The translations under genes and the position numbers were made by a program. 64,000 bases of DNA from Paracoccus liaowanqingii (GTDB lineage: Bacteria; Pseudomonadota; Alphaproteobacteria; Rhodobacterales; Rhodobacteraceae), in NCBI RefSeq assembly GCF_004683865.2, contig NZ_CP040763.1, positions 62,001-126,000 of the forward strand. The letters run 5' to 3'. A model generated the notes under the pieces. That model did not search any database, had not been told where the DNA came from, and saw nothing but the letters and a program-made list of their open reading frames with translations. Shown one piece after another: positions 1 to 64,000 of the stretch. The first letter of the stretch is position 1. Every line of letters begins with the position of its first letter.

Positions 1-71
1 GCGCAGCGCCGCCCGATGCCCTTGCTGCCGCCGGTGATCACCGCCCGAAGGCCCGTCAGTCCAAGATCCAT
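1..71 (-). CDS. SDR-family oxidoreductase, N-terminal fragment (runs off the window)
   Basis: Only the first 23 codons are inside the window. The reading begins MDLGLTGLRAVITGG and continues SKGIGRR, which is the glycine-rich TGxxxGIG nucleotide-binding turn at the start of classical short-chain dehydrogenases/reductases. The ATG at 71 has a GAGGGG ribosome-binding sequence and lies 10 bases after the stop of the amidohydrolase gene, so it is probably the distal gene of the same minus-strand operon. Such an enzyme would oxidise or reduce an alcohol or carbonyl with NAD(P); the substrate cannot be inferred because the catalytic Tyr-Lys region lies outside the window. Confidence 0.75.
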   Translation of the reverse strand, partial: MDLGLTGLRAVITGGSKGIGRRC

Positions 72-81
72 CTTTTGCCCC

Positions 82-1068
82 TCACTTCACATAGCGCTTC
101 AGGATCGACGCCCCGACGCTGTATTTCGGATCGACCATGTTGCCCAAGCGGACCTTGCCGCACATGGTCAGCAGCATATAGGCGTCGGCCTCGGACTGTC
201 CCGTCTCGGCCGCCAGCCAGCGGACCAGCTCGCGATAGGCGATGCGGGACGCATCCTCCAGCGGGCGGGCCGAGCCGATGAACATCATCATCTCCTCGGT
301 CTCCAGCTGCGGCCAGCTGTTGCCATGCCCCTTGATCAGGTCGATCTGCAATTCGACCGTGGCCGGGATCTCCAGCGCGACGCCGCACAATTCCCCGTCG
401 CCCTGAATGGCGTGACAGTCGCCCAGATACAGATAGCCGCCCGGCGTGTTCACCGGAAGATAGATGATCGCGCCCGGCCCCACGTCCGGCAGGTCCATGT
501 TGCCGCCGTAATAGTCGGGCTGCAGGGACGAGATCGCCTCGATCTCGGGCGAGGTGCCGATGGTGCCGATGAACGGCTCGTAGGGCAGGGTCAGGGTGTC
601 GGACCAATGGACGCCGCCCTCGTCCACGACGATCTTCTTGACCTTCTCGGGCAGGGGCGCGTTCAGCATCGCGGTGTTGCCGGTGCCGACCAGACCGCCG
701 AATTCCGGGATCAGGCAGGTGGTGCCCACCGGCTGCGCGCCCCGCGGCGTGATCGAAATGATCCGCACCGCCAGCGCATCGCCCTTTTCCGCGCCCCTGA
801 CGTGGATCGGCCCGGTCTGCGGGTTGAGAAACGGGAAGTTCAGGATGTCCGAGGGTTTGTCGCTTTCCGAGGTGATCTTGCCCTCGAACGCGTCATGGGT
901 TTCGACCGTCACCACCGCGCCCGGATCGACCTCCAGCACCGGCTGGACATAGGGGCCATAGACATAGTGGAACTTGCCCTGATCGGCGATGGTGATGGTG
1001 TGGCGGTCGCCCGCCCGGCCCTTGGCGACGCCCTTGCGCGCCATGATCGAAGTGTCCAGCCAGCTCAT
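82..1068 (-). CDS. Acetamidase/formamidase (FmdA/AmdA family), cluster A
   Basis: A cytoplasmic amidohydrolase of 328 residues, expected to release ammonia from a short amide such as formamide or acetamide. The family signature is visible as GDCHAIQGDGELCG in the middle of the protein, together with the KGHGNSWPQLET stretch typical of FmdA/AmdA proteins. I chose the ATG at 1068 because AAGGAG lies just before it; an in-frame ATG at 1086 would put that ribosome-binding site inside the gene. It is the eighth gene of a minus-strand operon that starts with an AmiC-like sensor and carries its own ABC importer, so the imported substrate is probably its amide. A related enzyme is encoded at 25805-26764. 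The exact substrate is not shown by the sequence. Confidence 0.9.
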   Translation of the reverse strand: MSWLDTSIMARKGVAKGRAGDRHTITIADQGKFHYVYGPYVQPVLEVDPGAVVTVETHDAFEGKITSESDKPSDILNFPFLNPQTGPIHVRGAEKGDALAVRIISITPRGAQPVGTTCLIPEFGGLVGTGNTAMLNAPLPEKVKKIVVDEGGVHWSDTLTLPYEPFIGTIGTSPEIEAISSLQPDYYGGNMDLPDVGPGAIIYLPVNTPGGYLYLGDCHAIQGDGELCGVALEIPATVELQIDLIKGHGNSWPQLETEEMMMFIGSARPLEDASRIAYRELVRWLAAETGQSEADAYMLLTMCGKVRLGNMVDPKYSVGASILKRYVK

Positions 1069-1092
1069 GTTTGCTCCTTCCGGCATGTCGTC

Positions 1093-1806
1093 TCAGATGG
1101 TCAGATGGCGCCGCACGGCGTCGCGCGACGATATCTCGTCCGGCCCCAAGGTGGCCACGATGCGGCCCTTTTCCATGACGTAGCCCCGCTGCGCCATCGA
1201 CACGATCAGGTCCAGGTTCTGTTCGACCAGCAGCACCGCCACCCCCGTCTGCGCGTTCAGTTCCCGCATGTTGCGCGAGATATCCTTGATGATCGAGGGC
1301 TGAATGCCCTCGGACGGCTCGTCCAGCAGCATCAGGCGGGGATGGCTGACCATCGCCCGCCCAATGGCTAGCTGCTGCTGCTGGCCGCCCGACAGGGTGC
1401 CCGCCCGCTGCCGGGCGCGGTCCTTGAGGATCGGGAAGAACCGGTGGATCAGGTCGTAATCGGGGGCCGGACGCCCTGCGCCCGCGACCTCGCCCACCAT
1501 CAGGTTCTCGCGCACGCTGAGGTCGGGGAACACGTCGCGGCCCTGCGGGATGTAGCCGATGCCCTGCAGGGCGCGGTGGTTGGCCCCCATCTGCGTGACA
1601 TCCTGTCCGCCAAAGCGGATGCTGCCCCCGCTGGCAGGCAACAACCCGATCAGCGTGCGCATCAGGGTGCTTTTGCCGACGCCGTTGCGGCCGATGACGG
1701 CCACGATCTCGCCCGCGTTCAGGGTCAGATCGACGCCCTGCAGGACCTGTTCGCCGCCATAGCCGCTGCACAGGCCCGTCGTCTGCAAAAGGACGGTGTC
1801 ACGCAT
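1093..1806 (-). CDS. Branched-chain amino acid/urea-type ABC transporter ATPase (LivF/UrtE-like)
   Basis: A 237-residue ATPase that powers import from the cytoplasmic face of the membrane. Walker A is GRNGVGKST near residue 39, the signature is LSGGQQQQLAIGRA, and Walker B is LMLLDEPSEGIQPS; the EGIQPS ending is typical of LivF/UrtE proteins, as is the VLLVEQNLDL H-loop region, where Gln-Asn replaces the usual His. The start overlaps the end of the partner ATPase gene by 8 bases, implying translational coupling. With the permeases at 2515-4481 and the binding protein at 4554-5792 it makes a complete HAAT-family importer. Its place beside FmdA suggests amides or urea-like compounds rather than leucine (inference). 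Confidence 0.93.
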   Translation of the reverse strand: MRDTVLLQTTGLCSGYGGEQVLQGVDLTLNAGEIVAVIGRNGVGKSTLMRTLIGLLPASGGSIRFGGQDVTQMGANHRALQGIGYIPQGRDVFPDLSVRENLMVGEVAGAGRPAPDYDLIHRFFPILKDRARQRAGTLSGGQQQQLAIGRAMVSHPRLMLLDEPSEGIQPSIIKDISRNMRELNAQTGVAVLLVEQNLDLIVSMAQRGYVMEKGRIVATLGPDEISSRDAVRRHLTI

Positions 1807-2518
1807 CGGCGGCCCCCAGATAGATTTCCTGCACGCCGGGATGGGCGGTGATCTGGTCGATGCTGCCTTGGGCGAAGATGGCGCCCATGTGCAGCACGGT
1901 CACGCTGTGGGCGATCTGCTGCACGAAGGCCATGTCATGTTCGACGGCCAGGATGGTGATGCCGCGCGCGTTCAGGTCGTGCAGCATCTCTCCGGTCTTG
2001 CGGGTCTCGTCGGGGGACATGCCCGCCGTGGGCTCGTCCAGCAGCAGCAGACGCGGCTCGACGCCCACGGCCATCCCGATCTCCAGCCATTGCTGCTGGC
2101 CGTGGGACAGCACGCCCGCCGGGGTCGCGGCCTCGGACGTCAGGCCGGTGAAGTCCAAGACCTGCCGGATGGTCCCGGTCAGGCTGGCGCCGTGCAGGTG
2201 GTGCTGGAAGGCGATCTGAAGGTTCTGGCGCACGCTGAGCGCCTTGAAGATGCCGGGGACCTGGAACTTGACGCTGATCCCCTCGCGGATGCGCTGGAAG
2301 GACCGCAGAGGGGTGATGTCGCGGCCCCGAAAGGTGATCGTGCCGCTGTCGGGGGCATGTTCGCCCAGAAGCAGCCGGAAGAAGGACGATTTGCCCGCCC
2401 CGTTCGGTCCGATCAGGCAATGCATCGCGCCCTCGTCCAGCGCGAAGTCGATGTCGCGGGCGACGGTCACGCCGCCGAAGCGCTTGTTCAGTTTGCTGAC
2501 CTGCAGGATCCGGGTCAT
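1799..2518 (-). CDS. Branched-chain amino acid/urea-type ABC transporter ATPase (LivG/UrtD-like)
   Basis: A 239-residue ATPase and second nucleotide-binding subunit of the cluster A importer. It has Walker A GPNGAGKSS, a VKFQVPGIFKALSV segment like that of UrtD proteins, the variant signature LSHGQQQWLEIGMA (His in place of the usual Gly) and Walker B LLLLDEPTAGMSP, followed by AVEHDM with the switch histidine. The ATG at 2518 overlaps the stop of the LivM-like permease gene as ATGA, so I start here although the frame is open further upstream. The SHGQQQW signature is common in UrtD and favours a urea or short-amide transporter over a true branched-chain amino acid one. Confidence 0.92.
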   Translation of the reverse strand: MTRILQVSKLNKRFGGVTVARDIDFALDEGAMHCLIGPNGAGKSSFFRLLLGEHAPDSGTITFRGRDITPLRSFQRIREGISVKFQVPGIFKALSVRQNLQIAFQHHLHGASLTGTIRQVLDFTGLTSEAATPAGVLSHGQQQWLEIGMAVGVEPRLLLLDEPTAGMSPDETRKTGEMLHDLNARGITILAVEHDMAFVQQIAHSVTVLHMGAIFAQGSIDQITAHPGVQEIYLGAADA

Positions 2519-3621
2519 CGCGCCGCCTTTCCGAAGATGCGCCCAAGGCGCTGCATCAGGGTCGCGACCACCCCATCGGGCGTGACCATGACGGTGAAGA
2601 CCAGCAGCGCGCCCATTACGACCAGCGCATATTGGCTGCCATAGATGGTCAGGGACTGAAAACCGGCGATGACCAGCACGCTGCCCAGCAGTGTCGCGGT
2701 GATGTCGCGCCGTCCCCCGACCGCGACCCAGACAATCGGCAGCGCCGCAGAGGTCAGCCCCATGCTGGAGGGCGTGATGTATTGGCCCCAAGCGGTGTAC
2801 AGCGCGCCCGACAGCCCGGCCAGCGCACCCCCCAGCCCGAAGGCCAGCATCTGGTACAGGCGGATGTCATAGCCCAGCATCTCGGTCCGTTCGGGGTTTT
2901 CCCGGATGGCGACCAGCACATTTCCGAAGGGCGCGTTCAGCAGCATGCGCAGCCCCAGATAGACGGCCACCACCATCGCCAGCAGCACATAATACAGCGC
3001 CGTCCCGGAATAGAGGACCACGTCCCCGCTGAACCACGGCACGGTCAGGGGCGGCATGCCGGACATGCCGTTGAACCCGTTCAGCCGCGCCGTGCCGATG
3101 GCCCATTGCGGGCCTGCGGTCTGCGACATGAACGTCTCCAGCACCAGCGTGACGGACAGGGTGACGATGCCGATGAACACGCCCTTGATGCGGCCATAGA
3201 ACATGAAATAGCCGATCAGCAGGGCGAAGGCGCCGCCCAAGCCCACCGACAGGATCAGCGCCAGCCATGTCAGCCCATAGGCCGATCCGATATTGATCGT
3301 GATGACGCCATAGGCATAGCCCGCCAGCCCGAAGAACGCGGTCTGCCCGAAGCTGAGCGCGCCGCAATATCCCCAGACCACGCCCAGCCCCATCGCCATG
3401 AAGGTCCAGACCAGGAAATAGGCGGCATTGCCGACCGTATAGTCGTTGCTGAACAGCGGATAGACCGCTGCGGCCAGCACCACCGCCACCATGGCGGCCC
3501 AGAAGGCCGGGCCGCGGCCCATGGTCTGCGGCCCCTCCAGACGCGACAGCCATTGGCGGGCGCGCGACCGGGCGGGGGCGGCCGGGGCGTTCAGCGCCTC
3601 GGCGCGGCTCATCGCTGCCAC
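2515..3621 (-). CDS. Branched-chain amino acid/urea-type ABC permease (LivM/UrtC-like)
   Basis: An integral membrane protein of 368 residues with about nine to ten hydrophobic segments, of the BPD_transp_2 family. A proline- and alanine-rich cytoplasmic N-terminus of some 40 residues precedes the first membrane helix. The segments GYCGALSFGQTAFFGLAGYAY (first part) and FGLGGALAGLSGALY are the conserved loops of LivM/UrtC permeases that contact the ATPases. The gene overlaps the upstream LivH-like gene by 13 bases and the downstream ATPase gene by 4, so all are probably made from one transcript. It should form the translocation pore together with the LivH-like protein. Confidence 0.92.
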   Translation of the reverse strand: MAAMSRAEALNAPAAPARSRARQWLSRLEGPQTMGRGPAFWAAMVAVVLAAAVYPLFSNDYTVGNAAYFLVWTFMAMGLGVVWGYCGALSFGQTAFFGLAGYAYGVITINIGSAYGLTWLALILSVGLGGAFALLIGYFMFYGRIKGVFIGIVTLSVTLVLETFMSQTAGPQWAIGTARLNGFNGMSGMPPLTVPWFSGDVVLYSGTALYYVLLAMVVAVYLGLRMLLNAPFGNVLVAIRENPERTEMLGYDIRLYQMLAFGLGGALAGLSGALYTAWGQYITPSSMGLTSAALPIVWVAVGGRRDITATLLGSVLVIAGFQSLTIYGSQYALVVMGALLVFTVMVTPDGVVATLMQRLGRIFGKAAR

Positions 3622-4481
3622 CGCTTGACGACGGCGGACAATCCGCCGGGCATGATCCGGATGACGACGATGACGGCGACCAGCAGGCCGATCTGGCCGA
3701 ACAGTTGCCCGTACCAGGCGGTCAGGCTGGCCTTGATGATGGCGAGGATCGCGGCGGCAGGGGCGGCGCCCAGAAAGATGTCCGCACCGCCCACGACCAC
3801 GGTCACGAAGCTCTCCACGATGAAGGTCGCGCCCATCGTCGGCACCATCGTCATGGTCGGCGCATAGAGCCCGCCCGCCAGCCCGGCCAGCCCCGCACCC
3901 AGTCCGAAGGTCAGCCCATAGATGCGCCGCGTGTCGACCCCAAGCGCACGCGCCATGGCGGGCCGCTGGATCGTCGCGCGGGCGATCACGCCGAAGCGGG
4001 TGTGATAGAACAGCAAATACAGCCCGCCCAGAAGGCCCACCGCCGCGGCGAACAGCACCAGCCGGTAAAGCGAATAGGAGCGATCCCCCAGGGCCATGCT
4101 GCCCAGGGGCGTGCCCACCCCCTGCATGGTCGGCCCCAGCAGGATCAGCACGCCCTGCGTGGCGATCAGGCTGATCCCCCAGGTGGCGATGATGCTGTCC
4201 ATGGGCCGGTGATACAGATGCCGCATCACGGTGCGTTCAAGGACCATCCCGATGGCCGCCGCCGCCAGCGCCCCGCACAGGATGGCGACAGGCAGGGCCA
4301 GCCCCGCCCGCGCGGTCGCGGCGGTGACATAGGCGCCGCACATGATGAATTCGCCATGCGCCAGATTGATCACCCCCATCATCCCGAAGATGACCGCCAG
4401 CCCGGCGCAGGAGATGACCAGAAAGGCGAAGGCATCGCCGAACTGATAGGTGATGGAAAAGATCGCCGTGAAAAGCTCCAC
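3609..4481 (-). CDS. Branched-chain amino acid/urea-type ABC permease (LivH/UrtB-like), GTG start
   Basis: A 290-residue membrane permease, the partner of the LivM-like protein. The motifs GVINLAHGEFIMCGAY near the N-terminus and GLGAGLAGLAGGLYAP near residue 190 are hallmarks of LivH/UrtB. The start is a GTG at 4481 with GGAGG seven bases upstream. It follows the binding-protein gene by 72 bases, and that gap carries a strong GC hairpin (4517-4543), so permease output may be lower than that of the binding protein. Specificity is not readable from the permease; the gene context points to amides. Confidence 0.92.
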   Translation of the reverse strand: MELFTAIFSITYQFGDAFAFLVISCAGLAVIFGMMGVINLAHGEFIMCGAYVTAATARAGLALPVAILCGALAAAAIGMVLERTVMRHLYHRPMDSIIATWGISLIATQGVLILLGPTMQGVGTPLGSMALGDRSYSLYRLVLFAAAVGLLGGLYLLFYHTRFGVIARATIQRPAMARALGVDTRRIYGLTFGLGAGLAGLAGGLYAPTMTMVPTMGATFIVESFVTVVVGGADIFLGAAPAAAILAIIKASLTAWYGQLFGQIGLLVAVIVVIRIMPGGLSAVVKRWQR

Positions 4482-4516
4482 GTGCCGCGCCTCCGTCGAT
4501 AGATTGATGCGTGATC

Positions 4517-4543
4517 CGGGCGGGACCGGCGCGGCCCCGCCCG
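4517..4543 (-). promoter_or_regulatory. Intercistronic hairpin between binding-protein and permease genes (cluster A)
   Basis: Perfect 8-bp arms CGGGCGGG (4517-4524) and CCCGCCCG (4536-4543) enclose a 11-base GC-rich loop. There is no U run on the minus-strand RNA, so it is more likely an mRNA-stabilising or attenuating structure than a full terminator. Equivalent hairpins occur at the same kind of junction at 17901-17929 and 41829-41852. Confidence 0.55.
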
Positions 4544-4553
4544 AGGGTCCGTG

Positions 4554-5792
4554 TCAGGGCGCCGGGGGCGGGCTGGAGGGGGTGTATTGCGCACTGGGAT
4601 CGTTCTGGGTCAGATCGCAGCCCGCATCGCCCAGCCAGTAGGGCTCGATGTTCTCCCATGTCTCGGGGAAGGTGATCGAATGGTCATCCTCGACCTTGGC
4701 CAGGAAGATGGTGTGGGACATGTGCTGGCTTTTGGGGTCCAGGCAGACATTGCCGGACGGTCCGTCGAAGCAGACATCGCCCTCGGCCAGCACGGCGCGG
4801 ATCGCGTCATGATCGGTGCTGCCCGCGCGTTCCACCATCTGCTTGTAGAGATTGATCCCGATGTAGGAGTTCGCGGCCTCCTGGTTGATGTAGGGCTCGT
4901 CGGGGAACATGGCGCGGAAGCGCTCGACGAAATCCGTCGAGGCGGGGCTGTCGATCTCCTCGATATAGTTCGTCGTCACGTACATGTCGGCAAGGCTGGG
5001 CGGGGTGAAGCGCTTGTGCTCGTAGCCCTGTCCCACGTTGACGGACGACGCCATCGGCAGCCCGACATCGGCGGCGTTCGCCTGTTCGTAATACGAGGCC
5101 TGCGCCGCACCGACCAGCAGGGTCACCACGAAGTCGGCCTCGCTTTGCTGGATGTTCTGGATGGTCTGCGAGAATTGCGACACGCCGAGCGGGATGAACT
5201 CTTCGCCCGCCATGGTGCCGCCGTTCTCCTCGACGATCTGGCGCACCCATTCGGCCGAGATCTGGCCGAAGTTGTAATCCGCCGCCAGCGTGTAGACATT
5301 GGGGCCGTAGGTTTCCATCATCCACGGGATCAGGGTCGAGAACTGCTGTTCGGGCACCGCGCCCGTCACGATCATGTTGGCGTCGCAGACCCCGCCCTCG
5401 TACTGGTTGTTGTAGAAGGCCAGCCCGTCGAACTGGTTCACGATGGGTCGGTAGGCCTCGCGCGAGGCCGAGGAAAAGCCCGCGAACACGACATCGACCT
5501 CATCCTGCTGCAGCACCCGGCGCATGAATTCCTGATAGCGGCGGTTGTCGGACTGGGTGTCATAGACCACCAGCTCGATCGGGCGCCCATCGATGCCGCC
5601 GGCGTCGTTGATCTCCTTGGTGGCCAGCTCGATGGCATGGACCTTGACGGCGGTGGCGGCGGCGAAGTCGCCCGACTGGTCCTCGAGGACGCCGATCTTG
5701 ATCGGGCCGTCCTGCGCCAGGGCGGGCTGCCCGGCCATGATGGTTCCTGCCAGCAGAGCGGCAAGCAGAGTGCGGTTCAGTGACTTTCTCAT
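4554..5792 (-). CDS. Periplasmic substrate-binding protein, UrtA/AmiC fold (cluster A importer)
   Basis: A 412-residue secreted protein with a clear signal peptide (MRKSLNRTLLAALLAGTIMA, then cleavage near PALAQ). It belongs to the Peripla_BP_5/6 group: GVLEDQSGDFA opens the first domain and NQYEGGVCDANMIVTGAVPEQ is like the corresponding region of urea- and short-chain-amide-binding proteins. The C-terminus ends in a proline-rich tail. The ATG at 5792 overlaps the stop of the AmiR-like gene, with AGGAG about nine bases upstream. It should capture the substrate in the periplasm and hand it to the LivH/LivM-like permeases. Urea, formamide or a larger amide are all possible. Confidence 0.9.
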   Translation of the reverse strand: MRKSLNRTLLAALLAGTIMAGQPALAQDGPIKIGVLEDQSGDFAAATAVKVHAIELATKEINDAGGIDGRPIELVVYDTQSDNRRYQEFMRRVLQQDEVDVVFAGFSSASREAYRPIVNQFDGLAFYNNQYEGGVCDANMIVTGAVPEQQFSTLIPWMMETYGPNVYTLAADYNFGQISAEWVRQIVEENGGTMAGEEFIPLGVSQFSQTIQNIQQSEADFVVTLLVGAAQASYYEQANAADVGLPMASSVNVGQGYEHKRFTPPSLADMYVTTNYIEEIDSPASTDFVERFRAMFPDEPYINQEAANSYIGINLYKQMVERAGSTDHDAIRAVLAEGDVCFDGPSGNVCLDPKSQHMSHTIFLAKVEDDHSITFPETWENIEPYWLGDAGCDLTQNDPSAQYTPSSPPPAP

Positions 5793-6445
5793 CTGGTCAT
5801 TCTCCTGTTGGGGGCCGGGGTGTCGGGGCGGTCATCGGCGGGGACCCAGGGGTGCGCGGAAGGCTCCGCGGCGTGAGGGGTCAAAGCCAGATGCTCGCGC
5901 GCCAGTTCGTCGATGGGCAGGCGCCGGTTCATGGCGGCCAGCCGCAGCCGTTCGTATGCGTCGTCATGGTTCAGGCCATGTGCCAGCATCAGGTTCAGGA
6001 CCGCCCGGGTGACGATCCGGCGACCCGCCATGCGCTGGCGCAGGCTGTGGATCTCGCGATCCGCCTTGCGGCGCCGGTCGTGCTCGTTCACCGCCAGCAG
6101 CAGGGCGGTGAACACCCCGGAACTGCGGATCGGCTTCATGATGTGGCTGGCGCAGCCCTGGGCCACGACACGGGCCAGCTGGCTGGGCGCCTCGCTGCCG
6201 ATCAGCGCGATGCAGGGCAGGGCGTCCGGCGCCGCACGGGGTGGCAGCCCCTCGGTGACCATGTCGGCCAGAACGATGTCGCTGCCCGCCAGCGCATCAG
6301 GCAGGACCGCGTCCTGCGGGTCGATGGTGCGCACGTCCAGTCCCAGCCTGCCCAGCACGCCGACCAGCATCTGCCGGTTGGCATCCTCGGCATGGATCAC
6401 CAGCGCCCGCAGGCCACGGAAGTTCTTGGTGATCGCGCCCTTCAT
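5789..6445 (-). CDS. AmiR-like ANTAR response regulator / antiterminator (cluster A)
   Basis: A 218-residue regulator with an AmiR layout: an N-terminal pseudo-receiver (about residues 10-130, with VLADMVTEGLPP and the KPIRSSGVFTALLLA segment) followed by a coiled coil and a C-terminal ANTAR domain (REIHSLRQRMAGRRIVTRAV through DDAYERLRLAAMNRRLPIDE). ANTAR domains bind paired stem-loops in leader RNA and prevent termination; in Pseudomonas AmiR is held inactive by AmiC until amide binds. The start at 6445 overlaps the AmiC-like stop as ATGA, so the two are made together. The protein has some 20 extra residues after the ANTAR domain. The leader of its own operon holds an intrinsic terminator at 7620-7663, a plausible target (inference). 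Confidence 0.9.
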   Translation of the reverse strand: MKGAITKNFRGLRALVIHAEDANRQMLVGVLGRLGLDVRTIDPQDAVLPDALAGSDIVLADMVTEGLPPRAAPDALPCIALIGSEAPSQLARVVAQGCASHIMKPIRSSGVFTALLLAVNEHDRRRKADREIHSLRQRMAGRRIVTRAVLNLMLAHGLNHDDAYERLRLAAMNRRLPIDELAREHLALTPHAAEPSAHPWVPADDRPDTPAPNRRMTR

Positions 6446-7605
6446 CGCACCACCTGCAGGTGGGCGGGGGCCTGCCGGGGGGCGACGTCCCCAAGGCTGG
6501 CCCAGACCAGATAGGGGTCGGGCCAGACCGGCGCGGGGTCTTCGTGCAGGATGTCGAAGGTTCCGTGATCGGTCGAGCGGCCGATGCGCGGGCGCAGGCA
6601 GCAATGCAGATTGTCGGGATCGACCGTCACCAACCCCTGCGGCGCCGCGAACCGGATGCCGCCAAGGGCTGCGCGCATTTCGGCGAAACCCGTGGACCCG
6701 GCCTTTGCCACGGCCAGCGCCAGCAGGTGGATGGCGATATAGGCGGCCTCGGCATCCGCGCAGGCCCGTCCCAGATGCGCGTAATGCCGGTCCCATTGCG
6801 CGGTGAAGCGGTCGTTCGCCTCCGACCGGATGGTCGAGAAATAGACCGACGAGGACAGATGCCCCGCCGCGCTGTCCCCGATCATCGGCAGTTCCGCCTC
6901 GGACAGGCTGCAACTGGCGATGGGCAGCGCGCGTGGCTGGTCGATCCCTGCCGCGGCCGCTTCTGCCCGCAGCAGCCGGAAGAATTCGTAGCAGGAATGG
7001 CCGATCAGCGTCGTGAAGATGAAGTCGGGCCGATCCGACACGATCTGGCGGGCCACGGCGCGCAGATCCGTCTCACCGACCGGGAAATACCGCTCTCCGA
7101 TGACGGCGCCGCCGACCTCGGACAGGGCCTCGCGCAGGATGCGGTTGTTTTCCCACGCCCAGATGTAGTTCGAGCCGACCAGCCAGCCCCGCTTGCCGTG
7201 ATGGCACAGCAGGTGGCGCACCAGGGGGATGATGTGCTGATTGGGTGCCGCACCGGTATAGACGACGTTCTCGCTGGTCTCGAACCCCTCGTAATGGGAC
7301 GGGTACCACAGCAGGGCGTCGTTCTTTTCGAACAGCGGCAGCACGTCCTTGCGGCTGGAGGACGTGTAGCAGCCGAGGACGTGGGTCAATCCCCGGTCGA
7401 CCAGCAGCGCCTGCATGGCCTCGCCATAGGCGGACTGCACGCCTCCGGGATCGATGGCCACGGGGTGGAGCGTGACGGCGGCCTGCCGGTCGGCATTCAC
7501 CTCGGCGATGGCCAGGTCCGCGCCGGCGCGCATCGACCGACCGACCGCCGCGTAAGAGCCCGTGGTCGAAAGCACGATCCCGATGTCCAGCTGCCGTCTC
7601 GTCAT
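6442..7605 (-). CDS. AmiC-like cytoplasmic amide sensor (cluster A)
   Basis: A 387-residue Peripla_BP_5 protein without a signal peptide, as in AmiC of Pseudomonas (385 residues), the ligand-sensing negative regulator of AmiR. It opens with DIGIVLSTTGSYAAVGRSM; LLWYPSHYEGFETSENVVYT and GSNYIWAWENNRILRE are typical of AmiC and short-chain-amide-binding proteins. I start at the ATG at 7605: the in-frame GTG at 7644 falls inside a terminator hairpin and would add a 13-residue extension. It is the first gene of the operon and overlaps the AmiR-like gene by four bases. By family knowledge it binds AmiR without ligand and releases it when amide is present. It is clearly homologous to the protein at 20657-21769. 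Confidence 0.88.
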   Translation of the reverse strand: MTRRQLDIGIVLSTTGSYAAVGRSMRAGADLAIAEVNADRQAAVTLHPVAIDPGGVQSAYGEAMQALLVDRGLTHVLGCYTSSSRKDVLPLFEKNDALLWYPSHYEGFETSENVVYTGAAPNQHIIPLVRHLLCHHGKRGWLVGSNYIWAWENNRILREALSEVGGAVIGERYFPVGETDLRAVARQIVSDRPDFIFTTLIGHSCYEFFRLLRAEAAAAGIDQPRALPIASCSLSEAELPMIGDSAAGHLSSSVYFSTIRSEANDRFTAQWDRHYAHLGRACADAEAAYIAIHLLALAVAKAGSTGFAEMRAALGGIRFAAPQGLVTVDPDNLHCCLRPRIGRSTDHGTFDILHEDPAPVWPDPYLVWASLGDVAPRQAPAHLQVVR

Positions 7606-7619
7606 CGCCGGGTCCCACC

Positions 7620-7663
7620 AAACAAAAAGCCCCCATGGCGACAAGACTGTCGCTCAGGGAGGC
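7620..7663 (-). terminator. Intrinsic terminator in the leader of the amiC-amiR operon (cluster A)
   Basis: Read on the minus strand, GCCTCC (7663-7658) pairs with GGGGGC (7634-7629), with an inner perfect stem GCGACA/TGTCGC and a four-base loop, and the structure is followed at once by TTTTTGTTT. It lies only about 14 bases before the AmiC-like start codon and after the likely promoter, so it ends a leader RNA rather than an upstream gene. This is where an ANTAR antiterminator would be expected to act. The hairpin and U run are seen directly; the regulatory role is inferred. Confidence 0.7.
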
Positions 7664-8091
7664 CATGTTGCCTTGCGCATCATGCGCTGTGTTCAGGAAT
7701 TCAGGTCGAAGCCGCATCGTTGAGGCTGGCATCAGGACACAAGACCGGAGAGGGGTTTGTCAACTTAAAACGAAATGCCAGCCGCCCCAAACACGAGCGA
7801 TCCGCAAACGCCGAAAATTTTTGCACCCGTTGTGAAGAACCTGCATCACGGGCATGTTTTCCGGGCAGCGTCACCGTCTGTCTCCCGGATCAGCCACAGC
7901 GTCCTGTTACCGGTCCAAGGCCCGGAAACCGCTGACGTCATCTGCAGGCGTGGATCCGGCAGTCGTCTGCAGAAGATCATCCATCAAGGCGACGCGATCT
8001 AGGCCTACCTCCGAGACACCGCAGGCTTGTTGCATAATTCGGATTACCCCAAGCCCGGCAACGCCATCCGTTTGTCGATAAAAAACCTGCC
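7664..8091. other. Intergenic region between the cluster A leader and the phospholipase D gene
   Basis: About 430 bases with no recognisable coding sequence and slightly lower GC than the surroundings. It holds the leader and likely promoter of the minus-strand amiC operon at its left end. GGCTTGTTGCATAATTCGG at 8024-8042 resembles the outer ends of several insertion-sequence families, but no partner end or transposase is present, so it may be a relic or chance. Confidence 0.4.
7758..7763 (-). promoter_or_regulatory. Candidate -35 element of the cluster A leader
   Basis: A perfect TTGACA on the minus strand, about 95 bases upstream of the leader terminator. No convincing -10 element is visible at the usual spacing, as is common in GC-rich alphaproteobacteria. 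A 13-base palindrome (GCGCA, TGA loop, TGCGC on the minus strand) at 7675-7687 lies between it and the terminator. Confidence 0.35.
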
Positions 8092-9561
8092 CTACCACCC
8101 CGGGATCAGGTTCTTGAGGCGCTGCAGGCCGCGCCAGCGGCTGGAGGGGCGCTCGGGGTCCAGCAGCTGGCTTTCCTCGAACAGCGCCTGCTCGATGCCG
8201 TTCACCTCGGGGATCTCGAACAGGACCAGCGACCGGCCCTCGGACCGCAGCGCCTCGATGGCGCCGATCAGCGAGCCGTCCGCGTGGGCGACGGCCTGTT
8301 CCACGTCCTCAATGGAGACGCCCAGATGCTCGGCCAGCAGATCGTGGCGCAGGCGCAGGATGGCCGTGCGGGTCTCGTCGCGGATCGCGCCGTTCATCGC
8401 GGCGTCGATGCTGAGATCGCATTCCGTGTCGAAGCCGAGCGAGCGGTTGTTCAGGTTCGACGAGCCGACCTTGAGGAAGCGGTCGTCGACCACCATGACC
8501 TTGGCATGGACATAGATCGGGTTCCGCTGCTGCGTGACCGGCGTGTAGAGGCGGAAGCGGCCATGCTGGTCTGCTTTCGTCACCAGCCCCATCAGCAGCG
8601 CCCGGGACGAGCCCATGACCTCCTCCTCCAGCCACCCGTCGGCCTCGTCGGGGTTGACCACGACGATCTCGGGGCCGTCGGGTTCGCGCAGACGGGCGGC
8701 CATCGCCTCGGCGATCTTGCGCGAGGCGAAATACTGGCTTTCGATATAGATCGTGTGTCGGGCGGCGGCGATGGCGGCCAGGTACAGCGCCTCGATCTCG
8801 TGGACCGGCTCGCGGCCGTCATGCTCGGGCGCGGTGCGCGACAGGGCCACGTCGACATCGCAGAGCAGCGGCACCAGCCGGTCGGGCCAGCCGCTGTCCG
8901 AGGGCGGCGGCGGGTCCAGCACCTCGCCGGTCGCGCGGTGCCAGCGGTCGCGGGCCAGATCGCCCAGCACCCGCGCCACATCGCCGTCGACGGCGGTCGA
9001 GACGTCGTGCCACGGCCCGTAGCTGCGCTTGGTCGAGGGGCGCACCCGCCCCGGCTCTTCGTCCAGATGCGCGCGGGTGTCCCACCGGTCGCCGGTCATG
9101 TCGATGCCGCCGCAGAAGGCCAGCGCGTCGTCGATCACCACGATCTTCTGGTGATGCGCCGATCCGACCGGATGAGCGCTGTCCAGCTGGAAGTGGATCC
9201 GCTTGTCGGTCATCCAGTTCAGGATGACCAAGGGCGTGGTGCCCCGCCCGAGCGCGTTCATCGCCCCCAGGTTCCAGCGCAGGACATGGACCTGCAGGTC
9301 GGGGTTCTGGTCGACCACCCAGGTCAGCAGGTCGCCCAGCTTGTTGGGCACGTCCGAATCTTCCGAGGGGCGGTCCAGTTCGATCCGCGTGTCGAAATCC
9401 CACCCGATCAGCAGGATGCTGTGGCGCGCCGTCTGGATGGCGGCGCGGATGACGGCGAAATAGTCCTCGGCATCGATGATGACCGCCAGACGATCCGCCC
9501 GCGCCACCTTCCAGCATGTGTCGCCCTCACGAAGGACGGACGGTCCTGTCACCTCGGTCAT
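8092..9561 (-). CDS. Phospholipase D-family protein (cardiolipin synthase-like), two HKD motifs
   Basis: A 489-residue protein of the PLD superfamily with both catalytic HxKxxxxD motifs: HHQKIVVIDD near residue 135 and VHAKVMVVDD near residue 350, each followed by the GG/GSxN turn (FCGGIDMTGD and KVGSSNLNNRS). Enzymes of this group transfer phosphatidyl groups or hydrolyse phospholipids. There are no obvious membrane segments, unlike ClsA, so it fits the soluble, widespread phospholipase D-like group found beside YihY and other envelope genes. The ATG at 9561 has GGAG upstream. The C-terminal 90 residues are outside the catalytic core. The YihY-family gene lies just upstream in the same direction, 105 bases away. 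The substrate is not known. Confidence 0.88.
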   Translation of the reverse strand: MTEVTGPSVLREGDTCWKVARADRLAVIIDAEDYFAVIRAAIQTARHSILLIGWDFDTRIELDRPSEDSDVPNKLGDLLTWVVDQNPDLQVHVLRWNLGAMNALGRGTTPLVILNWMTDKRIHFQLDSAHPVGSAHHQKIVVIDDALAFCGGIDMTGDRWDTRAHLDEEPGRVRPSTKRSYGPWHDVSTAVDGDVARVLGDLARDRWHRATGEVLDPPPPSDSGWPDRLVPLLCDVDVALSRTAPEHDGREPVHEIEALYLAAIAAARHTIYIESQYFASRKIAEAMAARLREPDGPEIVVVNPDEADGWLEEEVMGSSRALLMGLVTKADQHGRFRLYTPVTQQRNPIYVHAKVMVVDDRFLKVGSSNLNNRSLGFDTECDLSIDAAMNGAIRDETRTAILRLRHDLLAEHLGVSIEDVEQAVAHADGSLIGAIEALRSEGRSLVLFEIPEVNGIEQALFEESQLLDPERPSSRWRGLQRLKNLIPGW

Positions 9562-9666
9562 TCCCGGCTCCTGCAGTCGTCAATCCGCAGGTCTAGCACA
9601 GTCCGACGTGAACGGCCATGTTCACGGACGGACCATGCGCCCGAAGACGCCGCGACCGCCGTGCCC

Positions 9667-10776
9667 CTAGGCCCCGGGCTTGCGGACCGCCTTCATCGCG
9701 GCGCTGCCCAGCAGCACGAGCGCCAGCGAGACCTCGGCCCCGGCAGACAGCGGCCTGCCGGCCGCGCGGTCCGCATCGGGGTCCGATTGATCGTCCCGAC
9801 GGTCCGTGCCTTTCGGACCCTCGCCCGAGGGGGGCGTGTCGGCCTTGACCGCATCGCGCTGGCCCATCGGCTCGGGGGCGCCGGTGGTCGTGTCCTGGGC
9901 CGTCTGCTGTTCGGTCTCGGCGTTCAGCTCGGCCCCTGCCAGCACCACGAAGGCCGACAGCCACATCCAGGTCAGCAGGATGATGACGCCGCCAAGCGTG
10001 CCGTAGGTCTCGGTATAGCTGCCGAAATTCTGCGCATAGACCGAGAAGGCCATCGTACCCAGGATCCACAAAGCCGTCGCCGACACCGCGCCCACGCTGA
10101 CCCAGGCCCACCGGGGATTGGCCCGCGACGGGCCGAAGCGGTAGACGGCGCCCAGACCCAGCATGGTCAGCACCGCCAGCACCGGCCATTTCAGCCAGCC
10201 GATGGCCGTGCCGACCGCCGGGGGCAGCCAGCCGAAGGCCGCCAGCGAAGGCAGCAGGATCACCAGCGCCATGCCCGCGATCAGCCCCAGGATCAGGCCC
10301 AGGGTCAGCGCGATGGCCGTCAGGTACAGCCGGACGGTGCCGCGCGTCTCGTCCTCGTCATAGGCGATGTTCAGCCCTTCCATCAGGGTCATCACGCCCT
10401 TCATCGCGCCGTAGAGCGCGATGACGATGCCGAATAGGGCGACCAGCCCGGTGCCCGTCTCGTCCCCGCCCGAGACCTTGGCGATCTGGTCCTGCAGGAT
10501 GGTGGCGGCCTCGGCGGGCAGCATGTCGGCCACCGCCGCTGCCTGGCTGGCGATCTCGGCCGGGTCGAAGACCAGACCGGCGATCGAGATCATCGCGACG
10601 ATGGCCGGAAAGATCGCCAGCAGCGTGTAGAACGCGATTCCCGCCGACACGACCGAGATGTGGTCCTTGGCGATCTCGGCCTTCACCCGCATCAGGATGT
10701 CCTTCCAGCCCGAGGCGGGAATATGCGTGGGGGCCGAGGCGGCCTGGCCGCTGTCGGTGTCGGTCGTGTGGGTCAT
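9667..10776 (-). CDS. YihY/BrkB-family inner-membrane protein
   Basis: A 369-residue polytopic protein of the Virul_fac_BrkB (YihY, once called ribonuclease BN) family. The opening GWKDILMRVKAEIAKDHISVVSAGIAFYTLLAIFPAIVAMIS (given in parts: SAGIAFYTLLAIFPA) is the classic family segment, and six or so membrane helices follow, with FGSYTETYGTLGGVIILLTW near the end. After the last conserved helix a charged, low-complexity cytoplasmic stretch of about 60 residues is followed by one more short hydrophobic segment at the C-terminus. The biochemical role of the family is unsettled. AGGAG lies upstream of the ATG. Neighbouring phospholipase D suggests an envelope or lipid role, but that is only context. 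Confidence 0.9.
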   Translation of the reverse strand: MTHTTDTDSGQAASAPTHIPASGWKDILMRVKAEIAKDHISVVSAGIAFYTLLAIFPAIVAMISIAGLVFDPAEIASQAAAVADMLPAEAATILQDQIAKVSGGDETGTGLVALFGIVIALYGAMKGVMTLMEGLNIAYDEDETRGTVRLYLTAIALTLGLILGLIAGMALVILLPSLAAFGWLPPAVGTAIGWLKWPVLAVLTMLGLGAVYRFGPSRANPRWAWVSVGAVSATALWILGTMAFSVYAQNFGSYTETYGTLGGVIILLTWMWLSAFVVLAGAELNAETEQQTAQDTTTGAPEPMGQRDAVKADTPPSGEGPKGTDRRDDQSDPDADRAAGRPLSAGAEVSLALVLLGSAAMKAVRKPGA

Positions 10777-10888
10777 CGTGGCTCGTTCTCCTGCAGGGCG
10801 CTCCGTCTTGGGGCTGTATGCTGGTCAACGAAGTCGTGAGCGGCCGCATGGTTCCTTGGCGCGGGCCGTCCCGCGGCGCGGAGGGGCC

Positions 10889-12397
10889 TCAGCCGCGCGG
10901 ATCATGCGCGCCCTCGGTCCCCCCGGACGCGATGCGGATCGCGCCCGCGCAGCCGAAGATCGGCGACAGGGCGGGCAGTTCGGCGATGTCATGGCCCAGG
11001 GCCTGCAGGGCGGCGATCGCCCGGGCCCCAAGCGAACCCTCCAGCTTCAGGCTGTCGCGGCTGTCCGAGAAGGTCCGCCCCAGCAGGAAGCGCGGCTCGG
11101 CCAGCGCCTCCGCCGGGGACAGACCCCGGTCGATCAGCGCGCTCAGCAGCACCGCCAGCGTCTGCGGCTGGCCGTCCGCGCCCTGCGTGCCGTAGAGCAG
11201 ATGCGGCCGCCCGTCCTTCAGCGCGATGCCGGGGTTGAGCGTGTAGAAGGGTCGCTTGCCCGGCGCGATGCGGTTCGGATGACCGGGCGCGGTCGCGAAG
11301 CCCGCGCCGCGGTTGTGCCACAGGATGCCCGTGTCGCCCACGACCACGCCGCTGCCCCAATCGAAGAAGGTGCTTTGCAGCACGCTGGCGCAGCGCCCCT
11401 GCGCATCCGTCGCGGCGAAGAAGACCGTGTCGCCATGGCGGGTCACATGGGGCCAGGGCAGCGCGCGGTCGGCGCGGATCGCCGCCGCCTTGGCGTCCAG
11501 CCGCGCGGGCGCCAGCAGGGCGGCCGGGTCGACGGGCACATGGTCGGGATCCGCGATGCGGTCGCGGTCCAGGAAGGCCTGTTTGACCGCCTCGACCAGC
11601 AGATGGGTGCGGGCGGCGGGGTCCCCGGGCAGCGGCCATCGGTCCAGGATGCCCATGATGGCCAGCGTCGTCAGGCCCTGCGTGGGCGGCGGCGGGGCCA
11701 GCAGCTTGAGGCCGCGATAGGTCTGGGACAGCGGCGCGGCGACCCGGCTGCGGGTGGCGGCCAGGTCGGCGGGGCGCAGCGGCGATCCGGCCTGCGCCAG
11801 CCCTTGGGCCACGCGCCGGGCCGCCGCGCCGTCATAGAAGCTGCGCAACCCGTCGCGCGCCAGCAGCGCCAGCATCTCGGCCAGCTGCAGCTGACGCAGA
11901 GGCCCGGCGCCGCCCTGCCCGAACAGGGCCGCAAATCCCGGCCAGCCGGGCCAGTCGTCGCGCCGGAAGTCCAGCCAGAAGCGCTGGCTGGCCCCCACCG
12001 CGAACCCGTCGCGGGCCAGGGCGAGGGCGGGGGCCAGCAGGTCCGGCACCGCGATGCCGCCCTGCCCCTCTGCCCGGTCTAGCTGCAACGCCCGGTCCCA
12101 GGCATCGACGGCGCAGGCGGTGGTTAGCATCGCGCCGGGCCCGCGCATCGGCAGCGCATCGGGCAGGTCGGGCAGCACCTGCGGCGCCTGCCCGATCCCC
12201 ATCAGCGCGGCGGACCGGCCGTCGCGGTCGGCCAACAGCCAGACGGCATCCCCGCCCAGACCGCAGAAATGCGGCATGACCACCGCAAGGACCGCGCCAA
12301 TGGCGACGGCGGCCTCGGCGGCGGTGCCGCCTTGGCGCAGGATGCGGGTCCCGGCCTCTGTGGCCAGGGGATGGGGGCTGATGGCCAGGGGCTGCAT
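10889..12397 (-). CDS. Gamma-glutamyltransferase-family protein (cluster C)
   Basis: A 502-residue Ntn-hydrolase-type protein. It opens with HPLATEAGTRILRQGGTAAEAAVAIGAVLAV (N-terminal family signature, seen as TEAGTRILRQGG) and has HFCGLGGDAVWLL; the GDTVFFAATDAQG segment near residue 325 contains the Thr expected to be the nucleophile and new N-terminus after autocleavage, in the form seen in YwrD-like paralogues rather than in classical GGT (TTHxS). FYTLNPGIALKDGRP and GTQGADGQPQT follow. I use the ATG at 12397, preceded by AAGGA; the frame is open further upstream but overlaps the RidA-type gene. No signal peptide is seen, so a cytoplasmic enzyme acting on imported gamma-glutamyl or related amides is likely. 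It is the last gene of operon C. Confidence 0.85.
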   Translation of the reverse strand: MQPLAISPHPLATEAGTRILRQGGTAAEAAVAIGAVLAVVMPHFCGLGGDAVWLLADRDGRSAALMGIGQAPQVLPDLPDALPMRGPGAMLTTACAVDAWDRALQLDRAEGQGGIAVPDLLAPALALARDGFAVGASQRFWLDFRRDDWPGWPGFAALFGQGGAGPLRQLQLAEMLALLARDGLRSFYDGAAARRVAQGLAQAGSPLRPADLAATRSRVAAPLSQTYRGLKLLAPPPPTQGLTTLAIMGILDRWPLPGDPAARTHLLVEAVKQAFLDRDRIADPDHVPVDPAALLAPARLDAKAAAIRADRALPWPHVTRHGDTVFFAATDAQGRCASVLQSTFFDWGSGVVVGDTGILWHNRGAGFATAPGHPNRIAPGKRPFYTLNPGIALKDGRPHLLYGTQGADGQPQTLAVLLSALIDRGLSPAEALAEPRFLLGRTFSDSRDSLKLEGSLGARAIAALQALGHDIAELPALSPIFGCAGAIRIASGGTEGAHDPRG

Positions 12398-12419
12398 GAA
12401 GATCCTTGGGGTTGCGGCG

Positions 12420-12887
12420 TCAGGCCAGTTCGACCACGGCCTCGATCTCGACCAGCGCATTGGCGGGCAGAGAGGCCACGTTGACCGCCGTGCGCGCATG
12501 CCGCCCGGCATCCCCCCACAGGTCGATGAACAGCTGCGAGGCGCCGTCGACGACGAACGGCCCCTCGCCATAGCCCGGCGGGGCGGCGACGAAGCCGCCC
12601 ACCCGCACCACCTGCGCCACGCGCGACAGCGACCCCGCCACCGCGCGGATGGAATAGAGCAGGTTCAGCGCGCACATCCGCGCGGCCTCCTGCCCCTGGG
12701 CACGATCGAAGCCAGGCCCGACAGGCCCCAGATAGCGCGGCACCCCCTCCCATTCGCAGATCTGGCCCGACAGGAACAGCAGGTTGCCGGTGATCTTGCC
12801 GGGCAGGAACAGCGCGCGCGAGGGCGCCGACGGCGGCAGCGCCAGGCCAAGCGCGGTCAGGCGGGTTTCGATGGGGCAGTCGGTCAT
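12420..12887 (-). CDS. RidA/YjgF-family protein (cluster C)
   Basis: A 155-residue protein of the Rid family, which hydrolyses reactive enamine/imine intermediates or acts as a small deaminase in amino acid and pyrimidine catabolism. The segments LFLSGQICEWEGVPRYLGPV, ARMCALNLLYSIRAV and HARTAVNVASLPANALVEIEAVVEL match the longer RidA subgroup (about 150 residues) found in catabolic operons. The catalytic-type Arg sits in HARTAVN. The start at 12887 overlaps the amidase stop as ATGA and has AAGGAG upstream, so it is translationally coupled to it. Its presence suggests that the pathway yields an imine or enamine (inference). Confidence 0.88.
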   Translation of the reverse strand: MTDCPIETRLTALGLALPPSAPSRALFLPGKITGNLLFLSGQICEWEGVPRYLGPVGPGFDRAQGQEAARMCALNLLYSIRAVAGSLSRVAQVVRVGGFVAAPPGYGEGPFVVDGASQLFIDLWGDAGRHARTAVNVASLPANALVEIEAVVELA

Positions 12888-14062
12888 GGGGTCTCCTTGA
12901 GGCTCGTCAGCTCCTGGGCCAGCGCGATCAGCGACAGGTCCGATCCGCGCGGCCCGATCAGGGACAGCCCGAAGGGCGCCCCGTCGATCCATCCCGCCGG
13001 AAAGACCACCTGCGGCAGCCTCGCCATGCCCGCCACGCAGAGAAGCCGCTGCGCCTCGTGGCGGAAGCGGTCGAAGACCTCGACCGGCGCATCCAGCCGG
13101 AAGGGCGCATCCTGCACCACCGGCGCCAGCAGGACGCCGCTGCGGGCCAGCAGCCGGTCCAGATGGGCGGCGAAGGCGTCGCGGGACGCGCGCCCGTCCG
13201 CGATCTGATCGGGCGTCAGCGCCTCGGCGGCATCGGCCCGCCCGTCGATGCCGCGCACCAGGGGCATGCGGGACTGCCGGATGAAGGGCAGGATCGTCTC
13301 CTTCGCATCCGCCATCACGGCGGTCAGGAAGGTGGCATAGGCGACCTCGACCCCGTCGGGATAGACCGTCACCTCGCGGGCGGACAGCGCGCCGAAGCCC
13401 TGCTGCCAGATGCGTTGCGCCGCCGGTCCCAGCAGCGCCAGCATGTCGCGCGGCACCAGCAGCCGGGGCGCCGTCAGCGGGGCCGCGTCCCGGTCCAGCA
13501 CCGCCGCCGCCGCCAGCGCCAGGGTGGCGCCGTCGCGGGCGAAGATCCCGCAGGCGTCGAAGCTGGGGGCCAGCGCCATCGCGCCGGCCATCGGGATCAG
13601 ACCATGCGTGGGCCGCCATCCCCAGATGCCGCAGAAACTGGCAGGTGCGCGCACCGACCCGCCCGTGTCCGAGCCGATGGCGATGTCGGCCAACCCCCCC
13701 GCCACCGCCACCGCCGAACCCGAGGACGATCCCCCCGGGATCCGCCCGGGCGCGGCGGGGTTCACCGGCGTGCCGAAATGCGCGTTCATGCCGTACATGG
13801 ACCAAGCCAGCTCGTCGGTATGGGTCTTGCCCACGAACCGCGCGCCCGCGTCCAGCAGCGTCTGCACGGCGGGCGCCGTGGCGTCATGGACCGGGCTTTG
13901 CGCCAGCCAGCTCGGACAGCCCGCCCCGGTGCGATGGCCCGCGACATGGAAGATGTCCTTGACCGCCAGCGTCAGCCCGGCCAGCGGCCCGTCGGCCGCA
14001 TGGGCCACGGGGACGGGCGGATAGGGCATGAAGGCGCCGAAGGGGTCGTCGCGCATCGTCAT
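12884..14062 (-). CDS. Amidase-signature family amidase (cluster C)
   Basis: A 392-residue amidase-signature enzyme. The catalytic Lys is in LAVKDIFHVAG near residue 34, the cis-Ser and the nucleophilic Ser lie in PGGSSSGSAVAVAGG and GSDTGGSVRAPASFCG (near residues 109-150). The protein is shorter than GatA (about 480) and resembles the roughly 390-residue AtzF-less/AmiE-type amidases used in catabolism. It follows the DppD-like ATPase gene by 4 bases and overlaps the RidA-type gene, so it belongs to the importer operon and should hydrolyse an imported amide. Two ATGs, at 14062 and 14056, are possible starts. The substrate is unknown. Confidence 0.9.
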   Translation of the reverse strand: MTMRDDPFGAFMPYPPVPVAHAADGPLAGLTLAVKDIFHVAGHRTGAGCPSWLAQSPVHDATAPAVQTLLDAGARFVGKTHTDELAWSMYGMNAHFGTPVNPAAPGRIPGGSSSGSAVAVAGGLADIAIGSDTGGSVRAPASFCGIWGWRPTHGLIPMAGAMALAPSFDACGIFARDGATLALAAAAVLDRDAAPLTAPRLLVPRDMLALLGPAAQRIWQQGFGALSAREVTVYPDGVEVAYATFLTAVMADAKETILPFIRQSRMPLVRGIDGRADAAEALTPDQIADGRASRDAFAAHLDRLLARSGVLLAPVVQDAPFRLDAPVEVFDRFRHEAQRLLCVAGMARLPQVVFPAGWIDGAPFGLSLIGPRGSDLSLIALAQELTSLKETP

Positions 14063-14066
14063 CGGC

Positions 14067-15044
14067 CTACTCGGCGGCCAGGGGCTCGCCCGCCCGCAGG
14101 CAGGCCACGCGGCGGCGCGGCGCGGGCGACTGCATCGGCGGCAGCGCCTCGCGGCAGGCGGGCAGCACCAGCGGGCAGCGCGGCGCGAAGGAACAGCTGT
14201 CGGGCCGCACCTCCAGCGAGGGGGGCGCGCCGGGGATCGCGTCCAGCCGCTGCCCGCGCGCCACGTCGTGCAGGTTCGCGGCCAGCAGCCCGCGCGTGTA
14301 GGGATGCTGAGGGTTGCGGATCACCTCGCGGGTGGTGCCCTCCTCGACGATCTGGCCCGCATACATGATGGCGATGCGTTCCGAGATCTCGACCGCGACG
14401 CCGATGTCATGGGTGACGAAGATCACCCCCATGCCGAACTCCGCCTGCAGTTCGCGCAGAAGCAGCAGGATCTGGATCTGCACGGTCGCGTCCAGCGCCG
14501 TCGTCGGCTCGTCCGCCAGCAGCAGGCGCGGGCGGCAGGCCAGGGCCAGCGCGATCATCACCCGCTGGCGCATGCCGCCCGACAGCTCGTGCGGATAGCT
14601 TTTCAGCCGCCGCTCGGCCGACGGGATGCGGACGCGGTGCAGCATGTCCAGCGCCACCTCCATCGCATCCTCGCGGCTGACGCCCTTGTGGCGCATCACG
14701 GTCTCCGCGATCTGCTGGCCCACGGTATAGACCGGGTCCAGCGCCAGCCCCGGATCCTGGAAGATCATCGACACGTCGCCGCCGCGATAGGCGCGCAGGG
14801 TGCGGCCCGACAGCGTCATGATGTCGGTCCCGTCGAAGTCGATCTCCCCGGACAGGTCGGTGCGCTTTTCCGGCAGCAGCCGCAGCAGGGTCTTCAGCGT
14901 CACGCTCTTGCCCGATCCGCTTTCGCCCAGCAGGGCCAGCGTCTCTCCGGGCATCAGGGTCAGGGACAGGTCGTTGATGGCATGGACGGTGCGCCCGCCC
15001 TTGAAGCGCACGTTCAGGTCGCGGATCTGCAGCAGCGGCGTCAT
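14067..15044 (-). CDS. Peptide/nickel-type ABC transporter ATPase, DppD-like (cluster C)
   Basis: A 325-residue ATPase of the oligopeptide/dipeptide importer class. Walker A is GESGSGKSV, the signature is [15 protein letters not shown], Walker B is [15 protein letters not shown] and the switch is [11 protein letters not shown]. The C-terminal oligo_HPY region with cysteines ([14 protein letters not shown]), which binds an iron-sulfur cluster in several DppD homologues, is present. It overlaps the DppF-like gene by 4 bases. The two separate ATPases here contrast with the fused ones at 26761-28512 and 43700-45373. Confidence 0.93.
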
Positions 15045-16057
15045 GCGGGCACCCCCTGCCCGGCGCGCGGATGGCCCGAGGACGCATCATGCAGATGGCA
15101 GGCCACCCAATGCGCCGAGCCCGCGCGCATCGGCCCCAGGGCCGGGTGCCGGACCTTGCAGACATCGGCGGCGAAGGCGCAGCGGGTGTGGAACCGGCAG
15201 CCCGGCGGCGGGCCGATCGGGTTCGGCGGATCGCCGGTCAAAGGCGGCTTCTCGGTGCGGTTGTCGGGGTCCATCGAGGGCATCGCCGAGAACAGCGAAC
15301 GCGTGTAGGGATGGGCCTGCTCGCTCCAGATGGCATCGACCGGGGCCAGTTCGACGACCTCGCCCAGATACATGACCAGGATTCGGTCCGAGATATAGCG
15401 CACCACGTTCAGATCATGGCTGATGAAGATGTAGGTCAGCCCGAATTCGGCGCGCAGGTCGGCCAGCAGGTTCAGCACCTGCGCCTCGACCGACTTGTCC
15501 AGCGCCGAGACCGCCTCGTCCAGCACCACGACCTTGGGCGACATGACCAGCGCGCGGGCGATGTTGATGCGCTGGCGCTGGCCGCCCGACAGCTCGTGCG
15601 GATAGCGCCCGGCGAAGCGCTCGGGGTCCAGCCCCACGCGCGCCATCAGCCGCCGCGCCCGGCCCACCGGGTCGTCCAACCCCTGCACGCGGGCGCCGAA
15701 GGCGATGCTGTCCAGGATGGTCATGCGCGGGTTCAGGGACGCATAGCTGTCTTGGAACACCATCTGGATGTCGCGGCGCAGCGCGCGCAGGCTGATGTCG
15801 CGGCCAAGCGTCTTGTCGCCCAGCACGATGTCGCCCTCGTCCCGGTCCACCAGCCCGATCAGCAGTTTCGCGGTGGTGGACTTCCCGCAACCGGATTCAC
15901 CGACGATGCCAAGCGTCTCGCCCGCGCGGACGTCGAAGCTGACGCCGTCCACGGCCTGGACCACCGCCTGCGTGCGGCCCAGGATGCCGCCCTTGATGGG
16001 AAAGTGCTTCTTCAGGTCGCGCACGCTCAGCAGGGGTTTCGTGTCAGTCGCGGACAT
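15041..16057 (-). CDS. Peptide/nickel-type ABC transporter ATPase, DppF-like (cluster C)
   Basis: The second ATPase subunit of importer C, 338 residues. It has Walker A GESGCGKSTTAK, the DppF-type FQDSYASLNPRMT motif, signature LSGGQRQRINIARAL, Walker B VVVLDEAVSALDKSV and switch FISHDLNVV. The C-terminal oligo_HPY region includes GCRFHTRCAFAADVC with conserved cysteines. The start overlaps the DppC-like gene by 14 bases. Walker B has Glu-Ala in place of Glu-Pro-Thr, which is normal for DppF. Together with the DppD-like protein it energises the permease pair at 16044-17883. Confidence 0.93.
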   Translation of the reverse strand: MSATDTKPLLSVRDLKKHFPIKGGILGRTQAVVQAVDGVSFDVRAGETLGIVGESGCGKSTTAKLLIGLVDRDEGDIVLGDKTLGRDISLRALRRDIQMVFQDSYASLNPRMTILDSIAFGARVQGLDDPVGRARRLMARVGLDPERFAGRYPHELSGGQRQRINIARALVMSPKVVVLDEAVSALDKSVEAQVLNLLADLRAEFGLTYIFISHDLNVVRYISDRILVMYLGEVVELAPVDAIWSEQAHPYTRSLFSAMPSMDPDNRTEKPPLTGDPPNPIGPPPGCRFHTRCAFAADVCKVRHPALGPMRAGSAHWVACHLHDASSGHPRAGQGVPA

Positions 16058-16925
16058 TCATCGCACTCCTCAGGCCGTCGCTGAGCAGGTTGAGGCACAG
16101 CGAGGTGGCAAAGATCATCACGCCGGGCAGCGCCGCCAGCCAGGGGTTCACATAGATGGCGCTGCGCAGCGTGTTCAGCATCAGCCCCCATTCGGGCTCG
16201 GGCGGGCGCACGCCGATGCCCAGGAAGGACAGGCCGGCCGCCAGGATCATGCAGACCGAGGTCAGCGAGGTCGCATAGACGAAGATCGGCGACAGCACGT
16301 TGCCGATCACATGCACCCGGATCACCGTCAGCGCATTGGCCCCCGAGGCCCGCGCCGCGTCGATGTAGTCCAGGGACCGCACGCCCGAGGTCACCGCCTC
16401 GGCCACCCGCGTCACCGGCGGGATGAAGACGATGGTCAGCGACACCAGGCTGTTGAGCACCCCCGCGCCGAGCGCGCCCGAGATGGCGATCGCCAAGAGG
16501 ACCGAGGGGAAGGCGAAGAACACGTCCACGACCCGCATGATGATCGTGTTGGTGATGCCGCCGACATAGCCCGCGATGATGCCCAACGTGCCGCCGATGA
16601 AGAAGGCCAGCACCACCGGCATCAGCCCGATGAACAGCGTCAGCCGGCCGCCATAGATCAGCCGGGCCAGCATGTCGCGGCCCTGCTCGTCCGTGCCCAG
16701 CAGATGGCCGGGCGTGCCGGGGGCGGCCAGCCGGGCGATCATGCTGCCGCGATAGGGATCGGCCAGCCCCAGCCAGGGCGCGAAGGCCGCCGACAGGACC
16801 AGCGCCGACAGGATCGCCAAGCAGACCATCGCCACCGGATCGTGCCGCAGCCGCGACAGCACCCCAGACCAGTAGCCGCGCTCGGCGGGCGGGACGACGG
16901 GGATGTCGGTTGTCACCTGCACCAT
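16044..16925 (-). CDS. Peptide/nickel-type ABC permease, DppC-like (cluster C)
   Basis: A 293-residue inner-membrane protein with six predicted helices and the BPD_transp_1 fold. HLLGTDEQGRDMLARLIYGGR is the characteristic N-terminal DppC motif, and EAVTSGVRSLDYIDAARASGA is the EAA-type loop that docks on the ATPases. LSFLGIGVRPPEPEWGLML closes the family signature. The start ATG at 16925 has AGGAG upstream and lies 4 bases after the DppB-like stop. It forms a heterodimer with the DppB-like protein. Confidence 0.93.
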   Translation of the reverse strand: MVQVTTDIPVVPPAERGYWSGVLSRLRHDPVAMVCLAILSALVLSAAFAPWLGLADPYRGSMIARLAAPGTPGHLLGTDEQGRDMLARLIYGGRLTLFIGLMPVVLAFFIGGTLGIIAGYVGGITNTIIMRVVDVFFAFPSVLLAIAISGALGAGVLNSLVSLTIVFIPPVTRVAEAVTSGVRSLDYIDAARASGANALTVIRVHVIGNVLSPIFVYATSLTSVCMILAAGLSFLGIGVRPPEPEWGLMLNTLRSAIYVNPWLAALPGVMIFATSLCLNLLSDGLRSAMNVRD

Positions 16926-16929
16926 GCGC

Positions 16930-17883
16930 TCAGCTCCTCTTGATGCGGGGGTCGATGGCGGCCTGCGCCACGTCCACGATCAGGTTCATGGCGACGAAGA
17001 ACATGGCCAGCACCAGGATCGTGCCCTGCAGCAGCGGCAGGTCGCGCTGGAAGATGGCGTTGGACAGCAGGAACCCCGATCCGGGCCAGTTGAAGACCGT
17101 CTCGATCAGGATCGACCCGCCCAGCAGGTAGCCCAGCTGCAGCCCCATGACCGACAGCGCGGTGGCGGCGGCGTTGCGCGCGACATGGCGCAGCACGTCG
17201 GCCCGGCTCATGCCCTTGGCATACAGCGCCTGCACGAAGTCCATCGACAGGATGTCGCCCGCCAGGGCGCGCACGGTGCGCGCCACGATGCCGATGGGCA
17301 CCACGGCCAGCGTCACCGCGGGCAGGACCAGATGGCGCATGTGCGCCCAGTCCCAGGACCAGTCCTGCGACCCGCCCGGCCCCGCCCCCATCGAGGGCAG
17401 CCAGCCCAGGTTGACCGAGAAGATGATGACCAGCACGATCCCCAGCCAGTAGTTCGGCACCGAGACGCCGGTGATCGACAGCGCCGTCACCGCCCGGTCC
17501 AGCAGCGTGTCGCGATAGTACCCGGCCAGAAAGCCCAGGAAGGTCCCGATGGGAAAGGCGATCGCGGCGGCGGCGGCGGCCAGCAGCAGCGAGTTGCCGA
17601 CTGCGCCGAAGACCTCGTCGGCGACGGGCCGGCCGCTGGCGATGGACCGGCCCATCTCGCCCTGCAGCAGGTTGCCGACCCAGATCAGGTATTGCACCGG
17701 CACCGGCTTGTCCAAGCCGTAGGCGGCGCGCATCGCCTCCTGCTGCTCGGCGGTGGCATCGACCGGCATGATGGCGGTCAGCGGATCGCCCGGCGCGATC
17801 TGCACCAGCAGAAAGCACACCACCGACACCCCGAAGGCCACCGGCAGCACAAGGATCAACCGCCTGAGAAAATAGCTGAGCAC
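16930..17883 (-). CDS. Peptide/nickel-type ABC permease, DppB-like (cluster C), GTG start
   Basis: A 317-residue membrane permease. The N-terminal FLRRLILVLPVAFGVSVVCFLL and QIAPGDPLTAIMP segments, the GEMGRSI turn, and the loop VRALAGDILSMDFVQALYAKG identify it as DppB/OppB type. The start is a GTG at 17883 with AGGA seven bases upstream. A strong hairpin (17901-17929) separates it from the binding-protein gene, which may reduce downstream expression relative to that protein. Confidence 0.92.
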   Translation of the reverse strand: MLSYFLRRLILVLPVAFGVSVVCFLLVQIAPGDPLTAIMPVDATAEQQEAMRAAYGLDKPVPVQYLIWVGNLLQGEMGRSIASGRPVADEVFGAVGNSLLLAAAAAAIAFPIGTFLGFLAGYYRDTLLDRAVTALSITGVSVPNYWLGIVLVIIFSVNLGWLPSMGAGPGGSQDWSWDWAHMRHLVLPAVTLAVVPIGIVARTVRALAGDILSMDFVQALYAKGMSRADVLRHVARNAAATALSVMGLQLGYLLGGSILIETVFNWPGSGFLLSNAIFQRDLPLLQGTILVLAMFFVAMNLIVDVAQAAIDPRIKRS

Positions 17884-17900
17884 ATCGCGTTCCTGGCTGT

Positions 17901-17929
17901 GCCGCCCCCCGGAGATCCCGGAGGGCGGC
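17901..17929 (-). promoter_or_regulatory. Intercistronic hairpin between binding-protein and permease genes (cluster C)
   Basis: Twelve-base arms GCCGCCCCCCGG (17901-17912) and CCGGAGGGCGGC (17918-17929) with one wobble pair and a five-base loop. No U run follows on the minus-strand RNA. The position, just after the binding-protein stop, fits a structure that protects the upstream message and limits read-through. Confidence 0.6.
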
Positions 17930-17941
17930 GGGTGTCACGGA

Positions 17942-19546
17942 TCAGTCGGCCATCGTGATGGACGAGAAGTTCTGGTACCAGTTCTGCGCCTGGACATAGC
18001 CCTGCACCCGGGGCGACATGGCGCGCGGCGCGACATCGTGGGTCACCATCAGGAACAGCGCGTCGTCGACGAACTTCTCGTGCGTGCGGCGCAGCACCTC
18101 GTCCTGCTCGGTCTGGTCGAAGGTCGTCTTGATCTCCTCGAACAGGGACTGCATCTCGTCGTCGCAGTAATGGCCCCAGTTGGTGCCGTTGGGCGCGATC
18201 AGGTCGCAATCCAGATGCCGGATGAAGCCGGTGAACGGATCCTGGATGAAATAGGTGAAGTTGATCGACTGCGACCCCTCGACCGCCGGATCGGCGGCGC
18301 CTGCGCGCCACAGGTTGATCATCTGGTTCCACTCGACGACCATGAACTCGACGTCGATCCAGGCCTCGGCCAGCGACTGCTGGATGTATTCGTTCATCGG
18401 CAGCGGCAGCATCTGGCCAGAACCCGAGGGCGAGATCAGCGCCTTGACCGCCAGCCGGTTGTCGGGACCGAAGCCGGCTTCGGTCATCAGCGCCTGCGCG
18501 GCCTCCAGGTCATAGGTGATGTCGAAGGTCGGTTCCCCGAACCATTGCGATTCCGGGGTGACGAAGCCCTTGGCCGGGATCATCAGCCCGCCCAGCAGCG
18601 CGCCCATCGCCTCGCGGTCGATGGCCAGGTTCGCGGCCTTGCGCACGCGGATGTCGTTCCAGGGCGAATCCTCGGTCCGGCTGAGATGCCAGGTCCAGTT
18701 GTGCGGCAGCGCGTTCGAGGTGATGGCAAAGCCGTTGCCCTCCATCGCGGGGATCGTGTCGGGCGCGGGCGCCTCGATCCAGTCCACCTGCCCCGACATC
18801 AGCGCGGCCGAACGCGCGTTCGATTCCGGCAGCGGGATCAGCACCAGGCGGTCCAGCTGCGGGATGCGGGTGTCGTCCCAGTACTCCTCGAAGGGCACCA
18901 GCTCGGCCCGTTCGCGAGGCACGAAGGTCTCCAGCTTCCACGGGCCGGTGCCGGACGGGCTGGCCGCGACCTTTTCCCAGTCCTTGTCCATCGCCTCCCA
19001 GTTGGCCTGCGACGACATCATCACCCAGGCCAGCTGATAGGGCAGCGTGGCGTCGGGTTCGGTGGTGATGATCTCCAGCGTCAGGTCGTCGATGGCGCGA
19101 TAGCTGGCGACCGCCGGCATGCGCGACTTGCCCTGCGCCGACTGGCGGGGGTCGTACTGCTCGGACCCCTCGTCCAGCAGCTTGTCGAAGTTCCAGACCA
19201 CCGTCTCGGCGGTGAAGGGGCTGCCGTCATGGAAGGTCACGCCCTCGCGCAGCGTGAAGGTCCAGCGGGTGCGGTCCTCCTCGTCGGCGGACCATTCCGT
19301 CGCAAGCCCGGGCACCAGCCCCGAGGGTCCGTCGCCCTGCGTCAGGTCCCAGTTGATCAGCGCGTCATAGACCGTGTAGCCGATGAACCGCATCCCCTCG
19401 CCGCCCTGATCGGGCTGGCCGGTGGTCAGCGGAATGTCGGCGGCCGTCATGCCGATGCGCAGCGTGCCCTGCGCGACGGCGGCCTGCCCGCCCAGCACCG
19501 CCACCGAAAGCGCCAGCGCGGCGAGGCCTTTTCTCAGATGAAGCAA
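17942..19546 (-). CDS. ABC transporter substrate-binding protein, DppA/OppA (SBP_bac_5) family, TTG start (cluster C)
   Basis: A 534-residue periplasmic binding protein. With the TTG at 19546 as start it begins with a normal signal peptide (LHLRKGLAALALSVAVLGG, cleaved near AAVAQG), and GGGAG precedes that TTG by about seven bases; the frame is open much further upstream but that part is not protein-like. The SBP_bac_5 signatures are present: RTRWTFTLREGVTFHDGSPF, DDLTLEIITTEPDATLPYQL and LPLPESNARSAALMSGQVDW (each seen in part). It is the first gene of operon C and is divergent from the racemase-family gene. It should bind a peptide-like or amide ligand; which one cannot be told. Confidence 0.88.
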   Translation of the reverse strand: MLHLRKGLAALALSVAVLGGQAAVAQGTLRIGMTAADIPLTTGQPDQGGEGMRFIGYTVYDALINWDLTQGDGPSGLVPGLATEWSADEEDRTRWTFTLREGVTFHDGSPFTAETVVWNFDKLLDEGSEQYDPRQSAQGKSRMPAVASYRAIDDLTLEIITTEPDATLPYQLAWVMMSSQANWEAMDKDWEKVAASPSGTGPWKLETFVPRERAELVPFEEYWDDTRIPQLDRLVLIPLPESNARSAALMSGQVDWIEAPAPDTIPAMEGNGFAITSNALPHNWTWHLSRTEDSPWNDIRVRKAANLAIDREAMGALLGGLMIPAKGFVTPESQWFGEPTFDITYDLEAAQALMTEAGFGPDNRLAVKALISPSGSGQMLPLPMNEYIQQSLAEAWIDVEFMVVEWNQMINLWRAGAADPAVEGSQSINFTYFIQDPFTGFIRHLDCDLIAPNGTNWGHYCDDEMQSLFEEIKTTFDQTEQDEVLRRTHEKFVDDALFLMVTHDVAPRAMSPRVQGYVQAQNWYQNFSSITMAD

Positions 19547-19654
19547 GGTCGTTCTCCCTCTTGGGTCCAGGTCGTGTCTGCCCGAATTCACTTGGGGCAG
19601 CTTGCCCGCCCCGCGCCGGGATGCATGCCGGAAGGGCACAGCCGGCGGGGGCCA

Positions 19655-19701
19655 GTCGGAAAAAGCCGCATTGCTGCCCAAATGCGGACCAGATTGCCGA
19701 C
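19655..19701. promoter_or_regulatory. Nested inverted repeats in the divergent region between operon C and the racemase gene
   Basis: Inner perfect arms CCGCATT (19666-19672) and AATGCGG (19681-19687) with an 8-base spacer sit inside outer arms GTCGG (19655-19659) and CCGAC (19697-19701). The region lies between two divergent start codons (19546 and 19813), where an operator for a regulator of both would be placed. No regulator gene is adjacent, so the bound protein is unknown. Confidence 0.4.
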
Positions 19702-19812
19702 AAATGGCGCAAGGCGATGATCCACGCCCCTTTGGGGCCGCAGCCTCTGGACGGCGCGGGGATTCTGCGTCCCGCATCGGGCCGCCCCCGACCGACAGGA
19801 GCCCTGGCCGCG

Positions 19813-20439
19813 ATGATTCTGCTGGCAAACCCCAACAGCACCACGGCCACGACCCGCGCGATGTGCGCCATCCTGGCCCCCGTCCTGCCGCATCTTCGGG
19901 GCTGGACCGCCCCCGAGGGGCCGGGGGTGATCGAGACCCCGGCCCAGCTGGATGCGGCAGCGCGACTGGTCGCCGCCCTGACCCCGCCGCAGGGCTGCCG
20001 GGGCGTGATCGTCGCGGCCTTCGGGGATCCTGGCGCGCAGGATCTGGCCGCGCGGCTGACGGTGCCGGTCCTGGGCATCGGCGCCGCGGCGGCGGGTGCC
20101 GCGGGGGCCGGAGGCCGGGCCTTCGCCGTGGCCACCACGACCCCCGCCCTGGCCGATCGCATCGACGCGCTGATGACGGCGGCCGGCCCGGGCCGCTATC
20201 TGGGCTGCTTCCTGACCGACGGGACGATGCGCGACCTGCTGGCCGATCCGCCCGCGCTGGACGCGGCCCTGCTGGCGGCGGTGCGGCGCGCGGCCAAGGC
20301 GGGGGCGCAAGCGGTCATCATCGGCGGCGGTCCCCTGGCCGAGGCCGCCCTCCGCTTGTCCCCGCGCAGCCCGGTGCCGCTGGTCCAGCCCCTGCAGGCG
20401 GCGGCGCGCCTTCTGCAGGCGCGCCTCGACGCCGGCTGA
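19813..20439 (+). CDS. Aspartate/glutamate/hydantoin racemase-family protein
   Basis: A 208-residue protein that opens with MILLANPNSTTATTRAM, the typical N-terminus of the Asp/Glu/hydantoin racemase superfamily (NPNST). VIVAAFGDPGAQDLAARLTVPVLGIG holds the first catalytic-type region, but the usual Cys is replaced by Ala or Gly (AAFGDPG), and the second Cys region reads AVIIGGGPLAEAA, where hydantoin racemases have GCAGM. The two catalytic cysteines therefore appear to be missing, so racemase activity is doubtful. I start at the ATG at 19813, after AGGAG; a longer frame exists but is not homologous-looking. It is divergent from operon C and upstream of the second AmiC-like gene. Confidence 0.72.
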   Translation: MILLANPNSTTATTRAMCAILAPVLPHLRGWTAPEGPGVIETPAQLDAAARLVAALTPPQGCRGVIVAAFGDPGAQDLAARLTVPVLGIGAAAAGAAGAGGRAFAVATTTPALADRIDALMTAAGPGRYLGCFLTDGTMRDLLADPPALDAALLAAVRRAAKAGAQAVIIGGGPLAEAALRLSPRSPVPLVQPLQAAARLLQARLDAG

Positions 20440-20460
20440 CCGCCCGACCGACCGCCCCCT

Positions 20461-20479
20461 CTGCCCGAAAATCGGGCAG
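20461..20479 (+). terminator. Hairpin after the racemase-family gene
   Basis: CTGCCCGA and TCGGGCAG form a perfect 8-bp stem with an AAA loop, 21 bases after the stop codon. There is no U run (AAAGCCC follows), so termination would have to be weak or Rho-assisted. Confidence 0.4.
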
Positions 20480-20527
20480 AAAGCCCGACAAGGACCGTAC
20501 ACCCCCTGCCCCGCCCCGCGCTTTTCG

Positions 20528-20533
20528 TTGACA
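20528..20533 (+). promoter_or_regulatory. Candidate -35 element of the cluster B leader
   Basis: A perfect TTGACA about 50 bases before the leader hairpin and 124 bases before the second AmiC-like start. No clear -10 is visible at the standard spacing. The same arrangement (TTGACA, leader, hairpin, amiC) is seen on the minus strand at 7620-7763. Confidence 0.35.
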
Positions 20534-20580
20534 GCCGCCCCTGCCCCATGCGGAACTCCAAGGCGACATAACCGGCAATC

Positions 20581-20640
20581 ACGCCCCGCGATCCCGCAAC
20601 GCGCCCCCTCTTTCAGGCGCCGGGATCCGCGGGGCGTTTC
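20581..20640 (+). promoter_or_regulatory. Leader hairpin upstream of the second amiC-amiR operon (cluster B)
   Basis: ACGCCCCGCGATCCCG (20581-20596) pairs with CGGGATCCGCGGGGCGT (20621-20637) with one bulged base, and TTTCTCG follows. The 24-base apical part can form an additional GCGCC/GGCGC stem. It ends about 20 bases before the GTG start of the AmiC-like gene, matching the place of the terminator at 7620-7663. A weak terminator controlled by the ANTAR protein encoded downstream is the natural reading, but it is inferred. Confidence 0.5.
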
Positions 20641-20656
20641 TCGTTGAGGGACCCCC

Positions 20657-21769
20657 GTGGCGACACGCAGCATCGACCTTGGCCTTCTGTTCTCGCGCTC
20701 GGGGACATATGGCCTGTTGGGCGAGGCCAGCCGCACCGGCGCCCTCAAGGCGGTCGCGCAGGTCAACGGCGATCCGCAGTTCGACATCGCCTTCCGCCCG
20801 GTCGAACGCGACCCGCAGGGCAATGTCGACGCCTATGCACCGCTCTGCGAGCAGATCTTCGCCACCAGCACCGCCCGCCATGTCATCGGCTGCACCACCT
20901 CGTGGAGCCGCAAGGAGGTCATCCCCTCGCTGGAACGGATGGACGGCGCGCTGTGGTATCCGGTGCCCTACGAGGGGTTCGAGGCCTCGGACCGCGTGGT
21001 CTATACCCATGCCTGCCCCAACCAGCACCTGCTGCCGCTCTTGGACCATGCCTTCGCCCAGTACGGCACGCGCAGCTACCTGACCGGATCGAACTACATC
21101 TGGGGGTGGGAGATGAACCGCCTGGCCCGCGAGATCGGGATGCGGGCCGGGGGCGAGGTGCTGGGCGAACGCTACCTGCCGCTCGGCTCGACCGAGGTGT
21201 CGCGGATCGTGGACGAGATCGCCGACCTGCGCCCCGATTTCGTGCTGAACCAGCTGATCGGCCCGTCGCAATACGCCTTCCTGCAGGCGATGGCCGGGCT
21301 GCGGGCGCGCGACCCGGCCTTTGCCGCGGGCCAGTGCCCGATCCTGTCCTGCAACCTGACGGAATGCGAGCTGCCCGCCATCGGCGCCGCCGCCGAGGGG
21401 GTGATCGCGGCCGGGCCGTGGTTCCGGGGCATGCCGCCACTGCGGCCCGAGGACGCGCGCGGGCAGGCGTTCGGATCCTCGCTGGAGGCGGCGGCGCATG
21501 CCTCGGTCATGATGCTGGCGCGGCTTCTGAGCCATCGCCCCGGAGCCGAGGCGCTGCCCCTGTCGCGGCTGCTGGCCCTGCCCCGCGCGGCGGCGATGGG
21601 CCTCAGCCCGCGGACCCATCACACCCGCCTGCCCGTGGCCATCGCACAGGTCCGCGACGGCGCCTTCGTGCCCCTGCGGAGCATGGCCCCGATCGAGGGC
21701 GACCCCTACCTGACCCTCGGGCTGACCCCCGGGCGCGAGGCGCCCCCGGCGCTGCGGGTGGTGACATGA
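20657..21769 (+). CDS. AmiC-like cytoplasmic amide sensor (cluster B), GTG start
   Basis: A 370-residue Peripla_BP_5 protein without a signal peptide. It begins with a GTG at 20657 after GAGGGA and reads ATRSIDLGLLFSRSGTYGLL. LWYPVPYEGFEASDRVVYTH and GSNYIWGWEMNRLAREIGM align closely with the protein at 6442-7605, showing common descent and the same fold as AmiC. Its stop overlaps the AmiR-like start as ATGA. By family knowledge it binds an amide and controls AmiR. It differs from the cluster A sensor in the second half, which may mean a different ligand. Confidence 0.88.
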   Translation: MATRSIDLGLLFSRSGTYGLLGEASRTGALKAVAQVNGDPQFDIAFRPVERDPQGNVDAYAPLCEQIFATSTARHVIGCTTSWSRKEVIPSLERMDGALWYPVPYEGFEASDRVVYTHACPNQHLLPLLDHAFAQYGTRSYLTGSNYIWGWEMNRLAREIGMRAGGEVLGERYLPLGSTEVSRIVDEIADLRPDFVLNQLIGPSQYAFLQAMAGLRARDPAFAAGQCPILSCNLTECELPAIGAAAEGVIAAGPWFRGMPPLRPEDARGQAFGSSLEAAAHASVMMLARLLSHRPGAEALPLSRLLALPRAAAMGLSPRTHHTRLPVAIAQVRDGAFVPLRSMAPIEGDPYLTLGLTPGREAPPALRVVT

Positions 21770-22359
21770 CACGGCGGCTGCAGATCCCCGATCTGGGCGG
21801 CGCGCGGGCCGCGATCCTGCACCGCCCGCATGCGACCGTCGCGGCCCTGACCCGCCAGCTGGAGGCCATCGGCCTGCACATCGAGGCACATTGGCCCGAA
21901 CTGCCCGCCGCCGCGCGCGGGGCCGACTACCTGTTCCTGGATGTCGACACCGCGCACGAGGACCAGTTCCCCTGGGCGCCCGGGCAGGCGCCGATGCCCA
22001 CCGTCGCGCTGGTCGGATCCGAGGCGCCGGGGCGGATCGAATGGCTGATGAATTTCGGCGCGGATGCGCAGATCCTCAAGCCCGTGGGCACCGGCGGGGT
22101 CTATTCCGCGCTGCTGATCGCGCGGGCCACCTTCGATGCGCGGGCCGAGATGGCCGACCGCATCGACAGCCTGCGCCGCCGCTTGGGCCAGCGCCAGACG
22201 GTGGTGCGCGCTGTGGCCCTGCTGGCCGCGCGCGGCAAGACCGAGGATGCCGCCTATGACCAGCTGCGCGGCATGGCGATGGCTTGGCGCGTCAGCTTCG
22301 AGGATGCGGCCGAACGCATCGTGGCCCTGGCTCAGGCGCAGGAGGCCGATCATGGCTGA
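21766..22359 (+). CDS. AmiR-like ANTAR response regulator / antiterminator (cluster B)
   Basis: A 197-residue regulator, the same size as Pseudomonas AmiR (196). The N-terminal pseudo-receiver runs to about residue 125 (LFLDVDTAHEDQ, then ILKPVGTGGVYSALLIAR); a coiled coil and the ANTAR domain follow (DSLRRRLGQRQTVVRAVALL through AYDQLRGMAMAWRVSFEDAA). It should bind leader RNA and prevent termination when released by the AmiC-like partner. It overlaps that gene by four bases and the downstream permease gene by eight. Unlike its homologue at 5789-6445 it has no C-terminal tail. Confidence 0.9.
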   Translation: MTRRLQIPDLGGARAAILHRPHATVAALTRQLEAIGLHIEAHWPELPAAARGADYLFLDVDTAHEDQFPWAPGQAPMPTVALVGSEAPGRIEWLMNFGADAQILKPVGTGGVYSALLIARATFDARAEMADRIDSLRRRLGQRQTVVRAVALLAARGKTEDAAYDQLRGMAMAWRVSFEDAAERIVALAQAQEADHG

Positions 22360-23236
22360 CGCCACCCCCCTGGCCCCCGTCGCCCCGGCGGGCGCGCTGC
22401 GCCGTCTGCTGCGCCGCAGGCTGGCGCTGTTCGGGCTGGCGATCATCGCGCTGGTCGTCGGCGGCGCGCTGCTGGCCCCGTGGATCGTGCGCCACGGCCC
22501 CAACGAGCAGCTGTTCGAGGGGCTGACCCTGCAGGGCGCCCCCATGCCGCCGGGCGGCGACTTCCTGATGGGCACCGACCTGCTGGGCCGCGACCTGTTC
22601 AGCCGGATCCTCTACGGCGCGCGGACCTCGCTGATCATCGGCATCGTCGCGAATGGCGCGGCGCTGATCATCGGCACGCTGGTCGGGCTGACGGCGGGCT
22701 TTGTGCGCGGATGGGTGGGCGCGGTGCTGATGCGCTTCACCGACCTGATGATGGCCTTTCCCGCGCTGCTGCTGGCGATCTGCCTGGCGGCGATCTTCCA
22801 GCCCTCGCTGTGGATCGTGGCCATGGTGATCGCGCTGGTGAACTGGGTCCAGACCGCCCGCGTCGTCTATACCGAGACCACCAGCCTGGCCGAACGCGAG
22901 TTCATCGCCGCCGAGCGCACGCTTGGCGCCTCGGGGGCGCGCATCCTCTTCCGCCACATCCTGCCGCATCTGGTGCCGACGCTGATCGTGTGGGGCACGC
23001 TTGGCATTTCCGTCACCGTGCTGCTGGAGGCGACGCTCAGCTTTCTGGGGGTCGGCGTGCAGCCCCCCACCCCCAGCTGGGGCAACATCATCTTCGAGAA
23101 CCAGACCTATTTCCAGGCCGCGCCCTGGCTGGTCTTCATCCCCGGCGCGGCGATCCTGCTGCTGGCGCTGGCCTTCAATCTGGTGGGCGACGCGCTGCGC
23201 GACGTGCTGGACCCGACGCAGCGGGGGCGCGACTGA
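22352..23236 (+). CDS. Peptide/nickel-type ABC permease, DppC-like (cluster B)
   Basis: A 294-residue BPD_transp_1 permease with six helices. The motifs FLMGTDLLGRDLFSRILYGAR, the loop TSLAEREFIAAERTLGASGA and LSFLGVGVQPPTPSWGNIIF identify it as DppC/OppC type. The start at 22352 overlaps the AmiR-like gene by 8 bases and the stop overlaps the DppB-like start by one (TGATG), so sensor, regulator and transporter are translated in a chain. Here DppC precedes DppB, the reverse of clusters C and D. Confidence 0.93.
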   Translation: MADATPLAPVAPAGALRRLLRRRLALFGLAIIALVVGGALLAPWIVRHGPNEQLFEGLTLQGAPMPPGGDFLMGTDLLGRDLFSRILYGARTSLIIGIVANGAALIIGTLVGLTAGFVRGWVGAVLMRFTDLMMAFPALLLAICLAAIFQPSLWIVAMVIALVNWVQTARVVYTETTSLAEREFIAAERTLGASGARILFRHILPHLVPTLIVWGTLGISVTVLLEATLSFLGVGVQPPTPSWGNIIFENQTYFQAAPWLVFIPGAAILLLALAFNLVGDALRDVLDPTQRGRD

Positions 23237-24156
23237 TGGCCGGATACCTGTTCCGCCGCGTGGTGGCCGCCCTGCTGATCCTGCTGGGCGTCAGCTTCAT
23301 CACCTTCGTGCTGCTCTATGTGCTGCCCGCCGATCCGGTGCGCCAGATCGCCGGGCGCTCCGCCACCGCGCAGACGGTCGAGAACATCCGCGCCCAGCTG
23401 GGTCTGGATCAGCCGCTGCTGGTGCAATACGGGCGCTATCTGGCCGGGCTGGTGCAGGGCGACATGGGCCGCAGCTATCTGCAGAAGACCGAGGTCTCGT
23501 CGCTGATCGCCGCCCGCCTGCCCGCGTCCCTGCTGCTGATGGCGGGGGGGATCGCGGCCGAGCTGCTGATCGGCCTGACCCTTGGCGTGATCGCCGCGAT
23601 CTTTCGCGGGCGGCCGCTGGATCAGGGGCTGATGGTGACCAGCTTCGTCGCCGTGTCCGCTCCGCAATTCGTGGTGGGGCTGCTGCTGCTCTATGTCTTC
23701 GCGGTGCAGCTGGGCTGGTTCCCCATCGGCGGGTATGGGACGGCGGCGCATCTGGTCCTTCCCGCGCTGACGCTTGGGATCATGGGGTCGGGCTGGTATT
23801 CGCGGATGATGCGGTCCTCGATGATCGAGGTGCTGCGTCAGGATTACATCCGCACCGCCCGCGCCAAGGGCCTGACGCGGGGCCGCGTGCTGTTCCACCA
23901 CGCCCTGCCCAACGCCATCCTGCCGATCATCGCCATGATCGGCATCGACATCGGCATCTTCATGGGCGGGCTGGTCGTCGTGGAAAGCGTCTTCGGCTGG
24001 CCCGGCATCGGGCAACTGGCCTGGCAGGCGATCCAGCGCGTCGACATTCCGATCATCATGGGGGTCACGATGGTCTCCGCCACCGCCATCGTGCTGGGCA
24101 ACCTGCTGGCCGACATCGTCACTCCCTTCATCGATCCGCGCATCAAGATGCGGTAA
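23236..24156 (+). CDS. Peptide/nickel-type ABC permease, DppB-like (cluster B)
   Basis: A 306-residue permease opening with AGYLFRRVVAALLILLGVSF and VLPADPVRQIAG, then GDMGRSYLQ, and the EAA-type loop RSSMIEVLRQDYIRTARAKG; ESVFGWPGIGQLAWQAI is the C-terminal family signature. The ATG at 23236 shares a base with the previous stop. It makes the channel with the DppC-like protein. The binding-protein gene follows 24 bases later without a hairpin between them. Confidence 0.93.
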   Translation: MAGYLFRRVVAALLILLGVSFITFVLLYVLPADPVRQIAGRSATAQTVENIRAQLGLDQPLLVQYGRYLAGLVQGDMGRSYLQKTEVSSLIAARLPASLLLMAGGIAAELLIGLTLGVIAAIFRGRPLDQGLMVTSFVAVSAPQFVVGLLLLYVFAVQLGWFPIGGYGTAAHLVLPALTLGIMGSGWYSRMMRSSMIEVLRQDYIRTARAKGLTRGRVLFHHALPNAILPIIAMIGIDIGIFMGGLVVVESVFGWPGIGQLAWQAIQRVDIPIIMGVTMVSATAIVLGNLLADIVTPFIDPRIKMR

Positions 24157-24180
24157 GTCCACCAACCGACAGGAAACATC

Positions 24181-25800
24181 ATGAAAAAGCTGCTCTGTTC
24201 CTCTGCCCTGATCGCCGCGCTGGCCCTGCCCGCCCTGGCGCAGGATTATACCCCCGATCCGGCGGCCGTGCCCGGCGGCATGATCACCGTCACCTACAAG
24301 GACGACGTGGCGACCCTGGACCCGGCCATCGGCTATGACTGGCAGAACTGGTCGATGATCAAGTCGCTGTTCGACGGGCTGATGGACTATGTCCCCGGCA
24401 CCACGGAACTGCGCCCCGGCCTGGCCGAAAGCTATGAGGTGTCCGAGGACGGCACCGTCTTCACCTTCACCCTGCGCCAGGGCGTGACCTTCCACAACGG
24501 CCGCGAGATGACGGCCGAGGACGTGAAGTACTCGCTGGACCGCGTCACCGACCCGGAAACCCAATCGCCCGGCGCGGGCTTCTTCGCCTCGATCGCGGGT
24601 TTCGACGCGGTCTCGGCGGGCGAGGCCGACAGCCTGTCGGGGGTCGAGGTCATGGACCCGCTGACCGTCCGCATCACCCTGTCGCGCCCCGATGCGACCT
24701 TCCTCCATGTCATGGCGCTGAACTTCGCCTCGGTCGTGCCGCAGGAGGCGGTCGAGGAGTTCGGCGCCGATTTCGGCAAGAACCCCGTCGGCACCGGCGC
24801 CTTCACCCTGGCGGAATGGACCATCGGCCAGCGCCTGACCTTCGAGAAGAACGCCGATTACTGGCGCGACGGCGTCCCCTATCTGGACGGCATCACCTTC
24901 GAGGTGGGCCAAGAGCCCATCGTGGCGCTGCTGCGCCTGCAGCAGGGCGAGGTCGACGTGCCCGGCGACGGCATCCCTCCGGCCAAGTTCCAGGAGGTGA
25001 TGGATGATCCCGACCAGGCCGCGCGCGTGGTCGAGGGCGGCCAGCTGCACACCGGCTACATCACGCTGAACGTGGGCGTCGAACCCTTCGACCAGCTGGC
25101 CGTGCGCGAGGCCGTCAACATGGCCATCAACAAGGAGCGCATCGTCCAGGTCATCAACGGCCGCGCCGTGCCCGCCACACAGCCCCTGCCCCCCTCGATG
25201 CCCGCGTATACCGAGGGCTTCGCGGGCTTTGCCCATGACGTCGAAGGTGCGAAAGCCAAGCTGGCCGAGGCCGGGCTGGCGGACGGCTTCACCACCCAGC
25301 TTTACGTGATGAACACCGATCCGAACCCCCGCATCGCGCAGGCCATCCAGCAGGACCTGTCCCAGATCGGAATCGAGGTCGAGATCCGCAGCCTGGCGCA
25401 GGCCAACGTGATCGAGGCCGGCGGCGCCGGAGAGGCGCCGATGATCTGGTCGGGCGGCATGGCCTGGATCGCGGACTTTCCCGATCCGTCGAACTTCTAC
25501 GGCCCGATCCTAGGCTGCGCGGGGGCGGGCGACGGCGGCTGGAACTGGTCCAAGTTCTGCGACGAGGCGATCGACGCCAAGGCCACCGAGGCCGACAGCT
25601 TCACCGACCCCGCCTCGCCCGAGCGGCTGGAGCTGTGGTCGCAGGTCTATCAGGACGTGATGGCCCAGGCCCCCTGGGTGCCGGTCTTCAACGAACAGCG
25701 CTACACGATGAAGTCGGCGCGCATGGGCGGCGAGGACGCGCTCTATGTCGATCCGGTCTCGATCCCGGTGAACTACGACTATGTCTACGTGACCGAGTAA
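24181..25800 (+). CDS. ABC transporter substrate-binding protein, DppA/OppA (SBP_bac_5) family (cluster B)
   Basis: A 539-residue periplasmic protein with the signal peptide MKKLLCSSALIAALALPALA cleaved before QDYTPD. The family signatures FTFTLRQGVTFHNGREMTAE and VKYSLDRVTDPE are near residue 100, and NPVGTGAFTLAEWTIGQRLT follows. Unlike in clusters A, C and D, the binding-protein gene lies after the permeases. It is followed closely (4 bases) by the FmdA/AmdA-type gene. The ligand is presumably the amide or peptide-like compound sensed by the AmiC homologue. Confidence 0.92.
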   Translation: MKKLLCSSALIAALALPALAQDYTPDPAAVPGGMITVTYKDDVATLDPAIGYDWQNWSMIKSLFDGLMDYVPGTTELRPGLAESYEVSEDGTVFTFTLRQGVTFHNGREMTAEDVKYSLDRVTDPETQSPGAGFFASIAGFDAVSAGEADSLSGVEVMDPLTVRITLSRPDATFLHVMALNFASVVPQEAVEEFGADFGKNPVGTGAFTLAEWTIGQRLTFEKNADYWRDGVPYLDGITFEVGQEPIVALLRLQQGEVDVPGDGIPPAKFQEVMDDPDQAARVVEGGQLHTGYITLNVGVEPFDQLAVREAVNMAINKERIVQVINGRAVPATQPLPPSMPAYTEGFAGFAHDVEGAKAKLAEAGLADGFTTQLYVMNTDPNPRIAQAIQQDLSQIGIEVEIRSLAQANVIEAGGAGEAPMIWSGGMAWIADFPDPSNFYGPILGCAGAGDGGWNWSKFCDEAIDAKATEADSFTDPASPERLELWSQVYQDVMAQAPWVPVFNEQRYTMKSARMGGEDALYVDPVSIPVNYDYVYVTE

Positions 25801-25804
25801 CCCC

Positions 25805-26764
25805 ATGTGCAAGCAGTGCGACTATACGATCCACGGCGCGCAGCATCACTTTGGCTGGGACAATTCCATCGCCCCGGTCCAGACCGTCGCGCCGGGATCG
25901 ACGATCCTGTTCCAGTGCCAGGATTCCTCGGCGGGCCAGCTTGGCCCGTCCTCCAGCGTCGCCGACGTGGTGGCGCTGGATTTCGGCAAGATCAACCCCG
26001 TGTCCGGCCCCGTCTTCATCGAGGGGGCCGAGCCGGGCGATGCGCTGAAGATCACGCTGGATCACTTCGCGCCCCGCGAACAGGACGGATCGGCCTGGGG
26101 CTGGACGGCCAACATCCCGGGCTTCGGGCTGCTGGCGGACCAGTTCACCGACCCGGCGCTGACCATCTGGCGCTATGACGCCGCGACCTTGGCCCCCGCC
26201 TTGTGGGGCCAGCACGGGCGGGTGCCGCTGAAACCCTTCACCGGGACCATCGGCGTGGCGCAGGCCGAGCCGGGGCTGCATTCCATCGTCCCGCCCCGCC
26301 GCACGGGCGGCAATCTGGACATCCGCGACATCGCCACGGGCACGGTCCTCTACCTGCCGGTCGAGGTCGCGGGGGCGCTCTTCTCCGTGGGCGACACCCA
26401 TGCGGCGCAGGGTGACGGAGAGGTCTGCGGCACCGCCATCGAAAGCCCGATGGATGTCACCCTGACGCTGGATCTGGTCAAGGGCGCGAACCTGAAGATG
26501 CCGCGCTTTAACACGCCCGGCCCCGTGACCCGGCATCTGGATGCCAAGGGATATGAGGTGACGACCGGGATCGGTCCCGACCTGATGACCGGGGCGCGGC
26601 AGGCGGTGGAACAGATGGTCGATCTGCTCTGTGCGCAGCACGGGATGGCGGCCGTCGATGCCTATATGCTGGTCTCCACCTGCGGCGACCTGCGCATCTC
26701 GGAGATCGTGGACATGCCCAACTGGGTCGTGTCCTTCTATTTCCCGCGCGCGGTCTTCGAATGA
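25805..26764 (+). CDS. Acetamidase/formamidase (FmdA/AmdA family), cluster B
   Basis: A 319-residue cytoplasmic amidohydrolase. Its family signature is VGDTHAAQGDGEVCGTAIE, and HHFGWDNSIAPV and GKINPVSGPVFIEGAEPGDAL are typical of the shorter acetamidase/formamidase group. It is only distantly related to the enzyme at 82-1068. The ATG at 25805 lies 4 bases after the binding-protein stop, and its stop overlaps the start of the fused ATPase (ATGA), placing the enzyme between transporter subunits. It should release ammonia from an imported amide; a cysteine pair at the N-terminus (CKQC) is notable. Confidence 0.9.
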   Translation: MCKQCDYTIHGAQHHFGWDNSIAPVQTVAPGSTILFQCQDSSAGQLGPSSSVADVVALDFGKINPVSGPVFIEGAEPGDALKITLDHFAPREQDGSAWGWTANIPGFGLLADQFTDPALTIWRYDAATLAPALWGQHGRVPLKPFTGTIGVAQAEPGLHSIVPPRRTGGNLDIRDIATGTVLYLPVEVAGALFSVGDTHAAQGDGEVCGTAIESPMDVTLTLDLVKGANLKMPRFNTPGPVTRHLDAKGYEVTTGIGPDLMTGARQAVEQMVDLLCAQHGMAAVDAYMLVSTCGDLRISEIVDMPNWVVSFYFPRAVFE

Positions 26765-28512
26765 CCGACACGCCGCTTCTGTCGGTGCAGGGGCTGACCG
26801 TGTCGGTCCGGGACCGGGGGGTGCTGCGCCCCCTGGTCCAGGATCTCAGCTTCGATCTGCGGGCGGGCGAGGTGCTGGCCATCGCGGGCGAAAGCGGCTC
26901 GGGGAAATCCATCACCTCCCTGGCGCTGATGGGGCTGTTGCCGCCGAACGTCGCGGTCACCTCGGGCCGGATGGTGCTGGACGGCACCGATCTGGCGAGC
27001 CTGCCGGAATCCCAGATGCGGCCCCTGCGCGGCGCCAAGGTGGCGATGATCTTTCAGGAACCGATGACCTCGCTCAACCCGGTGCAGACCATCGGCACCC
27101 AGCTGGCCGAGGCGATCCGCGCCCATGATCCCGTCTCGCGCGGGCAGGCCCGGGCGGCGGCGGTGGGCGCGCTGCGGCAGGTCCGCATCTCGGAACCCGA
27201 ACGGCGCATGGGGCAGTACCCGCACGAGCTGTCGGGCGGCATGCGCCAGCGGGTGATGATCGCCATGGCGCTGGCCCTGCGCCCGGCGCTGCTGATCGCG
27301 GACGAGCCCACCACCGCGCTGGACGTGACCGTGCAGCGCGAGGTGCTGGACCTGCTGCGCGACCTGCAGGGCCAGACCGGCACCGCCATCATCCTGATCA
27401 CCCATGACATGGGCGTGGTGGCCGAAACGGCCGACCGCGTCGTGGTCATGCAGGCCGGCCGCCGGGTCGAGGAGGGCACCACCCCGCAGGTCTTCGCCGC
27501 GCCCCGCGCGGCCTATACCCGCGACCTGCTGGCCGCCGTGCCGCGCTTGGGCGCCGGGGCCCTGCGCGCCGCCCCGCCGCCGCCCGAGGCGCCCGTCCCC
27601 GTGGCCCGCCTGTCCGAGGCCAGCGTGCATTTCGACATCGGCGCGAACTTCCTCGGCCGCCCCACGCATCGCGTCCATGCGGCCCTGGGCGTCAGCTTCG
27701 ACATCCGCCCCGGCGAGACCTTCGGCCTGGTCGGCGAAAGCGGCTGCGGCAAGTCCACCGTCGCCAAGGCGCTGGCCGGGCTGGTGCCCCATCAGGGCCG
27801 GATCGAGGTCGGGGGCCGCGCCCTGTCGGACCTGACCGCGCAGGGCCGGAAGGACATCTGCCGCGACATCCAGATGGTCTTCCAGGACCCGATGGCGGCG
27901 CTGGACCCGCGCATGAAGGTGGGCGACGCGGTGGCCGAGCCGCTGGTCATCCACCGCATCGGCACCCCTGCCGAACGCCGCGCCCTGACCGAGGACCTGT
28001 TCCGCCGCGTGGGCCTGACCCCCGACCAGATGTCGCGCTATCCCCACGAATTCAGCGGCGGCCAGCGCCAGCGCATCTGCGTGGCGCGCGCCCTGGCGCT
28101 GCGCCCCCGGCTGATCATCTGCGACGAAAGCGTGTCCGCGCTGGACGTGTCGGTGCAGGCCCGCGTGCTGGCCCTGCTGGAAGAGCTGAAGGCCCAGTCC
28201 GGCGTGTCCTACCTGTTCATCAGCCATGACATGGCCGTGGTCGAGAACATCGTCGACCGGCTGGCGGTGATGTATCTGGGCCAGATCGTCGAGATGGGCA
28301 GCCGCGACCAGATCTTCGGCAACCCGCAGCATCCCTATACGCGCCGCCTGCTGGACGCGGTGCCGATCCCCGACCCCGCCCGCCGGGGCCGCGCCCATCT
28401 GCGCCCGGCGGGCGAGATCCCCTCGCCCCTGCATCCCGTCGGCACCCCCCCGGCCCGGCACCGCCTGCACGACATCGGCCACGGCCATCTCGTCGCGCCC
28501 GAGGCTGCCTGA
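26761..28512 (+). CDS. Fused DppD-DppF-type ABC transporter ATPase (cluster B)
   Basis: A single 583-residue protein with two complete ATPase halves. Half one has [26 protein letters not shown] and [15 protein letters not shown]; half two, from about residue 285, has GESGCGKSTVAK, FSGGQRQRICVARAL and LIICDESVSALDVSV with FISHDMAVVE. The fusion replaces the DppD and DppF pair and should be enough to power the permease pair at 22352-24156. The C-terminal tail is shortened compared with DppF and lacks the cysteine-containing oligo_HPY end. It is the last gene of operon B. A similar fusion is found at 43700-45373. Confidence 0.93.
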   Translation: MTDTPLLSVQGLTVSVRDRGVLRPLVQDLSFDLRAGEVLAIAGESGSGKSITSLALMGLLPPNVAVTSGRMVLDGTDLASLPESQMRPLRGAKVAMIFQEPMTSLNPVQTIGTQLAEAIRAHDPVSRGQARAAAVGALRQVRISEPERRMGQYPHELSGGMRQRVMIAMALALRPALLIADEPTTALDVTVQREVLDLLRDLQGQTGTAIILITHDMGVVAETADRVVVMQAGRRVEEGTTPQVFAAPRAAYTRDLLAAVPRLGAGALRAAPPPPEAPVPVARLSEASVHFDIGANFLGRPTHRVHAALGVSFDIRPGETFGLVGESGCGKSTVAKALAGLVPHQGRIEVGGRALSDLTAQGRKDICRDIQMVFQDPMAALDPRMKVGDAVAEPLVIHRIGTPAERRALTEDLFRRVGLTPDQMSRYPHEFSGGQRQRICVARALALRPRLIICDESVSALDVSVQARVLALLEELKAQSGVSYLFISHDMAVVENIVDRLAVMYLGQIVEMGSRDQIFGNPQHPYTRRLLDAVPIPDPARRGRAHLRPAGEIPSPLHPVGTPPARHRLHDIGHGHLVAPEAA

Positions 28513-28565
28513 CGCGCCCCTGCGCGGGACGCCCGTGACGCCGTGCGCCCCGGTCCCGGCCACGG

Positions 28566-28586
28566 CCTGCCGAGGCGCGCGGCAGG
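28566..28586 (+). terminator. Hairpin after operon B
   Basis: CCTGCCG and CGGCAGG pair around a seven-base loop, 54 bases after the operon B stop. No U run follows, so any termination would be inefficient or Rho-dependent. Confidence 0.35.
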
Positions 28587-28653
28587 TCGATCGGGCCCGC
28601 CCTCCCCTCTTTGGCCCGCCTGCCTGAACGGGAGCGTCAGGCCGCCCGCTCCT

Positions 28654-28683
28654 CCTGCAATTGCAGGGCGGCGAAGCTTCGCC
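28654..28683. repeat. Two adjacent 14-bp palindromes upstream of the stress genes
   Basis: CCTGCAATTGCAGG (28654-28667) and GGCGAAGCTTCGCC (28670-28683) are perfect palindromes two bases apart, just upstream of the EcfG-type promoter. They could be operator sites or a small RNA structure. No bound protein can be named. Confidence 0.45.
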
Positions 28684-28712
28684 CGCCCTCCCGAAACCGT
28701 GCAGAACTTGCC

Positions 28713-28737
28713 GGAACAAACGGCAGACCAATCCGTT
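28713..28737 (+). promoter_or_regulatory. EcfG-type general stress promoter (GGAAC-N16-CGTT)
   Basis: GGAAC at 28713-28717 and CGTT at 28734-28737 are separated by exactly 16 bases, which fits the consensus of the alphaproteobacterial general stress sigma factor EcfG. The -10 end lies 23 bases before the ATG at 28761. The downstream genes encode DUF2382/YsnF-type proteins of the kind often under stress control, which supports the call. Confidence 0.72.
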
Positions 28738-28760
28738 TACTGCCACCACAGGAGGCCGAC

Positions 28761-29195
28761 ATGGCAGACGACCGCGACGACGCCGTTCTTCCCCTGATCG
28801 AGGAGCGGCTGACGATCACCAAGGACCGCCGGATGACCGGGCGAGTGCGCGTCAGCACCACGACCGAGACCGTCGACAGCAGCTTGCCCGTCGAACTGTC
28901 GGGCACCGAGGTGCATGTCGTCCGGGTGCCCATCGATCGCAGGATCGACACGGTTCCCGAGATCACCACCGAGGGCGAATTGACCATCGTCCCGGTGGTC
29001 GAGGAACGCATGGTGATGACGCGCGAACTCTACCTGCGCGAAGAGATCCACATCCGGCGCATCGACTTCCAGGACACCCAGGAAGTGCCCGTGTCGGTCA
29101 GGCGGCAGACTGCCCATGTTGAACATCTCGGTCCCGACGATGCCGGGACCGGCACGGCGCCTCTCCATTCAAAGGATGATCACGATGACCTATGA
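28761..29195 (+). CDS. DUF2382 (YsnF/AvaK-like) stress protein
   Basis: A 144-residue acidic protein made almost wholly of a DUF2382 domain. The pattern PLIEERLTITKDRRMTGRVR, PVELSGTEVHVVRVPIDRRI and PVVEERMVMTRELYLREEIH shows the repeating charged beta-strand units of the family. AGGAGG precedes the ATG at 28761. DUF2382 proteins are linked with general stress and desiccation responses but have no known reaction. The promoter upstream is of the EcfG type. The C-terminus overlaps the next gene by 11 bases. No signal peptide is present, so it is cytoplasmic. Confidence 0.85.
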   Translation: MADDRDDAVLPLIEERLTITKDRRMTGRVRVSTTTETVDSSLPVELSGTEVHVVRVPIDRRIDTVPEITTEGELTIVPVVEERMVMTRELYLREEIHIRRIDFQDTQEVPVSVRRQTAHVEHLGPDDAGTGTAPLHSKDDHDDL

Positions 29196-30045
29196 CAACG
29201 AAACTTCGATGACCGGCGCAGCGAACCGCTCGGTTTCGGCCATGTTCGACAGCCGTGCGGAGGCGCAGGCCGCCGTCGACCGCCTGAAGGGCACCGGCGT
29301 CTCGGACAACCAGGTCCGCATGACCGAAGGCGCGACGGACACCGCCACCACCGGCCGTGCACCCGAGCAGGACAAGGGGTTCTGGGACAGCCTCAGCGAC
29401 TTCTTCTTCCCCGACGAGGATCGCTACACCTATGCCGAGGGCCTGTCCCGCGGCGGTTGCCTGGTGACGGTGTCGAACCTCACCTCGGCGGAATACGACA
29501 TGGTGCTGGACATCCTGGATGACGAGGGCACCATCGATCTGGACGCCCGCGAGGCCGACTGGCGCTCGGAAGGCTGGGGCGGCTACGAATCCAGCCCCTA
29601 TGCCGCAGGCGGCATGGCGGCCGACACCGGCCGCGCGCCCGCGACCACCGACCAGGACAGCATCCCGGTCGTGGAAGAGCAGCTGACCATCGGCAAGCGC
29701 GACACCAGCCACGGCCGCGTCCGCGTCCGCGCCTATACGGTCGAGGAACCCGTCAGCGAGACGGTCAACCTGCGCGAGGAGCGGGTCGAGCTGGAGCGTC
29801 GTCCCGTCGACCGCGCCGTAACCGGCACCGAGGCGGCCTTCCAGGACCGCACCATCGAGGCCGAGGAATATGCGGAAGAAGCCGTCGTCTCCAAGGAGGC
29901 CCGCGTGGTCGAGGAGATCGCCCTGCGCAAGGTCAGCGACACGCATCAGGAAACCGTGTCCGACACGGTCCGCCACACCGAGGTCGAGGTCGAGGATGAC
30001 CGCACCGCCGCAGACCGCACCGGCCTGAACCCGACGCGCAAGTAA
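29185..30045 (+). CDS. YsnF/DUF2382 stress protein with an N-terminal general-stress-protein-17M-like domain
   Basis: A 286-residue protein with two parts. Residues 15-115 (VSAMFDSRAEAQAAVDRLKG, then GGCLVTVSNLTSAEYDMVLD) resemble the GSP17M/YflT-like module, and residues 150-275 (IPVVEEQLTIGKRDTSHGRV to VVEEIALRKVSDTHQETVSD) form a DUF2382 domain related to the preceding gene. I start at the ATG at 29185 because AAAGGA lies nine bases before it; the in-frame ATG at 29176 is the alternative. It overlaps the upstream gene and is followed by a strong terminator, so the two form one stress operon. Molecular function is unknown. Confidence 0.85.
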   Translation: MTYDNETSMTGAANRSVSAMFDSRAEAQAAVDRLKGTGVSDNQVRMTEGATDTATTGRAPEQDKGFWDSLSDFFFPDEDRYTYAEGLSRGGCLVTVSNLTSAEYDMVLDILDDEGTIDLDAREADWRSEGWGGYESSPYAAGGMAADTGRAPATTDQDSIPVVEEQLTIGKRDTSHGRVRVRAYTVEEPVSETVNLREERVELERRPVDRAVTGTEAAFQDRTIEAEEYAEEAVVSKEARVVEEIALRKVSDTHQETVSDTVRHTEVEVEDDRTAADRTGLNPTRK

Positions 30046-30055
30046 GCGTCGCGGG

Positions 30056-30124
30056 GCGCCCGGGGGAACCGGGCGCATCCGGTCCGAACGACCCCCGGCG
30101 GGCATCTGCCTGCCGGGGGTTTCT
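30056..30124 (+). terminator. Double-hairpin terminator of the stress operon
   Basis: A first hairpin has 8-bp arms GCGCCCGG (30056-30063) and CCGGGCGC (30069-30076). The main terminator has 14-base arms at 30091-30104 and 30107-30120 with one wobble pair, followed by TTTCTCC. It separates the stress operon from the convergent response-regulator gene. Confidence 0.72.
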
Positions 30125-30165
30125 CCATGCCGAACGCCGCCGGCCCGAAGGCCGCCGCAGCGTCC

Positions 30166-30531
30166 TCAGCCGTCGATCATCTGCCGCATCCGGCGCAGCA
30201 CCACCGCGATGTCCAGCGGCTTTTCATAGCGCGTCGCCTGCCGCAGCCGGGTGGGCAGCACCAGATCGTCGTAGCCCGTGGTGAAGACGAAGGGCACCTG
30301 CCGGTCCATCAGCATGTCCGCGACCGGAAAGACCGTGCTGCCCTGCAGGTTCACGTCCAGGATCGCCCCGTCGATGGGTCGCCCCGAGGCGACCAGGTCC
30401 AGCGCATCCTCCAGCGATCCGACCGGCCCAAGGACATCGGCCCCGGCATCGCGCAGTTCCGTCTCCAGCTCGCAGGCCAGCAGGTACTCGTCCTCGACGA
30501 TCAGGATGGTGCGGTGGCGCAGGTCAGGCAT
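30166..30531 (-). CDS. Single-domain response regulator (receiver only)
   Basis: A 121-residue CheY-like receiver. The acidic pair is in ILIVEDEYLL near residue 12, the phosphoacceptor Asp in DGAILDVNLQG near residue 59, and the conserved Lys in RYEKPLD near residue 103. No output domain is present. The start overlaps the end of the HWE-kinase gene by 8 bases, so the two are co-translated and likely partners. Single-domain receivers of this type often feed into, or drain phosphate from, the alphaproteobacterial general stress pathway, which is attractive next to EcfG-controlled genes but unproven. Confidence 0.9.
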   Translation of the reverse strand: MPDLRHRTILIVEDEYLLACELETELRDAGADVLGPVGSLEDALDLVASGRPIDGAILDVNLQGSTVFPVADMLMDRQVPFVFTTGYDDLVLPTRLRQATRYEKPLDIAVVLRRMRQMIDG

Positions 30532-33500
30532 GGGGTTCCCCCGGGCCGGCGCTGGCCGAGACGGGCAGCGAGATCGTGCAATGCACCCCCTCGGGGCCCA
30601 GGTCGTAATAGGTGCGGGCGTTCAGCTGATAGGGCAAGGCCCGCTCGATCAGCTCGCGCCCCTGGCCGGGATGGGCCGGGGGCGTGCCCGGGGGCGGCAT
30701 GGTCACGCCCGTCTCGCGCCAGTCGATATGCAGCCAGGGCCGCGCCCCCTCGCCCGAGGGGTCCAGTGACCAGCGCACGTCCAGCCGCCCTTGCGGCTGG
30801 CCGAGCGCGCCGTACTTGACGGCGTTGGTCGCCAGCTCGTGCAGCGCCATCGCCAGCGTCTGCACGGTCGAGGACCGCAGCCGGATGCCCGGCGGCCCGC
30901 GCAGGGTCAGGCGCTCGCACTCGCCGCACATCGCGGCCAGCTCGGCGCGGATCAGCTCGTCGAAGGTCACGCGGTCGGGATCGGCCAGCCGCGACAGCAG
31001 CCCCTGCACGCGGGACAGCGCCGCCAGTCGGTCATGGAACCGGGCGCGGAAATCGGCCACGCCGTCGCTGCCGCGCGCCGTCTTGTCCGAGATCGCCCGG
31101 ATCACCGCGATCAGGTTGCGGGTGCGGTGCTGCAGCTCCGCGACCAGCACCTCCTGCCCCTCCTGCAATTCCTTCAGCGCCTGCACGTCAGTCGAGGTGC
31201 CCAGCCATTCGCCGATGCGCCCCGCCTCGTTGCGCACAGGGACGGACCGCGAATGGTGCCAGATCCACGCCCCGTCCGAGGCCCGGCGGATCCGGTACTC
31301 GACATCCAGCAGGCCGCTTTTCGTCGCCGCGTCCCAGGCCCGCCGCACCTCGGCATGGTCGTCGGGATGGACGACCGCGTACCAGCCCGACCCGAAGCTG
31401 TCCTCGGGGCTCTGGCCGGTGAAGTCCAGCCATTGCGCGCTGACCCAGGTCCACAGGCCCTTGTCGCAGGCCCGCCAGACCAGCTGCGGGATCCCCTCGA
31501 CCAGGCTCTTCAGCCGCGCCTTGCTGGCCTGCAGCGCATCGGCCGCCCGGTGGCGGTCGGTCATGTCCTGTCCGATCTTGAGGAAGCCCGTCGCCGCCGC
31601 CTCCGTGCCAAGGCGCGTCAGCGCGCCCTCGATGAAGACGCGGCTGCCGTCCTTGCGCAGATGCCAGCGGACCTCGGGCGCACGCCCCGTCGTCAGGGCC
31701 AGCCGCATCTCGGTGTCGGGGGCGCCCCGGTCGCGGTCCTCGGCGGTGAACAGCACGCGCGCATCCATGCCCACGGCCTCGGCGCGCGACCAGCCGAAAA
31801 CGGCCTCGGCCCCCTCCCACCAGTCGGTGATGACGCCCTCGGGATCGGTGGTGAAGATCGCGTAGTCGCGCGCATTCTCGACGATCAGGGCCAGCCGTTC
31901 CTCGCGTTCGCGCAGGTCGGCCAGGGACCGCTTCTGCACGGTGATGTCATGGCCGATCCCGGCGATGCGCTGGACGCGGCCCTCCCTGTCGGTCAGCGGG
32001 AAATCGGTGTCGCGGATCCAGCGGGTGCCGCCGTCGCGCCCGTGGCGGATGCGGAACTCGTGCGTGACCTGCTCGCCCGCCTCGACCCGGGCGACATTCG
32101 CCAGCGTCCGCGCGCGGTCCTCGGGATGGACCAGCCCCAGCCAGGTCTGCAGCGTGGAATCCTGCACGAAGCTGTCCAGCTGGGCGCCATAGACCTCGGC
32201 AAAGGCCGGGCTGACATATTCGACCTGCCGCGAGCGGATGTTCCGGACCCAGATCACGTCGGGCGAGACCTCGGCGAACTGCCGGAACCGCGCCTCGCTG
32301 TCGCGCATCGCCTCCTGCGCGCGGGCATGCTCGACGGCGGACCAGGTCCGCTCGGCCACCTCGGTGATCAGGATCCGGTCCTCGGCGGTCCAGTGGCGCG
32401 GCGCGCTCTGCTGCACATAGAAGCAGGCGATCCAGCGTCCGTCCCGGACCAGCGGCACCGCGATCCCCGAGCGCATGCCGCCCAGCCCCTCGTAGATCGC
32501 GGCCAGCCCCTGCAGGCGCGGATCCAGGCGCGTGTCCTCGATGATCAGCGCCTCGCCCCGGCGGTACATGGCCAGCGCCGCCGCGCCGAAATCGCCCACC
32601 CGGCAGGTGCCCGCATGGCTGGCCATCACGCCGTCGGTCCAGTCGCCCTTCACGGTGAACAGCTGCCCCGTCTCGTCCAGCTGCCCGTAGCCGCAGCGCC
32701 CGACGCCCAGATGCTCGCCCACCAGCGCGCTGGTCGCCACCATGATGCCCACCGGATCGACCACCGTGCGCAGCGCGTCGCTGAGCCGGAACAGGAAGGC
32801 CTGCCGCTCTTCCGAGGCGCGCAGCGCGGCCTCGGCCTCGGCCTGCGCCTGCGCCGCCTGCCGCGCGGCGGTGATGTCGCTGGCCGAGCCCAGCCATTCG
32901 GTGATCCGGCCCGCGTCGTCCAGGACGGGCACCGCCCGCGAGCGGGTCCAGCCCAGGGATCCGTCGCGGCGGATGACGCGGTGTTCCAGCTCGAACACCG
33001 CCTTGGCCGCGATGGCCTGGGCGATGGCCGCATAGACATGGGGCTGGTCGTCGGGATGGATATAGCGGTCCAGCCAGGTCCCGCCGGGCGCGCTGGTGTC
33101 GGGCAGGAAGGCCTTTCCCTCCAGCTGGCGCATCTGGGACCAGTCGGGGCTCATCCGGTAGATCGCGTCGGACCGGGCCAGGGCAAAGGCCCGGAACAGC
33201 GCCTCGCTGTCGCGCAGACGGTCCTCGGCCTGCTTGCGCAGGGTCACGTCGCTGGCGGCGCCGAACCATTCCAGGATCTCGCCCTGAGCGTCCAGGATCG
33301 GCACCGCGCGGGATTGCGCCCATCCGATGCTGCCATCCAGCTGCCGCACCCGGTGTTCCAGCTGGAAGATGCCCTTGCGCGCGATCGCCTCGTTGATCGC
33401 CAGCAAGGCCACCGGGTGATCCTCGGGCGGCAGGTAGTCGCGCAGCCAGTCGATGCTGGGGCTGACCGTGTCAGGAATGAAATCGCCGCCCACCAGCGCG

Positions 33501-34156
33501 CGCAATTCGCTCATGTCGGCACTCATGCTGTAGAAGACGTCCGAACTGGCGCGGGCCAGCGCGGTCAGCCGCTCGTCGCTGATCACGCGGCGCTGTTCGG
33601 CCGAGGTCAGGGCCAGCGCCATGTGCCGCACCAGCGCGGCAAAGCGGGCCAGGCTTTTCAGAAGCCGCGCATCCTCGGCCTCGAACCCCACCCCCGCGCC
33701 GTGGCGGAAGGCCCAGACCAAGCCCACCTGCGCGCCGCCCACCGCAAAGGGTGCCAGCAGCGCCTCGGCCGGGCCGGGCGGCAGGGTCGGGAAGGCGCGC
33801 TGCGGGGCGCCGATCAGCAGGACGGGATCGCGCGCCAGACGGTCGGCGCAGGCGCCGTCGGGCGGCGGCATGGTCCCATCCAGATGCGGCGCCCACAGCC
33901 CCGCAGCGGCGATCCAGCGCAGGCCCATCCCGGCGGGCTCCTGCAGGGTGATCCCGGCGGATCCGGCGCCGGTCAGGCGCAGGACGGTCCGGGACAGCTG
34001 GTGCAGCACGCCCGCGGGCCCGTCGCTCAGCGCATCGGACAGCGCGGCCAGCGCCAGCGTCTCGGCCTTGTAGTCGGGTTTGCGCGACGGGCGCTGGTCC
34101 AGCGCGCCGGTGATGACGATGTCCGCAAAGCCTGGGGTGACGGGATTACCGGTCAT
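30524..34156 (-). CDS. Multi-PAS/GAF HWE-family sensor histidine kinase
   Basis: A soluble 1210-residue kinase with no membrane segments. In order: a GAF-like domain (about 35-190), two near-duplicate PAS domains (about 200-440), a second GAF (about 460-620; GVGRCGYGQLDETGQLFTVK), three more PAS/PAC units (about 630-990), and an HWE kinase core. The phosphoacceptor His is in AELQHRTRNLIAVI, the N box is ALHELATNAVKYGAL, and DWRETG gives the W-x-E element that names the family. I start at the ATG at 34156; the frame is open for 52 more codons upstream without support. Many such kinases sense light, redox or small ligands; the ligand here is unknown. It overlaps the response-regulator gene. Confidence 0.9.
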   Translation of the reverse strand: MTGNPVTPGFADIVITGALDQRPSRKPDYKAETLALAALSDALSDGPAGVLHQLSRTVLRLTGAGSAGITLQEPAGMGLRWIAAAGLWAPHLDGTMPPPDGACADRLARDPVLLIGAPQRAFPTLPPGPAEALLAPFAVGGAQVGLVWAFRHGAGVGFEAEDARLLKSLARFAALVRHMALALTSAEQRRVISDERLTALARASSDVFYSMSADMSELRALVGGDFIPDTVSPSIDWLRDYLPPEDHPVALLAINEAIARKGIFQLEHRVRQLDGSIGWAQSRAVPILDAQGEILEWFGAASDVTLRKQAEDRLRDSEALFRAFALARSDAIYRMSPDWSQMRQLEGKAFLPDTSAPGGTWLDRYIHPDDQPHVYAAIAQAIAAKAVFELEHRVIRRDGSLGWTRSRAVPVLDDAGRITEWLGSASDITAARQAAQAQAEAEAALRASEERQAFLFRLSDALRTVVDPVGIMVATSALVGEHLGVGRCGYGQLDETGQLFTVKGDWTDGVMASHAGTCRVGDFGAAALAMYRRGEALIIEDTRLDPRLQGLAAIYEGLGGMRSGIAVPLVRDGRWIACFYVQQSAPRHWTAEDRILITEVAERTWSAVEHARAQEAMRDSEARFRQFAEVSPDVIWVRNIRSRQVEYVSPAFAEVYGAQLDSFVQDSTLQTWLGLVHPEDRARTLANVARVEAGEQVTHEFRIRHGRDGGTRWIRDTDFPLTDREGRVQRIAGIGHDITVQKRSLADLREREERLALIVENARDYAIFTTDPEGVITDWWEGAEAVFGWSRAEAVGMDARVLFTAEDRDRGAPDTEMRLALTTGRAPEVRWHLRKDGSRVFIEGALTRLGTEAAATGFLKIGQDMTDRHRAADALQASKARLKSLVEGIPQLVWRACDKGLWTWVSAQWLDFTGQSPEDSFGSGWYAVVHPDDHAEVRRAWDAATKSGLLDVEYRIRRASDGAWIWHHSRSVPVRNEAGRIGEWLGTSTDVQALKELQEGQEVLVAELQHRTRNLIAVIRAISDKTARGSDGVADFRARFHDRLAALSRVQGLLSRLADPDRVTFDELIRAELAAMCGECERLTLRGPPGIRLRSSTVQTLAMALHELATNAVKYGALGQPQGRLDVRWSLDPSGEGARPWLHIDWRETGVTMPPPGTPPAHPGQGRELIERALPYQLNARTYYDLGPEGVHCTISLPVSASAGPGEPHA

Positions 34157-34333
34157 GACTGACGCAGCCCTTCCTGAACCTTCCCGTCCGTGATCGCGCA
34201 TATGGCCTGCAAAAGCCACCGATTCCGTACAAGGGCGTACACTGCCGCCCCTCCGCGCCCCGCCCTCCCGCCCCCGGCAAGGGGGGTCGCCGCGCCGCAA
34301 TCCGCGCGGCATCGGTCTGGCCGGGCGCCGCTG

Positions 34334-34894
34334 TCATCCGGACGGATCGAAGCGGTCGATGCGGAAACCGTCATGAAGATCGGTCGCGCCCGGCCCCAAG
34401 CTGCTCGCCAGCAGCGCCACGGCCGAGGCGCCGTCCAGTGGCTCGTCGGTGGGTCCGGTCCAGTTCACGGCAATGACCGGGCCGGTCGCATGGTCCCGCA
34501 GCCAGCGGCCCAGTTCCGCGATCTCGTCCGGCGTCAGGAAATACAGCACCTCGGACAGCACGACCAGATCGGGGCGCAGCCGGGGCAGGTCCTGCGGGGC
34601 CGCACCCTCGATCACGGTGACCTGCGCCAAGGGGGCCAGCGCCCGCCGCGCCGACCCGATCGCGGCGGGGATGCAGTCCATCACCGTCAGCCGGGTGCAG
34701 CGCGGGGCCAGCTGCCCCGCGAAGGTGCCGTTGCCGCAGCCGATCTCCAGCGCCTCGAGGAAGGGACCGGGGCCAAGCGCCGACAGCGTGGCTGCGTATT
34801 TGCCCGCCTCGTAGGCACTGGTGCGGTGGTCCCACGGGTCGTCGCTGGCCTGATAGAGCCGCGTCAGATGATCCAGCGTGTCCTTACGGGGCAA
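34334..34894 (-). CDS. NodS-like class I SAM-dependent methyltransferase
   Basis: A 186-residue methyltransferase with the SAM-binding motif LEALEIGCGNGTFAGQLAPR near residue 47, the acidic partner in LTVMDCIPAAI, and the post-I region LVVLSEVLYFLTPDEI. The opening YQASDDPWDHRTSAYEAGKY is typical of NodS and NodS-like N-methyltransferases (DPW-x-x-x-x-S-x-YE). It is the last gene of a four-gene operon (glycosyltransferase, acyl-CoA dehydrogenase-like, PIG-L deacetylase, this gene) and overlaps the PIG-L gene by 11 bases. NodS methylates a deacetylated amino sugar, and a PIG-L deacetylase next door fits that chemistry (inference). Confidence 0.88.
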   Translation of the reverse strand: MPRKDTLDHLTRLYQASDDPWDHRTSAYEAGKYAATLSALGPGPFLEALEIGCGNGTFAGQLAPRCTRLTVMDCIPAAIGSARRALAPLAQVTVIEGAAPQDLPRLRPDLVVLSEVLYFLTPDEIAELGRWLRDHATGPVIAVNWTGPTDEPLDGASAVALLASSLGPGATDLHDGFRIDRFDPSG

Positions 34895-35576
34895 TGACGA
34901 TCTCCGGATGGGTCAGGAAATGGGCCTGGTGCGCCTCGGTCATGACGAAGCCCTCCGGGTCGTCGTCGATCAGCGCGGTCATCTGCGTGCGGTGGCAGGC
35001 CAGCGCCCGGGCCTTGGCCGCCCGCGCCGGGTCCGAGGCCGCGATCAGCCGCGCCGGGGCCCGCAGGTCGGTGAAGCGGCCCCAGACCGGATAGAAGGCC
35101 AGCGCGAGGTCGGGCCGGGCGGCGGCGATCCGGGCGGCCAGCCGCGCGACCTGCTGGTGGTCGACATGCGGATCCTCGACCCAGCTAGCCAGCAGCAGCG
35201 CGCCCTGCGGAATCAGCCGCCCGATCCGGGCCGCTGTTTCCGCATCGTCCGGGGCGCCGCAATCGGGATGGCCCAGCCAGGTCACCGTCGCGCGGGGGGC
35301 CAGGATCTGGACGGCGGCGTCCAGCTCGTCGTGCCGCGTCTGTGCCAGCCGCGCCGCAGGCCAGGCGCGAGAGCCGGGATGCGACCGCGCGCCATCCGTC
35401 ACGCAGATCACGTGGCAGGGCGTGCCGCGTGCCGCGGCATCGAACAGCAGCGCCCCGCAGCCCAAGGTCTCGTCATCGGGATGGGGCGCCAGCACGACCA
35501 GCACGCGGCCGCCCAGCAGGGCCGGCACGTCGACCGGGGTCGCGGTGGCCGCGACATGATCCAGAAAGCCGCTCAT
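34884..35576 (-). CDS. PIG-L/LmbE-family deacetylase
   Basis: A 230-residue zinc-dependent deacetylase of the LmbE/PIG-L family. The metal- and catalytic-site motif is VLVVLAPHPDDETLGCGALL near residue 30 (HPDDE), and the third zinc ligand is in WVEDPHVDHQQVARL. Enzymes of this family remove acetyl groups from N-acetylglucosamine conjugates or related compounds. The ATG at 35576 overlaps the stop of the acyl-CoA dehydrogenase-like gene (ATGA), so I use it instead of the longer upstream frame. Its products would be free amines, the type of substrate taken by the NodS-like enzyme encoded next. Confidence 0.9.
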   Translation of the reverse strand: MSGFLDHVAATATPVDVPALLGGRVLVVLAPHPDDETLGCGALLFDAAARGTPCHVICVTDGARSHPGSRAWPAARLAQTRHDELDAAVQILAPRATVTWLGHPDCGAPDDAETAARIGRLIPQGALLLASWVEDPHVDHQQVARLAARIAAARPDLALAFYPVWGRFTDLRAPARLIAASDPARAAKARALACHRTQMTALIDDDPEGFVMTEAHQAHFLTHPEIVIAP

Positions 35577-36613
35577 CCGACCCACCGCGCGCGCAGCTCC
35601 GGATCGGCCAGGATGCGCGTCACTGAGGCCAAAGCCAGCGCATCCGGCCCCGCCTGCCGCAGATAGAGGCTGAGGTCGCGGCGCACCCGGTCGGCGGGAT
35701 GCGCCGTCGCGAAGGAGGCCGCGCCAAGCGCCTGGTCCATCTCGGCCAGCAGCGCCACGGCCTGGTCGGCGGTAACCAGCCGCGCCAGGATCGCCGCCTC
35801 GGCATCCGCGGGCAGGGCATCCGCGCGCTCGATCCGGCAGGCGGCCTGCGCCAGCCACAGCCGCACCGTCTCGCAGCCGGTGATCATGCGGTGCAGGCGC
35901 ATGGCCTGCAGCGGCGCGTCCTGCTGGCCGCGCGCGGTCAGCTGGTCGGCGGTCATCGCGGTCAGCGCCCGCATCGCGCCCAGCTGCACGGCGGCATAGC
36001 GCCAGACGCCGCCATGGAAATGCGGCTCGGTCATGTAGGCGTCGGGCGGGCCCAGCTGGACGGCGTCGGCCAGCGCCAGCCCCTCCAGATCGCAGCGGCC
36101 CGAGGCGGTGGCCTTCATCCCCGACACCTGCCATTCGCCGGGGAAAAGCCGCCCCGCCAGCTGGTCGCGGCGAAACATCAGCAGGTGCAGCCCCCGATCG
36201 GACCGGGCGGTGACGATCATCCGGTCCAGCACGTCAGCACCGCTGGCGAACAGCTTCTGCCCGTGCAAGGTGCCGCCCTCCAGCCGGGCGGGGTCGGGAC
36301 CGTCGGCCCCCCAGATGCCGTGCAGCAGCCCCTGCCGGACCGCGTCCCGCGGGCCGTCGTGCAGATACAGCAGCTTGACCGCGTTCACATGGCCCTCGAA
36401 GATGCGGCCTGCCGACAGGTTGGCCCGGCCCATCCGCGACAGCGCGTCCAGCAGCCGCAGCGGATCGGGGGCGTTGTGGGCCAGCGCCAGACACTCGGCC
36501 AGCAGGCCGCTGCCCCGCAGCGCCGCCGCCAGCCCGGGCCCCGAGGGACCGTCCGCGCCGTCCCGGGGGGCCTCGGCCAGCAACCGCTCCGCCTGCGCGA
36601 TGGGGCAGGTCAT
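35573..36613 (-). CDS. Acyl-CoA dehydrogenase-like protein
   Basis: A 346-residue protein related to acyl-CoA dehydrogenases. SGPGLAAALRGSGLLAECLALAH, ALSRMGRANLSAGRIFEGHV, LHGQKLFASGADVLDRMIVTA and WQVSGMKATASGRCDLEGL follow the order of the FAD-binding N- and middle domains (each seen in part). It lacks the usual catalytic Glu region in recognisable form and is about 35 residues shorter than typical family members, so an altered role is likely. The ATG at 36613 overlaps the glycosyltransferase stop. It lies in a four-gene operon that also contains PIG-L and NodS-like genes. The substrate is unknown. Confidence 0.78.
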   Translation of the reverse strand: MTCPIAQAERLLAEAPRDGADGPSGPGLAAALRGSGLLAECLALAHNAPDPLRLLDALSRMGRANLSAGRIFEGHVNAVKLLYLHDGPRDAVRQGLLHGIWGADGPDPARLEGGTLHGQKLFASGADVLDRMIVTARSDRGLHLLMFRRDQLAGRLFPGEWQVSGMKATASGRCDLEGLALADAVQLGPPDAYMTEPHFHGGVWRYAAVQLGAMRALTAMTADQLTARGQQDAPLQAMRLHRMITGCETVRLWLAQAACRIERADALPADAEAAILARLVTADQAVALLAEMDQALGAASFATAHPADRVRRDLSLYLRQAGPDALALASVTRILADPELRARWVG

Positions 36614-37644
36614 TCGGCCACCATCGGCGCGCGCAGGGCCCGCCAGGCCGCGAAATCGGGCCGCACCCGCCCCGCCAGCAGGTCCGACAGCTCGGCCAGC
36701 CCCGCCTCGAGGTCCGAGGCGCGCAGATGCTGCGCGGGCGCTAGGCTGCGGCAGGGATAGGTCGCCAGATCGCCCGCCAGCGCCTCGGCCCACAGCCGGC
36801 CCAGCAGTCCGGGCGGCAGCATCGCCTGATCGGCCAGCGGGTCGTGGTCCTGCATGCGGTGGCGCAGGCAGGCCGCCATGCCGCCATCCGCCCGGCCCTG
36901 CAGGCGGGCCGAGACGCGGGCCTGCATCTCGGAGACGTAGCGGACCGACAGACCATCGGCCTCGGCGCGATGGACCATGGCGCGGTCCTCGCTGTGATCC
37001 ATGCGGGGCAGCCCGCCGACCGCCAGATAGCGGTCCGCCCGGATCGCCATCGAGGCGCCCGATTCCATGTAATGCGGACGCGGCGCGCCCAGGGGCTGGC
37101 GCCCGGCCATCTGGTCGATACAATGGCGGATCTGGTGCTGAAGGTCGGCATAGGCCTCTTCGACGCGAGTGATGCGGGCGCCCGAAGGGGTGGCCAGCAC
37201 ATGCGGCACCTCGCAGCTGATCGCGCCGCAGACCAGATCGGCGCCGCACTGCACGGCCTCCAGCGCGACGGCGATCCAGCGGGGCTGCGGCAGCGCGTCG
37301 GCATCGGTGGTCATCAGCAGCGCGCCGGGTCGGGCCGCCAGATCCATCGCCACCCGCCGTGCGCGGCCCGCGCTGGCCTCGGGCGTTTGGAAGGTGACGG
37401 TGCGGACCGACACCTCCAGCGCGGGATGGGTGAAGGCCCGGGCCACCGCGACGCTGGCATCGGTGCAGTTGTTGGCCAGGATCACCACGCCCACCGGCAA
37501 GGGCGCCAGCCGCGCGGCCTCGGCCAGGGCGGCCAGCAGCGCGGGGATCCGGTCCGCCTCGTTGCGGACCGGGATGGCGACGGTGACATGCGTCAGGGGA
37601 TCGGGCAAGCGCAGGCAGGGTGCGGTCAGGGGTGCGCCGTCCAT
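36610..37644 (-). CDS. Family 2 glycosyltransferase
   Basis: A 344-residue GT-A-fold glycosyltransferase. VTVAIPVRNEADRIPALLAAL is the N-terminal nucleotide-sugar motif, GVVILANNCTDAS follows, and the metal-binding DxD lies in LLMTTDADALPQPRW near residue 120; SGASMAIRADRYLAVGGLP is the acceptor-loop region. I start at the ATG at 37644, with GGAG seven bases upstream, rather than at 37674. It is the first gene of the glycosyltransferase - dehydrogenase - PIG-L - methyltransferase operon and overlaps the second by 4 bases. No membrane segment is evident. The sugar and acceptor are unknown. Confidence 0.88.
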   Translation of the reverse strand: MDGAPLTAPCLRLPDPLTHVTVAIPVRNEADRIPALLAALAEAARLAPLPVGVVILANNCTDASVAVARAFTHPALEVSVRTVTFQTPEASAGRARRVAMDLAARPGALLMTTDADALPQPRWIAVALEAVQCGADLVCGAISCEVPHVLATPSGARITRVEEAYADLQHQIRHCIDQMAGRQPLGAPRPHYMESGASMAIRADRYLAVGGLPRMDHSEDRAMVHRAEADGLSVRYVSEMQARVSARLQGRADGGMAACLRHRMQDHDPLADQAMLPPGLLGRLWAEALAGDLATYPCRSLAPAQHLRASDLEAGLAELSDLLAGRVRPDFAAWRALRAPMVAE

Positions 37645-37778
37645 CAATATACTCCGGGTCAATCCGGGGGCCAACCTTTCCCGGTGGGGGATGTTCCCGG
37701 CTAAATCGGCGCCGCCCGGGCGGCGGGCAGGACCCGGCGAAGATCAGCCGGTCGCGCGATGATCGAGGCGCCGCGGGC

Positions 37779-38590
37779 CTAGCCCGAGACGATGCTGCGC
37801 ACCGCCTCGGCGGCCAGGGGGCCATGCGGCGGCGGAACTCCTCGGGGTCCCATTCGGACAGCGAGGCGGCGATGTGGATCGCGGCGACCGGGCGGCCCGC
37901 CGCATCGGGAATGGCCACGCCAAGCGCGACCTCGCCCATCAGGATCTGCTCCAGCGCCAGGGCATGGCCGTTCCGGCGCGCCTGCGCGATCTGGTCGCGG
38001 ATGGCTGCGGGGTCGGTCAGGGTGCGGGGCGTCAGCTGCGGGTGGCGCGCCCCTTCCAGCAGCGCCGCGACCTCGGGTTCGGGCAGCAGCGCCATCACCG
38101 CCCAGCCCCCCGAGGTGCAGGCGGTGGGCACGCTGTTGCCGACCAGCGTGGCGAAGAAGCTCTCGCGCTTGCTCTGCATGCGGGCGGCATAGACCATGCG
38201 CGGGCCGTCGAACAGCGACAGGTCGATGCGCTCGCGCACGTTGCGGCGCAGCTCCAGCAGGATCGGGCTGGCGCGGCGCACCAGCGGGTTCATCCGCAGG
38301 TAGTCATGCGTCAGGTCCAGCACCGGCAGGTCCAGCCGGAAGCCGCGCCCGTCCTCGGCCAGGGTCAGGTATCCCAGCTTGCGGAAGGTGTGCACCAGGC
38401 GCTGCGCGGCGCTGCGGGTCAGCCCGGTGCGCGCGGCGATCTGGGTCAGGGTCAGCGCGCGGTCGGCGCCCTGGAACGCTTCCAGAACGCTCATTCCCCG
38501 GGCAAGCGACCGGACGAACAGGGCATCCTCTGCCTGCGGTCGTGCTGAAACCGGCTGATCGTCCGACACGGTCATCTCCGGCGTTGACAT
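37779..38590 (-). CDS. IclR-family transcriptional regulator, 3' end frameshifted at a G5 run
   Basis: A regulator of about 270 residues with an N-terminal winged helix (RGMSVLEAFQGADRALTLTQ, then TRSAAQRLVHTFRKLGYL) and an IclR effector domain (RRNVRERIDLSLFDGPRMVY, MGEVALGVAIPDAAGRPVAA). It is divergent from the M81 peptidase gene, 60 bases away, so it probably controls cluster D. After EEFRRRMAP the frame breaks: reading past 37817-37821 (five G on the plus strand) with one extra base gives LAAEAVRSIVSG and a TAG at 37779, the usual IclR ending. Without it the frame stays open for more than 2 kb. A missing base is the simplest reading. The start may be 38590 or 38575. Confidence 0.82.
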
Positions 38591-38603
38591 CGTTAAAACT
38601 GCA

Positions 38604-38637
38604 CCAATACACTCATCATGCAATGCAAGCGTATCGG
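38604..38637. promoter_or_regulatory. Inverted repeat in the IclR - M81 peptidase divergent region
   Basis: CCAATAC (38604-38610) and GTATCGG (38631-38637) match in six of seven positions as inverted arms 20 bases apart, with the short palindrome TGCAATGCA (38619-38627) between them. The whole divergent region is only 60 bases, so an operator for the IclR protein must lie here or nearby. The assignment is tentative. Confidence 0.35.
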
Positions 38638-38650
38638 ATGGCAATACTTT

Positions 38651-40183
38651 ATGGTGGCGTCCCCAGCCCTTGACCGATCCCCCCGCATCGCGCTGGCGGG
38701 CTTCGTGCATGAAAGCAATTCCTTTGCGCCCAGTGCGGCGGACATGGCGGCCTTCCTTCAGGGCGGCGGCTATCTGCCCTTGTGCCGGGGCGCGCAGATC
38801 CTGACGGGGGCGCGCGACGTGAACCTGCCGGTCGCGGGCGCCCTCGCCCATGCCGAGGCGCGGGGCTGGGATCTGGTGCCGCTGATCTGGGCGGGCGCCG
38901 TGCCCTCGGCCCCGGTCACGGCAGCCTGTTATCAGGACATCACCGACGAGATCATCGCCGGGCTGCGCCGGGCCGGGCCGCTGGACGGCGTGTTCCTGGA
39001 CCTGCATGGCGCCATGATGGCCGAGGGCACGCCCGATGGCGAGGGCGCGCTGCTGGCCCGGATCCGGGCCGAGGTCAGGCCGGACGTGCCCGTCGTCGCG
39101 GCACTGGACCTGCACGGCAATCTCAGCGCGCAGATGGTCGGGGCCGCCGACCGGATGGTGGGGTTTCGCACCTATCCGCATGTCGACATGGCCGAGACGG
39201 GCCGCCGCGCGGCGGTCGAGCTGGACCGGCTGCTGGCCGGCGCGCCCAGCTTCACGGCGTTCCGGCAGCTGGATTTCCTGATCCCCATCGCCTGGCAGGC
39301 GACCGATGCGGACCCCGCCGCCGCGATCTATGCCCTGCTGGATCAGGCCGATGCCCAAGGCCTCTGCGCCTCGGTCTTCATGGGCTTTCCGGCGGCGGAT
39401 TTCACCGATTGCCGCCCCTCGGTCATCGTTCACGCCGACAGCCAGGACCGCGCCGATGCCGCCGCCGACCGGATCGCGGAGGCGCTGCGCCAGGCCGAGC
39501 CCGCCTTCAACGGCCGCTCCTACGGCCCGGAGGCGGGCGTGGCCGAGGCGCAGCGCCTCGCGGCCAGCGCCCGCCGGCCCGTGGTCCTGGTCGACACGCA
39601 GGACAACCCCGGCGCGGGCGGCAATTCCGACACCACCGGCATGCTGCGCGCGCTGATCGACGCGGAGGCCCAAGCTGCCGCCATCGGCCTGATCTGCGAC
39701 CCCGAGGCCGCCGCCGCCGCCCATGCGGCGGGCACGGGTGCGACGATCACCCTGCCCCTGGGCGGCCGGTCCAACATCCCCGGCGACGCGCCCCTGACCG
39801 CGACCTTCACGGTCGAGGCGCTGTCGGACGGCCGTTGCCACGCCACCGGCCCCTATTACGGCGGCGCGCATCTGCGGCTCGGGCCCTCGGCCTGCCTGCG
39901 GATCGGGGGCGTGCGGGTCGCCGTCGCCTCGGAGAAGGCGCAGATGGCCGACCGGCAGATGTTCCGTTTCCTGGGGATCGTGCCCGAGGATCAGGCGATC
40001 CTGGTCGTGAAAAGCTCGAACCATTTCCGCGCCGATTTCACCCCGATCGCGCAAGCCATCCTGACCTGCACCGCGCCCGGCCCCATGCCGATCAGCCCGG
40101 CCAGCCTGCCCTTTCGCCACCTCGCTCCCGGCCTCCGCCTTGAACCGGGCGGCGCCCCCTTCATCCCCCCCGCGCAAGGCTGA
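38651..40183 (+). CDS. M81-family metallopeptidase (MlrC-like)
   Basis: A 510-residue protein of peptidase family M81, named after microcystinase C (MlrC). Family motifs are GFVHESNSFAPS at the N-terminus, VFLDLHGAMMAEG, VAALDLHGNLSAQM and FRTYPHVDMAETG, which hold the putative zinc-binding Asp and His residues, and QDNPGAGGNSDTTGMLRAL in the second domain. MlrC hydrolyses linear peptides; most M81 members occur, as here, in front of dipeptide-importer genes and have unknown substrates. I use the ATG at 38651; an in-frame ATG at 38618 would overlap the divergent control region. It leads operon D: peptidase, importer, two M20 hydrolases and an amidase. Confidence 0.9.
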   Translation: MVASPALDRSPRIALAGFVHESNSFAPSAADMAAFLQGGGYLPLCRGAQILTGARDVNLPVAGALAHAEARGWDLVPLIWAGAVPSAPVTAACYQDITDEIIAGLRRAGPLDGVFLDLHGAMMAEGTPDGEGALLARIRAEVRPDVPVVAALDLHGNLSAQMVGAADRMVGFRTYPHVDMAETGRRAAVELDRLLAGAPSFTAFRQLDFLIPIAWQATDADPAAAIYALLDQADAQGLCASVFMGFPAADFTDCRPSVIVHADSQDRADAAADRIAEALRQAEPAFNGRSYGPEAGVAEAQRLAASARRPVVLVDTQDNPGAGGNSDTTGMLRALIDAEAQAAAIGLICDPEAAAAAHAAGTGATITLPLGGRSNIPGDAPLTATFTVEALSDGRCHATGPYYGGAHLRLGPSACLRIGGVRVAVASEKAQMADRQMFRFLGIVPEDQAILVVKSSNHFRADFTPIAQAILTCTAPGPMPISPASLPFRHLAPGLRLEPGGAPFIPPAQG

Positions 40184-40224
40184 CGCCAGATCGCCCCGCG
40201 GCCCCGTTCAACAGAGAGGACATC

Positions 40225-41820
40225 ATGTTCAACCGACCCAGCCTAGCCTTCAAGACGGCAACCTTCGTCACCGCGGCCCTTCTGGGGACCACGATGCTGT
40301 CCGGCGCGGCCTTCGCGCAAAGCACCGTCAAGGCGGTGATGCATTCCGGCCTGCGCGTGCTGGACCCGGTGATCACCACCGCGCACATCACCCGCAACCA
40401 CGCCTACATGATCTATGACGTGCTGATCGCGCAGGACAGCGCGTTCCAGCCGCAGCCGCAGATGGCCGACTGGACCGTCTCGGACGACATGCTGACCTAT
40501 ACCTTCACCCTGCGCGATGGGCTGACCTTCCATGACGGCGCCCCGGTGACCGCCGCCGATGCGGTCGCCTCGCTGAACCGGTGGGGCCAGAAGGATGCGG
40601 GCGGGCAGGTCATCATGGACCGCACCGCCAGCCTGATGGCCACCGACGACACGACGATCACCTGGACCCTGACCGAGCCCTTCGTGCCGATGCTGGACGT
40701 GCTGTCCAAGCAGTCCGCCCTGCCCCCCTTCATCATGCCCGCCCGCATCGCCGAGACCTCGGCCGACGAGGCGATCACGGAATATGTGGGCTCGGGCCCC
40801 TTCCGCTTCGTCGAGGCCGAGTTCCAGCCCGGCCTGATGGTCGTCTACGAGAAGTTCGACGACTATGTCCCGCGCGACGAGCCCGCCGACTGGATGGCCG
40901 GGGGCAAGGTCGTGAACGTGGACCGCGTCGAATGGGTCAACATGCCCGACATCCAGACCGCCGTGAACGCGCTGTCGGGCGGCGAGGTCGACTATGTCGA
41001 GGCGATGCAGGTCGACCTGATCCCGCTGCTGGAGGGCGATCCGAACGTGGTGGTCGAGACCCGCGAGCCGACCGGCATGCAGACCATGACCCGCATGAAC
41101 TTCCTGCACCCGCCCTTCGACAACCAGCAGGTCCGCCAGGCGGCGCTGAAGGCGATCACGCAGGAACCGGTGCTGGCGGCCATGGTCGGCAACCCCGAAT
41201 ACTACTCGGTCTGCGGCGCGATCCTGGGCTGCGGCACGCCCTTGGCCAGCGACGCCCAGACCGAGACGCTGACGCAAGGCGGCGGCGCCGACGAGGCCCG
41301 CGCGCTGCTGGAGGAGGCGGGCTATGACGGCACCCCCGTCGTCCTGATGGCCCCCACCGACATGGTGGCCCTGGCCACGCAGCCGGTGGTCGTGTCGCAG
41401 ATGCTGCGCGAGGCGGGCTTCGAGGTCGAGTTGCAGCCGATGGACTGGCAGACGCTGGTCACCCGGCGCGCCAGCCAGGCGGCCCCCGCCGAGGGCGGCT
41501 GGAACATCTTCATCACCAACTGGATGGTCCCCGAGATCTCGAACCCGATCTCGAACCCGATGCTGAACGGGCGCGGCAGCGACGCCTGGTTCGGCTGGCC
41601 CGAGGATGAGACGATCGAGGCCCTCAAGGAGGACTTCATCGACGCCGAGACGCCCGAGGCGCAGGTCGAAGTCGCCCAGCAGATCCAGACCCACGCGCTG
41701 GACAACGGCCTGCTGATCCCGCTTGGCCAGTACACCCTGCCCCAGGCCCGCCGCGCCACGATCACCGACATGATCCAGTCGCCGGTGCCGGTCTTCTGGG
41801 GCATGCAGAAGGCGGAATGA
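40225..41820 (+). CDS. ABC transporter substrate-binding protein, SBP_bac_5 family (cluster D)
   Basis: A 531-residue periplasmic binding protein with a signal peptide (MFNRPSLAFKTATFVTAALL, cleavage near AAFAQ). TYTFTLRDGLTFHDGAPVTA is the SBP_bac_5 signature, and GSGPFRFVEAEFQPGLMVVY follows. It lies 41 bases after the M81 gene. The region after its stop has a perfect 9-bp hairpin (41829-41852) before the permease genes. The ligand is probably the peptide-like substrate of the M81, M20 and amidase enzymes of the operon. Confidence 0.92.
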   Translation: MFNRPSLAFKTATFVTAALLGTTMLSGAAFAQSTVKAVMHSGLRVLDPVITTAHITRNHAYMIYDVLIAQDSAFQPQPQMADWTVSDDMLTYTFTLRDGLTFHDGAPVTAADAVASLNRWGQKDAGGQVIMDRTASLMATDDTTITWTLTEPFVPMLDVLSKQSALPPFIMPARIAETSADEAITEYVGSGPFRFVEAEFQPGLMVVYEKFDDYVPRDEPADWMAGGKVVNVDRVEWVNMPDIQTAVNALSGGEVDYVEAMQVDLIPLLEGDPNVVVETREPTGMQTMTRMNFLHPPFDNQQVRQAALKAITQEPVLAAMVGNPEYYSVCGAILGCGTPLASDAQTETLTQGGGADEARALLEEAGYDGTPVVLMAPTDMVALATQPVVVSQMLREAGFEVELQPMDWQTLVTRRASQAAPAEGGWNIFITNWMVPEISNPISNPMLNGRGSDAWFGWPEDETIEALKEDFIDAETPEAQVEVAQQIQTHALDNGLLIPLGQYTLPQARRATITDMIQSPVPVFWGMQKAE

Positions 41821-41828
41821 TCCAAGCC

Positions 41829-41852
41829 GGGGGCGGCGGCCGTGCCGCCCCC
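41829..41852 (+). promoter_or_regulatory. Intercistronic hairpin between binding-protein and permease genes (cluster D)
   Basis: Perfect arms GGGGGCGGC (41829-41837) and GCCGCCCCC (41844-41852) with a six-base loop, 9 bases after the binding-protein stop. No U run. The position is the same as that of the hairpins in clusters A and C. Confidence 0.6.
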
Positions 41853-41878
41853 GCCGTTCTTCGATCCGGAGGGTCGTG

Positions 41879-42820
41879 ATGCTGGGCTATATCCTGCGAC
41901 GCATTCTGGCGGTCATCCCGGTGATGCTGCTGGTCGCCGTCTTCGTCTTCCTGCTGCTGCGCCTGACCCCGGGCGATCCGGCCGCGATCATCGCGGGCGA
42001 CATGGCCACGCCTGCGCAGCTGGAACGCATCCGCGAGGCGATGGGCCTGAACCAGCCGCTGCACATCCAGTTCGTGACCTGGGTGGGCCAGCTGCTGCGC
42101 GGCGATCTGGGCGTCTCGCTGATCTCGAACACGCCGGTGGCCACGATGGTCGCGGACCGGATCGGGCCGACCTTCTCCATCGCGATCCTGACGATCCTCA
42201 TGTCGGTCGCCATGGCCGTGCCGATGGGCGTGCTGGCCGCGTGGAAGCACCGCAGCGCCGCCGATTACGCGGTGATGACCTTCTCGGTGCTGGGCTTCTC
42301 GGTGCCGGTCTTCGTGATCGGATACATCTTCATCCTGATCTTCTCGCTTCAGCTGGGCTGGTTCCCGGTGCAGGGCTACACGCCCATCGGGTCAGGCGTC
42401 GGGGCCTTCCTGTCGAACGCCTTCCTGCCCGCGCTGACGCTGTCCACGATCTACATCGCGCTGATCGCCCGGATGACGCGGGCCAACATGCTGGAGGTGC
42501 TGGGCGAGGATTACATCCGCACCGCCCGCGCCAAGGGCGCCCCCGAACGCACCGTGCTGTTCCGCCATGCGCTCAAGAACGCCGCCGTGCCGATCCTGAC
42601 GGTCATCGGATCGGGCTTCGCGCTGCTGATCGGCGGCGTGGTGGTGACGGAAACCGTCTTCAACATCCCCGGCATCGGGCGCCTGACCGTCGATGCGATC
42701 CTGGCGCGCGACTATCCGGTCATCCAGGCGATGATCCTGCTGACCAGCTTTCTGTATGTGCTGGTGAACCTGCTGATCGACCTCAGCTACAGCTTCTTCG
42801 ACCCAAGGATCCGGTACTGA
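41879..42820 (+). CDS. Peptide/nickel-type ABC permease, DppB-like (cluster D)
   Basis: A 313-residue membrane permease of the DppB/OppB type: LGYILRRILAVIPVMLLVAV, LRLTPGDPAAIIAGDMA, GDLGVSLISNTPV, the loop RANMLEVLGEDYIRTARAKG and ETVFNIPGIGRLTVDAIL. I use the ATG at 41879 with GGAGG six bases upstream; the GTG codon just before it is an alternative. The stop overlaps the DppC-like start by one base (TGATG). Confidence 0.93.
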   Translation: MLGYILRRILAVIPVMLLVAVFVFLLLRLTPGDPAAIIAGDMATPAQLERIREAMGLNQPLHIQFVTWVGQLLRGDLGVSLISNTPVATMVADRIGPTFSIAILTILMSVAMAVPMGVLAAWKHRSAADYAVMTFSVLGFSVPVFVIGYIFILIFSLQLGWFPVQGYTPIGSGVGAFLSNAFLPALTLSTIYIALIARMTRANMLEVLGEDYIRTARAKGAPERTVLFRHALKNAAVPILTVIGSGFALLIGGVVVTETVFNIPGIGRLTVDAILARDYPVIQAMILLTSFLYVLVNLLIDLSYSFFDPRIRY

Positions 42821-43695
42821 TGGCCCCCGTCCCCCAACCCACCTCGGCGATGCAGCCGATCCTGCGCGCGCTGCGCTTGCCGCAGTTCGGACTTGGCAGC
42901 AAGATCGCCGCCGTCGTGCTGGCGATCATCGTCGCGCTGACCCTGCTGGCGGGCTGGATCGCGCCGCATGATCCGCTGACCATGAACCCGATGGTGCGCC
43001 TGCAGGGCCCGATCGAGGGCTATCCGCTCGGCACCGACAACTATGGCCGCGACATCTTCAGCCGCGTGCTGATCGGCGGGCAGCTGTCCCTGATGATCGG
43101 CATCGCCACGGCGGTGGTGTCGGTGCTGCTGGGGCTGGTGATCGGCATGATTGCCGGGTTCTTCCGCACAGCGGATGCGATCATCATGCGGATGATGGAC
43201 GCGCTGATGGCGATCCCGTCGATCCTGCTGGCCATCGCGCTGGTGGCGCTGAACGGCCCCTCGGTCGGATCGGTCATCGCGGCGATCACCATTCCGGAAA
43301 TCCCCCGCGTCGTGCGCCTGGTCCGCGCCGTGATCCTGTCCGCGCGCGAGGAACCCTATGTCGAGGCCGCCATCGCGCTTGGTACCCCCATGCACAAGAT
43401 CCTGATCCGCCATCTGGTCCCCAACACCACCGCGCCGCTGATCGTGCAGGGCACCTATATCCTGGCCTCGGCCATCCTGACCGAGGCGATCCTGTCCTTC
43501 CTGGGCGCCGGCGTCAGCACCGAGACCCCCACCTGGGGCAACATCATGGCCGAGGGGCGGCTATTCTTCCGCATCAAGCCGGAACTGATCCTCTATCCCG
43601 GGATCGCGCTGTCGCTGTGCATCCTGTCGATCAACCTTCTGGGCGATGCGGCGCGCGACATGCTGGACCCGCGCCTGAAGAAACGGGCGGGGTAA
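42820..43695 (+). CDS. Peptide/nickel-type ABC permease, DppC-like (cluster D)
   Basis: A 291-residue permease with six helices. YPLGTDNYGRDIFSRVLIGG and the EAA-type loop ILSAREEPYVEAAIALGTPM, followed by LSFLGAGVSTETPTWGNIMA, define DppC. An N-terminal cytoplasmic stretch of about 30 residues precedes the first helix. The ATG at 42820 shares a base with the previous stop, and the ATPase gene begins 4 bases after it, so the importer subunits are tightly coupled. Confidence 0.93.
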   Translation: MAPVPQPTSAMQPILRALRLPQFGLGSKIAAVVLAIIVALTLLAGWIAPHDPLTMNPMVRLQGPIEGYPLGTDNYGRDIFSRVLIGGQLSLMIGIATAVVSVLLGLVIGMIAGFFRTADAIIMRMMDALMAIPSILLAIALVALNGPSVGSVIAAITIPEIPRVVRLVRAVILSAREEPYVEAAIALGTPMHKILIRHLVPNTTAPLIVQGTYILASAILTEAILSFLGAGVSTETPTWGNIMAEGRLFFRIKPELILYPGIALSLCILSINLLGDAARDMLDPRLKKRAG

Positions 43696-43699
43696 GGCC

Positions 43700-45373
43700 A
43701 TGCTGTTCAAGACACGCAATTTCGACGATGCGCCCGTGGTGCTCGAGGCCAGGAACCTGACCGTCAGCCTGCCCGACACCAAGGGCGACCCGAAGGTGCT
43801 GAAATCCATCGACGTGACGATCCGCGCGTCCGAGACCGTCTGCCTGGTGGGCGAGTCCGGCTCGGGCAAGTCGGTCACCTCACTGGCGATCATGGGGCTT
43901 CTGCCCGAGGCGCTGAAGGTCGCATCCGGCACCATCCACCTGCAGGGCCGCGACCTGCTGCCGCTGTCCCAGGCCCAGATGCGGGAACTGCGCGCCGCCC
44001 GCGTGGCGATGATCTTTCAGGAGCCGATGACCGCGCTGAACCCCGTCCTGCGCGTCGGCGACCAGATCATGGAGGTGATGGAGCTGCACACCGCGCTGCC
44101 CGCCGCCGAACGCCGCAAGCGCGCGCTGGCGATCATGGAACAGGTGCATCTGCCCGACGTGCCGCGCATCTTCGCCTCGTATCCGCACCAGCTGTCGGGC
44201 GGGCAGCGCCAGCGGATCATGATCGCGATGGCCCTGGTGCTGGAGCCCGTCCTGCTGATCGCGGACGAGCCCACCACCGCGCTCGACGTGACCACGCAGA
44301 AGCAGATCCTGGCCCTGATCGACGAATTGCAGCAGGACCACGGCACGGCGGTGCTGTTCATCACCCATGACATGGGCGTGGTCGCGGAAATCGCCGACAC
44401 CGTCTATGTGATGAAGCACGGCGAGATCGTGGAATCGGGCGCGGTGGAAACCCTGCTGCGCGCGCCCCAGGCTGACTACACCCGCGCGCTCCTGGCCGCC
44501 GTGCCCAGCCTGTCGCCCCGCGCGGCGCGGGCGGGTGCGGATGATGCCGTCCTGCGGGTCGAGAAGCTGAACAAGGTCTATGGCGGCGGCGGCATCCTGA
44601 AGAAGCTGCCCACGGCGCACGCCGCCAAGGACGTGACCTTCACCCTGTCGCGCGGCCAGACGCTTGGCATCGTGGGCGAATCCGGCTCGGGCAAGTCCAC
44701 CGTGGCGCGCTGCATCATGCGGCTGATCGACCCGACCTCGGGGCGGATCCTCTTGGACGACACCGACATCGCGACCCTCACGCGCGGCGGCCTGCGCCCG
44801 CATCGCCAGAAGCTGCAGGTGGTGTTCCAGGACCCGATGCGGTCGCTGAACCCGCGCTGGACCATCGCCGACAGCCTGATCGAGGGGCCGCTGAACTATG
44901 GCACCTCGCGCAAGGACGCCCTGGCCGAGGCCGCGCGCCTGATGCAGGTGGTGGGCCTGCCCACCGACGCGCTGGCGCGCTATCCGCACCAGTTCTCGGG
45001 CGGGCAGCGCCAGCGCATCGCCATCGCGCGGGCGGTGATGATGCGCCCCGACGTGCTGGTGGCGGACGAGGCCGTGTCGGCGCTGGACGTGTCGGTGCAG
45101 GCGCAGGTGCTGGACCTGCTGGACCAGCTGCAGCGCGATCTGGGCATCGCCATCGTCTTCATCACCCATGATCTGCGCGTCGCCGCCCAGATCTGCGACG
45201 AGGTGCTGGTCATGCAGCGCGGCGCCGTGGTCGAACACGGCCCCGCCGCCCAGGTGCTGGCCGCCCCCGCCCATGCCTATACCCGCGCCCTGATCGACGC
45301 CGCCCCCGGCCGGTCCTGGGACTTCCACAACTTCCGAGAGATGCGAGACCCCTCCCATGCCGAACCTGCCTGA
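43700..45373 (+). CDS. Fused DppD-DppF-type ABC transporter ATPase (cluster D)
   Basis: A 557-residue double ATPase. Half one has [26 protein letters not shown] and [15 protein letters not shown]; half two, from about residue 285, has [27 protein letters not shown] and VLVADEAVSALDVSV with FITHDLRVAAQ. It is paralogous in layout to the protein at 26761-28512 but not a recent copy. The last 17 bases overlap the start of the M20 hydrolase gene. The oligo_HPY end with cysteines is missing, as in the other fusion. Confidence 0.93.
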   Translation: MLFKTRNFDDAPVVLEARNLTVSLPDTKGDPKVLKSIDVTIRASETVCLVGESGSGKSVTSLAIMGLLPEALKVASGTIHLQGRDLLPLSQAQMRELRAARVAMIFQEPMTALNPVLRVGDQIMEVMELHTALPAAERRKRALAIMEQVHLPDVPRIFASYPHQLSGGQRQRIMIAMALVLEPVLLIADEPTTALDVTTQKQILALIDELQQDHGTAVLFITHDMGVVAEIADTVYVMKHGEIVESGAVETLLRAPQADYTRALLAAVPSLSPRAARAGADDAVLRVEKLNKVYGGGGILKKLPTAHAAKDVTFTLSRGQTLGIVGESGSGKSTVARCIMRLIDPTSGRILLDDTDIATLTRGGLRPHRQKLQVVFQDPMRSLNPRWTIADSLIEGPLNYGTSRKDALAEAARLMQVVGLPTDALARYPHQFSGGQRQRIAIARAVMMRPDVLVADEAVSALDVSVQAQVLDLLDQLQRDLGIAIVFITHDLRVAAQICDEVLVMQRGAVVEHGPAAQVLAAPAHAYTRALIDAAPGRSWDFHNFREMRDPSHAEPA

Positions 45374-46523
45374 GATCGACGCCGCCACCCCCGAGCTGAC
45401 CGCGATCTTCCGCGACCTGCACGCCCATCCCGAGATCGGCATGGAGGAGGTCCGCACCAGCGCCATCGTCGCGGCACGCCTGCGCGAATGGGGCGTGGAC
45501 GAGGTGCACGAGGGCGTGGGCCGGACCGGCGTCGTGGGCATCCTGCGCGGGCGCGGTCAGGGCAACCGCCGCGTCGGCCTGCGCGCCGACATGGACGCGC
45601 TGCCGATCCATGAGGCGACCGGGCTTTCCCATGCATCCACGAACGCGGGCAGGATGCATGCCTGCGGCCATGACGGGCACACCACGATGCTCTTGGGCGC
45701 CGCGCAATACCTGGCCGCCAGCCGCAACTTCGACGGCACCGCCGTCTTCATCTTCCAGCCCGCCGAGGAGGGTCTGGGCGGCGCCCGCGCGATGATCGCG
45801 GACGGGCTGTTCCAGCGCTTTCCGGTCGACGAGGTCTACGGCATGCACAACCAGCCCACCGGAGAGCTGGGCCGCGCGAGCCTGTGCAAGGGGGCGGCCA
45901 TGGCGGGAGCGTCCTTCTTCGACATCACCGTGACCGGCAAGGGCAGCCATGCCGCCATGCCCCACCAGTCGCGCGACGCGCTGGTGATCGCCAGCGGTCT
46001 GGTGGGCCAGTTCCAGACGATCCTGGGCCGCAACATCGCGCCCCTGGACCAGGCCGTGCTGTCGGTGACCCAGATCCATGCGGGCAGCGCCTATAACGTT
46101 GTGCCGGAAGCCGCGACGCTGGCCGGCACCATCCGTTTCTTCAAGCCCGAGGTCCGCGACCTGATGCAGGCCCGCGTGCGCGCGATCTGCGACGGCGCCG
46201 CGCTGGCCCATGACGTGACCATCGACGTCCAGTTCCGCGAGATCTTCGACGTGCTGGTGAACGATGCCGACCTGTCGGACGCCTGGACCCAGGCCGCCGC
46301 CGACGTGGTGGGCCCCGACAATGTCGCCGATCAGGACCCCGTCGCCGGGTCCGAGGATTTCGCCGACATGCTGCAGCTGGTCCCCGGCGCCTATGGCAAT
46401 GTGGGCCACGGCGGCACCGTGCCGCTGCACAATCCGGGCTTCGTGCTGGACGAGGGGATCCTGCCCATCGGCGCCTCGATCTATGCCCGGCTGATCGAAC
46501 GCCGCCTGCCGGTGGCCGCATGA
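45357..46523 (+). CDS. M20-family amidohydrolase (hippurate hydrolase/N-acyl amino acid hydrolase type)
   Basis: A 388-residue cytoplasmic metalloenzyme of the M20D group. Metal-binding motifs are DLHAHPEIGMEE near residue 20, HACGHDGHTTMLLGAAQYLA near residue 100, FQPAEEGLGGARAMI near residue 135 and GSEDFADMLQLVPGAY near residue 330; GKGSHAAMPHQSRDAL belongs to the dimerisation domain. Such enzymes cleave N-acyl amino acids or small amides, for example hippurate or N-acetyl amino acids. It overlaps the ATPase gene upstream by 17 bases and the next hydrolase gene by 4, so it acts within the cluster D pathway. Confidence 0.92.
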   Translation: MPNLPEIDAATPELTAIFRDLHAHPEIGMEEVRTSAIVAARLREWGVDEVHEGVGRTGVVGILRGRGQGNRRVGLRADMDALPIHEATGLSHASTNAGRMHACGHDGHTTMLLGAAQYLAASRNFDGTAVFIFQPAEEGLGGARAMIADGLFQRFPVDEVYGMHNQPTGELGRASLCKGAAMAGASFFDITVTGKGSHAAMPHQSRDALVIASGLVGQFQTILGRNIAPLDQAVLSVTQIHAGSAYNVVPEAATLAGTIRFFKPEVRDLMQARVRAICDGAALAHDVTIDVQFREIFDVLVNDADLSDAWTQAAADVVGPDNVADQDPVAGSEDFADMLQLVPGAYGNVGHGGTVPLHNPGFVLDEGILPIGASIYARLIERRLPVAA

Positions 46524-47649
46524 GCGCGACCGCCCTGCCCTTCGACACCGATCAGATGCTGGCAGGCCTGCGCCCCTGGGTCGAATGCGAAAGCCCCACC
46601 TGGGACGCGGGCGCCGTCACCCGCATGATGAACCTGGCCGCGCGCGACCTGGCCCAGATCGGCGCGGCGGTGCAGGTGATCCCCGGCACCAAGGGCTTCG
46701 GCACCTCGATCCGCGCCAGCTTTCCCCATCCCGGCCAGGGGCGGCCCGGCATCCTCGTCTCGGGCCATCTGGACACCGTCCACCCGATCGGCACGCTGGA
46801 CAGGCTGCCCTTCCGGGTCGAGGACGGGCGCGCCTACGGCCCCGGCATCATGGACATGAAGGGCGGCAACTACGTCTTTCTGGAGGCGATGCGCCAGATC
46901 GGCCGGGCGGGCCTGACCACCCCCTGCCCGTCACCTTCCTCTTCACCCCCGACGAGGAGGTGGGCACCCCCGCCACCCGCGGGCTGATCGAGGAGGCCGC
47001 GCGCGGCCAGCGCGCCGTCCTGCTGCCCGAGCCCGCATCCCCCGATGGCGGCGCGGTGATCGGCCGCTATGCCATCGCGCGCTTCGACCTCTTGAGCGAG
47101 GGACGCCCCAGCCATGCGGGCTGGGCGCTGAAAGACGGGCGCTCGGCCATCGCCGCCATGGCGCGGCGCATCCTGCAGATCGAGGCGATGACGACCGAGG
47201 ACTGCACCTTTTCCGTGGGCGTCATCCATGCCGGGCAATGGGTGAACTGCGTGTCTTCGACCTGCCGGGCCGAGGTCCTGTCCATGGCCAAGACGCAAGG
47301 CGATCTGGACCGGGGCGTCGCCGCCCTGCTGGCGCTTCAGGGGCCCGAGGACGGGGTCGAGTTCACCGTGACGCGCGGCGTGACCCGCCCGGTCTGGGAA
47401 CCGCAGCCCGGCACGATGGCGCTTTACGATCTGGCGCGCGAGGTCTCGGCAGAGATCGGGTTCGACCTCTCCGCCGGCAGCGCGGGCGGCGGATCGGACG
47501 GCAACTTCACCGGCGCGATGGGCGTGCCCACGCTGGATTCCATCGGCGTGCGCGGGCGCGGCCTGCACACGCTGGACGAACATATCCTGACCTCCAGCCT
47601 GACCGAGCGCGCGCGCCTGGCCGCCGGCCTGCTGACCCGGATCACCTGA
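46520..47649 (+). pseudogene. M20-family metallopeptidase (carboxypeptidase G2-like), frameshifted at a C5 run
   Basis: Read with one added base at 46920-46924 this is a 376-residue M20 peptidase. The first frame gives SGHLDTVHPIGTLDRLPFRV and GPGIMDMKGGNYVFLEAM (metal-binding His-Asp and bridging Asp); the second frame gives VTFLFTPDEEVGTPATRGLI (catalytic Glu-Glu), GRPSHAGWALKDGRSAIAAM and GVPTLDSIGVRGRGLHTLDE. Without the correction the first frame ends at 46987 after an unrelated tail. Both parts fit end to end, and codon use stays normal, so a base lost from the C run in sequencing is likely. Enzymes of this group remove C-terminal glutamate or act on folate-like or peptide substrates. 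Confidence 0.82.
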
Positions 47650-47683
47650 CCGACGCCCTGACCCCCGAAGGACCCCACCGCCC

Positions 47684-49089
47684 ATGACCGGACTGAACGA
47701 GCTGACCGCCGCCCAGATGACCGAGGGCTTCGCCGCCCGCACCCTGTCGCCCGTCGAGGTGACGCGCGACGTGCTGGCCCAAATAGCGCGCTGCGAGCCG
47801 CAGCTGCACGGCATGTGGACGGTGGATCCCGGGGTGGCGATGGCCGCGGCTCAGGCCTCCGAGGCGCGCTGGAAGGACGGCCACCAGATCACCTGCAACG
47901 GCGTCTCGCTGGACGGGGTGCCGATCACGATCAAGGAGAACATCGCCACCGAGGGCGTGCCGATGCCCCTGGGTACGCGGGTCAGCGACATGACCCCGCG
48001 TCCGGCCGACGCGCCGCCCGCCGCCCGGATGCGCGCGGCGGGGGCGGTCTTTCTGGGCCGCACGACCATGCCCGATTTCGGGATGCTCTCCTCGGGCTTG
48101 TCCAGCTTTCACCAACTGGCGCGCAATCCGTGGAACCCGGCGATGAACCCGGGCGGCTCCAGCGCCGGGGCGGGGGTCGCGGGGGCGGCGGGATACGGGC
48201 CGATCCATCTGGGTACCGACATCGGCGGCTCGATCCGCCTGCCCGCCGCCTGGTGCGGGCTGGTGGGGCTGAAGCCCAGCCTGGGCCGCGTGCCGATCGA
48301 CCCGCCCTTTATGGGCCGCGCGGCGGGGCCGATGACCCGGACGGCGCGCGACGCCGCCATGGCGATGGCCGTGCTGTCCCAGCCCGATTTCCGCGACCAC
48401 ATGGACCTGCCGCCGAACGCGATCGACTGGCTGGATCTGGACCGGGACCTGACCGGCCTCAGGATCGGGCTGCTGATGCAGGCCGGATGCGGCCTGCCGG
48501 TCGACGCGCAGGTCACCGATGCCGTCATCGATGCCGCGCGCCGCTTCGAGGCGACGGGCGCCCATGTCGACCCGCTGGACCCCTGGATGACGCCGGACCT
48601 GCTGCAGGCCCTGGACGATTTCTGGCGCACGCGGGGGGTCTGGACCTGCAGGCCCTGACGCCCGCGCAGCGCGACACGGTGCTGCCGGTGATCCGCCAAT
48701 GGTCCGAATCCGGCCTGGGAAAGACCGGAGAGGAGGTCTATCGCGCCTATGCCGCCACGGTCGAGATCCGGCGCCTGACCGTCGCCGCGACCGCCCGCTT
48801 CGATCTGGTCCTGTCGCCCGTCTCGCCCAATGTCAGCTTTCCCGCCGAATGGGCCTATCCCGCCGACAATGACGTGGACCGCGCGATGGCCCATATCGGC
48901 TTCACCGCGCCCTTCAACATCAGCGAACAGCCCGCCATCTCGGTCCCCTGCGGGCAGGATGCGGCGGGCGTGCCCATCGGGTTGCAGATCGCGGGTCGCC
49001 GCTTCGACGATCTGGGCGTGCTGCGCGCCGCCCATGCGTGGCAGCGGATCGGCCCCGCCCCCCGGCCCTGGCCGTTCCAGGCCCCGTAA
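47684..49089 (+). pseudogene. Amidase-signature family amidase, frameshifted at a G6 run
   Basis: Read with one added base at 48633-48638 this is a 468-residue amidase, a normal length for the family. The first frame carries the catalytic Lys in VPITIKENIATEGVP, the cis-Ser in NPGGSSAGAGVAGAAGYGPI and the nucleophile in GTDIGGSIRLPAAWCGLVGL; the second frame gives the C-terminal third (LVLSPVSPNVSFPAEWAYPA, PAISVPCGQDAAGVPIGLQI). The uncorrected frame stops at 48658. All catalytic residues lie before the break, but the C-terminal part is required for the fold. The start at 47684 has a possible GAAGGA upstream. It is the last gene of operon D. Confidence 0.82.
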
Positions 49090-49096
49090 GGCGCCC

Positions 49097-49996
49097 TCAG
49101 CCCTCCGGCACGTCCCCGCCCAGGCTGTCGAAGAAGGCCGGGGCCTCGGCCAGGTAGCCCTCGGAGTAGCCGCCCTCGGACAGGGATCGCAGCGCGCGGT
49201 CCACGCCGCCCGCCGCATGGTTCTGCGCCGCCAGATCCTGCGTCATGTGCAGGTAGTAGGCCATGTCCTTGGCGGCATTCGACACGAAGAACCGCATCCG
49301 CGAGGTGTCGCCCTCCAGCAGGAAGGGGCCGATCCGGTCCAGCGCCGCGCCATAGCCCCCGCCCTGCGCCAGCGCATCGGTGAAGACCTGCGCGGGGATG
49401 CCCGCCTTGCGCGCGCAGGCCGCCGCCTCGCTGAGCAGCGTGGCCTGCCCGATCGAGACATAGTTGTGCAATAGCTTCAGCGTATGCCCCGCGCCCGGCC
49501 CGCCCGCATGGAAGATGTTCTCGGCAAAGGCCCCCAGCAGGGGCCGCATCCGCTCCAGCAGGTCGTCCTCGGCCCCGACCAGCAGGTTCAGCCGCCCCGC
49601 CTCGGCCTCCAGCGGCGTCCGGGTCATCGCGGCGTCCATGAAGCGCCCGCCCGCCTCCTCCGTCAGCCGCGCCAGGCGCGCGGTCGAACTGGGGATGGCG
49701 GTCGAGCAGTCGACGATCACGGTGCCGGGCCGGATCGCGGCCAGCATGCCCGCCGCGCCCAGCAGCACCTCCTCGACCTGCGGGCTGCCCGAGACGCACA
49801 GCACGATCACCTCGCTCTCGGCGGCCAGCTGCTGCCGGTCCGCGACACGGCGCGCGCCCAGATCCATCAGGTCCTGCACCGGCTGGTTGCCCGGATGATC
49901 CAGAAAGCCAAGCGGCCAGCCCTTCGCCGCCAGGTTCCGGGCGATGCCATGGCCCATCAAACCGACACCGACCAACCCCACCTTCATCTCGCCCAT
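49097..49996 (-). CDS. NAD(P)-dependent oxidoreductase, 3-hydroxyisobutyrate dehydrogenase family
   Basis: A 299-residue beta-hydroxyacid dehydrogenase. The Rossmann motif is KVGLVGVGLMGHGIARNLAA at the N-terminus; the substrate motif appears as AAMTRTPLEAEAGRLNLLVG, and the catalytic Lys region is GGPGAGHTLKLLHNYVSIGQ (Lys near residue 175). Such enzymes oxidise 3-hydroxy acids or reduce semialdehydes such as tartronate semialdehyde. The ATG at 49996 follows GAGGGA. It faces operon D tail to tail and is divergent from the aldehyde dehydrogenase gene at 50186; the two could form one short-chain semialdehyde route with the aldolase at 51681 (inference). Confidence 0.9.
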   Translation of the reverse strand: MGEMKVGLVGVGLMGHGIARNLAAKGWPLGFLDHPGNQPVQDLMDLGARRVADRQQLAAESEVIVLCVSGSPQVEEVLLGAAGMLAAIRPGTVIVDCSTAIPSSTARLARLTEEAGGRFMDAAMTRTPLEAEAGRLNLLVGAEDDLLERMRPLLGAFAENIFHAGGPGAGHTLKLLHNYVSIGQATLLSEAAACARKAGIPAQVFTDALAQGGGYGAALDRIGPFLLEGDTSRMRFFVSNAAKDMAYYLHMTQDLAAQNHAAGGVDRALRSLSEGGYSEGYLAEAPAFFDSLGGDVPEG

Positions 49997-50185
49997 CCGT
50001 CCCTCGTCTTTCCCGCCCTTGATGCGGCCGTCCCTGTCTACGACGCCCGGACCGATCCGTCACCCCGCCCGGGCCGTCTGAACCGGTCCGTGCGCCTTTT
50101 GGGGGATGCGCGTTGCACCCAAGGCCCGCCTCTGCCACCTTCAAGGTCACCGGGCCGGTCCCGGACGCAGCCGCAAGGACCCATC

Positions 50186-51646
50186 ATGAGCCTCGACGAC
50201 CTGACGCAGATCGACAGCACGCGGATTTTCGTGAACGGCGCATGGGTGCGGCCCGCGGGCGGCGGCACCCTGCCGGTCACCGACCCCTCGGACGGGCTGG
50301 TCATCGGCCAGCTGGGGCGCGGCACCCCCGCCGATGTCGATGCCGCGATCGCCGCCGCCCGGGACGCGCTGGCGGGCGAATGGGGCCGCCTGACCGCCAC
50401 CGCGCGCGGCCGGATCCTGATGCGGATGTCCGCGGAGGTCCTGACGCGCGCCGAGGATCTGGCCATGATCGAGACGCGCGACGTGGGCAAGCCGCTGAAC
50501 CAGTCCCGCATCGACAGCGCGGCGCTGGCGCGCTACCTGGAATTCTACGCGGGCGCCGCCGACAAGCTGCACGGTACCACGATCCCCTATCAGGACGGCT
50601 TCACCGTCTATACCCTGCGCGAGCCGCATGGCGTCTGCGGCATCATCATCCCCTGGAACTATCCGATGCAGATCCTGGGCCGGGCGGTCGGCGCGGCGCT
50701 GGCGGCGGGCAACACGGTCGTGCTGAAACCCGCCGAGGATGCCTCGCTCTCCGCGCTGGTCTTCGCCGACATCGCCGCCAAGGCCGGGCTGCCGGCGGGC
50801 GTGCTGAACGTCGTCACGGGTCTGGGCGCCGAGGTGGGGGCCGCGCTGGCGGGCCATGCGGGGATCCATCACCTGTCCTTCACCGGCTCGGTCGCCACCG
50901 GCACCCGCATCCAGGAGGCGGCGGCCCGCAACGTCGTCCCCGTCACGCTGGAACTGGGCGGCAAGTCGCCCCATCTGGTCTTCGACGACGTCGATCTGGA
51001 CATGGCGGTGCCGGTGCTGGTCGCCACCTGCCTGCAGAACGCGGGCCAGACCTGTTCGGCGGCCTCGCGCGTGCTGGTCCAGCGGGGCGTCTATGACGAG
51101 GTGCGGCGCCGGATGGCGGGCATCTATCAGGGGTTGGTCGCGGGCCCCGCGGTGGGCAGCCACGATCTGGGGCCCGTCGTCTCGGCCCGGCAGTGCCAGC
51201 TGGTGCAGGATTTCATCGACCTGGGCAAGCGCGAGCTGACCCTGGCCGCCGAGGGCCGGCTGCATCCCCATGCCGCCTCGGGCGGCCATTTCGTGCGCCC
51301 GACCCTGTTCGCCGAGGTCGCCCCCGACCACCCGCTGGCCCAGCAGGAGATCTTCGGCCCCGTGCAGGTGCTGATCCCCTTCGACGACGAGGCCCATGCC
51401 CTAGCCATCGCCAACGGCACCGATTACGGGCTGGTCGCGGGCATCTGGACCCGCGACGGCGCCCGCCAGCTGCGGCTGGCCCGCAAGCTGGACTGCGGCC
51501 AGGTCTTCGTGAACAACTACGGCGCTGGCGGCGGGGTGGAGCTGCCCTTCGGCGGGGTCGGCCGCTCGGGCCACGGGCGCGAGAAGGGCTTCGAGGCCCT
51601 GAACGGCTTCACCCGCATCAAGACGGTCACCATCCACCACGGCTGA
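50186..51646 (+). CDS. Aldehyde dehydrogenase family protein
   Basis: A 486-residue NAD(P)-dependent aldehyde dehydrogenase. PWNYPMQILGRAVGAALAAG and VLKPAEDASLSALVFADIA form the cofactor site, the catalytic Glu is in VTLELGGKSPHLVFDD near residue 256, and the catalytic Cys in NAGQTCSAASRVLVQRGVYD near residue 290; EIFGPVQVLIPFDDE follows. The pattern is that of betaine-aldehyde/gamma-aminobutyraldehyde-type dehydrogenases. AAGGA lies seven bases before the ATG at 50186. It is divergent from the hydroxyisobutyrate-dehydrogenase-type gene. The aldehyde is unknown. Confidence 0.92.
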   Translation: MSLDDLTQIDSTRIFVNGAWVRPAGGGTLPVTDPSDGLVIGQLGRGTPADVDAAIAAARDALAGEWGRLTATARGRILMRMSAEVLTRAEDLAMIETRDVGKPLNQSRIDSAALARYLEFYAGAADKLHGTTIPYQDGFTVYTLREPHGVCGIIIPWNYPMQILGRAVGAALAAGNTVVLKPAEDASLSALVFADIAAKAGLPAGVLNVVTGLGAEVGAALAGHAGIHHLSFTGSVATGTRIQEAAARNVVPVTLELGGKSPHLVFDDVDLDMAVPVLVATCLQNAGQTCSAASRVLVQRGVYDEVRRRMAGIYQGLVAGPAVGSHDLGPVVSARQCQLVQDFIDLGKRELTLAAEGRLHPHAASGGHFVRPTLFAEVAPDHPLAQQEIFGPVQVLIPFDDEAHALAIANGTDYGLVAGIWTRDGARQLRLARKLDCGQVFVNNYGAGGGVELPFGGVGRSGHGREKGFEALNGFTRIKTVTIHHG

Positions 51647-51680
51647 CGCGCGGGTTGGCGGGGTCAGTCCCCGGGCGCGG

Positions 51681-52463
51681 TCAATAGATCGCCGCCGGGG
51701 GCAGATCCCCCTCCCCCCGCGCCTTGGCAACCCCGCGCGCGCCCGCCACGACCATCGCCACGTCACTGCCGCCCACGATCAGCCGGTAGCCCAAGGCGCG
51801 CAGGTCTTCCCAATCGCGCCCCGCCCCGGTGATCGTGCCAAGCGGCATCCCGGCGGCTCCGGCCGCCGCCTCGATCCGCGCGATCAGGGCCTGCGGTTCG
51901 GGATCGGTCATCCGCTCCAGATGCCCGATCGAGGCCGCCAGGTCGTTCGGCCCGATGAAGACCATGTCCACCCCCGCGACCGCCATGATCGCGGTCAGGT
52001 TCCCGACCGACGGCCCCGTCTCGCATTGCACGATCAGCAGCAGCTCGTCCGCCGCCTCCGGCCCGTAGCCCGCCCGCGCGCCCCAGTCCGAGGCGCGCAC
52101 CAGCGGCGCCGCATAGCCGCGCCGCCCCCGCGGGGGATAGAGGCAGGCGGCCGCGACATCGCGCGCCTGATCCCCGGTCTCGACCATCGGCACGATGATC
52201 GAGGTGAAGCCGCGATCCAGCACGCGCTTGAGCATCGTGTCCGACCCGTCGGGCACCCGCAGGATCACCTCGGCCCCGGCCGCGCGGGCGGCCCGCGCCA
52301 CCGCGACCCAGTCCTCGATGTTGCCGCGCCCATGCTCGCCGTCGATCACCAGCACGTCCCAGCCATGCCGGGCCAGGATCTCGGCGATGTCGGGGCTGCC
52401 CAGCTGCAGCCAGGCGGCCTCGATCCGTTCGCCCTGCGCGATGCGCCGTTTCAGTCGGTTCAT
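51681..52463 (-). CDS. HpcH/HpaI aldolase family protein
   Basis: A 260-residue class II aldolase of the HpcH/HpaI family (4-hydroxy-2-oxoheptanedioate or 2-keto-3-deoxy-rhamnonate type). WDVLVIDGEHGRGNIEDWV carries the catalytic His, LLIVQCETGPSVGNL the metal-binding Glu, and VDMVFIGPNDLAASIG the second metal-binding Asp; ACLYPPRGRRGYAAPLVRAS is also diagnostic. It splits or joins a pyruvate unit and an aldehyde. GGAGG precedes the ATG at 52463. It ends 34 bases after the convergent aldehyde dehydrogenase gene, whose substrate might come from this reaction (inference). The replication initiator gene lies upstream in the same direction. Confidence 0.9.
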   Translation of the reverse strand: MNRLKRRIAQGERIEAAWLQLGSPDIAEILARHGWDVLVIDGEHGRGNIEDWVAVARAARAAGAEVILRVPDGSDTMLKRVLDRGFTSIIVPMVETGDQARDVAAACLYPPRGRRGYAAPLVRASDWGARAGYGPEAADELLLIVQCETGPSVGNLTAIMAVAGVDMVFIGPNDLAASIGHLERMTDPEPQALIARIEAAAGAAGMPLGTITGAGRDWEDLRALGYRLIVGGSDVAMVVAGARGVAKARGEGDLPPAAIY

Positions 52464-52495
52464 GAGCCCCTCCCCCGGGATGATGGACGCGCCGC

Positions 52496-53659
52496 CTACA
52501 GCGACATCTCGTCCCAGAACGCGGCGATGCGGCGGGCGTTCAGGGGCGACATCCAGCCGTGGCGTTCGAAATCGGCCCGCGCGCGGGCGTCGGTCAGGTG
52601 GCTGAGGAACAGCCGCCGGTCGGCATCGCGCTGCGTGGGGGTGCGGGTCTTGATGATCTCCAGGATGCGGCGCAGGCGCTCGACCCCGGGGCTGGGCGCG
52701 CCGTCCGGGGGCGCGGCCTCGGCCGCCTCGGTGCCGAAGTTCCCCTCCAGCGCGGCGCTCAGATAGCCGACCTTGCTTTTGACGTTCTGGCGCGTCTCGA
52801 CATAGTCCAGCTTGGCCGCCACCTGCCCCTCGCCATGGGCGGACAGCCATTGCCGCGCCAGCCGGTCGCTGACCCCGAGCGCGCGCAGCCGGGCATAGAC
52901 CGCGCCGTGCCGCACGCCCTCGCCATCGTCAATGTCCAGGATGGCCAGTTGCGGATTTTCCGCGATGCGGAAGCGGATCTGCGTGACCGCCCTGCCCTGC
53001 TTGCGGGTCTCGGCGCTCAGCATGATGTTGCTGGTCTTGTTCACCTCGGCCACGGCGGGCTTGATGATCTTGGCGTTGAGCTGCTTGAAGACCTCGTAAT
53101 AGGCCGACCCCTCGACCCCCATCAGCCGCCGGAACAGGTCCAGATCCCACCAGCCCGTCGATCCAGTGCGCACGAAGCGATAGCAGTTCTCGTACAGCGC
53201 CAGCGCATGTCCCGAAGTGAAGCGGCGCTGGATGTTCAGGTTGATCAGCGCGAACATCTTGGGGTCGTGCAGCTTTTCCGCCAGCGCCGGGGAATAGGCG
53301 TATTCGCAGACCCCGCCCTTCAGCTTGGCATAGCTGAGCAGGCTGGACACGCCCCATTCCTGCTGGCCCTTCTCGTCCAGCATGTCCCATTCCGCCACCG
53401 TCTCGACCAGCCCGCGCAGCGACTGCTTCAGCGTGTCCATGTCGTTGCTGTTGTAGCCGATCATCAGGCACAGCGTGCGCGCGTCGATCTGGTGGCTGGG
53501 GCGGCTGGTCAGCGTGTCATAGGCGTTCAGCAGCAGGACGTTGGACAGCTTGCGCTGCAGCAGCGTCAGCTTGCCCGAGACATGGATCGCCGCCACATGC
53601 TTCTTGACCGCGCCCCGGCGAAGGGCGCCCGACAGCTGGTCGCGGGGAATCTCGTCCAT
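52496..53659 (-). CDS. Plasmid replication initiator, Rep_3 (RepB/RepE-like) family
   Basis: A 387-residue initiator with two winged-helix domains. The first, about residues 25-150 (SGKLTLLQRKLSNVLLLNAY, LMIGYNSNDMDTLKQSLRGL), and the second, about 150-260 (RRFTSGHALALYENCYRFVR, YYEVFKQLNAKIIKPAVAEV), are typical of Rep_3 proteins that bind iterons to open the origin. The C-terminal 120 residues are not part of the conserved core. The gene is divergent from parA-parB, and three 22-bp iterons lie in the 0.5 kb between them. This is the sort of rep-parAB backbone seen on Rhodobacteraceae plasmids. The start at 53659 is the only good ATG before the conserved region. Confidence 0.9.
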   Translation of the reverse strand: MDEIPRDQLSGALRRGAVKKHVAAIHVSGKLTLLQRKLSNVLLLNAYDTLTSRPSHQIDARTLCLMIGYNSNDMDTLKQSLRGLVETVAEWDMLDEKGQQEWGVSSLLSYAKLKGGVCEYAYSPALAEKLHDPKMFALINLNIQRRFTSGHALALYENCYRFVRTGSTGWWDLDLFRRLMGVEGSAYYEVFKQLNAKIIKPAVAEVNKTSNIMLSAETRKQGRAVTQIRFRIAENPQLAILDIDDGEGVRHGAVYARLRALGVSDRLARQWLSAHGEGQVAAKLDYVETRQNVKSKVGYLSAALEGNFGTEAAEAAPPDGAPSPGVERLRRILEIIKTRTPTQRDADRRLFLSHLTDARARADFERHGWMSPLNARRIAAFWDEMSL

Positions 53660-53749
53660 GGCCTGTGCCCACCGGTTGCTGCGTCATTCTGGCCCAAAAG
53701 GCACCTGCGGACAATTGTTAAACAGGCACCTCAGGCTGCGGTCGGGCCG

Positions 53750-53971
53750 TCCCGGAACCGGGCACCTTTGGCCTCGCGCCGGGGCAAAAGGTATCCGTTT
53801 GCAGGACGGCGGATGCCGCAGAACCGGCCTTTCGGCGCCGAACCCGGCCCTTCCGGGCCCGTCCCGCGTCCGGACACCTCCCATCCCGCGAATCGGTCCC
53901 GACCTTCCTGCAGACGGGCACCCCTCCCCCCGCAAACGGGTGCCCCTGGTCCCGCAGATGGGTGCCTTTCG
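53750..53971. repeat. Candidate replication origin with three tandem 22-bp iterons
   Basis: Three direct repeats start at 53907, 53929 and 53951, exactly 22 bases apart, with core CCYGCARAYGGGYRCC: CCTGCAGACGGGCACCCC, CCCGCAAACGGGTGCCCC and CCCGCAGATGGGTGCCTT. An inverted single copy, GGTATCCGTTTGCAGG, lies at 53790-53805 nearer the initiator gene, where it could serve for autoregulation. A degenerate copy (GGAACCGGGCACCTTTGG) is at 53753-53770. The region sits between the divergent rep and parA genes. No clear DnaA box was found. Confidence 0.75.
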
Positions 53972-54006
53972 TGCAGCAACACATTGCCTTGAAACGCAAA
54001 TTTCGA

Positions 54007-54034
54007 CCTAAAGACTTTAAAGTCCCTAAAGACT
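54007..54034. repeat. AT-rich direct repeat and palindrome upstream of parA
   Basis: CCTAAAGACT occurs at 54007-54016 and again at 54025-54034, 18 bases apart, and the perfect palindrome GACTTTAAAGTC (54013-54024) lies across the junction. This is one of the most AT-rich spots of the backbone, right after the iterons, and could be the unwinding element or a ParA operator. Confidence 0.5.
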
Positions 54035-54073
54035 CTACAACCTATATGCGGCCGCTTTCTTCCGATTCTGGAA

Positions 54074-54090
54074 GGTTTCGCGGCGAAACC
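54074..54090. promoter_or_regulatory. parS-like palindrome, site 1
   Basis: GGTTTCGCGGCGAAACC, a perfect 17-base palindrome around a central G, located 86 bases before the parA start. Three further copies occur in the next 3.3 kb. Confidence 0.75.
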
Positions 54091-54176
54091 GGGTCAACAT
54101 GATTCACTTTCCGCTTTTCATGTGCGAGAGTTTCCCCCGAGACCTCCGAAACACGTCACATCGCAGCAGGACCGAG

Positions 54177-55571
54177 ATGGCAGGCAAAGAGCCTCTTCCC
54201 CCCTATTTCAGCATCGACCCCGCCCGCGCCGCCAAGCGCCTGTCCGAGCCGATCGGCACCGCCCGATTCGCCAAGGCGGCGGCCTTCGCCGCGCGCGGAC
54301 GGCAGGATCTGGCGGAACGCGGCTATGCCCCCGACGGGCGCAAGCGGTTGCGCCGCTTTTCGACCTGGGAGGTCTGCCGCTACCTGATCCCGGTCGCCAC
54401 GGCCCATTTCCGGCGAGTGCTGCGCAAGTTCCCCGACCTGCCCCAAGGCACCGGCGAGGGCAATTCCAAGTGGTTCACTCTCGACGAGGTGCTGCGCCTG
54501 CGCGACCACTTCGCGACCGAGGGCGCGGCCGACCGCGAATACCGGCCCTGGCGTCCCAAGGGCCTGCCCGCCAAGACCATCGCGGTGGCCAACTTCAAGG
54601 GCGGCGTCGGCAAGACCTCGACCGCCGCGCATCTGGCCATGTCGGCGGCGCTCGATGGCTACAAGGTGCTGGTCATCGACCTGGACAGCCAAGGCAGCAT
54701 GACCTCGATCATGGGCGGCCAGGTGCCCGACGAATGGTCCACCGCCTTCCCGCTGCTGGCCAAGGACTATGCGCTGGCCCTGCAGGGCGAGAACCGCGTC
54801 CGCGAGGCGGCGGGTCAGGCTCCCCTGCCCTTCGACGAGACGCTGACCGAGGCGCTCAAGATCGGCGCCCGCGACCTGATCCAGCCGACCCACTGGCCCA
54901 ATATCGACCTGCTGGGCGCGCAGCTGAACCTCTATTGGGCGGAATTCCAGGTGCCGGTCTGGCGCATGGGCCTGCGCAGCTGGCCGCTGTGGGACGCGCT
55001 GGCCAACGGGCTCAGCCATGACGGCATCTTCGACGACTACGACCTGATCTTCCTCGATACGCCCCCCGCGCTCGGCTACCTGACGATCAACGCGCTGGCC
55101 GCGGCCGACATCCTGCTGGTGCCGCTTGGCGCGACCTTCCTGGAGTTCGACTCGACGGGGCGGTTCTTCGACATGCTCTATTCGACCTTCGCCAGCGTCG
55201 AGGATGGCGAGAACAAGGCGCGCCGCCGCGACGGGCTGCCCGAGATGCGCTTCGAATGGGACGCGGTGCGGGCCATCATCACCCGCTTCGAGGCCGGGCA
55301 GCAGACCGATCTGGCCAATGTCATCCAGGCTTATTTCGGGGATTTCATGACCACTTATCGCCAGGAACTGACCGCCATGGTCGGCCAGGCGGGCGAGCAG
55401 GTGAACGGCATCTACGAGGCCGATTACCGCGAGTTCAACCGCGACACCTATGTGCGCGGCCGCGAGACCTTCGACCGCACCTGGGCCGAGGTCAAGGAGC
55501 TGATCCTGGGCGCCTGGTGGCGCGATCTGCAGATGGCCGAGGCCGAGGGAAAGGACGGACAGGATGGTTAA
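54177..55571 (+). CDS. parA: ParA-family partition ATPase
   Basis: A 464-residue partition ATPase of the long (type Ia-like) form. Residues 55-125 carry a helix-turn-helix region (RRFSTWEVCRYLIPVATAHF), and the deviant Walker A motif is NFKGGVGKTSTAAHLA near residue 141. Walker A' is KVLVIDLDSQGSMTSIMGG and Walker B is YDLIFLDTPPALGYLTINAL. It should move ParB-parS complexes over the nucleoid and autoregulate its promoter. I start at the ATG at 54177, with AGGA upstream; the frame opens 26 codons earlier without a clear ribosome-binding site. It overlaps parB by 8 bases. Confidence 0.93.
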   Translation: MAGKEPLPPYFSIDPARAAKRLSEPIGTARFAKAAAFAARGRQDLAERGYAPDGRKRLRRFSTWEVCRYLIPVATAHFRRVLRKFPDLPQGTGEGNSKWFTLDEVLRLRDHFATEGAADREYRPWRPKGLPAKTIAVANFKGGVGKTSTAAHLAMSAALDGYKVLVIDLDSQGSMTSIMGGQVPDEWSTAFPLLAKDYALALQGENRVREAAGQAPLPFDETLTEALKIGARDLIQPTHWPNIDLLGAQLNLYWAEFQVPVWRMGLRSWPLWDALANGLSHDGIFDDYDLIFLDTPPALGYLTINALAAADILLVPLGATFLEFDSTGRFFDMLYSTFASVEDGENKARRRDGLPEMRFEWDAVRAIITRFEAGQQTDLANVIQAYFGDFMTTYRQELTAMVGQAGEQVNGIYEADYREFNRDTYVRGRETFDRTWAEVKELILGAWWRDLQMAEAEGKDGQDG

Positions 55572-56673
55572 GCGCAGGCGGCTGGAGACCCCCAGCAGCG
55601 ACGATCTGAGCCGCATCGAGGAGGAGTTTCGCAGCGAAACCTTCGACCGACCCGCGACCGCCCGGGGCCTGGCGCCCATCGCGCAGGTGGCCGCCGACAG
55701 CGCCTCGCATGCCCAGGCCGACGGCACCGACATCCGCGCCGCCCGGGCCCGGACCGAGGCCGATGCCGCGCGTCTGCATGCCGCGCAGGCGCAGGGCCTG
55801 CTGATGACCGAGATCCCGCTGGAGCAGATCGATGCCGACGCGATGATCCGCGACCGCCTGACCATGGGCGAGGACGAGATGCTCGAGCTGCGCCATTCGA
55901 TCGCCGCCCATGGGCTGCGGCTGCCGATCGAGGTGTTCGAGCTGCCGGGCGGCGACGGGGCAGGGCCGCGCTATGGGCTGTTGTCGGGCTATCGGCGCCT
56001 GCTGGCCACGCGCGGCCTGCTGGAGCTGACGCAGGCCGACAAATACCGGACCATCCGCGCCATCGTCCGACCACAGGAGGATAGCGGCAGCGCCTTCGTC
56101 TCGATGATCGAAGAGAACGAGGTCCGCGAGGAGCTGAGCCATTTCGAGCGCGGCCGCATCGCCGTCATTGCCGCCAATCACGGCGCCTTCGCCAATACCG
56201 AGGATGCGGTGGCCAAGCTGTTCGCCTCGGGATCCAAGGCCAAGCGGTCCAAGATCCGGTCCTTCGCGCTGATCTTCGAGGAGTTGGGCGACATGCTGGA
56301 GTTCCCCGAGGGACTGACCGAGCGGCGCGGGCTGCAGCTGGCCACGGCCCTGCGGCAGGGGGCCGAGGGCCGCCTGCGCACCGCCTTGTCCGAGCGTACG
56401 CCGAGCGACGCCGAGGAGGAGTGGCTGGCCATCGAGCCTGTCATCCGCGTCGAGGATGGCGGGGTCCGCGATCCGAGCCGGGGCGGGCGCCCGAAGAAGC
56501 TGCCGCCGGTGACCGGCTGGATCGACGACCGCACGCTGCGGACCTCCAGCGGGGTGACGATCCGCCGGGCGCAGGACAGCCGGGGCCATGTGATCCGGCT
56601 GGAGGGCGAGGTCCTGAACGGCGAGCTGATGGACAGCCTGATGCTGGAGCTCCGGGCCCTGCTGGAGCGCTGA
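55564..56673 (+). CDS. parB: ParB-family centromere-binding protein
   Basis: A 369-residue ParB. The ParB/Sulfiredoxin domain (about 80-210) shows ELRHSIAAHGLRLPIEVFEL, GPRYGLLSGYRRLLATRGLL (the G-x-R-R nucleotide-binding box) and MIEENEVREELSHFERGRIA, followed by the helix-turn-helix region (about 210-260; AVAKLFASGSKAKRSKIRSF). The C-terminal part binds or dimerises. It overlaps parA by 8 bases. A parS-like palindrome lies inside its 5' coding region (55625-55641), and others flank the gene, which is consistent with site-bound spreading. Confidence 0.92.
   Translation: MVKRRRLETPSSDDLSRIEEEFRSETFDRPATARGLAPIAQVAADSASHAQADGTDIRAARARTEADAARLHAAQAQGLLMTEIPLEQIDADAMIRDRLTMGEDEMLELRHSIAAHGLRLPIEVFELPGGDGAGPRYGLLSGYRRLLATRGLLELTQADKYRTIRAIVRPQEDSGSAFVSMIEENEVREELSHFERGRIAVIAANHGAFANTEDAVAKLFASGSKAKRSKIRSFALIFEELGDMLEFPEGLTERRGLQLATALRQGAEGRLRTALSERTPSDAEEEWLAIEPVIRVEDGGVRDPSRGGRPKKLPPVTGWIDDRTLRTSSGVTIRRAQDSRGHVIRLEGEVLNGELMDSLMLELRALLER
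55625..55641. promoter_or_regulatory. parS-like palindrome, site 2, inside parB
   Basis: AGTTTCGCAGCGAAACC, in which GTTTCGC-A-GCGAAAC is a perfect 15-base palindrome. It encodes part of the ParB N-terminus (EEFRSETF), so it is constrained both as coding and as a possible binding site. Confidence 0.6.
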
Positions 56674-56675
56674 GC

Positions 56676-56692
56676 GGTTTCGCCGCGAAACC
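56676..56692. promoter_or_regulatory. parS-like palindrome, site 3
   Basis: GGTTTCGCCGCGAAACC, the same arms as site 1 with a central C. It begins 3 bases after the parB stop codon and precedes the toxin-antitoxin operator. Confidence 0.75.
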
Positions 56693-56720
56693 ATGGGCAG
56701 GCCGCTTGCCATCGCCCCAA

Positions 56721-56745
56721 TGATGACCTACATTGATGGTCATCA
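56721..56745. promoter_or_regulatory. Toxin-antitoxin operator (inverted repeat)
   Basis: Perfect arms TGATGACC (56721-56728) and GGTCATCA (56738-56745) with a 9-base spacer, ending 15 bases before the antitoxin ATG at 56761. Phd-type antitoxins repress their own operon from such dyads. Confidence 0.65.
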
Positions 56746-56760
56746 TCAGGAGGCTTGCCC

Positions 56761-57003
56761 ATGCAGATCGCCATTGCCGAAGCCAAGGCGCAGTTCGCCG
56801 AGCTGATCCGCCGCGTCGAGGCCGGCGAAGAGGTCGAGCTGACCCGCTATGGCCGCCCCGTGGCCCGCCTGACCGCCGCCCAGACCCCGGGGCAGGGGCT
56901 GATCGGCTGCATGAGGGGCCGCTTCGTCGCGCCGGGGGCCGTCGACGAGGCCGACGAGGCGGTCGCGGCCCTCTTTGCCGACAGCTTGATCCCGCCCGCG
57001 TGA
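56761..57003 (+). CDS. Phd/YefM-family antitoxin
   Basis: An 80-residue antitoxin. The N-terminal DNA-binding half is MQIAIAEAKAQFAELIRRVE and GEEVELTRYGRPVARLTA, the classical Phd/YefM pattern; the acidic C-terminal half (VDEADEAVAALFADSLIPPA) would wrap the toxin. AGGAGG lies seven bases before the ATG. A perfect dyad upstream (56721-56745) is the likely autoregulatory site. It overlaps the toxin start by one reading step (GTGA). Confidence 0.9.
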   Translation: MQIAIAEAKAQFAELIRRVEAGEEVELTRYGRPVARLTAAQTPGQGLIGCMRGRFVAPGAVDEADEAVAALFADSLIPPA

Positions 57004-57374
57004 GGCTGCTTCTGGACACGCATATCCTGCTCTGGGCGATGCTGGACGACCCGCGCCTTGGGGCGGGCGCCCGCGCGGCGATGGACGGGGCCGAGGCCAT
57101 CCATGTCAGCGCGGCCTCGGTCTGGGAGATCGCGATCAAGGTGGCCCTTGGCAAGCTGGAGGTGCCCGAGGACCTGTTCGACCAGGCCTTGGCGGCGGGC
57201 GTCCGGCCCCTGGCGATCACCTGGGCGCATGCGCGCGCGGTCGAGCGGCTGCCCGCCCATCACGCCGATCCCTTCGACCGGCTGCTGATCGCGCAGGCCC
57301 GGCAGGAGGGGATGGTGCTGGTCTCGGCCGACGGCAAGTTCCGCGCCTATGACGTGGAGCTGATCGCGGGCTAG
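57000..57374 (+). CDS. PIN-domain toxin (VapC type), GTG start
   Basis: A 124-residue PIN-domain ribonuclease toxin. The acidic active site is visible as LLLDTHILLWAMLDDPRL (first Asp), VSAASVWEIAIKVALGKLEV (Glu), and HHADPFDRLLIAQARQEGMV with VSADGKFRAYDVEL (remaining Asp residues). The start is a GTG at 57000 within the antitoxin stop, so the pair is translationally coupled. PIN toxins paired with Phd-type antitoxins stabilise plasmids by killing or arresting cells that lose them. The stop codon abuts a parS-like site, so the pair is embedded in the partition region. Confidence 0.9.
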   Translation: MRLLLDTHILLWAMLDDPRLGAGARAAMDGAEAIHVSAASVWEIAIKVALGKLEVPEDLFDQALAAGVRPLAITWAHARAVERLPAHHADPFDRLLIAQARQEGMVLVSADGKFRAYDVELIAG

Positions 57375-57390
57375 GTTTCGTCGCGAAACC
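57374..57390. promoter_or_regulatory. parS-like palindrome, site 4
   Basis: GGTTTCGTCGCGAAACC, arms as in sites 1 and 3 with one mismatch at the centre. It starts at the last base of the toxin stop codon and is the end of the recognisable plasmid backbone. Confidence 0.65.
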
Positions 57391-58330
57391 GAGAGGGCGG
57401 GGGACGGCCATGGTCAGAGGGCGCCGGACAGGTATGCGGTGCTCGGGCCTTCGTCAGAGCTGGACGCCCTCGGGGAGGAGGAGGTCCGGGTTCCTCGATG
57501 CCAGCAATGATGTCCCGTTCGCATCAGTCGTGTCTGACCGACCGATTATGGCGCTTGAAAGGCCAGTTGAAGCGGCTGGTGCGATGTTCACCGGAGCGAT
57601 GTGATGCATCACTACGCATTCCTGCAGCGGGTGGCTGATGTCTTCGCCTTCCCCCACCAGTCTTCGGCGTGCCGCGCCGCGTGCTGAATGGCTTCGGCTT
57701 CGGACGACACGCTCCGCTGACGGGGAGAGGTCCGCCCAGATGCCTAAGCCTGCCAGATGAGGGTCGTCCAGCACGTCCACCCCCTTCCGCTTTGGGCGTT
57801 TGGGATGGTCGACCGGATCTGCAGCGTTCCAAGTTCCCTTTAAAGTTTTAGCTCGAGGGCGCAGATCCCATAGCCGCGTTGGCGGTCCCACGGGGGGCCA
57901 TGCTCGTGCCGCTGGTTTAGGGCGCCTAGCCCAGAAACCAGTGTCTTGCGGTTTTTTTTAATGAAATCCTTTGAGAGATCTTGGATCTTCGAGATCCCGC
58001 CTCTCCAAAAGTGGCAATGCAAGGGTGATCCGTGGTTAACGCGTTGCAAAGCCGATCTGAGGCATGTCTGGCAAAAGCTTGCAAATTATTATGATGCCAA
58101 TAAACGACCGTTTGTAAACGTGCGCAAGTGAGCCGGCATTGTTCTTATGCGGTGTATCTCTAGCAAATGAGGGGCGCTTGCGGGGTATTTGATGCGCACG
58201 TGACCATTCAGGAAGATCCTGCAACCGACCCTCTGAAAATACATCAGTGCTCTTCATAAAGGTGCTAAGATGGTGCTTGAGGTTATCTAGATACTGCGTT
58301 CAAATTGAAAAAAGAGGCTTCGCTCATCGA
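57391..58330. other. Region without recognisable genes, partly low in GC
   Basis: About 0.94 kb between the plasmid backbone and the IS66-type element. No open frame with family-like features was found on either strand. From about 57.83 kb the GC content falls clearly. A hairpin with arms CTGGTTT and AAACCAG (57912-57941) is followed ten bases later by a run of eight T (57952-57959), and GGATCT-TCG-AGATCC (57983-57997) forms another small hairpin. It could hold a small RNA or be a relic of older insertions. Confidence 0.5.
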
Positions 58331-58348
58331 TCAGATGCCGTCCCTTGC
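58331..58348 (+). repeat. Flanking direct repeat, left copy (IS66-type element)
   Basis: TCAGATGCCGTCCCTTGC directly abuts the left inverted repeat. The right copy at 60088-60105, TCAGATGCCGTCCTTAGC, matches in 16 of 18 positions. IS66 elements normally leave 8-bp duplications, so this one is unusually long. Confidence 0.75.
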
Positions 58349-60087
58349 GTAAGCGGGGCAAATTTCCGGGCAGCTCAGTTCAGACAGGCTGCCCCGCGAC
58401 AAGGTCAGGGAGGAACGGGACGCGTCCAGCCGACTGGTTGAGGCCGAGCCGATCGCCCAGATAAACGAAGAAGGAGATGCCGAGCTTTCGACAGGTCTTC
58501 ATCAACCCAAGCATGACATCGCGGGCCTGGCGGCCATCAATGCTCATTGTGCCGCCTGAGATCCGCCGTTTGGTCACGCAGGCACGCAGGTCGTTTTCCG
58601 AGGCATTGGTGTGGAGTGGAGTTTCCGGCCGCTCCAGCACTTTCAGCAGTTCGTGCTTTCGTCTGTGCAAGCGGGCTAGCAGCTGGTCCAAGTCGTTGTA
58701 GCCGGTCAGTTGCGTGAAGATGTTGTCGAAGCGCTTGGCAAGCATGGGGCAGTCTGCCTCAGCAGGGGTCAGCTTCCAGAGCTTCAGATCTCGATACAGT
58801 GTCCAGATCTCGTCCCGGATCTTCTCGATCTTGCGTGCCTGTTGGGGCGTCTTTGGCATTAGCTTCTGCAGCAGGCGCTCGGCATGTACCCAACACAAGG
58901 CATGATTGGGGACACGGAACTGCCCGGCATCATCGGACACGACCACCGTGTTTTCCATCAGCCCGTAATGGCGCACCGCGCCCCAGAGGGCGCCCTCGCT
59001 GACCTCACGCAGCAAGGTTCGGTCGAAGACATCTATGCGAAGTGCTACCAGGTGCTCGTACCAGGCCATCTGCGAGGTCAATAAGGTCTTTGGATGGGCG
59101 GCAAGATAAGCGACGACGTCCGGCGCGACTTTGCGACGGCGCATGTAATCGAGCGCTGCATCGTTGATCACGTAATCCTCGCGACCGGCCCGCAAGAGTG
59201 ACAGGAAATTCAGCCGCGACTTCGAGCGGCCTGTCCGAAACACGGTAAAGTCGGCACCGCCGATCTGTGTCGTGATCCCGTCGCGGCGGGCGTGGCGGGC
59301 GCCAGTGTCATCCACGCTGATGAAGGGTGCTGTTGCCAGGCCGGCCCGAAGGACTGCTTGATCCTCTTCGATAAAGCCGTCAAGACGACTGGTCAGGATG
59401 CGCACGACCTGCCGCTTGGAGATTTCCATGCCGATCCCGTTCAGGATCAAGGTCAGCCGTTCCGTCGTGACCTGCCCCTGGGCATGAAGGACAAGACAGA
59501 ACCGGCGCAGGTTGGCGCCAAAACCGCCGAGCAGTCCCGCTGGCAACGGTGCGATGATCGTCTTGCCCTCTGGAGTCAGCCAGCGCTCGCGGCGATAACG
59601 GACAACTTCGGACGAGATCGCCAGCTCACGGACCAGAACTGTCTCGTAGCCTTTGAAGCGCGACCCGGTGGGAGCCTTGGTCGTCAGTACCTCTTCGCGG
59701 GTGACACGATCCCGGTCGCGCTTGGCACCGCGGCGCCGTGATGGACCGCCAGATTTGCGAACTTCGCGTTCCGTAGCCTTCTCCATGCCGGATGGCTTGA
59801 AGGGAGGCCGAGGGGGCAGGTTCTTCAGCCGCGCAATCTCATCGCGCAGTTCCTGGTTCTCCACCTGGAGCGCCGCTTGCGACGTCTCGGCCGTCTCGAG
59901 TTGATCGGCGAGTTGGGACACCTGGTCTTCGAGGGAATGAAGCCGCTGCGACAGATCAATGACGAGCCGACGCAAACTGTCGGCGCTCAGCATCTCAAAG
60001 GCATCATCTGACGGCAGGCTCATACGATCTTGAATCAGACCAAGATCAAGAGCGCAACGATCATGCCCGGAAATTTGCCCCGCTTAC
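58349..60087 (-). mobile_element. IS66-family insertion sequence with 24-bp perfect inverted repeats
   Basis: A 1739-bp element bounded by perfect 24-bp inverted repeats at 58349-58372 and 60064-60087, which start GTAAGCGGGG at the outer ends, typical for IS66. It carries one transposase gene and no tnpA/tnpB accessory genes, so it belongs to the single-ORF (ISBst12-like) group. Its GC content is lower than that of the plasmid backbone. It lies just before the start codon of the RHE_PE00001-type gene. Confidence 0.92.
58380..60023 (-). CDS. IS66-family transposase (TnpC-like)
   Basis: A 547-residue transposase. Residues 15-70 form a leucine-rich coiled coil (LSQRLHSLEDQVSQLADQLE), followed by a basic region with PPRPPFKPSGMEKATER, a zinc-finger-like part, and the DDE core: FISVDDTGARHARRDGITT (first Asp), VVVSDDAGQFRVPNHALCWV (second Asp), and NASENDLRACVTKRRISGG (Glu). 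It appears complete, with no frameshift, so the element may be active. The start at 60023 lies 41 bases inside the right inverted repeat. It runs against the downstream host gene. Confidence 0.93.
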   Translation of the reverse strand: MSLPSDDAFEMLSADSLRRLVIDLSQRLHSLEDQVSQLADQLETAETSQAALQVENQELRDEIARLKNLPPRPPFKPSGMEKATEREVRKSGGPSRRRGAKRDRDRVTREEVLTTKAPTGSRFKGYETVLVRELAISSEVVRYRRERWLTPEGKTIIAPLPAGLLGGFGANLRRFCLVLHAQGQVTTERLTLILNGIGMEISKRQVVRILTSRLDGFIEEDQAVLRAGLATAPFISVDDTGARHARRDGITTQIGGADFTVFRTGRSKSRLNFLSLLRAGREDYVINDAALDYMRRRKVAPDVVAYLAAHPKTLLTSQMAWYEHLVALRIDVFDRTLLREVSEGALWGAVRHYGLMENTVVVSDDAGQFRVPNHALCWVHAERLLQKLMPKTPQQARKIEKIRDEIWTLYRDLKLWKLTPAEADCPMLAKRFDNIFTQLTGYNDLDQLLARLHRRKHELLKVLERPETPLHTNASENDLRACVTKRRISGGTMSIDGRQARDVMLGLMKTCRKLGISFFVYLGDRLGLNQSAGRVPFLPDLVAGQPV

Positions 60088-60105
60088 TCAGATGCCGTCC
60101 TTAGC
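60088..60105 (+). repeat. Flanking direct repeat, right copy (IS66-type element)
   Basis: TCAGATGCCGTCCTTAGC directly follows the right inverted repeat and includes the start codon of the next gene (ATG at 60092). See the left copy at 58331-58348. Confidence 0.75.
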
Positions 60106-61039
60106 TGATCCCCGGCCTTGGCTTGACGCCCAAGCGGCACAAGCCCCCGCACTTGCAGATGCAGCCCGCGATCTCGGGCGGCTGGAGGCCACGTTGCTGG
60201 CGCTGCCCGCGGCGGAGGCTACAGGGGCCCGCGAACGCCTGGTCTATCTTGAGGTCGAAGCAATGCTGCGGGCGCAGGGGCTGATGCTGGGTCGAGACGA
60301 GATCGGCCGCGAGCTGATGGAGGCCCGCGCAGCATCCGACCCGGAGGCATTGCGTCTGGCGCGGTGGGCTGTCCGCCGGCTGGAAGGGCAGGGGGCCCTG
60401 GCGGACCTGCCGGCCTTTCTGGGACTGCACCGCCGGGCTGCCTCCGATGAGCCATCGGCGACCAGCATGGACCTGCGCCTCCAGGGCAGGGAATTCGATG
60501 GCGCGGCCGCCGAATTCCTGGCGGCCGTCGATGCCTTTACGGGGCTACATCCGCTGGCACGCGGCCCTGCGGTTCTGGCGCTGTGGCGCATGGCCGAACT
60601 GTCTCCACCGGGGCAGGTGGCCGAGCCCGCCGTCTGGTCGGCGCGCCACATGGCGGCAGGGGCCGAAGGGCTTCGCTTCGTCCCTTTCAGCCGGCATGGG
60701 CGGCGGGTCTGGACCGGCTATGGTCCGCCCGCGGATCGGCTCGCCACGCATCTTGCCGCGCTGCGCGCCGGCGCGCAGGAAGCACGGGCGCTGATCCTGC
60801 GCATCGGGGCCTGGTCCGAGCAGGCCCGGGCCGCCACCGCCGGCATCAAGGGCGACAACGCCGCCCGGGTCATCGGCGTGCTGGCGGCCCGCCCCTTCGT
60901 CTCGGCCATGGAGATGGAGACGCGCGCCGGCATCAGCCGCCCCACGGCCGAGCGCATGCTGAAGCGCCTGAACGATCTCGGTCTGACCCGCGAGGTGACC
61001 GGAAATCGCAGGTTCAGGCTGTGGACCACCGAAATATGA
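60092..61039 (+). CDS. RHE_PE00001-type protein (DUF1612 plus C-terminal helix-turn-helix)
   Basis: A 315-residue protein of a family common on rhizobial and Rhodobacteraceae plasmids. ARDLGRLEATLLALPAAEAT and RERLVYLEVEAMLRAQGLML are in the N-terminal half; the C-terminal helix-turn-helix is FVSAMEMETRAGISRPTAER and MLKRLNDLGLTREVTGNRRF. It may be a DNA-binding protein; its role is unknown. The ATG at 60092 lies inside the repeat that flanks the IS66-type element, so insertion has cut it off from its own upstream region. The same ATGCCGTCC sequence is found on the left side of the element. Confidence 0.75.
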   Translation: MPSLADPRPWLDAQAAQAPALADAARDLGRLEATLLALPAAEATGARERLVYLEVEAMLRAQGLMLGRDEIGRELMEARAASDPEALRLARWAVRRLEGQGALADLPAFLGLHRRAASDEPSATSMDLRLQGREFDGAAAEFLAAVDAFTGLHPLARGPAVLALWRMAELSPPGQVAEPAVWSARHMAAGAEGLRFVPFSRHGRRVWTGYGPPADRLATHLAALRAGAQEARALILRIGAWSEQARAATAGIKGDNAARVIGVLAARPFVSAMEMETRAGISRPTAERMLKRLNDLGLTREVTGNRRFRLWTTEI

Positions 61040-61046
61040 TCGTATC

Positions 61047-61442
61047 ATGCCTTTGCGCTGCAGCACCTCGACTGCAGCCTGGGTGCAGATCCCGCCACGG
61101 GATGGCGAAACACCGGAGGGCCAGATAACACGCAAGCCGGACGCGAAGACGCCCCCGCATCAAAAGCCAACCGTTCTGAAAAGCGACAGTCGTCAGACCA
61201 ACTGGCGCCGGGCCAATCTGTCCAAGTACCGCGCCCATCTCGCCGTGCAACGCGCGCTCATGTCCGGCCAGCTCCAGAAGCAGCCTTGTGAGGTCTGCGG
61301 GGCGAGCGTCGTCGACGCCCATCACGACCGCTATGATCAGCCGCTTATTGTCCGCTGGCTGTGCCGAACCCATCACGTCAAGCTGCACCATTACGGCGAG
61401 GACATGTTCCCGATTGGAAGTGCGTCGGGAATTCGGGAATGA
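61047..61442 (+). CDS. Small HNH-like zinc-finger protein
   Basis: A 131-residue hypothetical protein. The C-terminal half has CEVCGASVVDAHHDRYDQPL and VRWLCRTHHVKLHHYG, with CxxC, two HH pairs and a further Cys: the layout of a zinc-bound HNH-type or phage-associated fold. The N-terminal half is polar and rich in Lys and Arg, possibly for binding nucleic acid. The start is uncertain; several in-frame ATGs or GTGs could be used, and the N-terminal 40 residues may not be translated. It lies 7 bases after the RHE_PE00001-type gene. The activity is unknown. Confidence 0.6.
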   Translation: MPLRCSTSTAAWVQIPPRDGETPEGQITRKPDAKTPPHQKPTVLKSDSRQTNWRRANLSKYRAHLAVQRALMSGQLQKQPCEVCGASVVDAHHDRYDQPLIVRWLCRTHHVKLHHYGEDMFPIGSASGIRE

Positions 61443-61776
61443 CAGGGTGCTGAGCGCGGCGTATAGCGAGCAAAGAGGTCAGACGGATACCGCTCTTTGC
61501 GCATTCCGCGTTGCCTCTTTTCCTACAGCAGCTGGGGTCGAGGACAGAGTGATATCTGATCTAACCTTATGCCAGCCGGGTTTCATGTCTATTGCCTGCT
61601 GAAAGGGCCGGAGGCGCAATGCCTTGCCGAAAGAGGTCATATCCGCATCAAAGGCTGATCTGACCGCCGTGAAGCATCTGGGCAGTAACCGGACAGGTAG
61701 GGCTCTCCTGTCATTACCGCCGAACAGCAGGCGCATATTTGCCGCCCTGTGTCATTGTGACGGCAGCCTGTGGCCG
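61443..61776. other. Intergenic region between the zinc-finger gene and the GGDEF-EAL gene
   Basis: About 330 bases without a recognisable gene. The two flanking genes are convergent. No clear intrinsic terminator or repeat was seen. Confidence 0.5.
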
Positions 61777-64000
61777 CTAAAGCACCGAAGCGTTGTTCAA
61801 TCGTGAAATGGTCTCGGCTACGCCCTCCGCACCGACGGGTTTGCTGATAAGAAAGCCCTGTACCTCGTTGCAACCCATGCTGCGTAGCACCGAGATTTGC
61901 GAGGCGGTCTCCACACCTTCAGCGGTGATAGTCATGCCCAGGCTCTGCGCCAGGCCGATGATTGCCCGAACAATCGCCTTTGGTCCTGCGCTTGCCTCAT
62001 TCATAGAGAGATCGCTCACGAAGCTCCGGTCGATCTTGATCTTGTCGAACGGGTAACTTCGAAGGTAGCTGAGGGAGGAATAGCCGGTTCCAAAATCGTC
62101 CATTGAGATGGTGATCCCGAGTGTGCGCAAGGCGTGCAGGAGTTCGAGGTTTGCTGCACTGTCAGCAAGCAGAACGGACTCCGTAATCTCCAGCTGAAGC
62201 CGCTTTCCAGACAGCCCACTCTGTAACAGGCTATGAGCAACCGCTTGCAACACATCGCCGGTACGGAACTGAACCGAAGAGAGGTTGACTGCCACGGTGA
62301 TGCCCTCAGGCCAAGTTGCTGCGTCGTGACAGGCCCTGTCCAGGGCCCAGGCACCGATCTCCACAATTAGGCCCATCTCCTCCGCGACAGGGATGAAGAA
62401 GACGGGGGGCACAAGCCCACGAGTTGGATGATGCCATCGAAGAAGCGCTTCAAAACCGTTGACGCGGTTGGTCGCGAGGTCCAACAGCGGCTGGTAGACG
62501 AGATGGAGTTCGCCACGCGCGACAGCGCCGCGAAGATCCTGCTTCAGCGCTTCCCGTTCCCGAAAGCTCTGCCCCATGGCGGTCTCGAAAATTCGATAAG
62601 TTCCTCGCCCACTAGCCTTGGCTTGATACAGCGCGATGTCCGCATCCCGAAGCATCTCGCCTGCGGTAACATTGGGATCGGAGGTCGAAACGATGCCAAT
62701 ACTGACGCCAACCGCCCCAGGACGACCGTCGAGTTCATAGGGCTCCTGGAGCACCTCGATAATCCGTTCGGCAAGTCTGGCCGCTTCGTCCGGGCTGTCC
62801 ACATCCGCCACAACGGCAAATTCGTCGCCCCCGAAACGGGCGACAACGTCCGACGTACGGACGCAGCTCTTGAGGCGCTCGCTTACCTCGACAAGCAAGC
62901 GATCCCCTGCGCAATGTCCGAGTGTGTCATTGACCGCTTTGAATTCGTCGAGGTCTAGAAACAGCAGCACCGTCGGTTTCTCCGGGCGCGCTGTCACCAG
63001 GGACTTCTCTAGTACGTCATACAGGATTGCCCGGTTGGCCAAGCCGGTGAGGGTGTCATGATGCGCGAGATAAAGCAGTTGTTCCTGTGCCCGTTGCCGC
63101 TCACTGACATCCTTGAAGAACAGGGATATCCCGTCGGGTGACGGATAAACATGGACCTTGAGCCAACGGTCGTATGCAGCAAAGTATCCTTCAAAATGTT
63201 CCGGAACACCCTGACTGAACGCCCTGTGAAAGTATTCTTCAAAAGGAGGAGAGACGAGTTCCGGGACAGCCTCATGGTAGAGTTTACCAATGAGTCCGCG
63301 TGCCCCGGGGACGACCTCCAACGCACTGCGGTTGAGGTAGACCACACGTAGTTGTCTATCAAATGTGATCACACCGTCCGTCGTGCTCGACAGCACATTT
63401 TCGAGCCGCTGCGCCGATTGTTCAGCTGCCCTCTTGGCCCTTTCCAGCGCGTCCTGTGTCCTCTTCGCTGTTGTCATATCGCGCGAGATGACGAGCAGTT
63501 TGTCTGGCTCGCCATTCGGCCCGAAAATTGGCGACACAGAAACATTCCACCATTTGGCGGTACCCTTTGCCGTCGGACAGAAATGAGAAAAATGAGCAGT
63601 ACGCCCTTGGCGCGCCGCATCAACAGCACATTCGATCGTTTCCCGGGCATCGGCAGGCCACAGACTGGCCCAAACTTGTCCCTTCAGCCGGCTTTCAAAA
63701 TCATCTATCTCCATCTCCCGCATGCCGGGGCCGTTCATGAACTGAACATGACCATCCAGGTTCACAACGCGGACACAGTCAGGCGTGCTTTCGAGGATGC
63801 TCCGGGCAAAGGCTTCGCTTTCGCGCAAGGCCACGTTTGCCATCTTGCGGTCATGGATATCTTCAAGGGTGCCATACCAGCGGACGATCGAACCCCGATC
63901 GTTCAGCCTCGGAGCCGCACGGGCGCGAAACCAGCGCCAGGACCCGCCGGTCTGCCGCAACCTGTATTCAACATCGATTGGCTCCCCCGACCGCAAGGCC
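61777..64000 (-). CDS. PAS-GGDEF-EAL cyclic-di-GMP enzyme, 5' end outside the window
   Basis: The last 740 codons of a larger protein; the frame stays open to the window edge, inside a PAS/PAC unit (EYRLRQTGGSWRWFRARAAP). Two more PAS units follow, then a GGDEF domain with an intact RFGGDEFAVV site (LFLDLDEFKAVNDTLGHCAG before it) and an EAL domain with FEALLRWHHP, LQLEITESVL, MDDFGTGYSSLSYLRSYPFD, KIDRSF and ITAEGVET, which are the metal and catalytic residues. Both activities, synthesis and breakdown of cyclic di-GMP, may therefore be present. GC content and codon use are clearly lower than in the plasmid core, which suggests acquisition from another source. Confidence 0.92.
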   Translation of the reverse strand, partial: ALRSGEPIDVEYRLRQTGGSWRWFRARAAPRLNDRGSIVRWYGTLEDIHDRKMANVALRESEAFARSILESTPDCVRVVNLDGHVQFMNGPGMREMEIDDFESRLKGQVWASLWPADARETIECAVDAARQGRTAHFSHFCPTAKGTAKWWNVSVSPIFGPNGEPDKLLVISRDMTTAKRTQDALERAKRAAEQSAQRLENVLSSTTDGVITFDRQLRVVYLNRSALEVVPGARGLIGKLYHEAVPELVSPPFEEYFHRAFSQGVPEHFEGYFAAYDRWLKVHVYPSPDGISLFFKDVSERQRAQEQLLYLAHHDTLTGLANRAILYDVLEKSLVTARPEKPTVLLFLDLDEFKAVNDTLGHCAGDRLLVEVSERLKSCVRTSDVVARFGGDEFAVVADVDSPDEAARLAERIIEVLQEPYELDGRPGAVGVSIGIVSTSDPNVTAGEMLRDADIALYQAKASGRGTYRIFETAMGQSFREREALKQDLRGAVARGELHLVYQPLLDLATNRVNGFEALLRWHHPTRGLVPPVFFIPVAEEMGLIVEIGAWALDRACHDAATWPEGITVAVNLSSVQFRTGDVLQAVAHSLLQSGLSGKRLQLEITESVLLADSAANLELLHALRTLGITISMDDFGTGYSSLSYLRSYPFDKIKIDRSFVSDLSMNEASAGPKAIVRAIIGLAQSLGMTITAEGVETASQISVLRSMGCNEVQGFLISKPVGAEGVAETISRLNNASVL

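Follow-up and report, generated by a model that had tools for sequence, protein, structure and literature searches.

Two operons in the Paracoccus liaowanqingii DNA analyzed here, a stretch of 64,000 nucleotides (the window), each start with a gene for an AmiC-like sensor, followed by one for an AmiR-like ANTAR protein. This raises the question of whether they are copies of one amide-responsive unit and how each would be switched on. The reading that we favor, at a probability of roughly 0.77, is that the two operons, which lie near each other, evolved separately, serve small amide-like compounds and are induced by their substrates, each through ANTAR-type antitermination.

Organization of the operons

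The following genes were assigned.

Operon 1
6442..7605, minus strand: amiC1, AmiC-like ligand sensor, 387 aa (Pfam and sequence match to AmiC)
5789..6445, minus strand: amiR1, AmiR_N and ANTAR domains, 218 aa (Pfam)
4554..5792, minus strand: UrtA-like binding protein (TIGR03669, 594.1 bits, cut-off 494.8)
3609..4481, minus strand: UrtB-like permease (best NCBIfam score 325.4, below the cut-off of 374.25)
2515..3621, minus strand: UrtC-like permease (NCBIfam 356, below the cut-off of 575.55)
about 1799..2521, minus strand: UrtD/LivG-like ATPase, start codon approximate (Pfam)
1093..1806, minus strand: UrtE/LivF-like ATPase (UrtE 275.7, below the cut-off of 285.8)
82..1086, minus strand: FmdA/AmdA-family hydrolase 1 (Pfam; 432 bits to 5ubu)

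Operon 2
20657..21769, plus strand: amiC2, AmiC-like ligand sensor, 370 aa (Pfam; 135 bits to AmiC)
21766..22359, plus strand: amiR2, AmiR_N and ANTAR domains, 197 aa (Pfam)
about 22352..23236, plus strand: OppC-like permease (Pfam)
about 23236..24156, plus strand: OppB-like permease (Pfam, NCBIfam scan)
24181..25800, plus strand: SBP_bac_5 binding protein (Pfam)
25805..26764, plus strand: FmdA/AmdA-family hydrolase 2 (Pfam)
26761..28512, plus strand: fused OppDF-like ATPase, two ABC domains (Pfam, NCBIfam scan)

The initial annotation had placed the sensor pair first in both operons, and the Pfam scores and coordinates agree with this. Its pairing of a Urt/Liv-type importer with operon 1 and an Opp/Dpp-type importer with operon 2 also holds, as does the single FmdA/AmdA-family enzyme in each. 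Operon 1 indeed runs on the minus strand from 7605, but it ends at 82 and not at 1. The designation of the contig (NZ_CP040763.1) as a plasmid found no backing: it comprises 260,425 bases and carries none of the three RepC matches of the genome. The Pfam scores, several obtained on longer open frames containing the gene, were 386 and 240.9 for Peripla_BP_5 in amiC1 and amiC2 (cut-off 27), 50.6 and 45.3 for AmiR_N in amiR1 and amiR2 (cut-off 27), 44.3 and 37.5 for ANTAR in the same proteins (cut-off 27.3), and 132.2 and 206.5 bits for FmdA_AmdA (PF03069) in hydrolases 1 and 2 (gathering cut-off 27). In both operons the AmiC-like protein thus adjoins an AmiR_N plus ANTAR protein. Start and stop codons overlap as ATGA between amiC and amiR in both operons and between amiR and urtA in operon 1, and the end of amiR2 overlaps oppC.

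Sensor, antiterminator and hydrolase proteins

By sequence comparison both sensors match AmiC crystal structures; AmiC1 scored 218 bits to Pseudomonas AmiC and 236 bits to 8tg1, and additionally matches urea-binding proteins. The N-termini of the AmiC-like sensors, read by eye, have no obvious signal peptide. AmiC1 and AmiC2 are about 40% identical, and AmiR1 and AmiR2 36%. Residues Tyr164 and Met172 of EutV, named in the available part of PMC8934654, have counterparts in both AmiR proteins (Y164 and M172, by number and spacing), while several ANTAR positions differ between Urt-type and Opp-type AmiR. Alignments revealed a GDxHAxQGDGE stretch in both FmdA/AmdA enzymes. As a formamidase FmdA (NF045496), hydrolase 1 reached 75.6 bits, below the equivalog cut-off of 500. 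The UrtA-like protein of operon 1 has, as judged by eye, a signal-like N-terminal stretch.

Relationship and distribution of the two operon types

Urt-type and Opp-type operons group apart in the AmiC tree, which had been proposed as a check on the initial annotation, and likewise in the AmiR tree. The two operons belong to separate lineages, each usually with its own importer across Alphaproteobacteria. Local duplication was rejected because the types lie apart in the trees and have their own importers, and the terms parallel and duplicated are misleading for the same reasons. A co-occurrence search, also proposed earlier, confirmed that each type usually travels with its own importer elsewhere, but both types together are rare. 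Going by the genes of the fetched loci, three of the 198 family genomes carry the two, namely this one, G071 and G125, and in G071 and G125 they lie on separate contigs; at the search strengths used only this genome had both among 121 of the genus. In the draft genome of Paracoccus gahaiensis, the nearest relative, the only match resembling AmiR2 is its Urt-type AmiR. A conserved pairing of both operons was rejected on these grounds (no separate AmiR2-like match in the P. gahaiensis draft; 3/198 and, at the strengths used, 1/121). The separate trees, the distinct importers and the rare co-occurrence together mark the pairing as a rare case in which two widespread modules have accumulated in one genome. 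The sensor-first layout, putatively for sensing, importing and hydrolyzing amides, is widespread in Alphaproteobacteria, with two importer classes.

Leader RNAs

Leader RNA had no place in the initial annotation. A simple sigma-70 promoter scan gave nothing in either leader and a simple terminator scan reported neither leader terminator, so a custom search was written. Rfam gave no match at gathering score within the window, and a known Rfam element was therefore rejected as the identity of the leaders. The elements found were the following.

Operon 1 leader
7758..7763, minus strand: predicted -35, TTGACA (script scan)
7739-7734, minus strand: predicted -10, TGTCCT (script scan)
7711..7726, minus strand: HP1, first hexaloop hairpin, loop AACGAT, one stem mismatch (custom search)
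7675..7687, minus strand: linker hairpin GCGCATGATGCGC between HP1 and HP2 (fold)
7660..7673, minus strand: HP2, second hexaloop hairpin AGGC-AACATG-GCCT, overlapping the terminator 5' arm (custom search)
7620..7664, minus strand: terminator with U tract, -23.1 kcal/mol (custom search, fold)

Operon 2 leader
20528..20533, plus strand: predicted -35, TTGACA (script scan)
20551-20556, plus strand: weak predicted -10, CGGAAC (script scan)
20565..20570, plus strand: GACATA element near the predicted transcript 5' end (by eye in close relatives)
20573..20586, plus strand: HP2 hexaloop hairpin CGGC-AATCAC-GCCC (custom search)
20582..20645, plus strand: terminator with interrupted U tract, -39.0 kcal/mol (custom search; fold z-score -3.78)

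In operon 1 HP2 overlaps the terminator and a hexaloop lies upstream, as in ANTAR dual-hexaloop elements. The HP1 loop has A1 and G4 and the HP2 loop has A at position 4, so that G4 is not common to both, and the linker, about 42 nt and containing a hairpin, is not short. In folding, the whole leader did not surpass shuffled sequences (z -0.77, with 40 of 200 equally good), and its 3' part gave a z of -1.88. Similar linker hairpins are visible by eye in relatives. In operon 2 HP2 likewise overlaps the terminator; its loop has A1 and, in place of G4, C at position 4. The custom hexaloop search found no HP1 upstream of it, and the predicted transcript start leaves no room for an upstream hairpin.

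Recurrence in relatives

The HP2 rule was defined after inspecting an initial set of leaders. With dinucleotide shuffles as the null, HP2 with an overlapping terminator 5' of amiC was found in 47 of 69 Urt-type leaders (1.72 expected), 29 of 30 Opp-type leaders (0.58 expected) and 6 of 8 importer-less leaders (0.10 expected). The failures (22, 1 and 2, respectively) were kept in the counts; about 12 of the 22 Urt-type failures are of one Bradyrhizobium-like kind. Exact duplicates and one leader below 200 nt (L184) had been dropped before counting. Near-copies were retained, one pair among the 30 Opp-type leaders and many among the Urt-type leaders, where they inflate hits and misses alike. Among 19 'x' loci three had HP2 and terminator, all of them cut-off Urt- or Opp-type loci; the other 16 AmiC/AmiR clusters, one of which (L188) is a cut-off Urt-type locus, lacked the combination. 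By eye, four of these 16 contain hexaloop pairs without a U tract.

A later Paracoccus set was scored against mononucleotide shuffles. Since four of its five Urt-type leaders were exact copies already counted, it added one Urt-type leader, which has HP2, and 11 Opp-type leaders, all new, of which 10 have HP2 (0.27 expected).

HP1 was detected in 41 of the 47 Urt-type leaders with HP2 (12.2 expected, mononucleotide shuffles), in most cases at 32-72 nt, and by the set threshold in three of the five later Paracoccus ones; the remaining two show a three-pair GGC-AACTGC-GCC stem. Urt-type HP2 loops favor G4 (29/47), and Opp-type loops C4 (18/29) and G5 (21/29). When 21 Urt-type leaders, several of them truncated within HP1, were aligned with MAFFT, the HP1 part aligned poorly, and a consensus fold of the Opp-type leaders recovered the terminator alone.

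Proposed mechanism and alternatives

The self-inducing scheme of the initial annotation, in which amides are sensed, imported and hydrolyzed, gains support from the terminator and hexaloop 5' of amiC, which recur far above chance. We propose that transcription begins ahead of amiC and that RNA polymerase mostly halts at the leader terminator. An incoming ligand would be bound by cytoplasmic AmiC, releasing AmiR, and the free AmiR dimer would hold the hexaloop hairpin that overlaps the terminator 5' arm. With the dimer on HP2 the terminator could not form and the whole operon would be read, yielding sensor, antiterminator, importer and hydrolase; the extra importer and sensor would provide positive feedback. 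The switch of operon 1 would use two hexaloops and that of operon 2 apparently one, and the differing loops and ANTAR domains probably insulate the two.

The ligands might instead be urea for operon 1 and small peptides for operon 2. The UrtA-like protein is above the TIGR03669 urea cut-off and the importer of operon 2 belongs to the peptide/nickel type. However, none of the UrtB-, UrtC- and UrtE-like proteins reaches its NCBIfam urea cut-off, both operons encode an FmdA/AmdA enzyme and neither a urease or peptidase, and both sensors match AmiC, although AmiC1 also matches urea-binding proteins; we consider these substrates rather unlikely. That one sensor pair governs both operons as a single regulon is improbable. 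A GGC-A-N5-GCC frame is common to both RNA sites, but the loops are unlike (AACATG and AATCAC, with the C4 G5 and G4 preferences of their types), several ANTAR positions are type-specific, and the operon types mostly occur apart. Least probable is that the leaders merely terminate transcription of the genes upstream, or attenuate constitutively, with AmiR acting elsewhere. Same-strand genes do end ahead of both, a racemase-family gene at 20439 (about 140 nt before the operon 2 terminator) and a PLD-domain gene at 8092 (about 430 nt before the operon 1 terminator). Against this, HP2 with an overlapping terminator is found ahead of amiC far more often than shuffled sequences predict, and it is absent from the 16 other 'x' clusters.

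Operon 2 could also use two hexaloops if the first hairpin is degenerate, or if transcription starts earlier than predicted and the hairpin lies further upstream. Some upstream A1 hexaloop was present in 9 of 29 Opp-type leaders, by eye roughly half of the relatives carry a neighboring hairpin whose loop is different, and transcription starts are predictions, with no predicted promoter near HP2 in 10 of the 30 leaders listed. However, mononucleotide shuffles gave 7.3 for those nine, which are at no constant position, and in Paracoccus none of the 10 Opp-type leaders with HP2 has such a hexaloop (2.47 expected). The end of the predicted -10 lies 17-38 nt before the HP2 loop in 20 of these 30 leaders (manual tally), and in eight of the 20, operon 2 included, 17-22 nt. 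A two-hexaloop operon 2 thus seems rather unlikely. In total, 30 Opp-type leaders (20/29 and 10/10), each next to an ANTAR gene, show no first A1 hexaloop. It is about an even bet that the Opp-type leader is a one-hexaloop antiterminator at the transcript 5' end, lacking a recruitment hairpin and served by an ANTAR lineage whose loop preference has changed from G4 to C4 G5. It would then break the EutV two-hexaloop rule, and the Urt-type leader the spacing part of it.

Comparison with known systems

In the P. aeruginosa amidase operon the sensor pair does not come first. The antitermination mechanism of that AmiC-AmiR operon is treated in the part of PMC3369931 available. Both operons here resemble it in the AmiC-like sensor, the AmiR-like ANTAR protein, the terminator and hexaloop leader and the presumed control of an ammonia-releasing amidase; they differ in placing the sensor pair first, in the FmdA/AmdA enzyme and in having a complete ABC importer within the operon. 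EutV, NasR and AmiR act on dual-hexaloop antiterminators, whose loop motif has G at position 4 according to excerpts of PMC3369931 and PMC8934654. As there, the 5' arm of the terminator is able to fold into a hexaloop hairpin of 3-4 bp whose loop starts with A, and operon 1 has the first hexaloop; in contrast, neither HP2 loop has G at position 4, and operon 2 is without a detectable first hexaloop. The operon 1 linker of about 42 nt also contrasts with the eut linker of 5-12 nt (PMC3369931, in part); an actinobacterial survey lists 2-25 nt (PMC8164766, in part). When the eut linker was extended to 14 nt, or by 20 nt, activity fell strongly or was lost, and EutV antitermination needs two closely spaced hexaloops (PMC3369931, PMC8934654, passages of each), which makes operon 2 a testable exception.

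According to the initial annotation, the duplicated architecture on one plasmid was not known to have been described. The co-occurrence of both types is rare. A related plasmid amide operon has been published: a Klebsiella plasmid acetamidase operon contains amiC, amiR, amidase and a cluster-5 ABC importer, according to the part of PMC13209695 available. A related plasmid region, which may differ from that operon, carries an FmdA-family gene, amiC, amiR and a nitrilase-related hydrolase; by this order the sensor is not first, unlike in both operons here. As far as its description extends, the Klebsiella operon is similar in that an amidase and a cluster-5 importer, a class that we take to be Opp/Dpp-like, accompany amiC and amiR. 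The Pseudomonas veronii chromosome has an amiE-fmdA-fmdB-urtABCDE cluster, similar to operon 1 in combining FmdA with a Urt-type importer and unlike it in that excerpts of PMC13209695 report no amiC or amiR in the locus.

In the available part of their paper, Walshe et al. 2022 call for more work on the role of single hexaloops (PMC8934654). The 30 natural Opp-type leaders for which the search yielded no first A1 hexaloop stand against a sister Urt-type family that mostly has one, and because one cell holds both kinds of leader it allows a direct comparison of the two rules.

Operon content and likely substrate

The initial annotation had described two operons headed by AmiC-AmiR gene pairs, each with a different importer and an FmdA/AmdA-family enzyme. 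Pfam scores and gene order bore this observation out:

7605 to 82, minus strand: operon 1, from amiC through an Urt/Liv-type importer to the stop of the FmdA/AmdA gene
20657 to 28512, plus strand: operon 2, from amiC through an Opp/Dpp-type importer with an FmdA/AmdA gene to the end of the fused OppDF-like ATPase gene

The named families of both operons scored above the Pfam cut-offs. Against the solved Pseudomonas AmiC, the AmiC-like proteins gave 218 bits (operon 1) and 135 bits (operon 2), and the AmiR-like proteins gave 45.7 and 33.6 bits against AmiR. The UrtA-like protein of operon 1 was above the cut-off of the TIGR03669 urea model, and the UrtB-, UrtC- and UrtE-like proteins were under those of their urea models. 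The FmdA enzyme of operon 1 scored 75.6, under the formamidase cut-off of 500. Because of these mixed Urt scores and the low formamidase score, the substrate is likely an amide, urea or a related compound, as judged from sequence.

Operon types in other genomes

Related loci were compared in 40 genome stretches, the best 80 of 190 related loci (some identical to the former) and 11 plasmid regions. Two gene orders were strongly kept: AmiC-AmiR followed by UrtABCDE-FmdA (type 1, like operon 1) and AmiC-AmiR followed by OppC-OppB-SBP-FmdA-OppDF (type 2, like operon 2). A third set of eight loci had the order AmiC-AmiR-FmdA with no importer recognised between regulator and enzyme; in one of these (L185) Urt-like genes lie 3' of the three genes. 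On a Klebsiella plasmid (L260) the order is FmdA-family gene, amiC, amiR and a nitrilase-related hydrolase, followed by a gene annotated as an IS3-family transposase.

FastTree trees were built from 126 AmiC and 126 AmiR sequences, with type labels given from the downstream genes. The types lay apart, type 2 requiring 2 and type 1 requiring 6 label changes, where shuffled labels gave means of about 27 and 41. One of the changes for type 2 is probably due to L103, a cut-off type 2 locus labelled as neither type, which sits beside type 2 sequences on the AmiC tree and on the AmiR tree.

By our tally, type 1 AmiR matches (E < 1e-45) occurred in 6 of 198 sampled family genomes and a type 2 operon in at least 20, of which 16 were counted by a strong AmiR match (E < 1e-60) and 4 (L104-L107) by gene content. 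Both types were found together in only three of the 198 (the window's genome, G071 and G125), and among the type 1 and type 2 matches that could be assigned in 121 genus genomes, only in the window's genome. Two plasmids of Sulfitobacter sp. OXR-159 each bear an Opp-type operon (L222 and L223). The framing of the two operons as modules duplicated on one plasmid thus gives way to one in which each module is widespread and of known kind: the sensors are separate on the trees, and each module is kept in other genomes with the pair rarely together.

A hexaloop hairpin overlapping the leader terminator

In both operons a terminator lies between a predicted TTGACA promoter and amiC, with energies of −23.1 kcal/mol (operon 1) and −39.0 kcal/mol (operon 2). 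Simple scans for promoters and terminators returned none in either leader, which counts against these elements. The 5' arm of each terminator can form an alternative hairpin, HP2, with a six-base loop that starts with A: AGGC-AACATG-GCCT in operon 1 and CGGC-AATCAC-GCCC in operon 2. The operon 2 leader folds better than shuffled sequences (z −2.25 and −3.78); for operon 1 the full-length leader shows no such gain (z −0.77; 3' part −1.88), which also counts against the switch.

The 126 unique leaders that reached 200 nt were all searched for the overlap of HP2 and terminator, with expectations from dinucleotide shuffles.

Leaders with HP2-terminator overlap
Type 1: 47 of 69 (1.72 expected)
Type 2: 29 of 30 (0.58 expected)
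Importer-less: 6 of 8 (0.10 expected)
Loci labelled neither type: 3 of 19 (0.33 expected)

The three positive loci of the last class (L085, L103, L147) are cut-off type 1 or type 2 loci, and one of its 16 negative loci (L188) is a cut-off type 1 locus. Among Paracoccus loci fetched later, the overlap was present in 10 of the 11 type 2 leaders (0.27 expected), none a copy from the first set, and in all 5 type 1 leaders, four of them exact copies of leaders already counted. At loop position 4 of HP2, 29 of 47 type 1 leaders have G and 18 of 29 type 2 leaders have C; 21 of the 29 have G at position 5.

Of the 22 type 1 leaders without the overlap, about 12 belong to one Bradyrhizobium-like kind. 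L162, L169, L171, L191 and other Bradyrhizobium-type Urt-type leaders have a strong terminator with, under the search rule used, no A1 hexaloop (A at loop position 1) at its 5' arm, and their switch may be different. By eye, four of the 16 negative loci labelled neither type (L154, L156, L167 and L188, three of them from Rhodospirillales MAGs) show paired GGC-A-N5-GCC hexaloops and no obvious U tract.

The two leader types differ upstream of HP2

A further A1 hexaloop hairpin upstream, HP1, was present in 41 of 47 type 1 leaders (12.2 expected) and in 6 of 6 importer-less leaders (1.8 expected). In type 1, HP1 lies 41-45 nt before HP2 in the closest relatives of the window, and in the other leaders the distance is mostly 32-35 or 67-72 nt; loop position 4 of HP1 is G in 30 of 41, by our tally. 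In each of the importer-less leaders L152, L177, L182, L190, L200 and L202, both hexaloops are clear, with a spacing of 52-57 nt. In type 2, HP1 occurred in 9 of 29 leaders, with 7.3 expected and at no constant position, and in none of the 10 Paracoccus leaders (2.47 expected).

The lack of a recurrent HP1 in type 2 would follow from the position of the predicted promoter. By our tally, the gap between the end of the predicted −10 element and the HP2 loop is 17-38 nt in 20 of the 30 leaders listed (17-22 nt in 8); no close promoter was picked in the remaining 10. In operon 2 of the window this gap is 20 nt, which would place the modelled transcript start about 10 bases before HP2. A GACATA-like stretch near this predicted start is common to near relatives, as seen by eye.

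Proposed mechanism and comparison with known ANTAR systems

If these operons work as AmiC-AmiR and EutV do, AmiC with its ligand bound would set AmiR free, and AmiR holding HP2 would prevent the terminator from forming. The operon, including amiC and amiR, would then be transcribed. Since the sensor and antiterminator genes lie 3' of the attenuator, induction would also raise their own products, giving positive feedback. The self-inducing mechanism of the initial annotation is retained as likely. The EutV RNA-binding residues named by Walshe et al. 2022 (PMC8934654) are R142, K143, K147, Tyr164 and Met172; paired by number and spacing rather than by alignment, AmiR1 (operon 1) has R142, R143, R147, Y164 and M172, and AmiR2 (operon 2) has R143, Q144, R148, Y164 and M172.

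For eut leaders, Ramesh et al. 2012 (PMC3369931) report a dependence on the two hexaloops, on A1 and G4, and on linker length. Walshe et al. describe a single EutV dimer that holds one hexaloop at a time, antitermination that needs both hexaloops and is abolished when the linker is lengthened by 20 nt, and pose the role of single hexaloops as a question. Operon 1 does not fit the rule on spacing, and operon 2 apparently does not fit the rule that two hexaloops are needed. The new element is the regulatory RNA, above all the operon 2 leader with seemingly one hexaloop, as read from sequence comparison and predicted promoters. No earlier report of such a leader type was found among the titles and abstract openings listed, most subscription journals lying outside the search. 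Since Ramesh et al. mention matches upstream of urea transporters, some type 1 leaders may already be in their supplementary tables.

Genomic setting

The 64 kb window lies within a 260,425-base contig, and the nearest genome is that of Paracoccus gahaiensis (97% AmiC identity). None of the three RepC matches in the genome is on this contig, so that its plasmid status is a guess; both operon types are present on plasmid records. Of three ANTAR loci in the genome, two are operons 1 and 2; the genome also has five FmdA/AmdA loci (fragments merged), one of which, on another contig, scored 615 bits. Long open reading frames occur on both strands at 30524-34312, and the plus-strand frame 30791-34162 had no Pfam match. 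Further gene sets in the window are:

10889-19828, minus strand, between the two operons: third importer cluster with SBP_bac_5, two Opp-type permeases, two Opp-type ATPases, an amidase-signature enzyme (PF01425) and a gamma-glutamyltranspeptidase
19813-20439, plus strand: Asp/Glu/hydantoin racemase-family gene, divergent from the third importer cluster
38618-47649: metallopeptidase M81 (MlrC-like), Opp-type importer genes and two M20 peptidase matches

With the set at 38618-47649, the contig carries several amide or peptide uptake sets.
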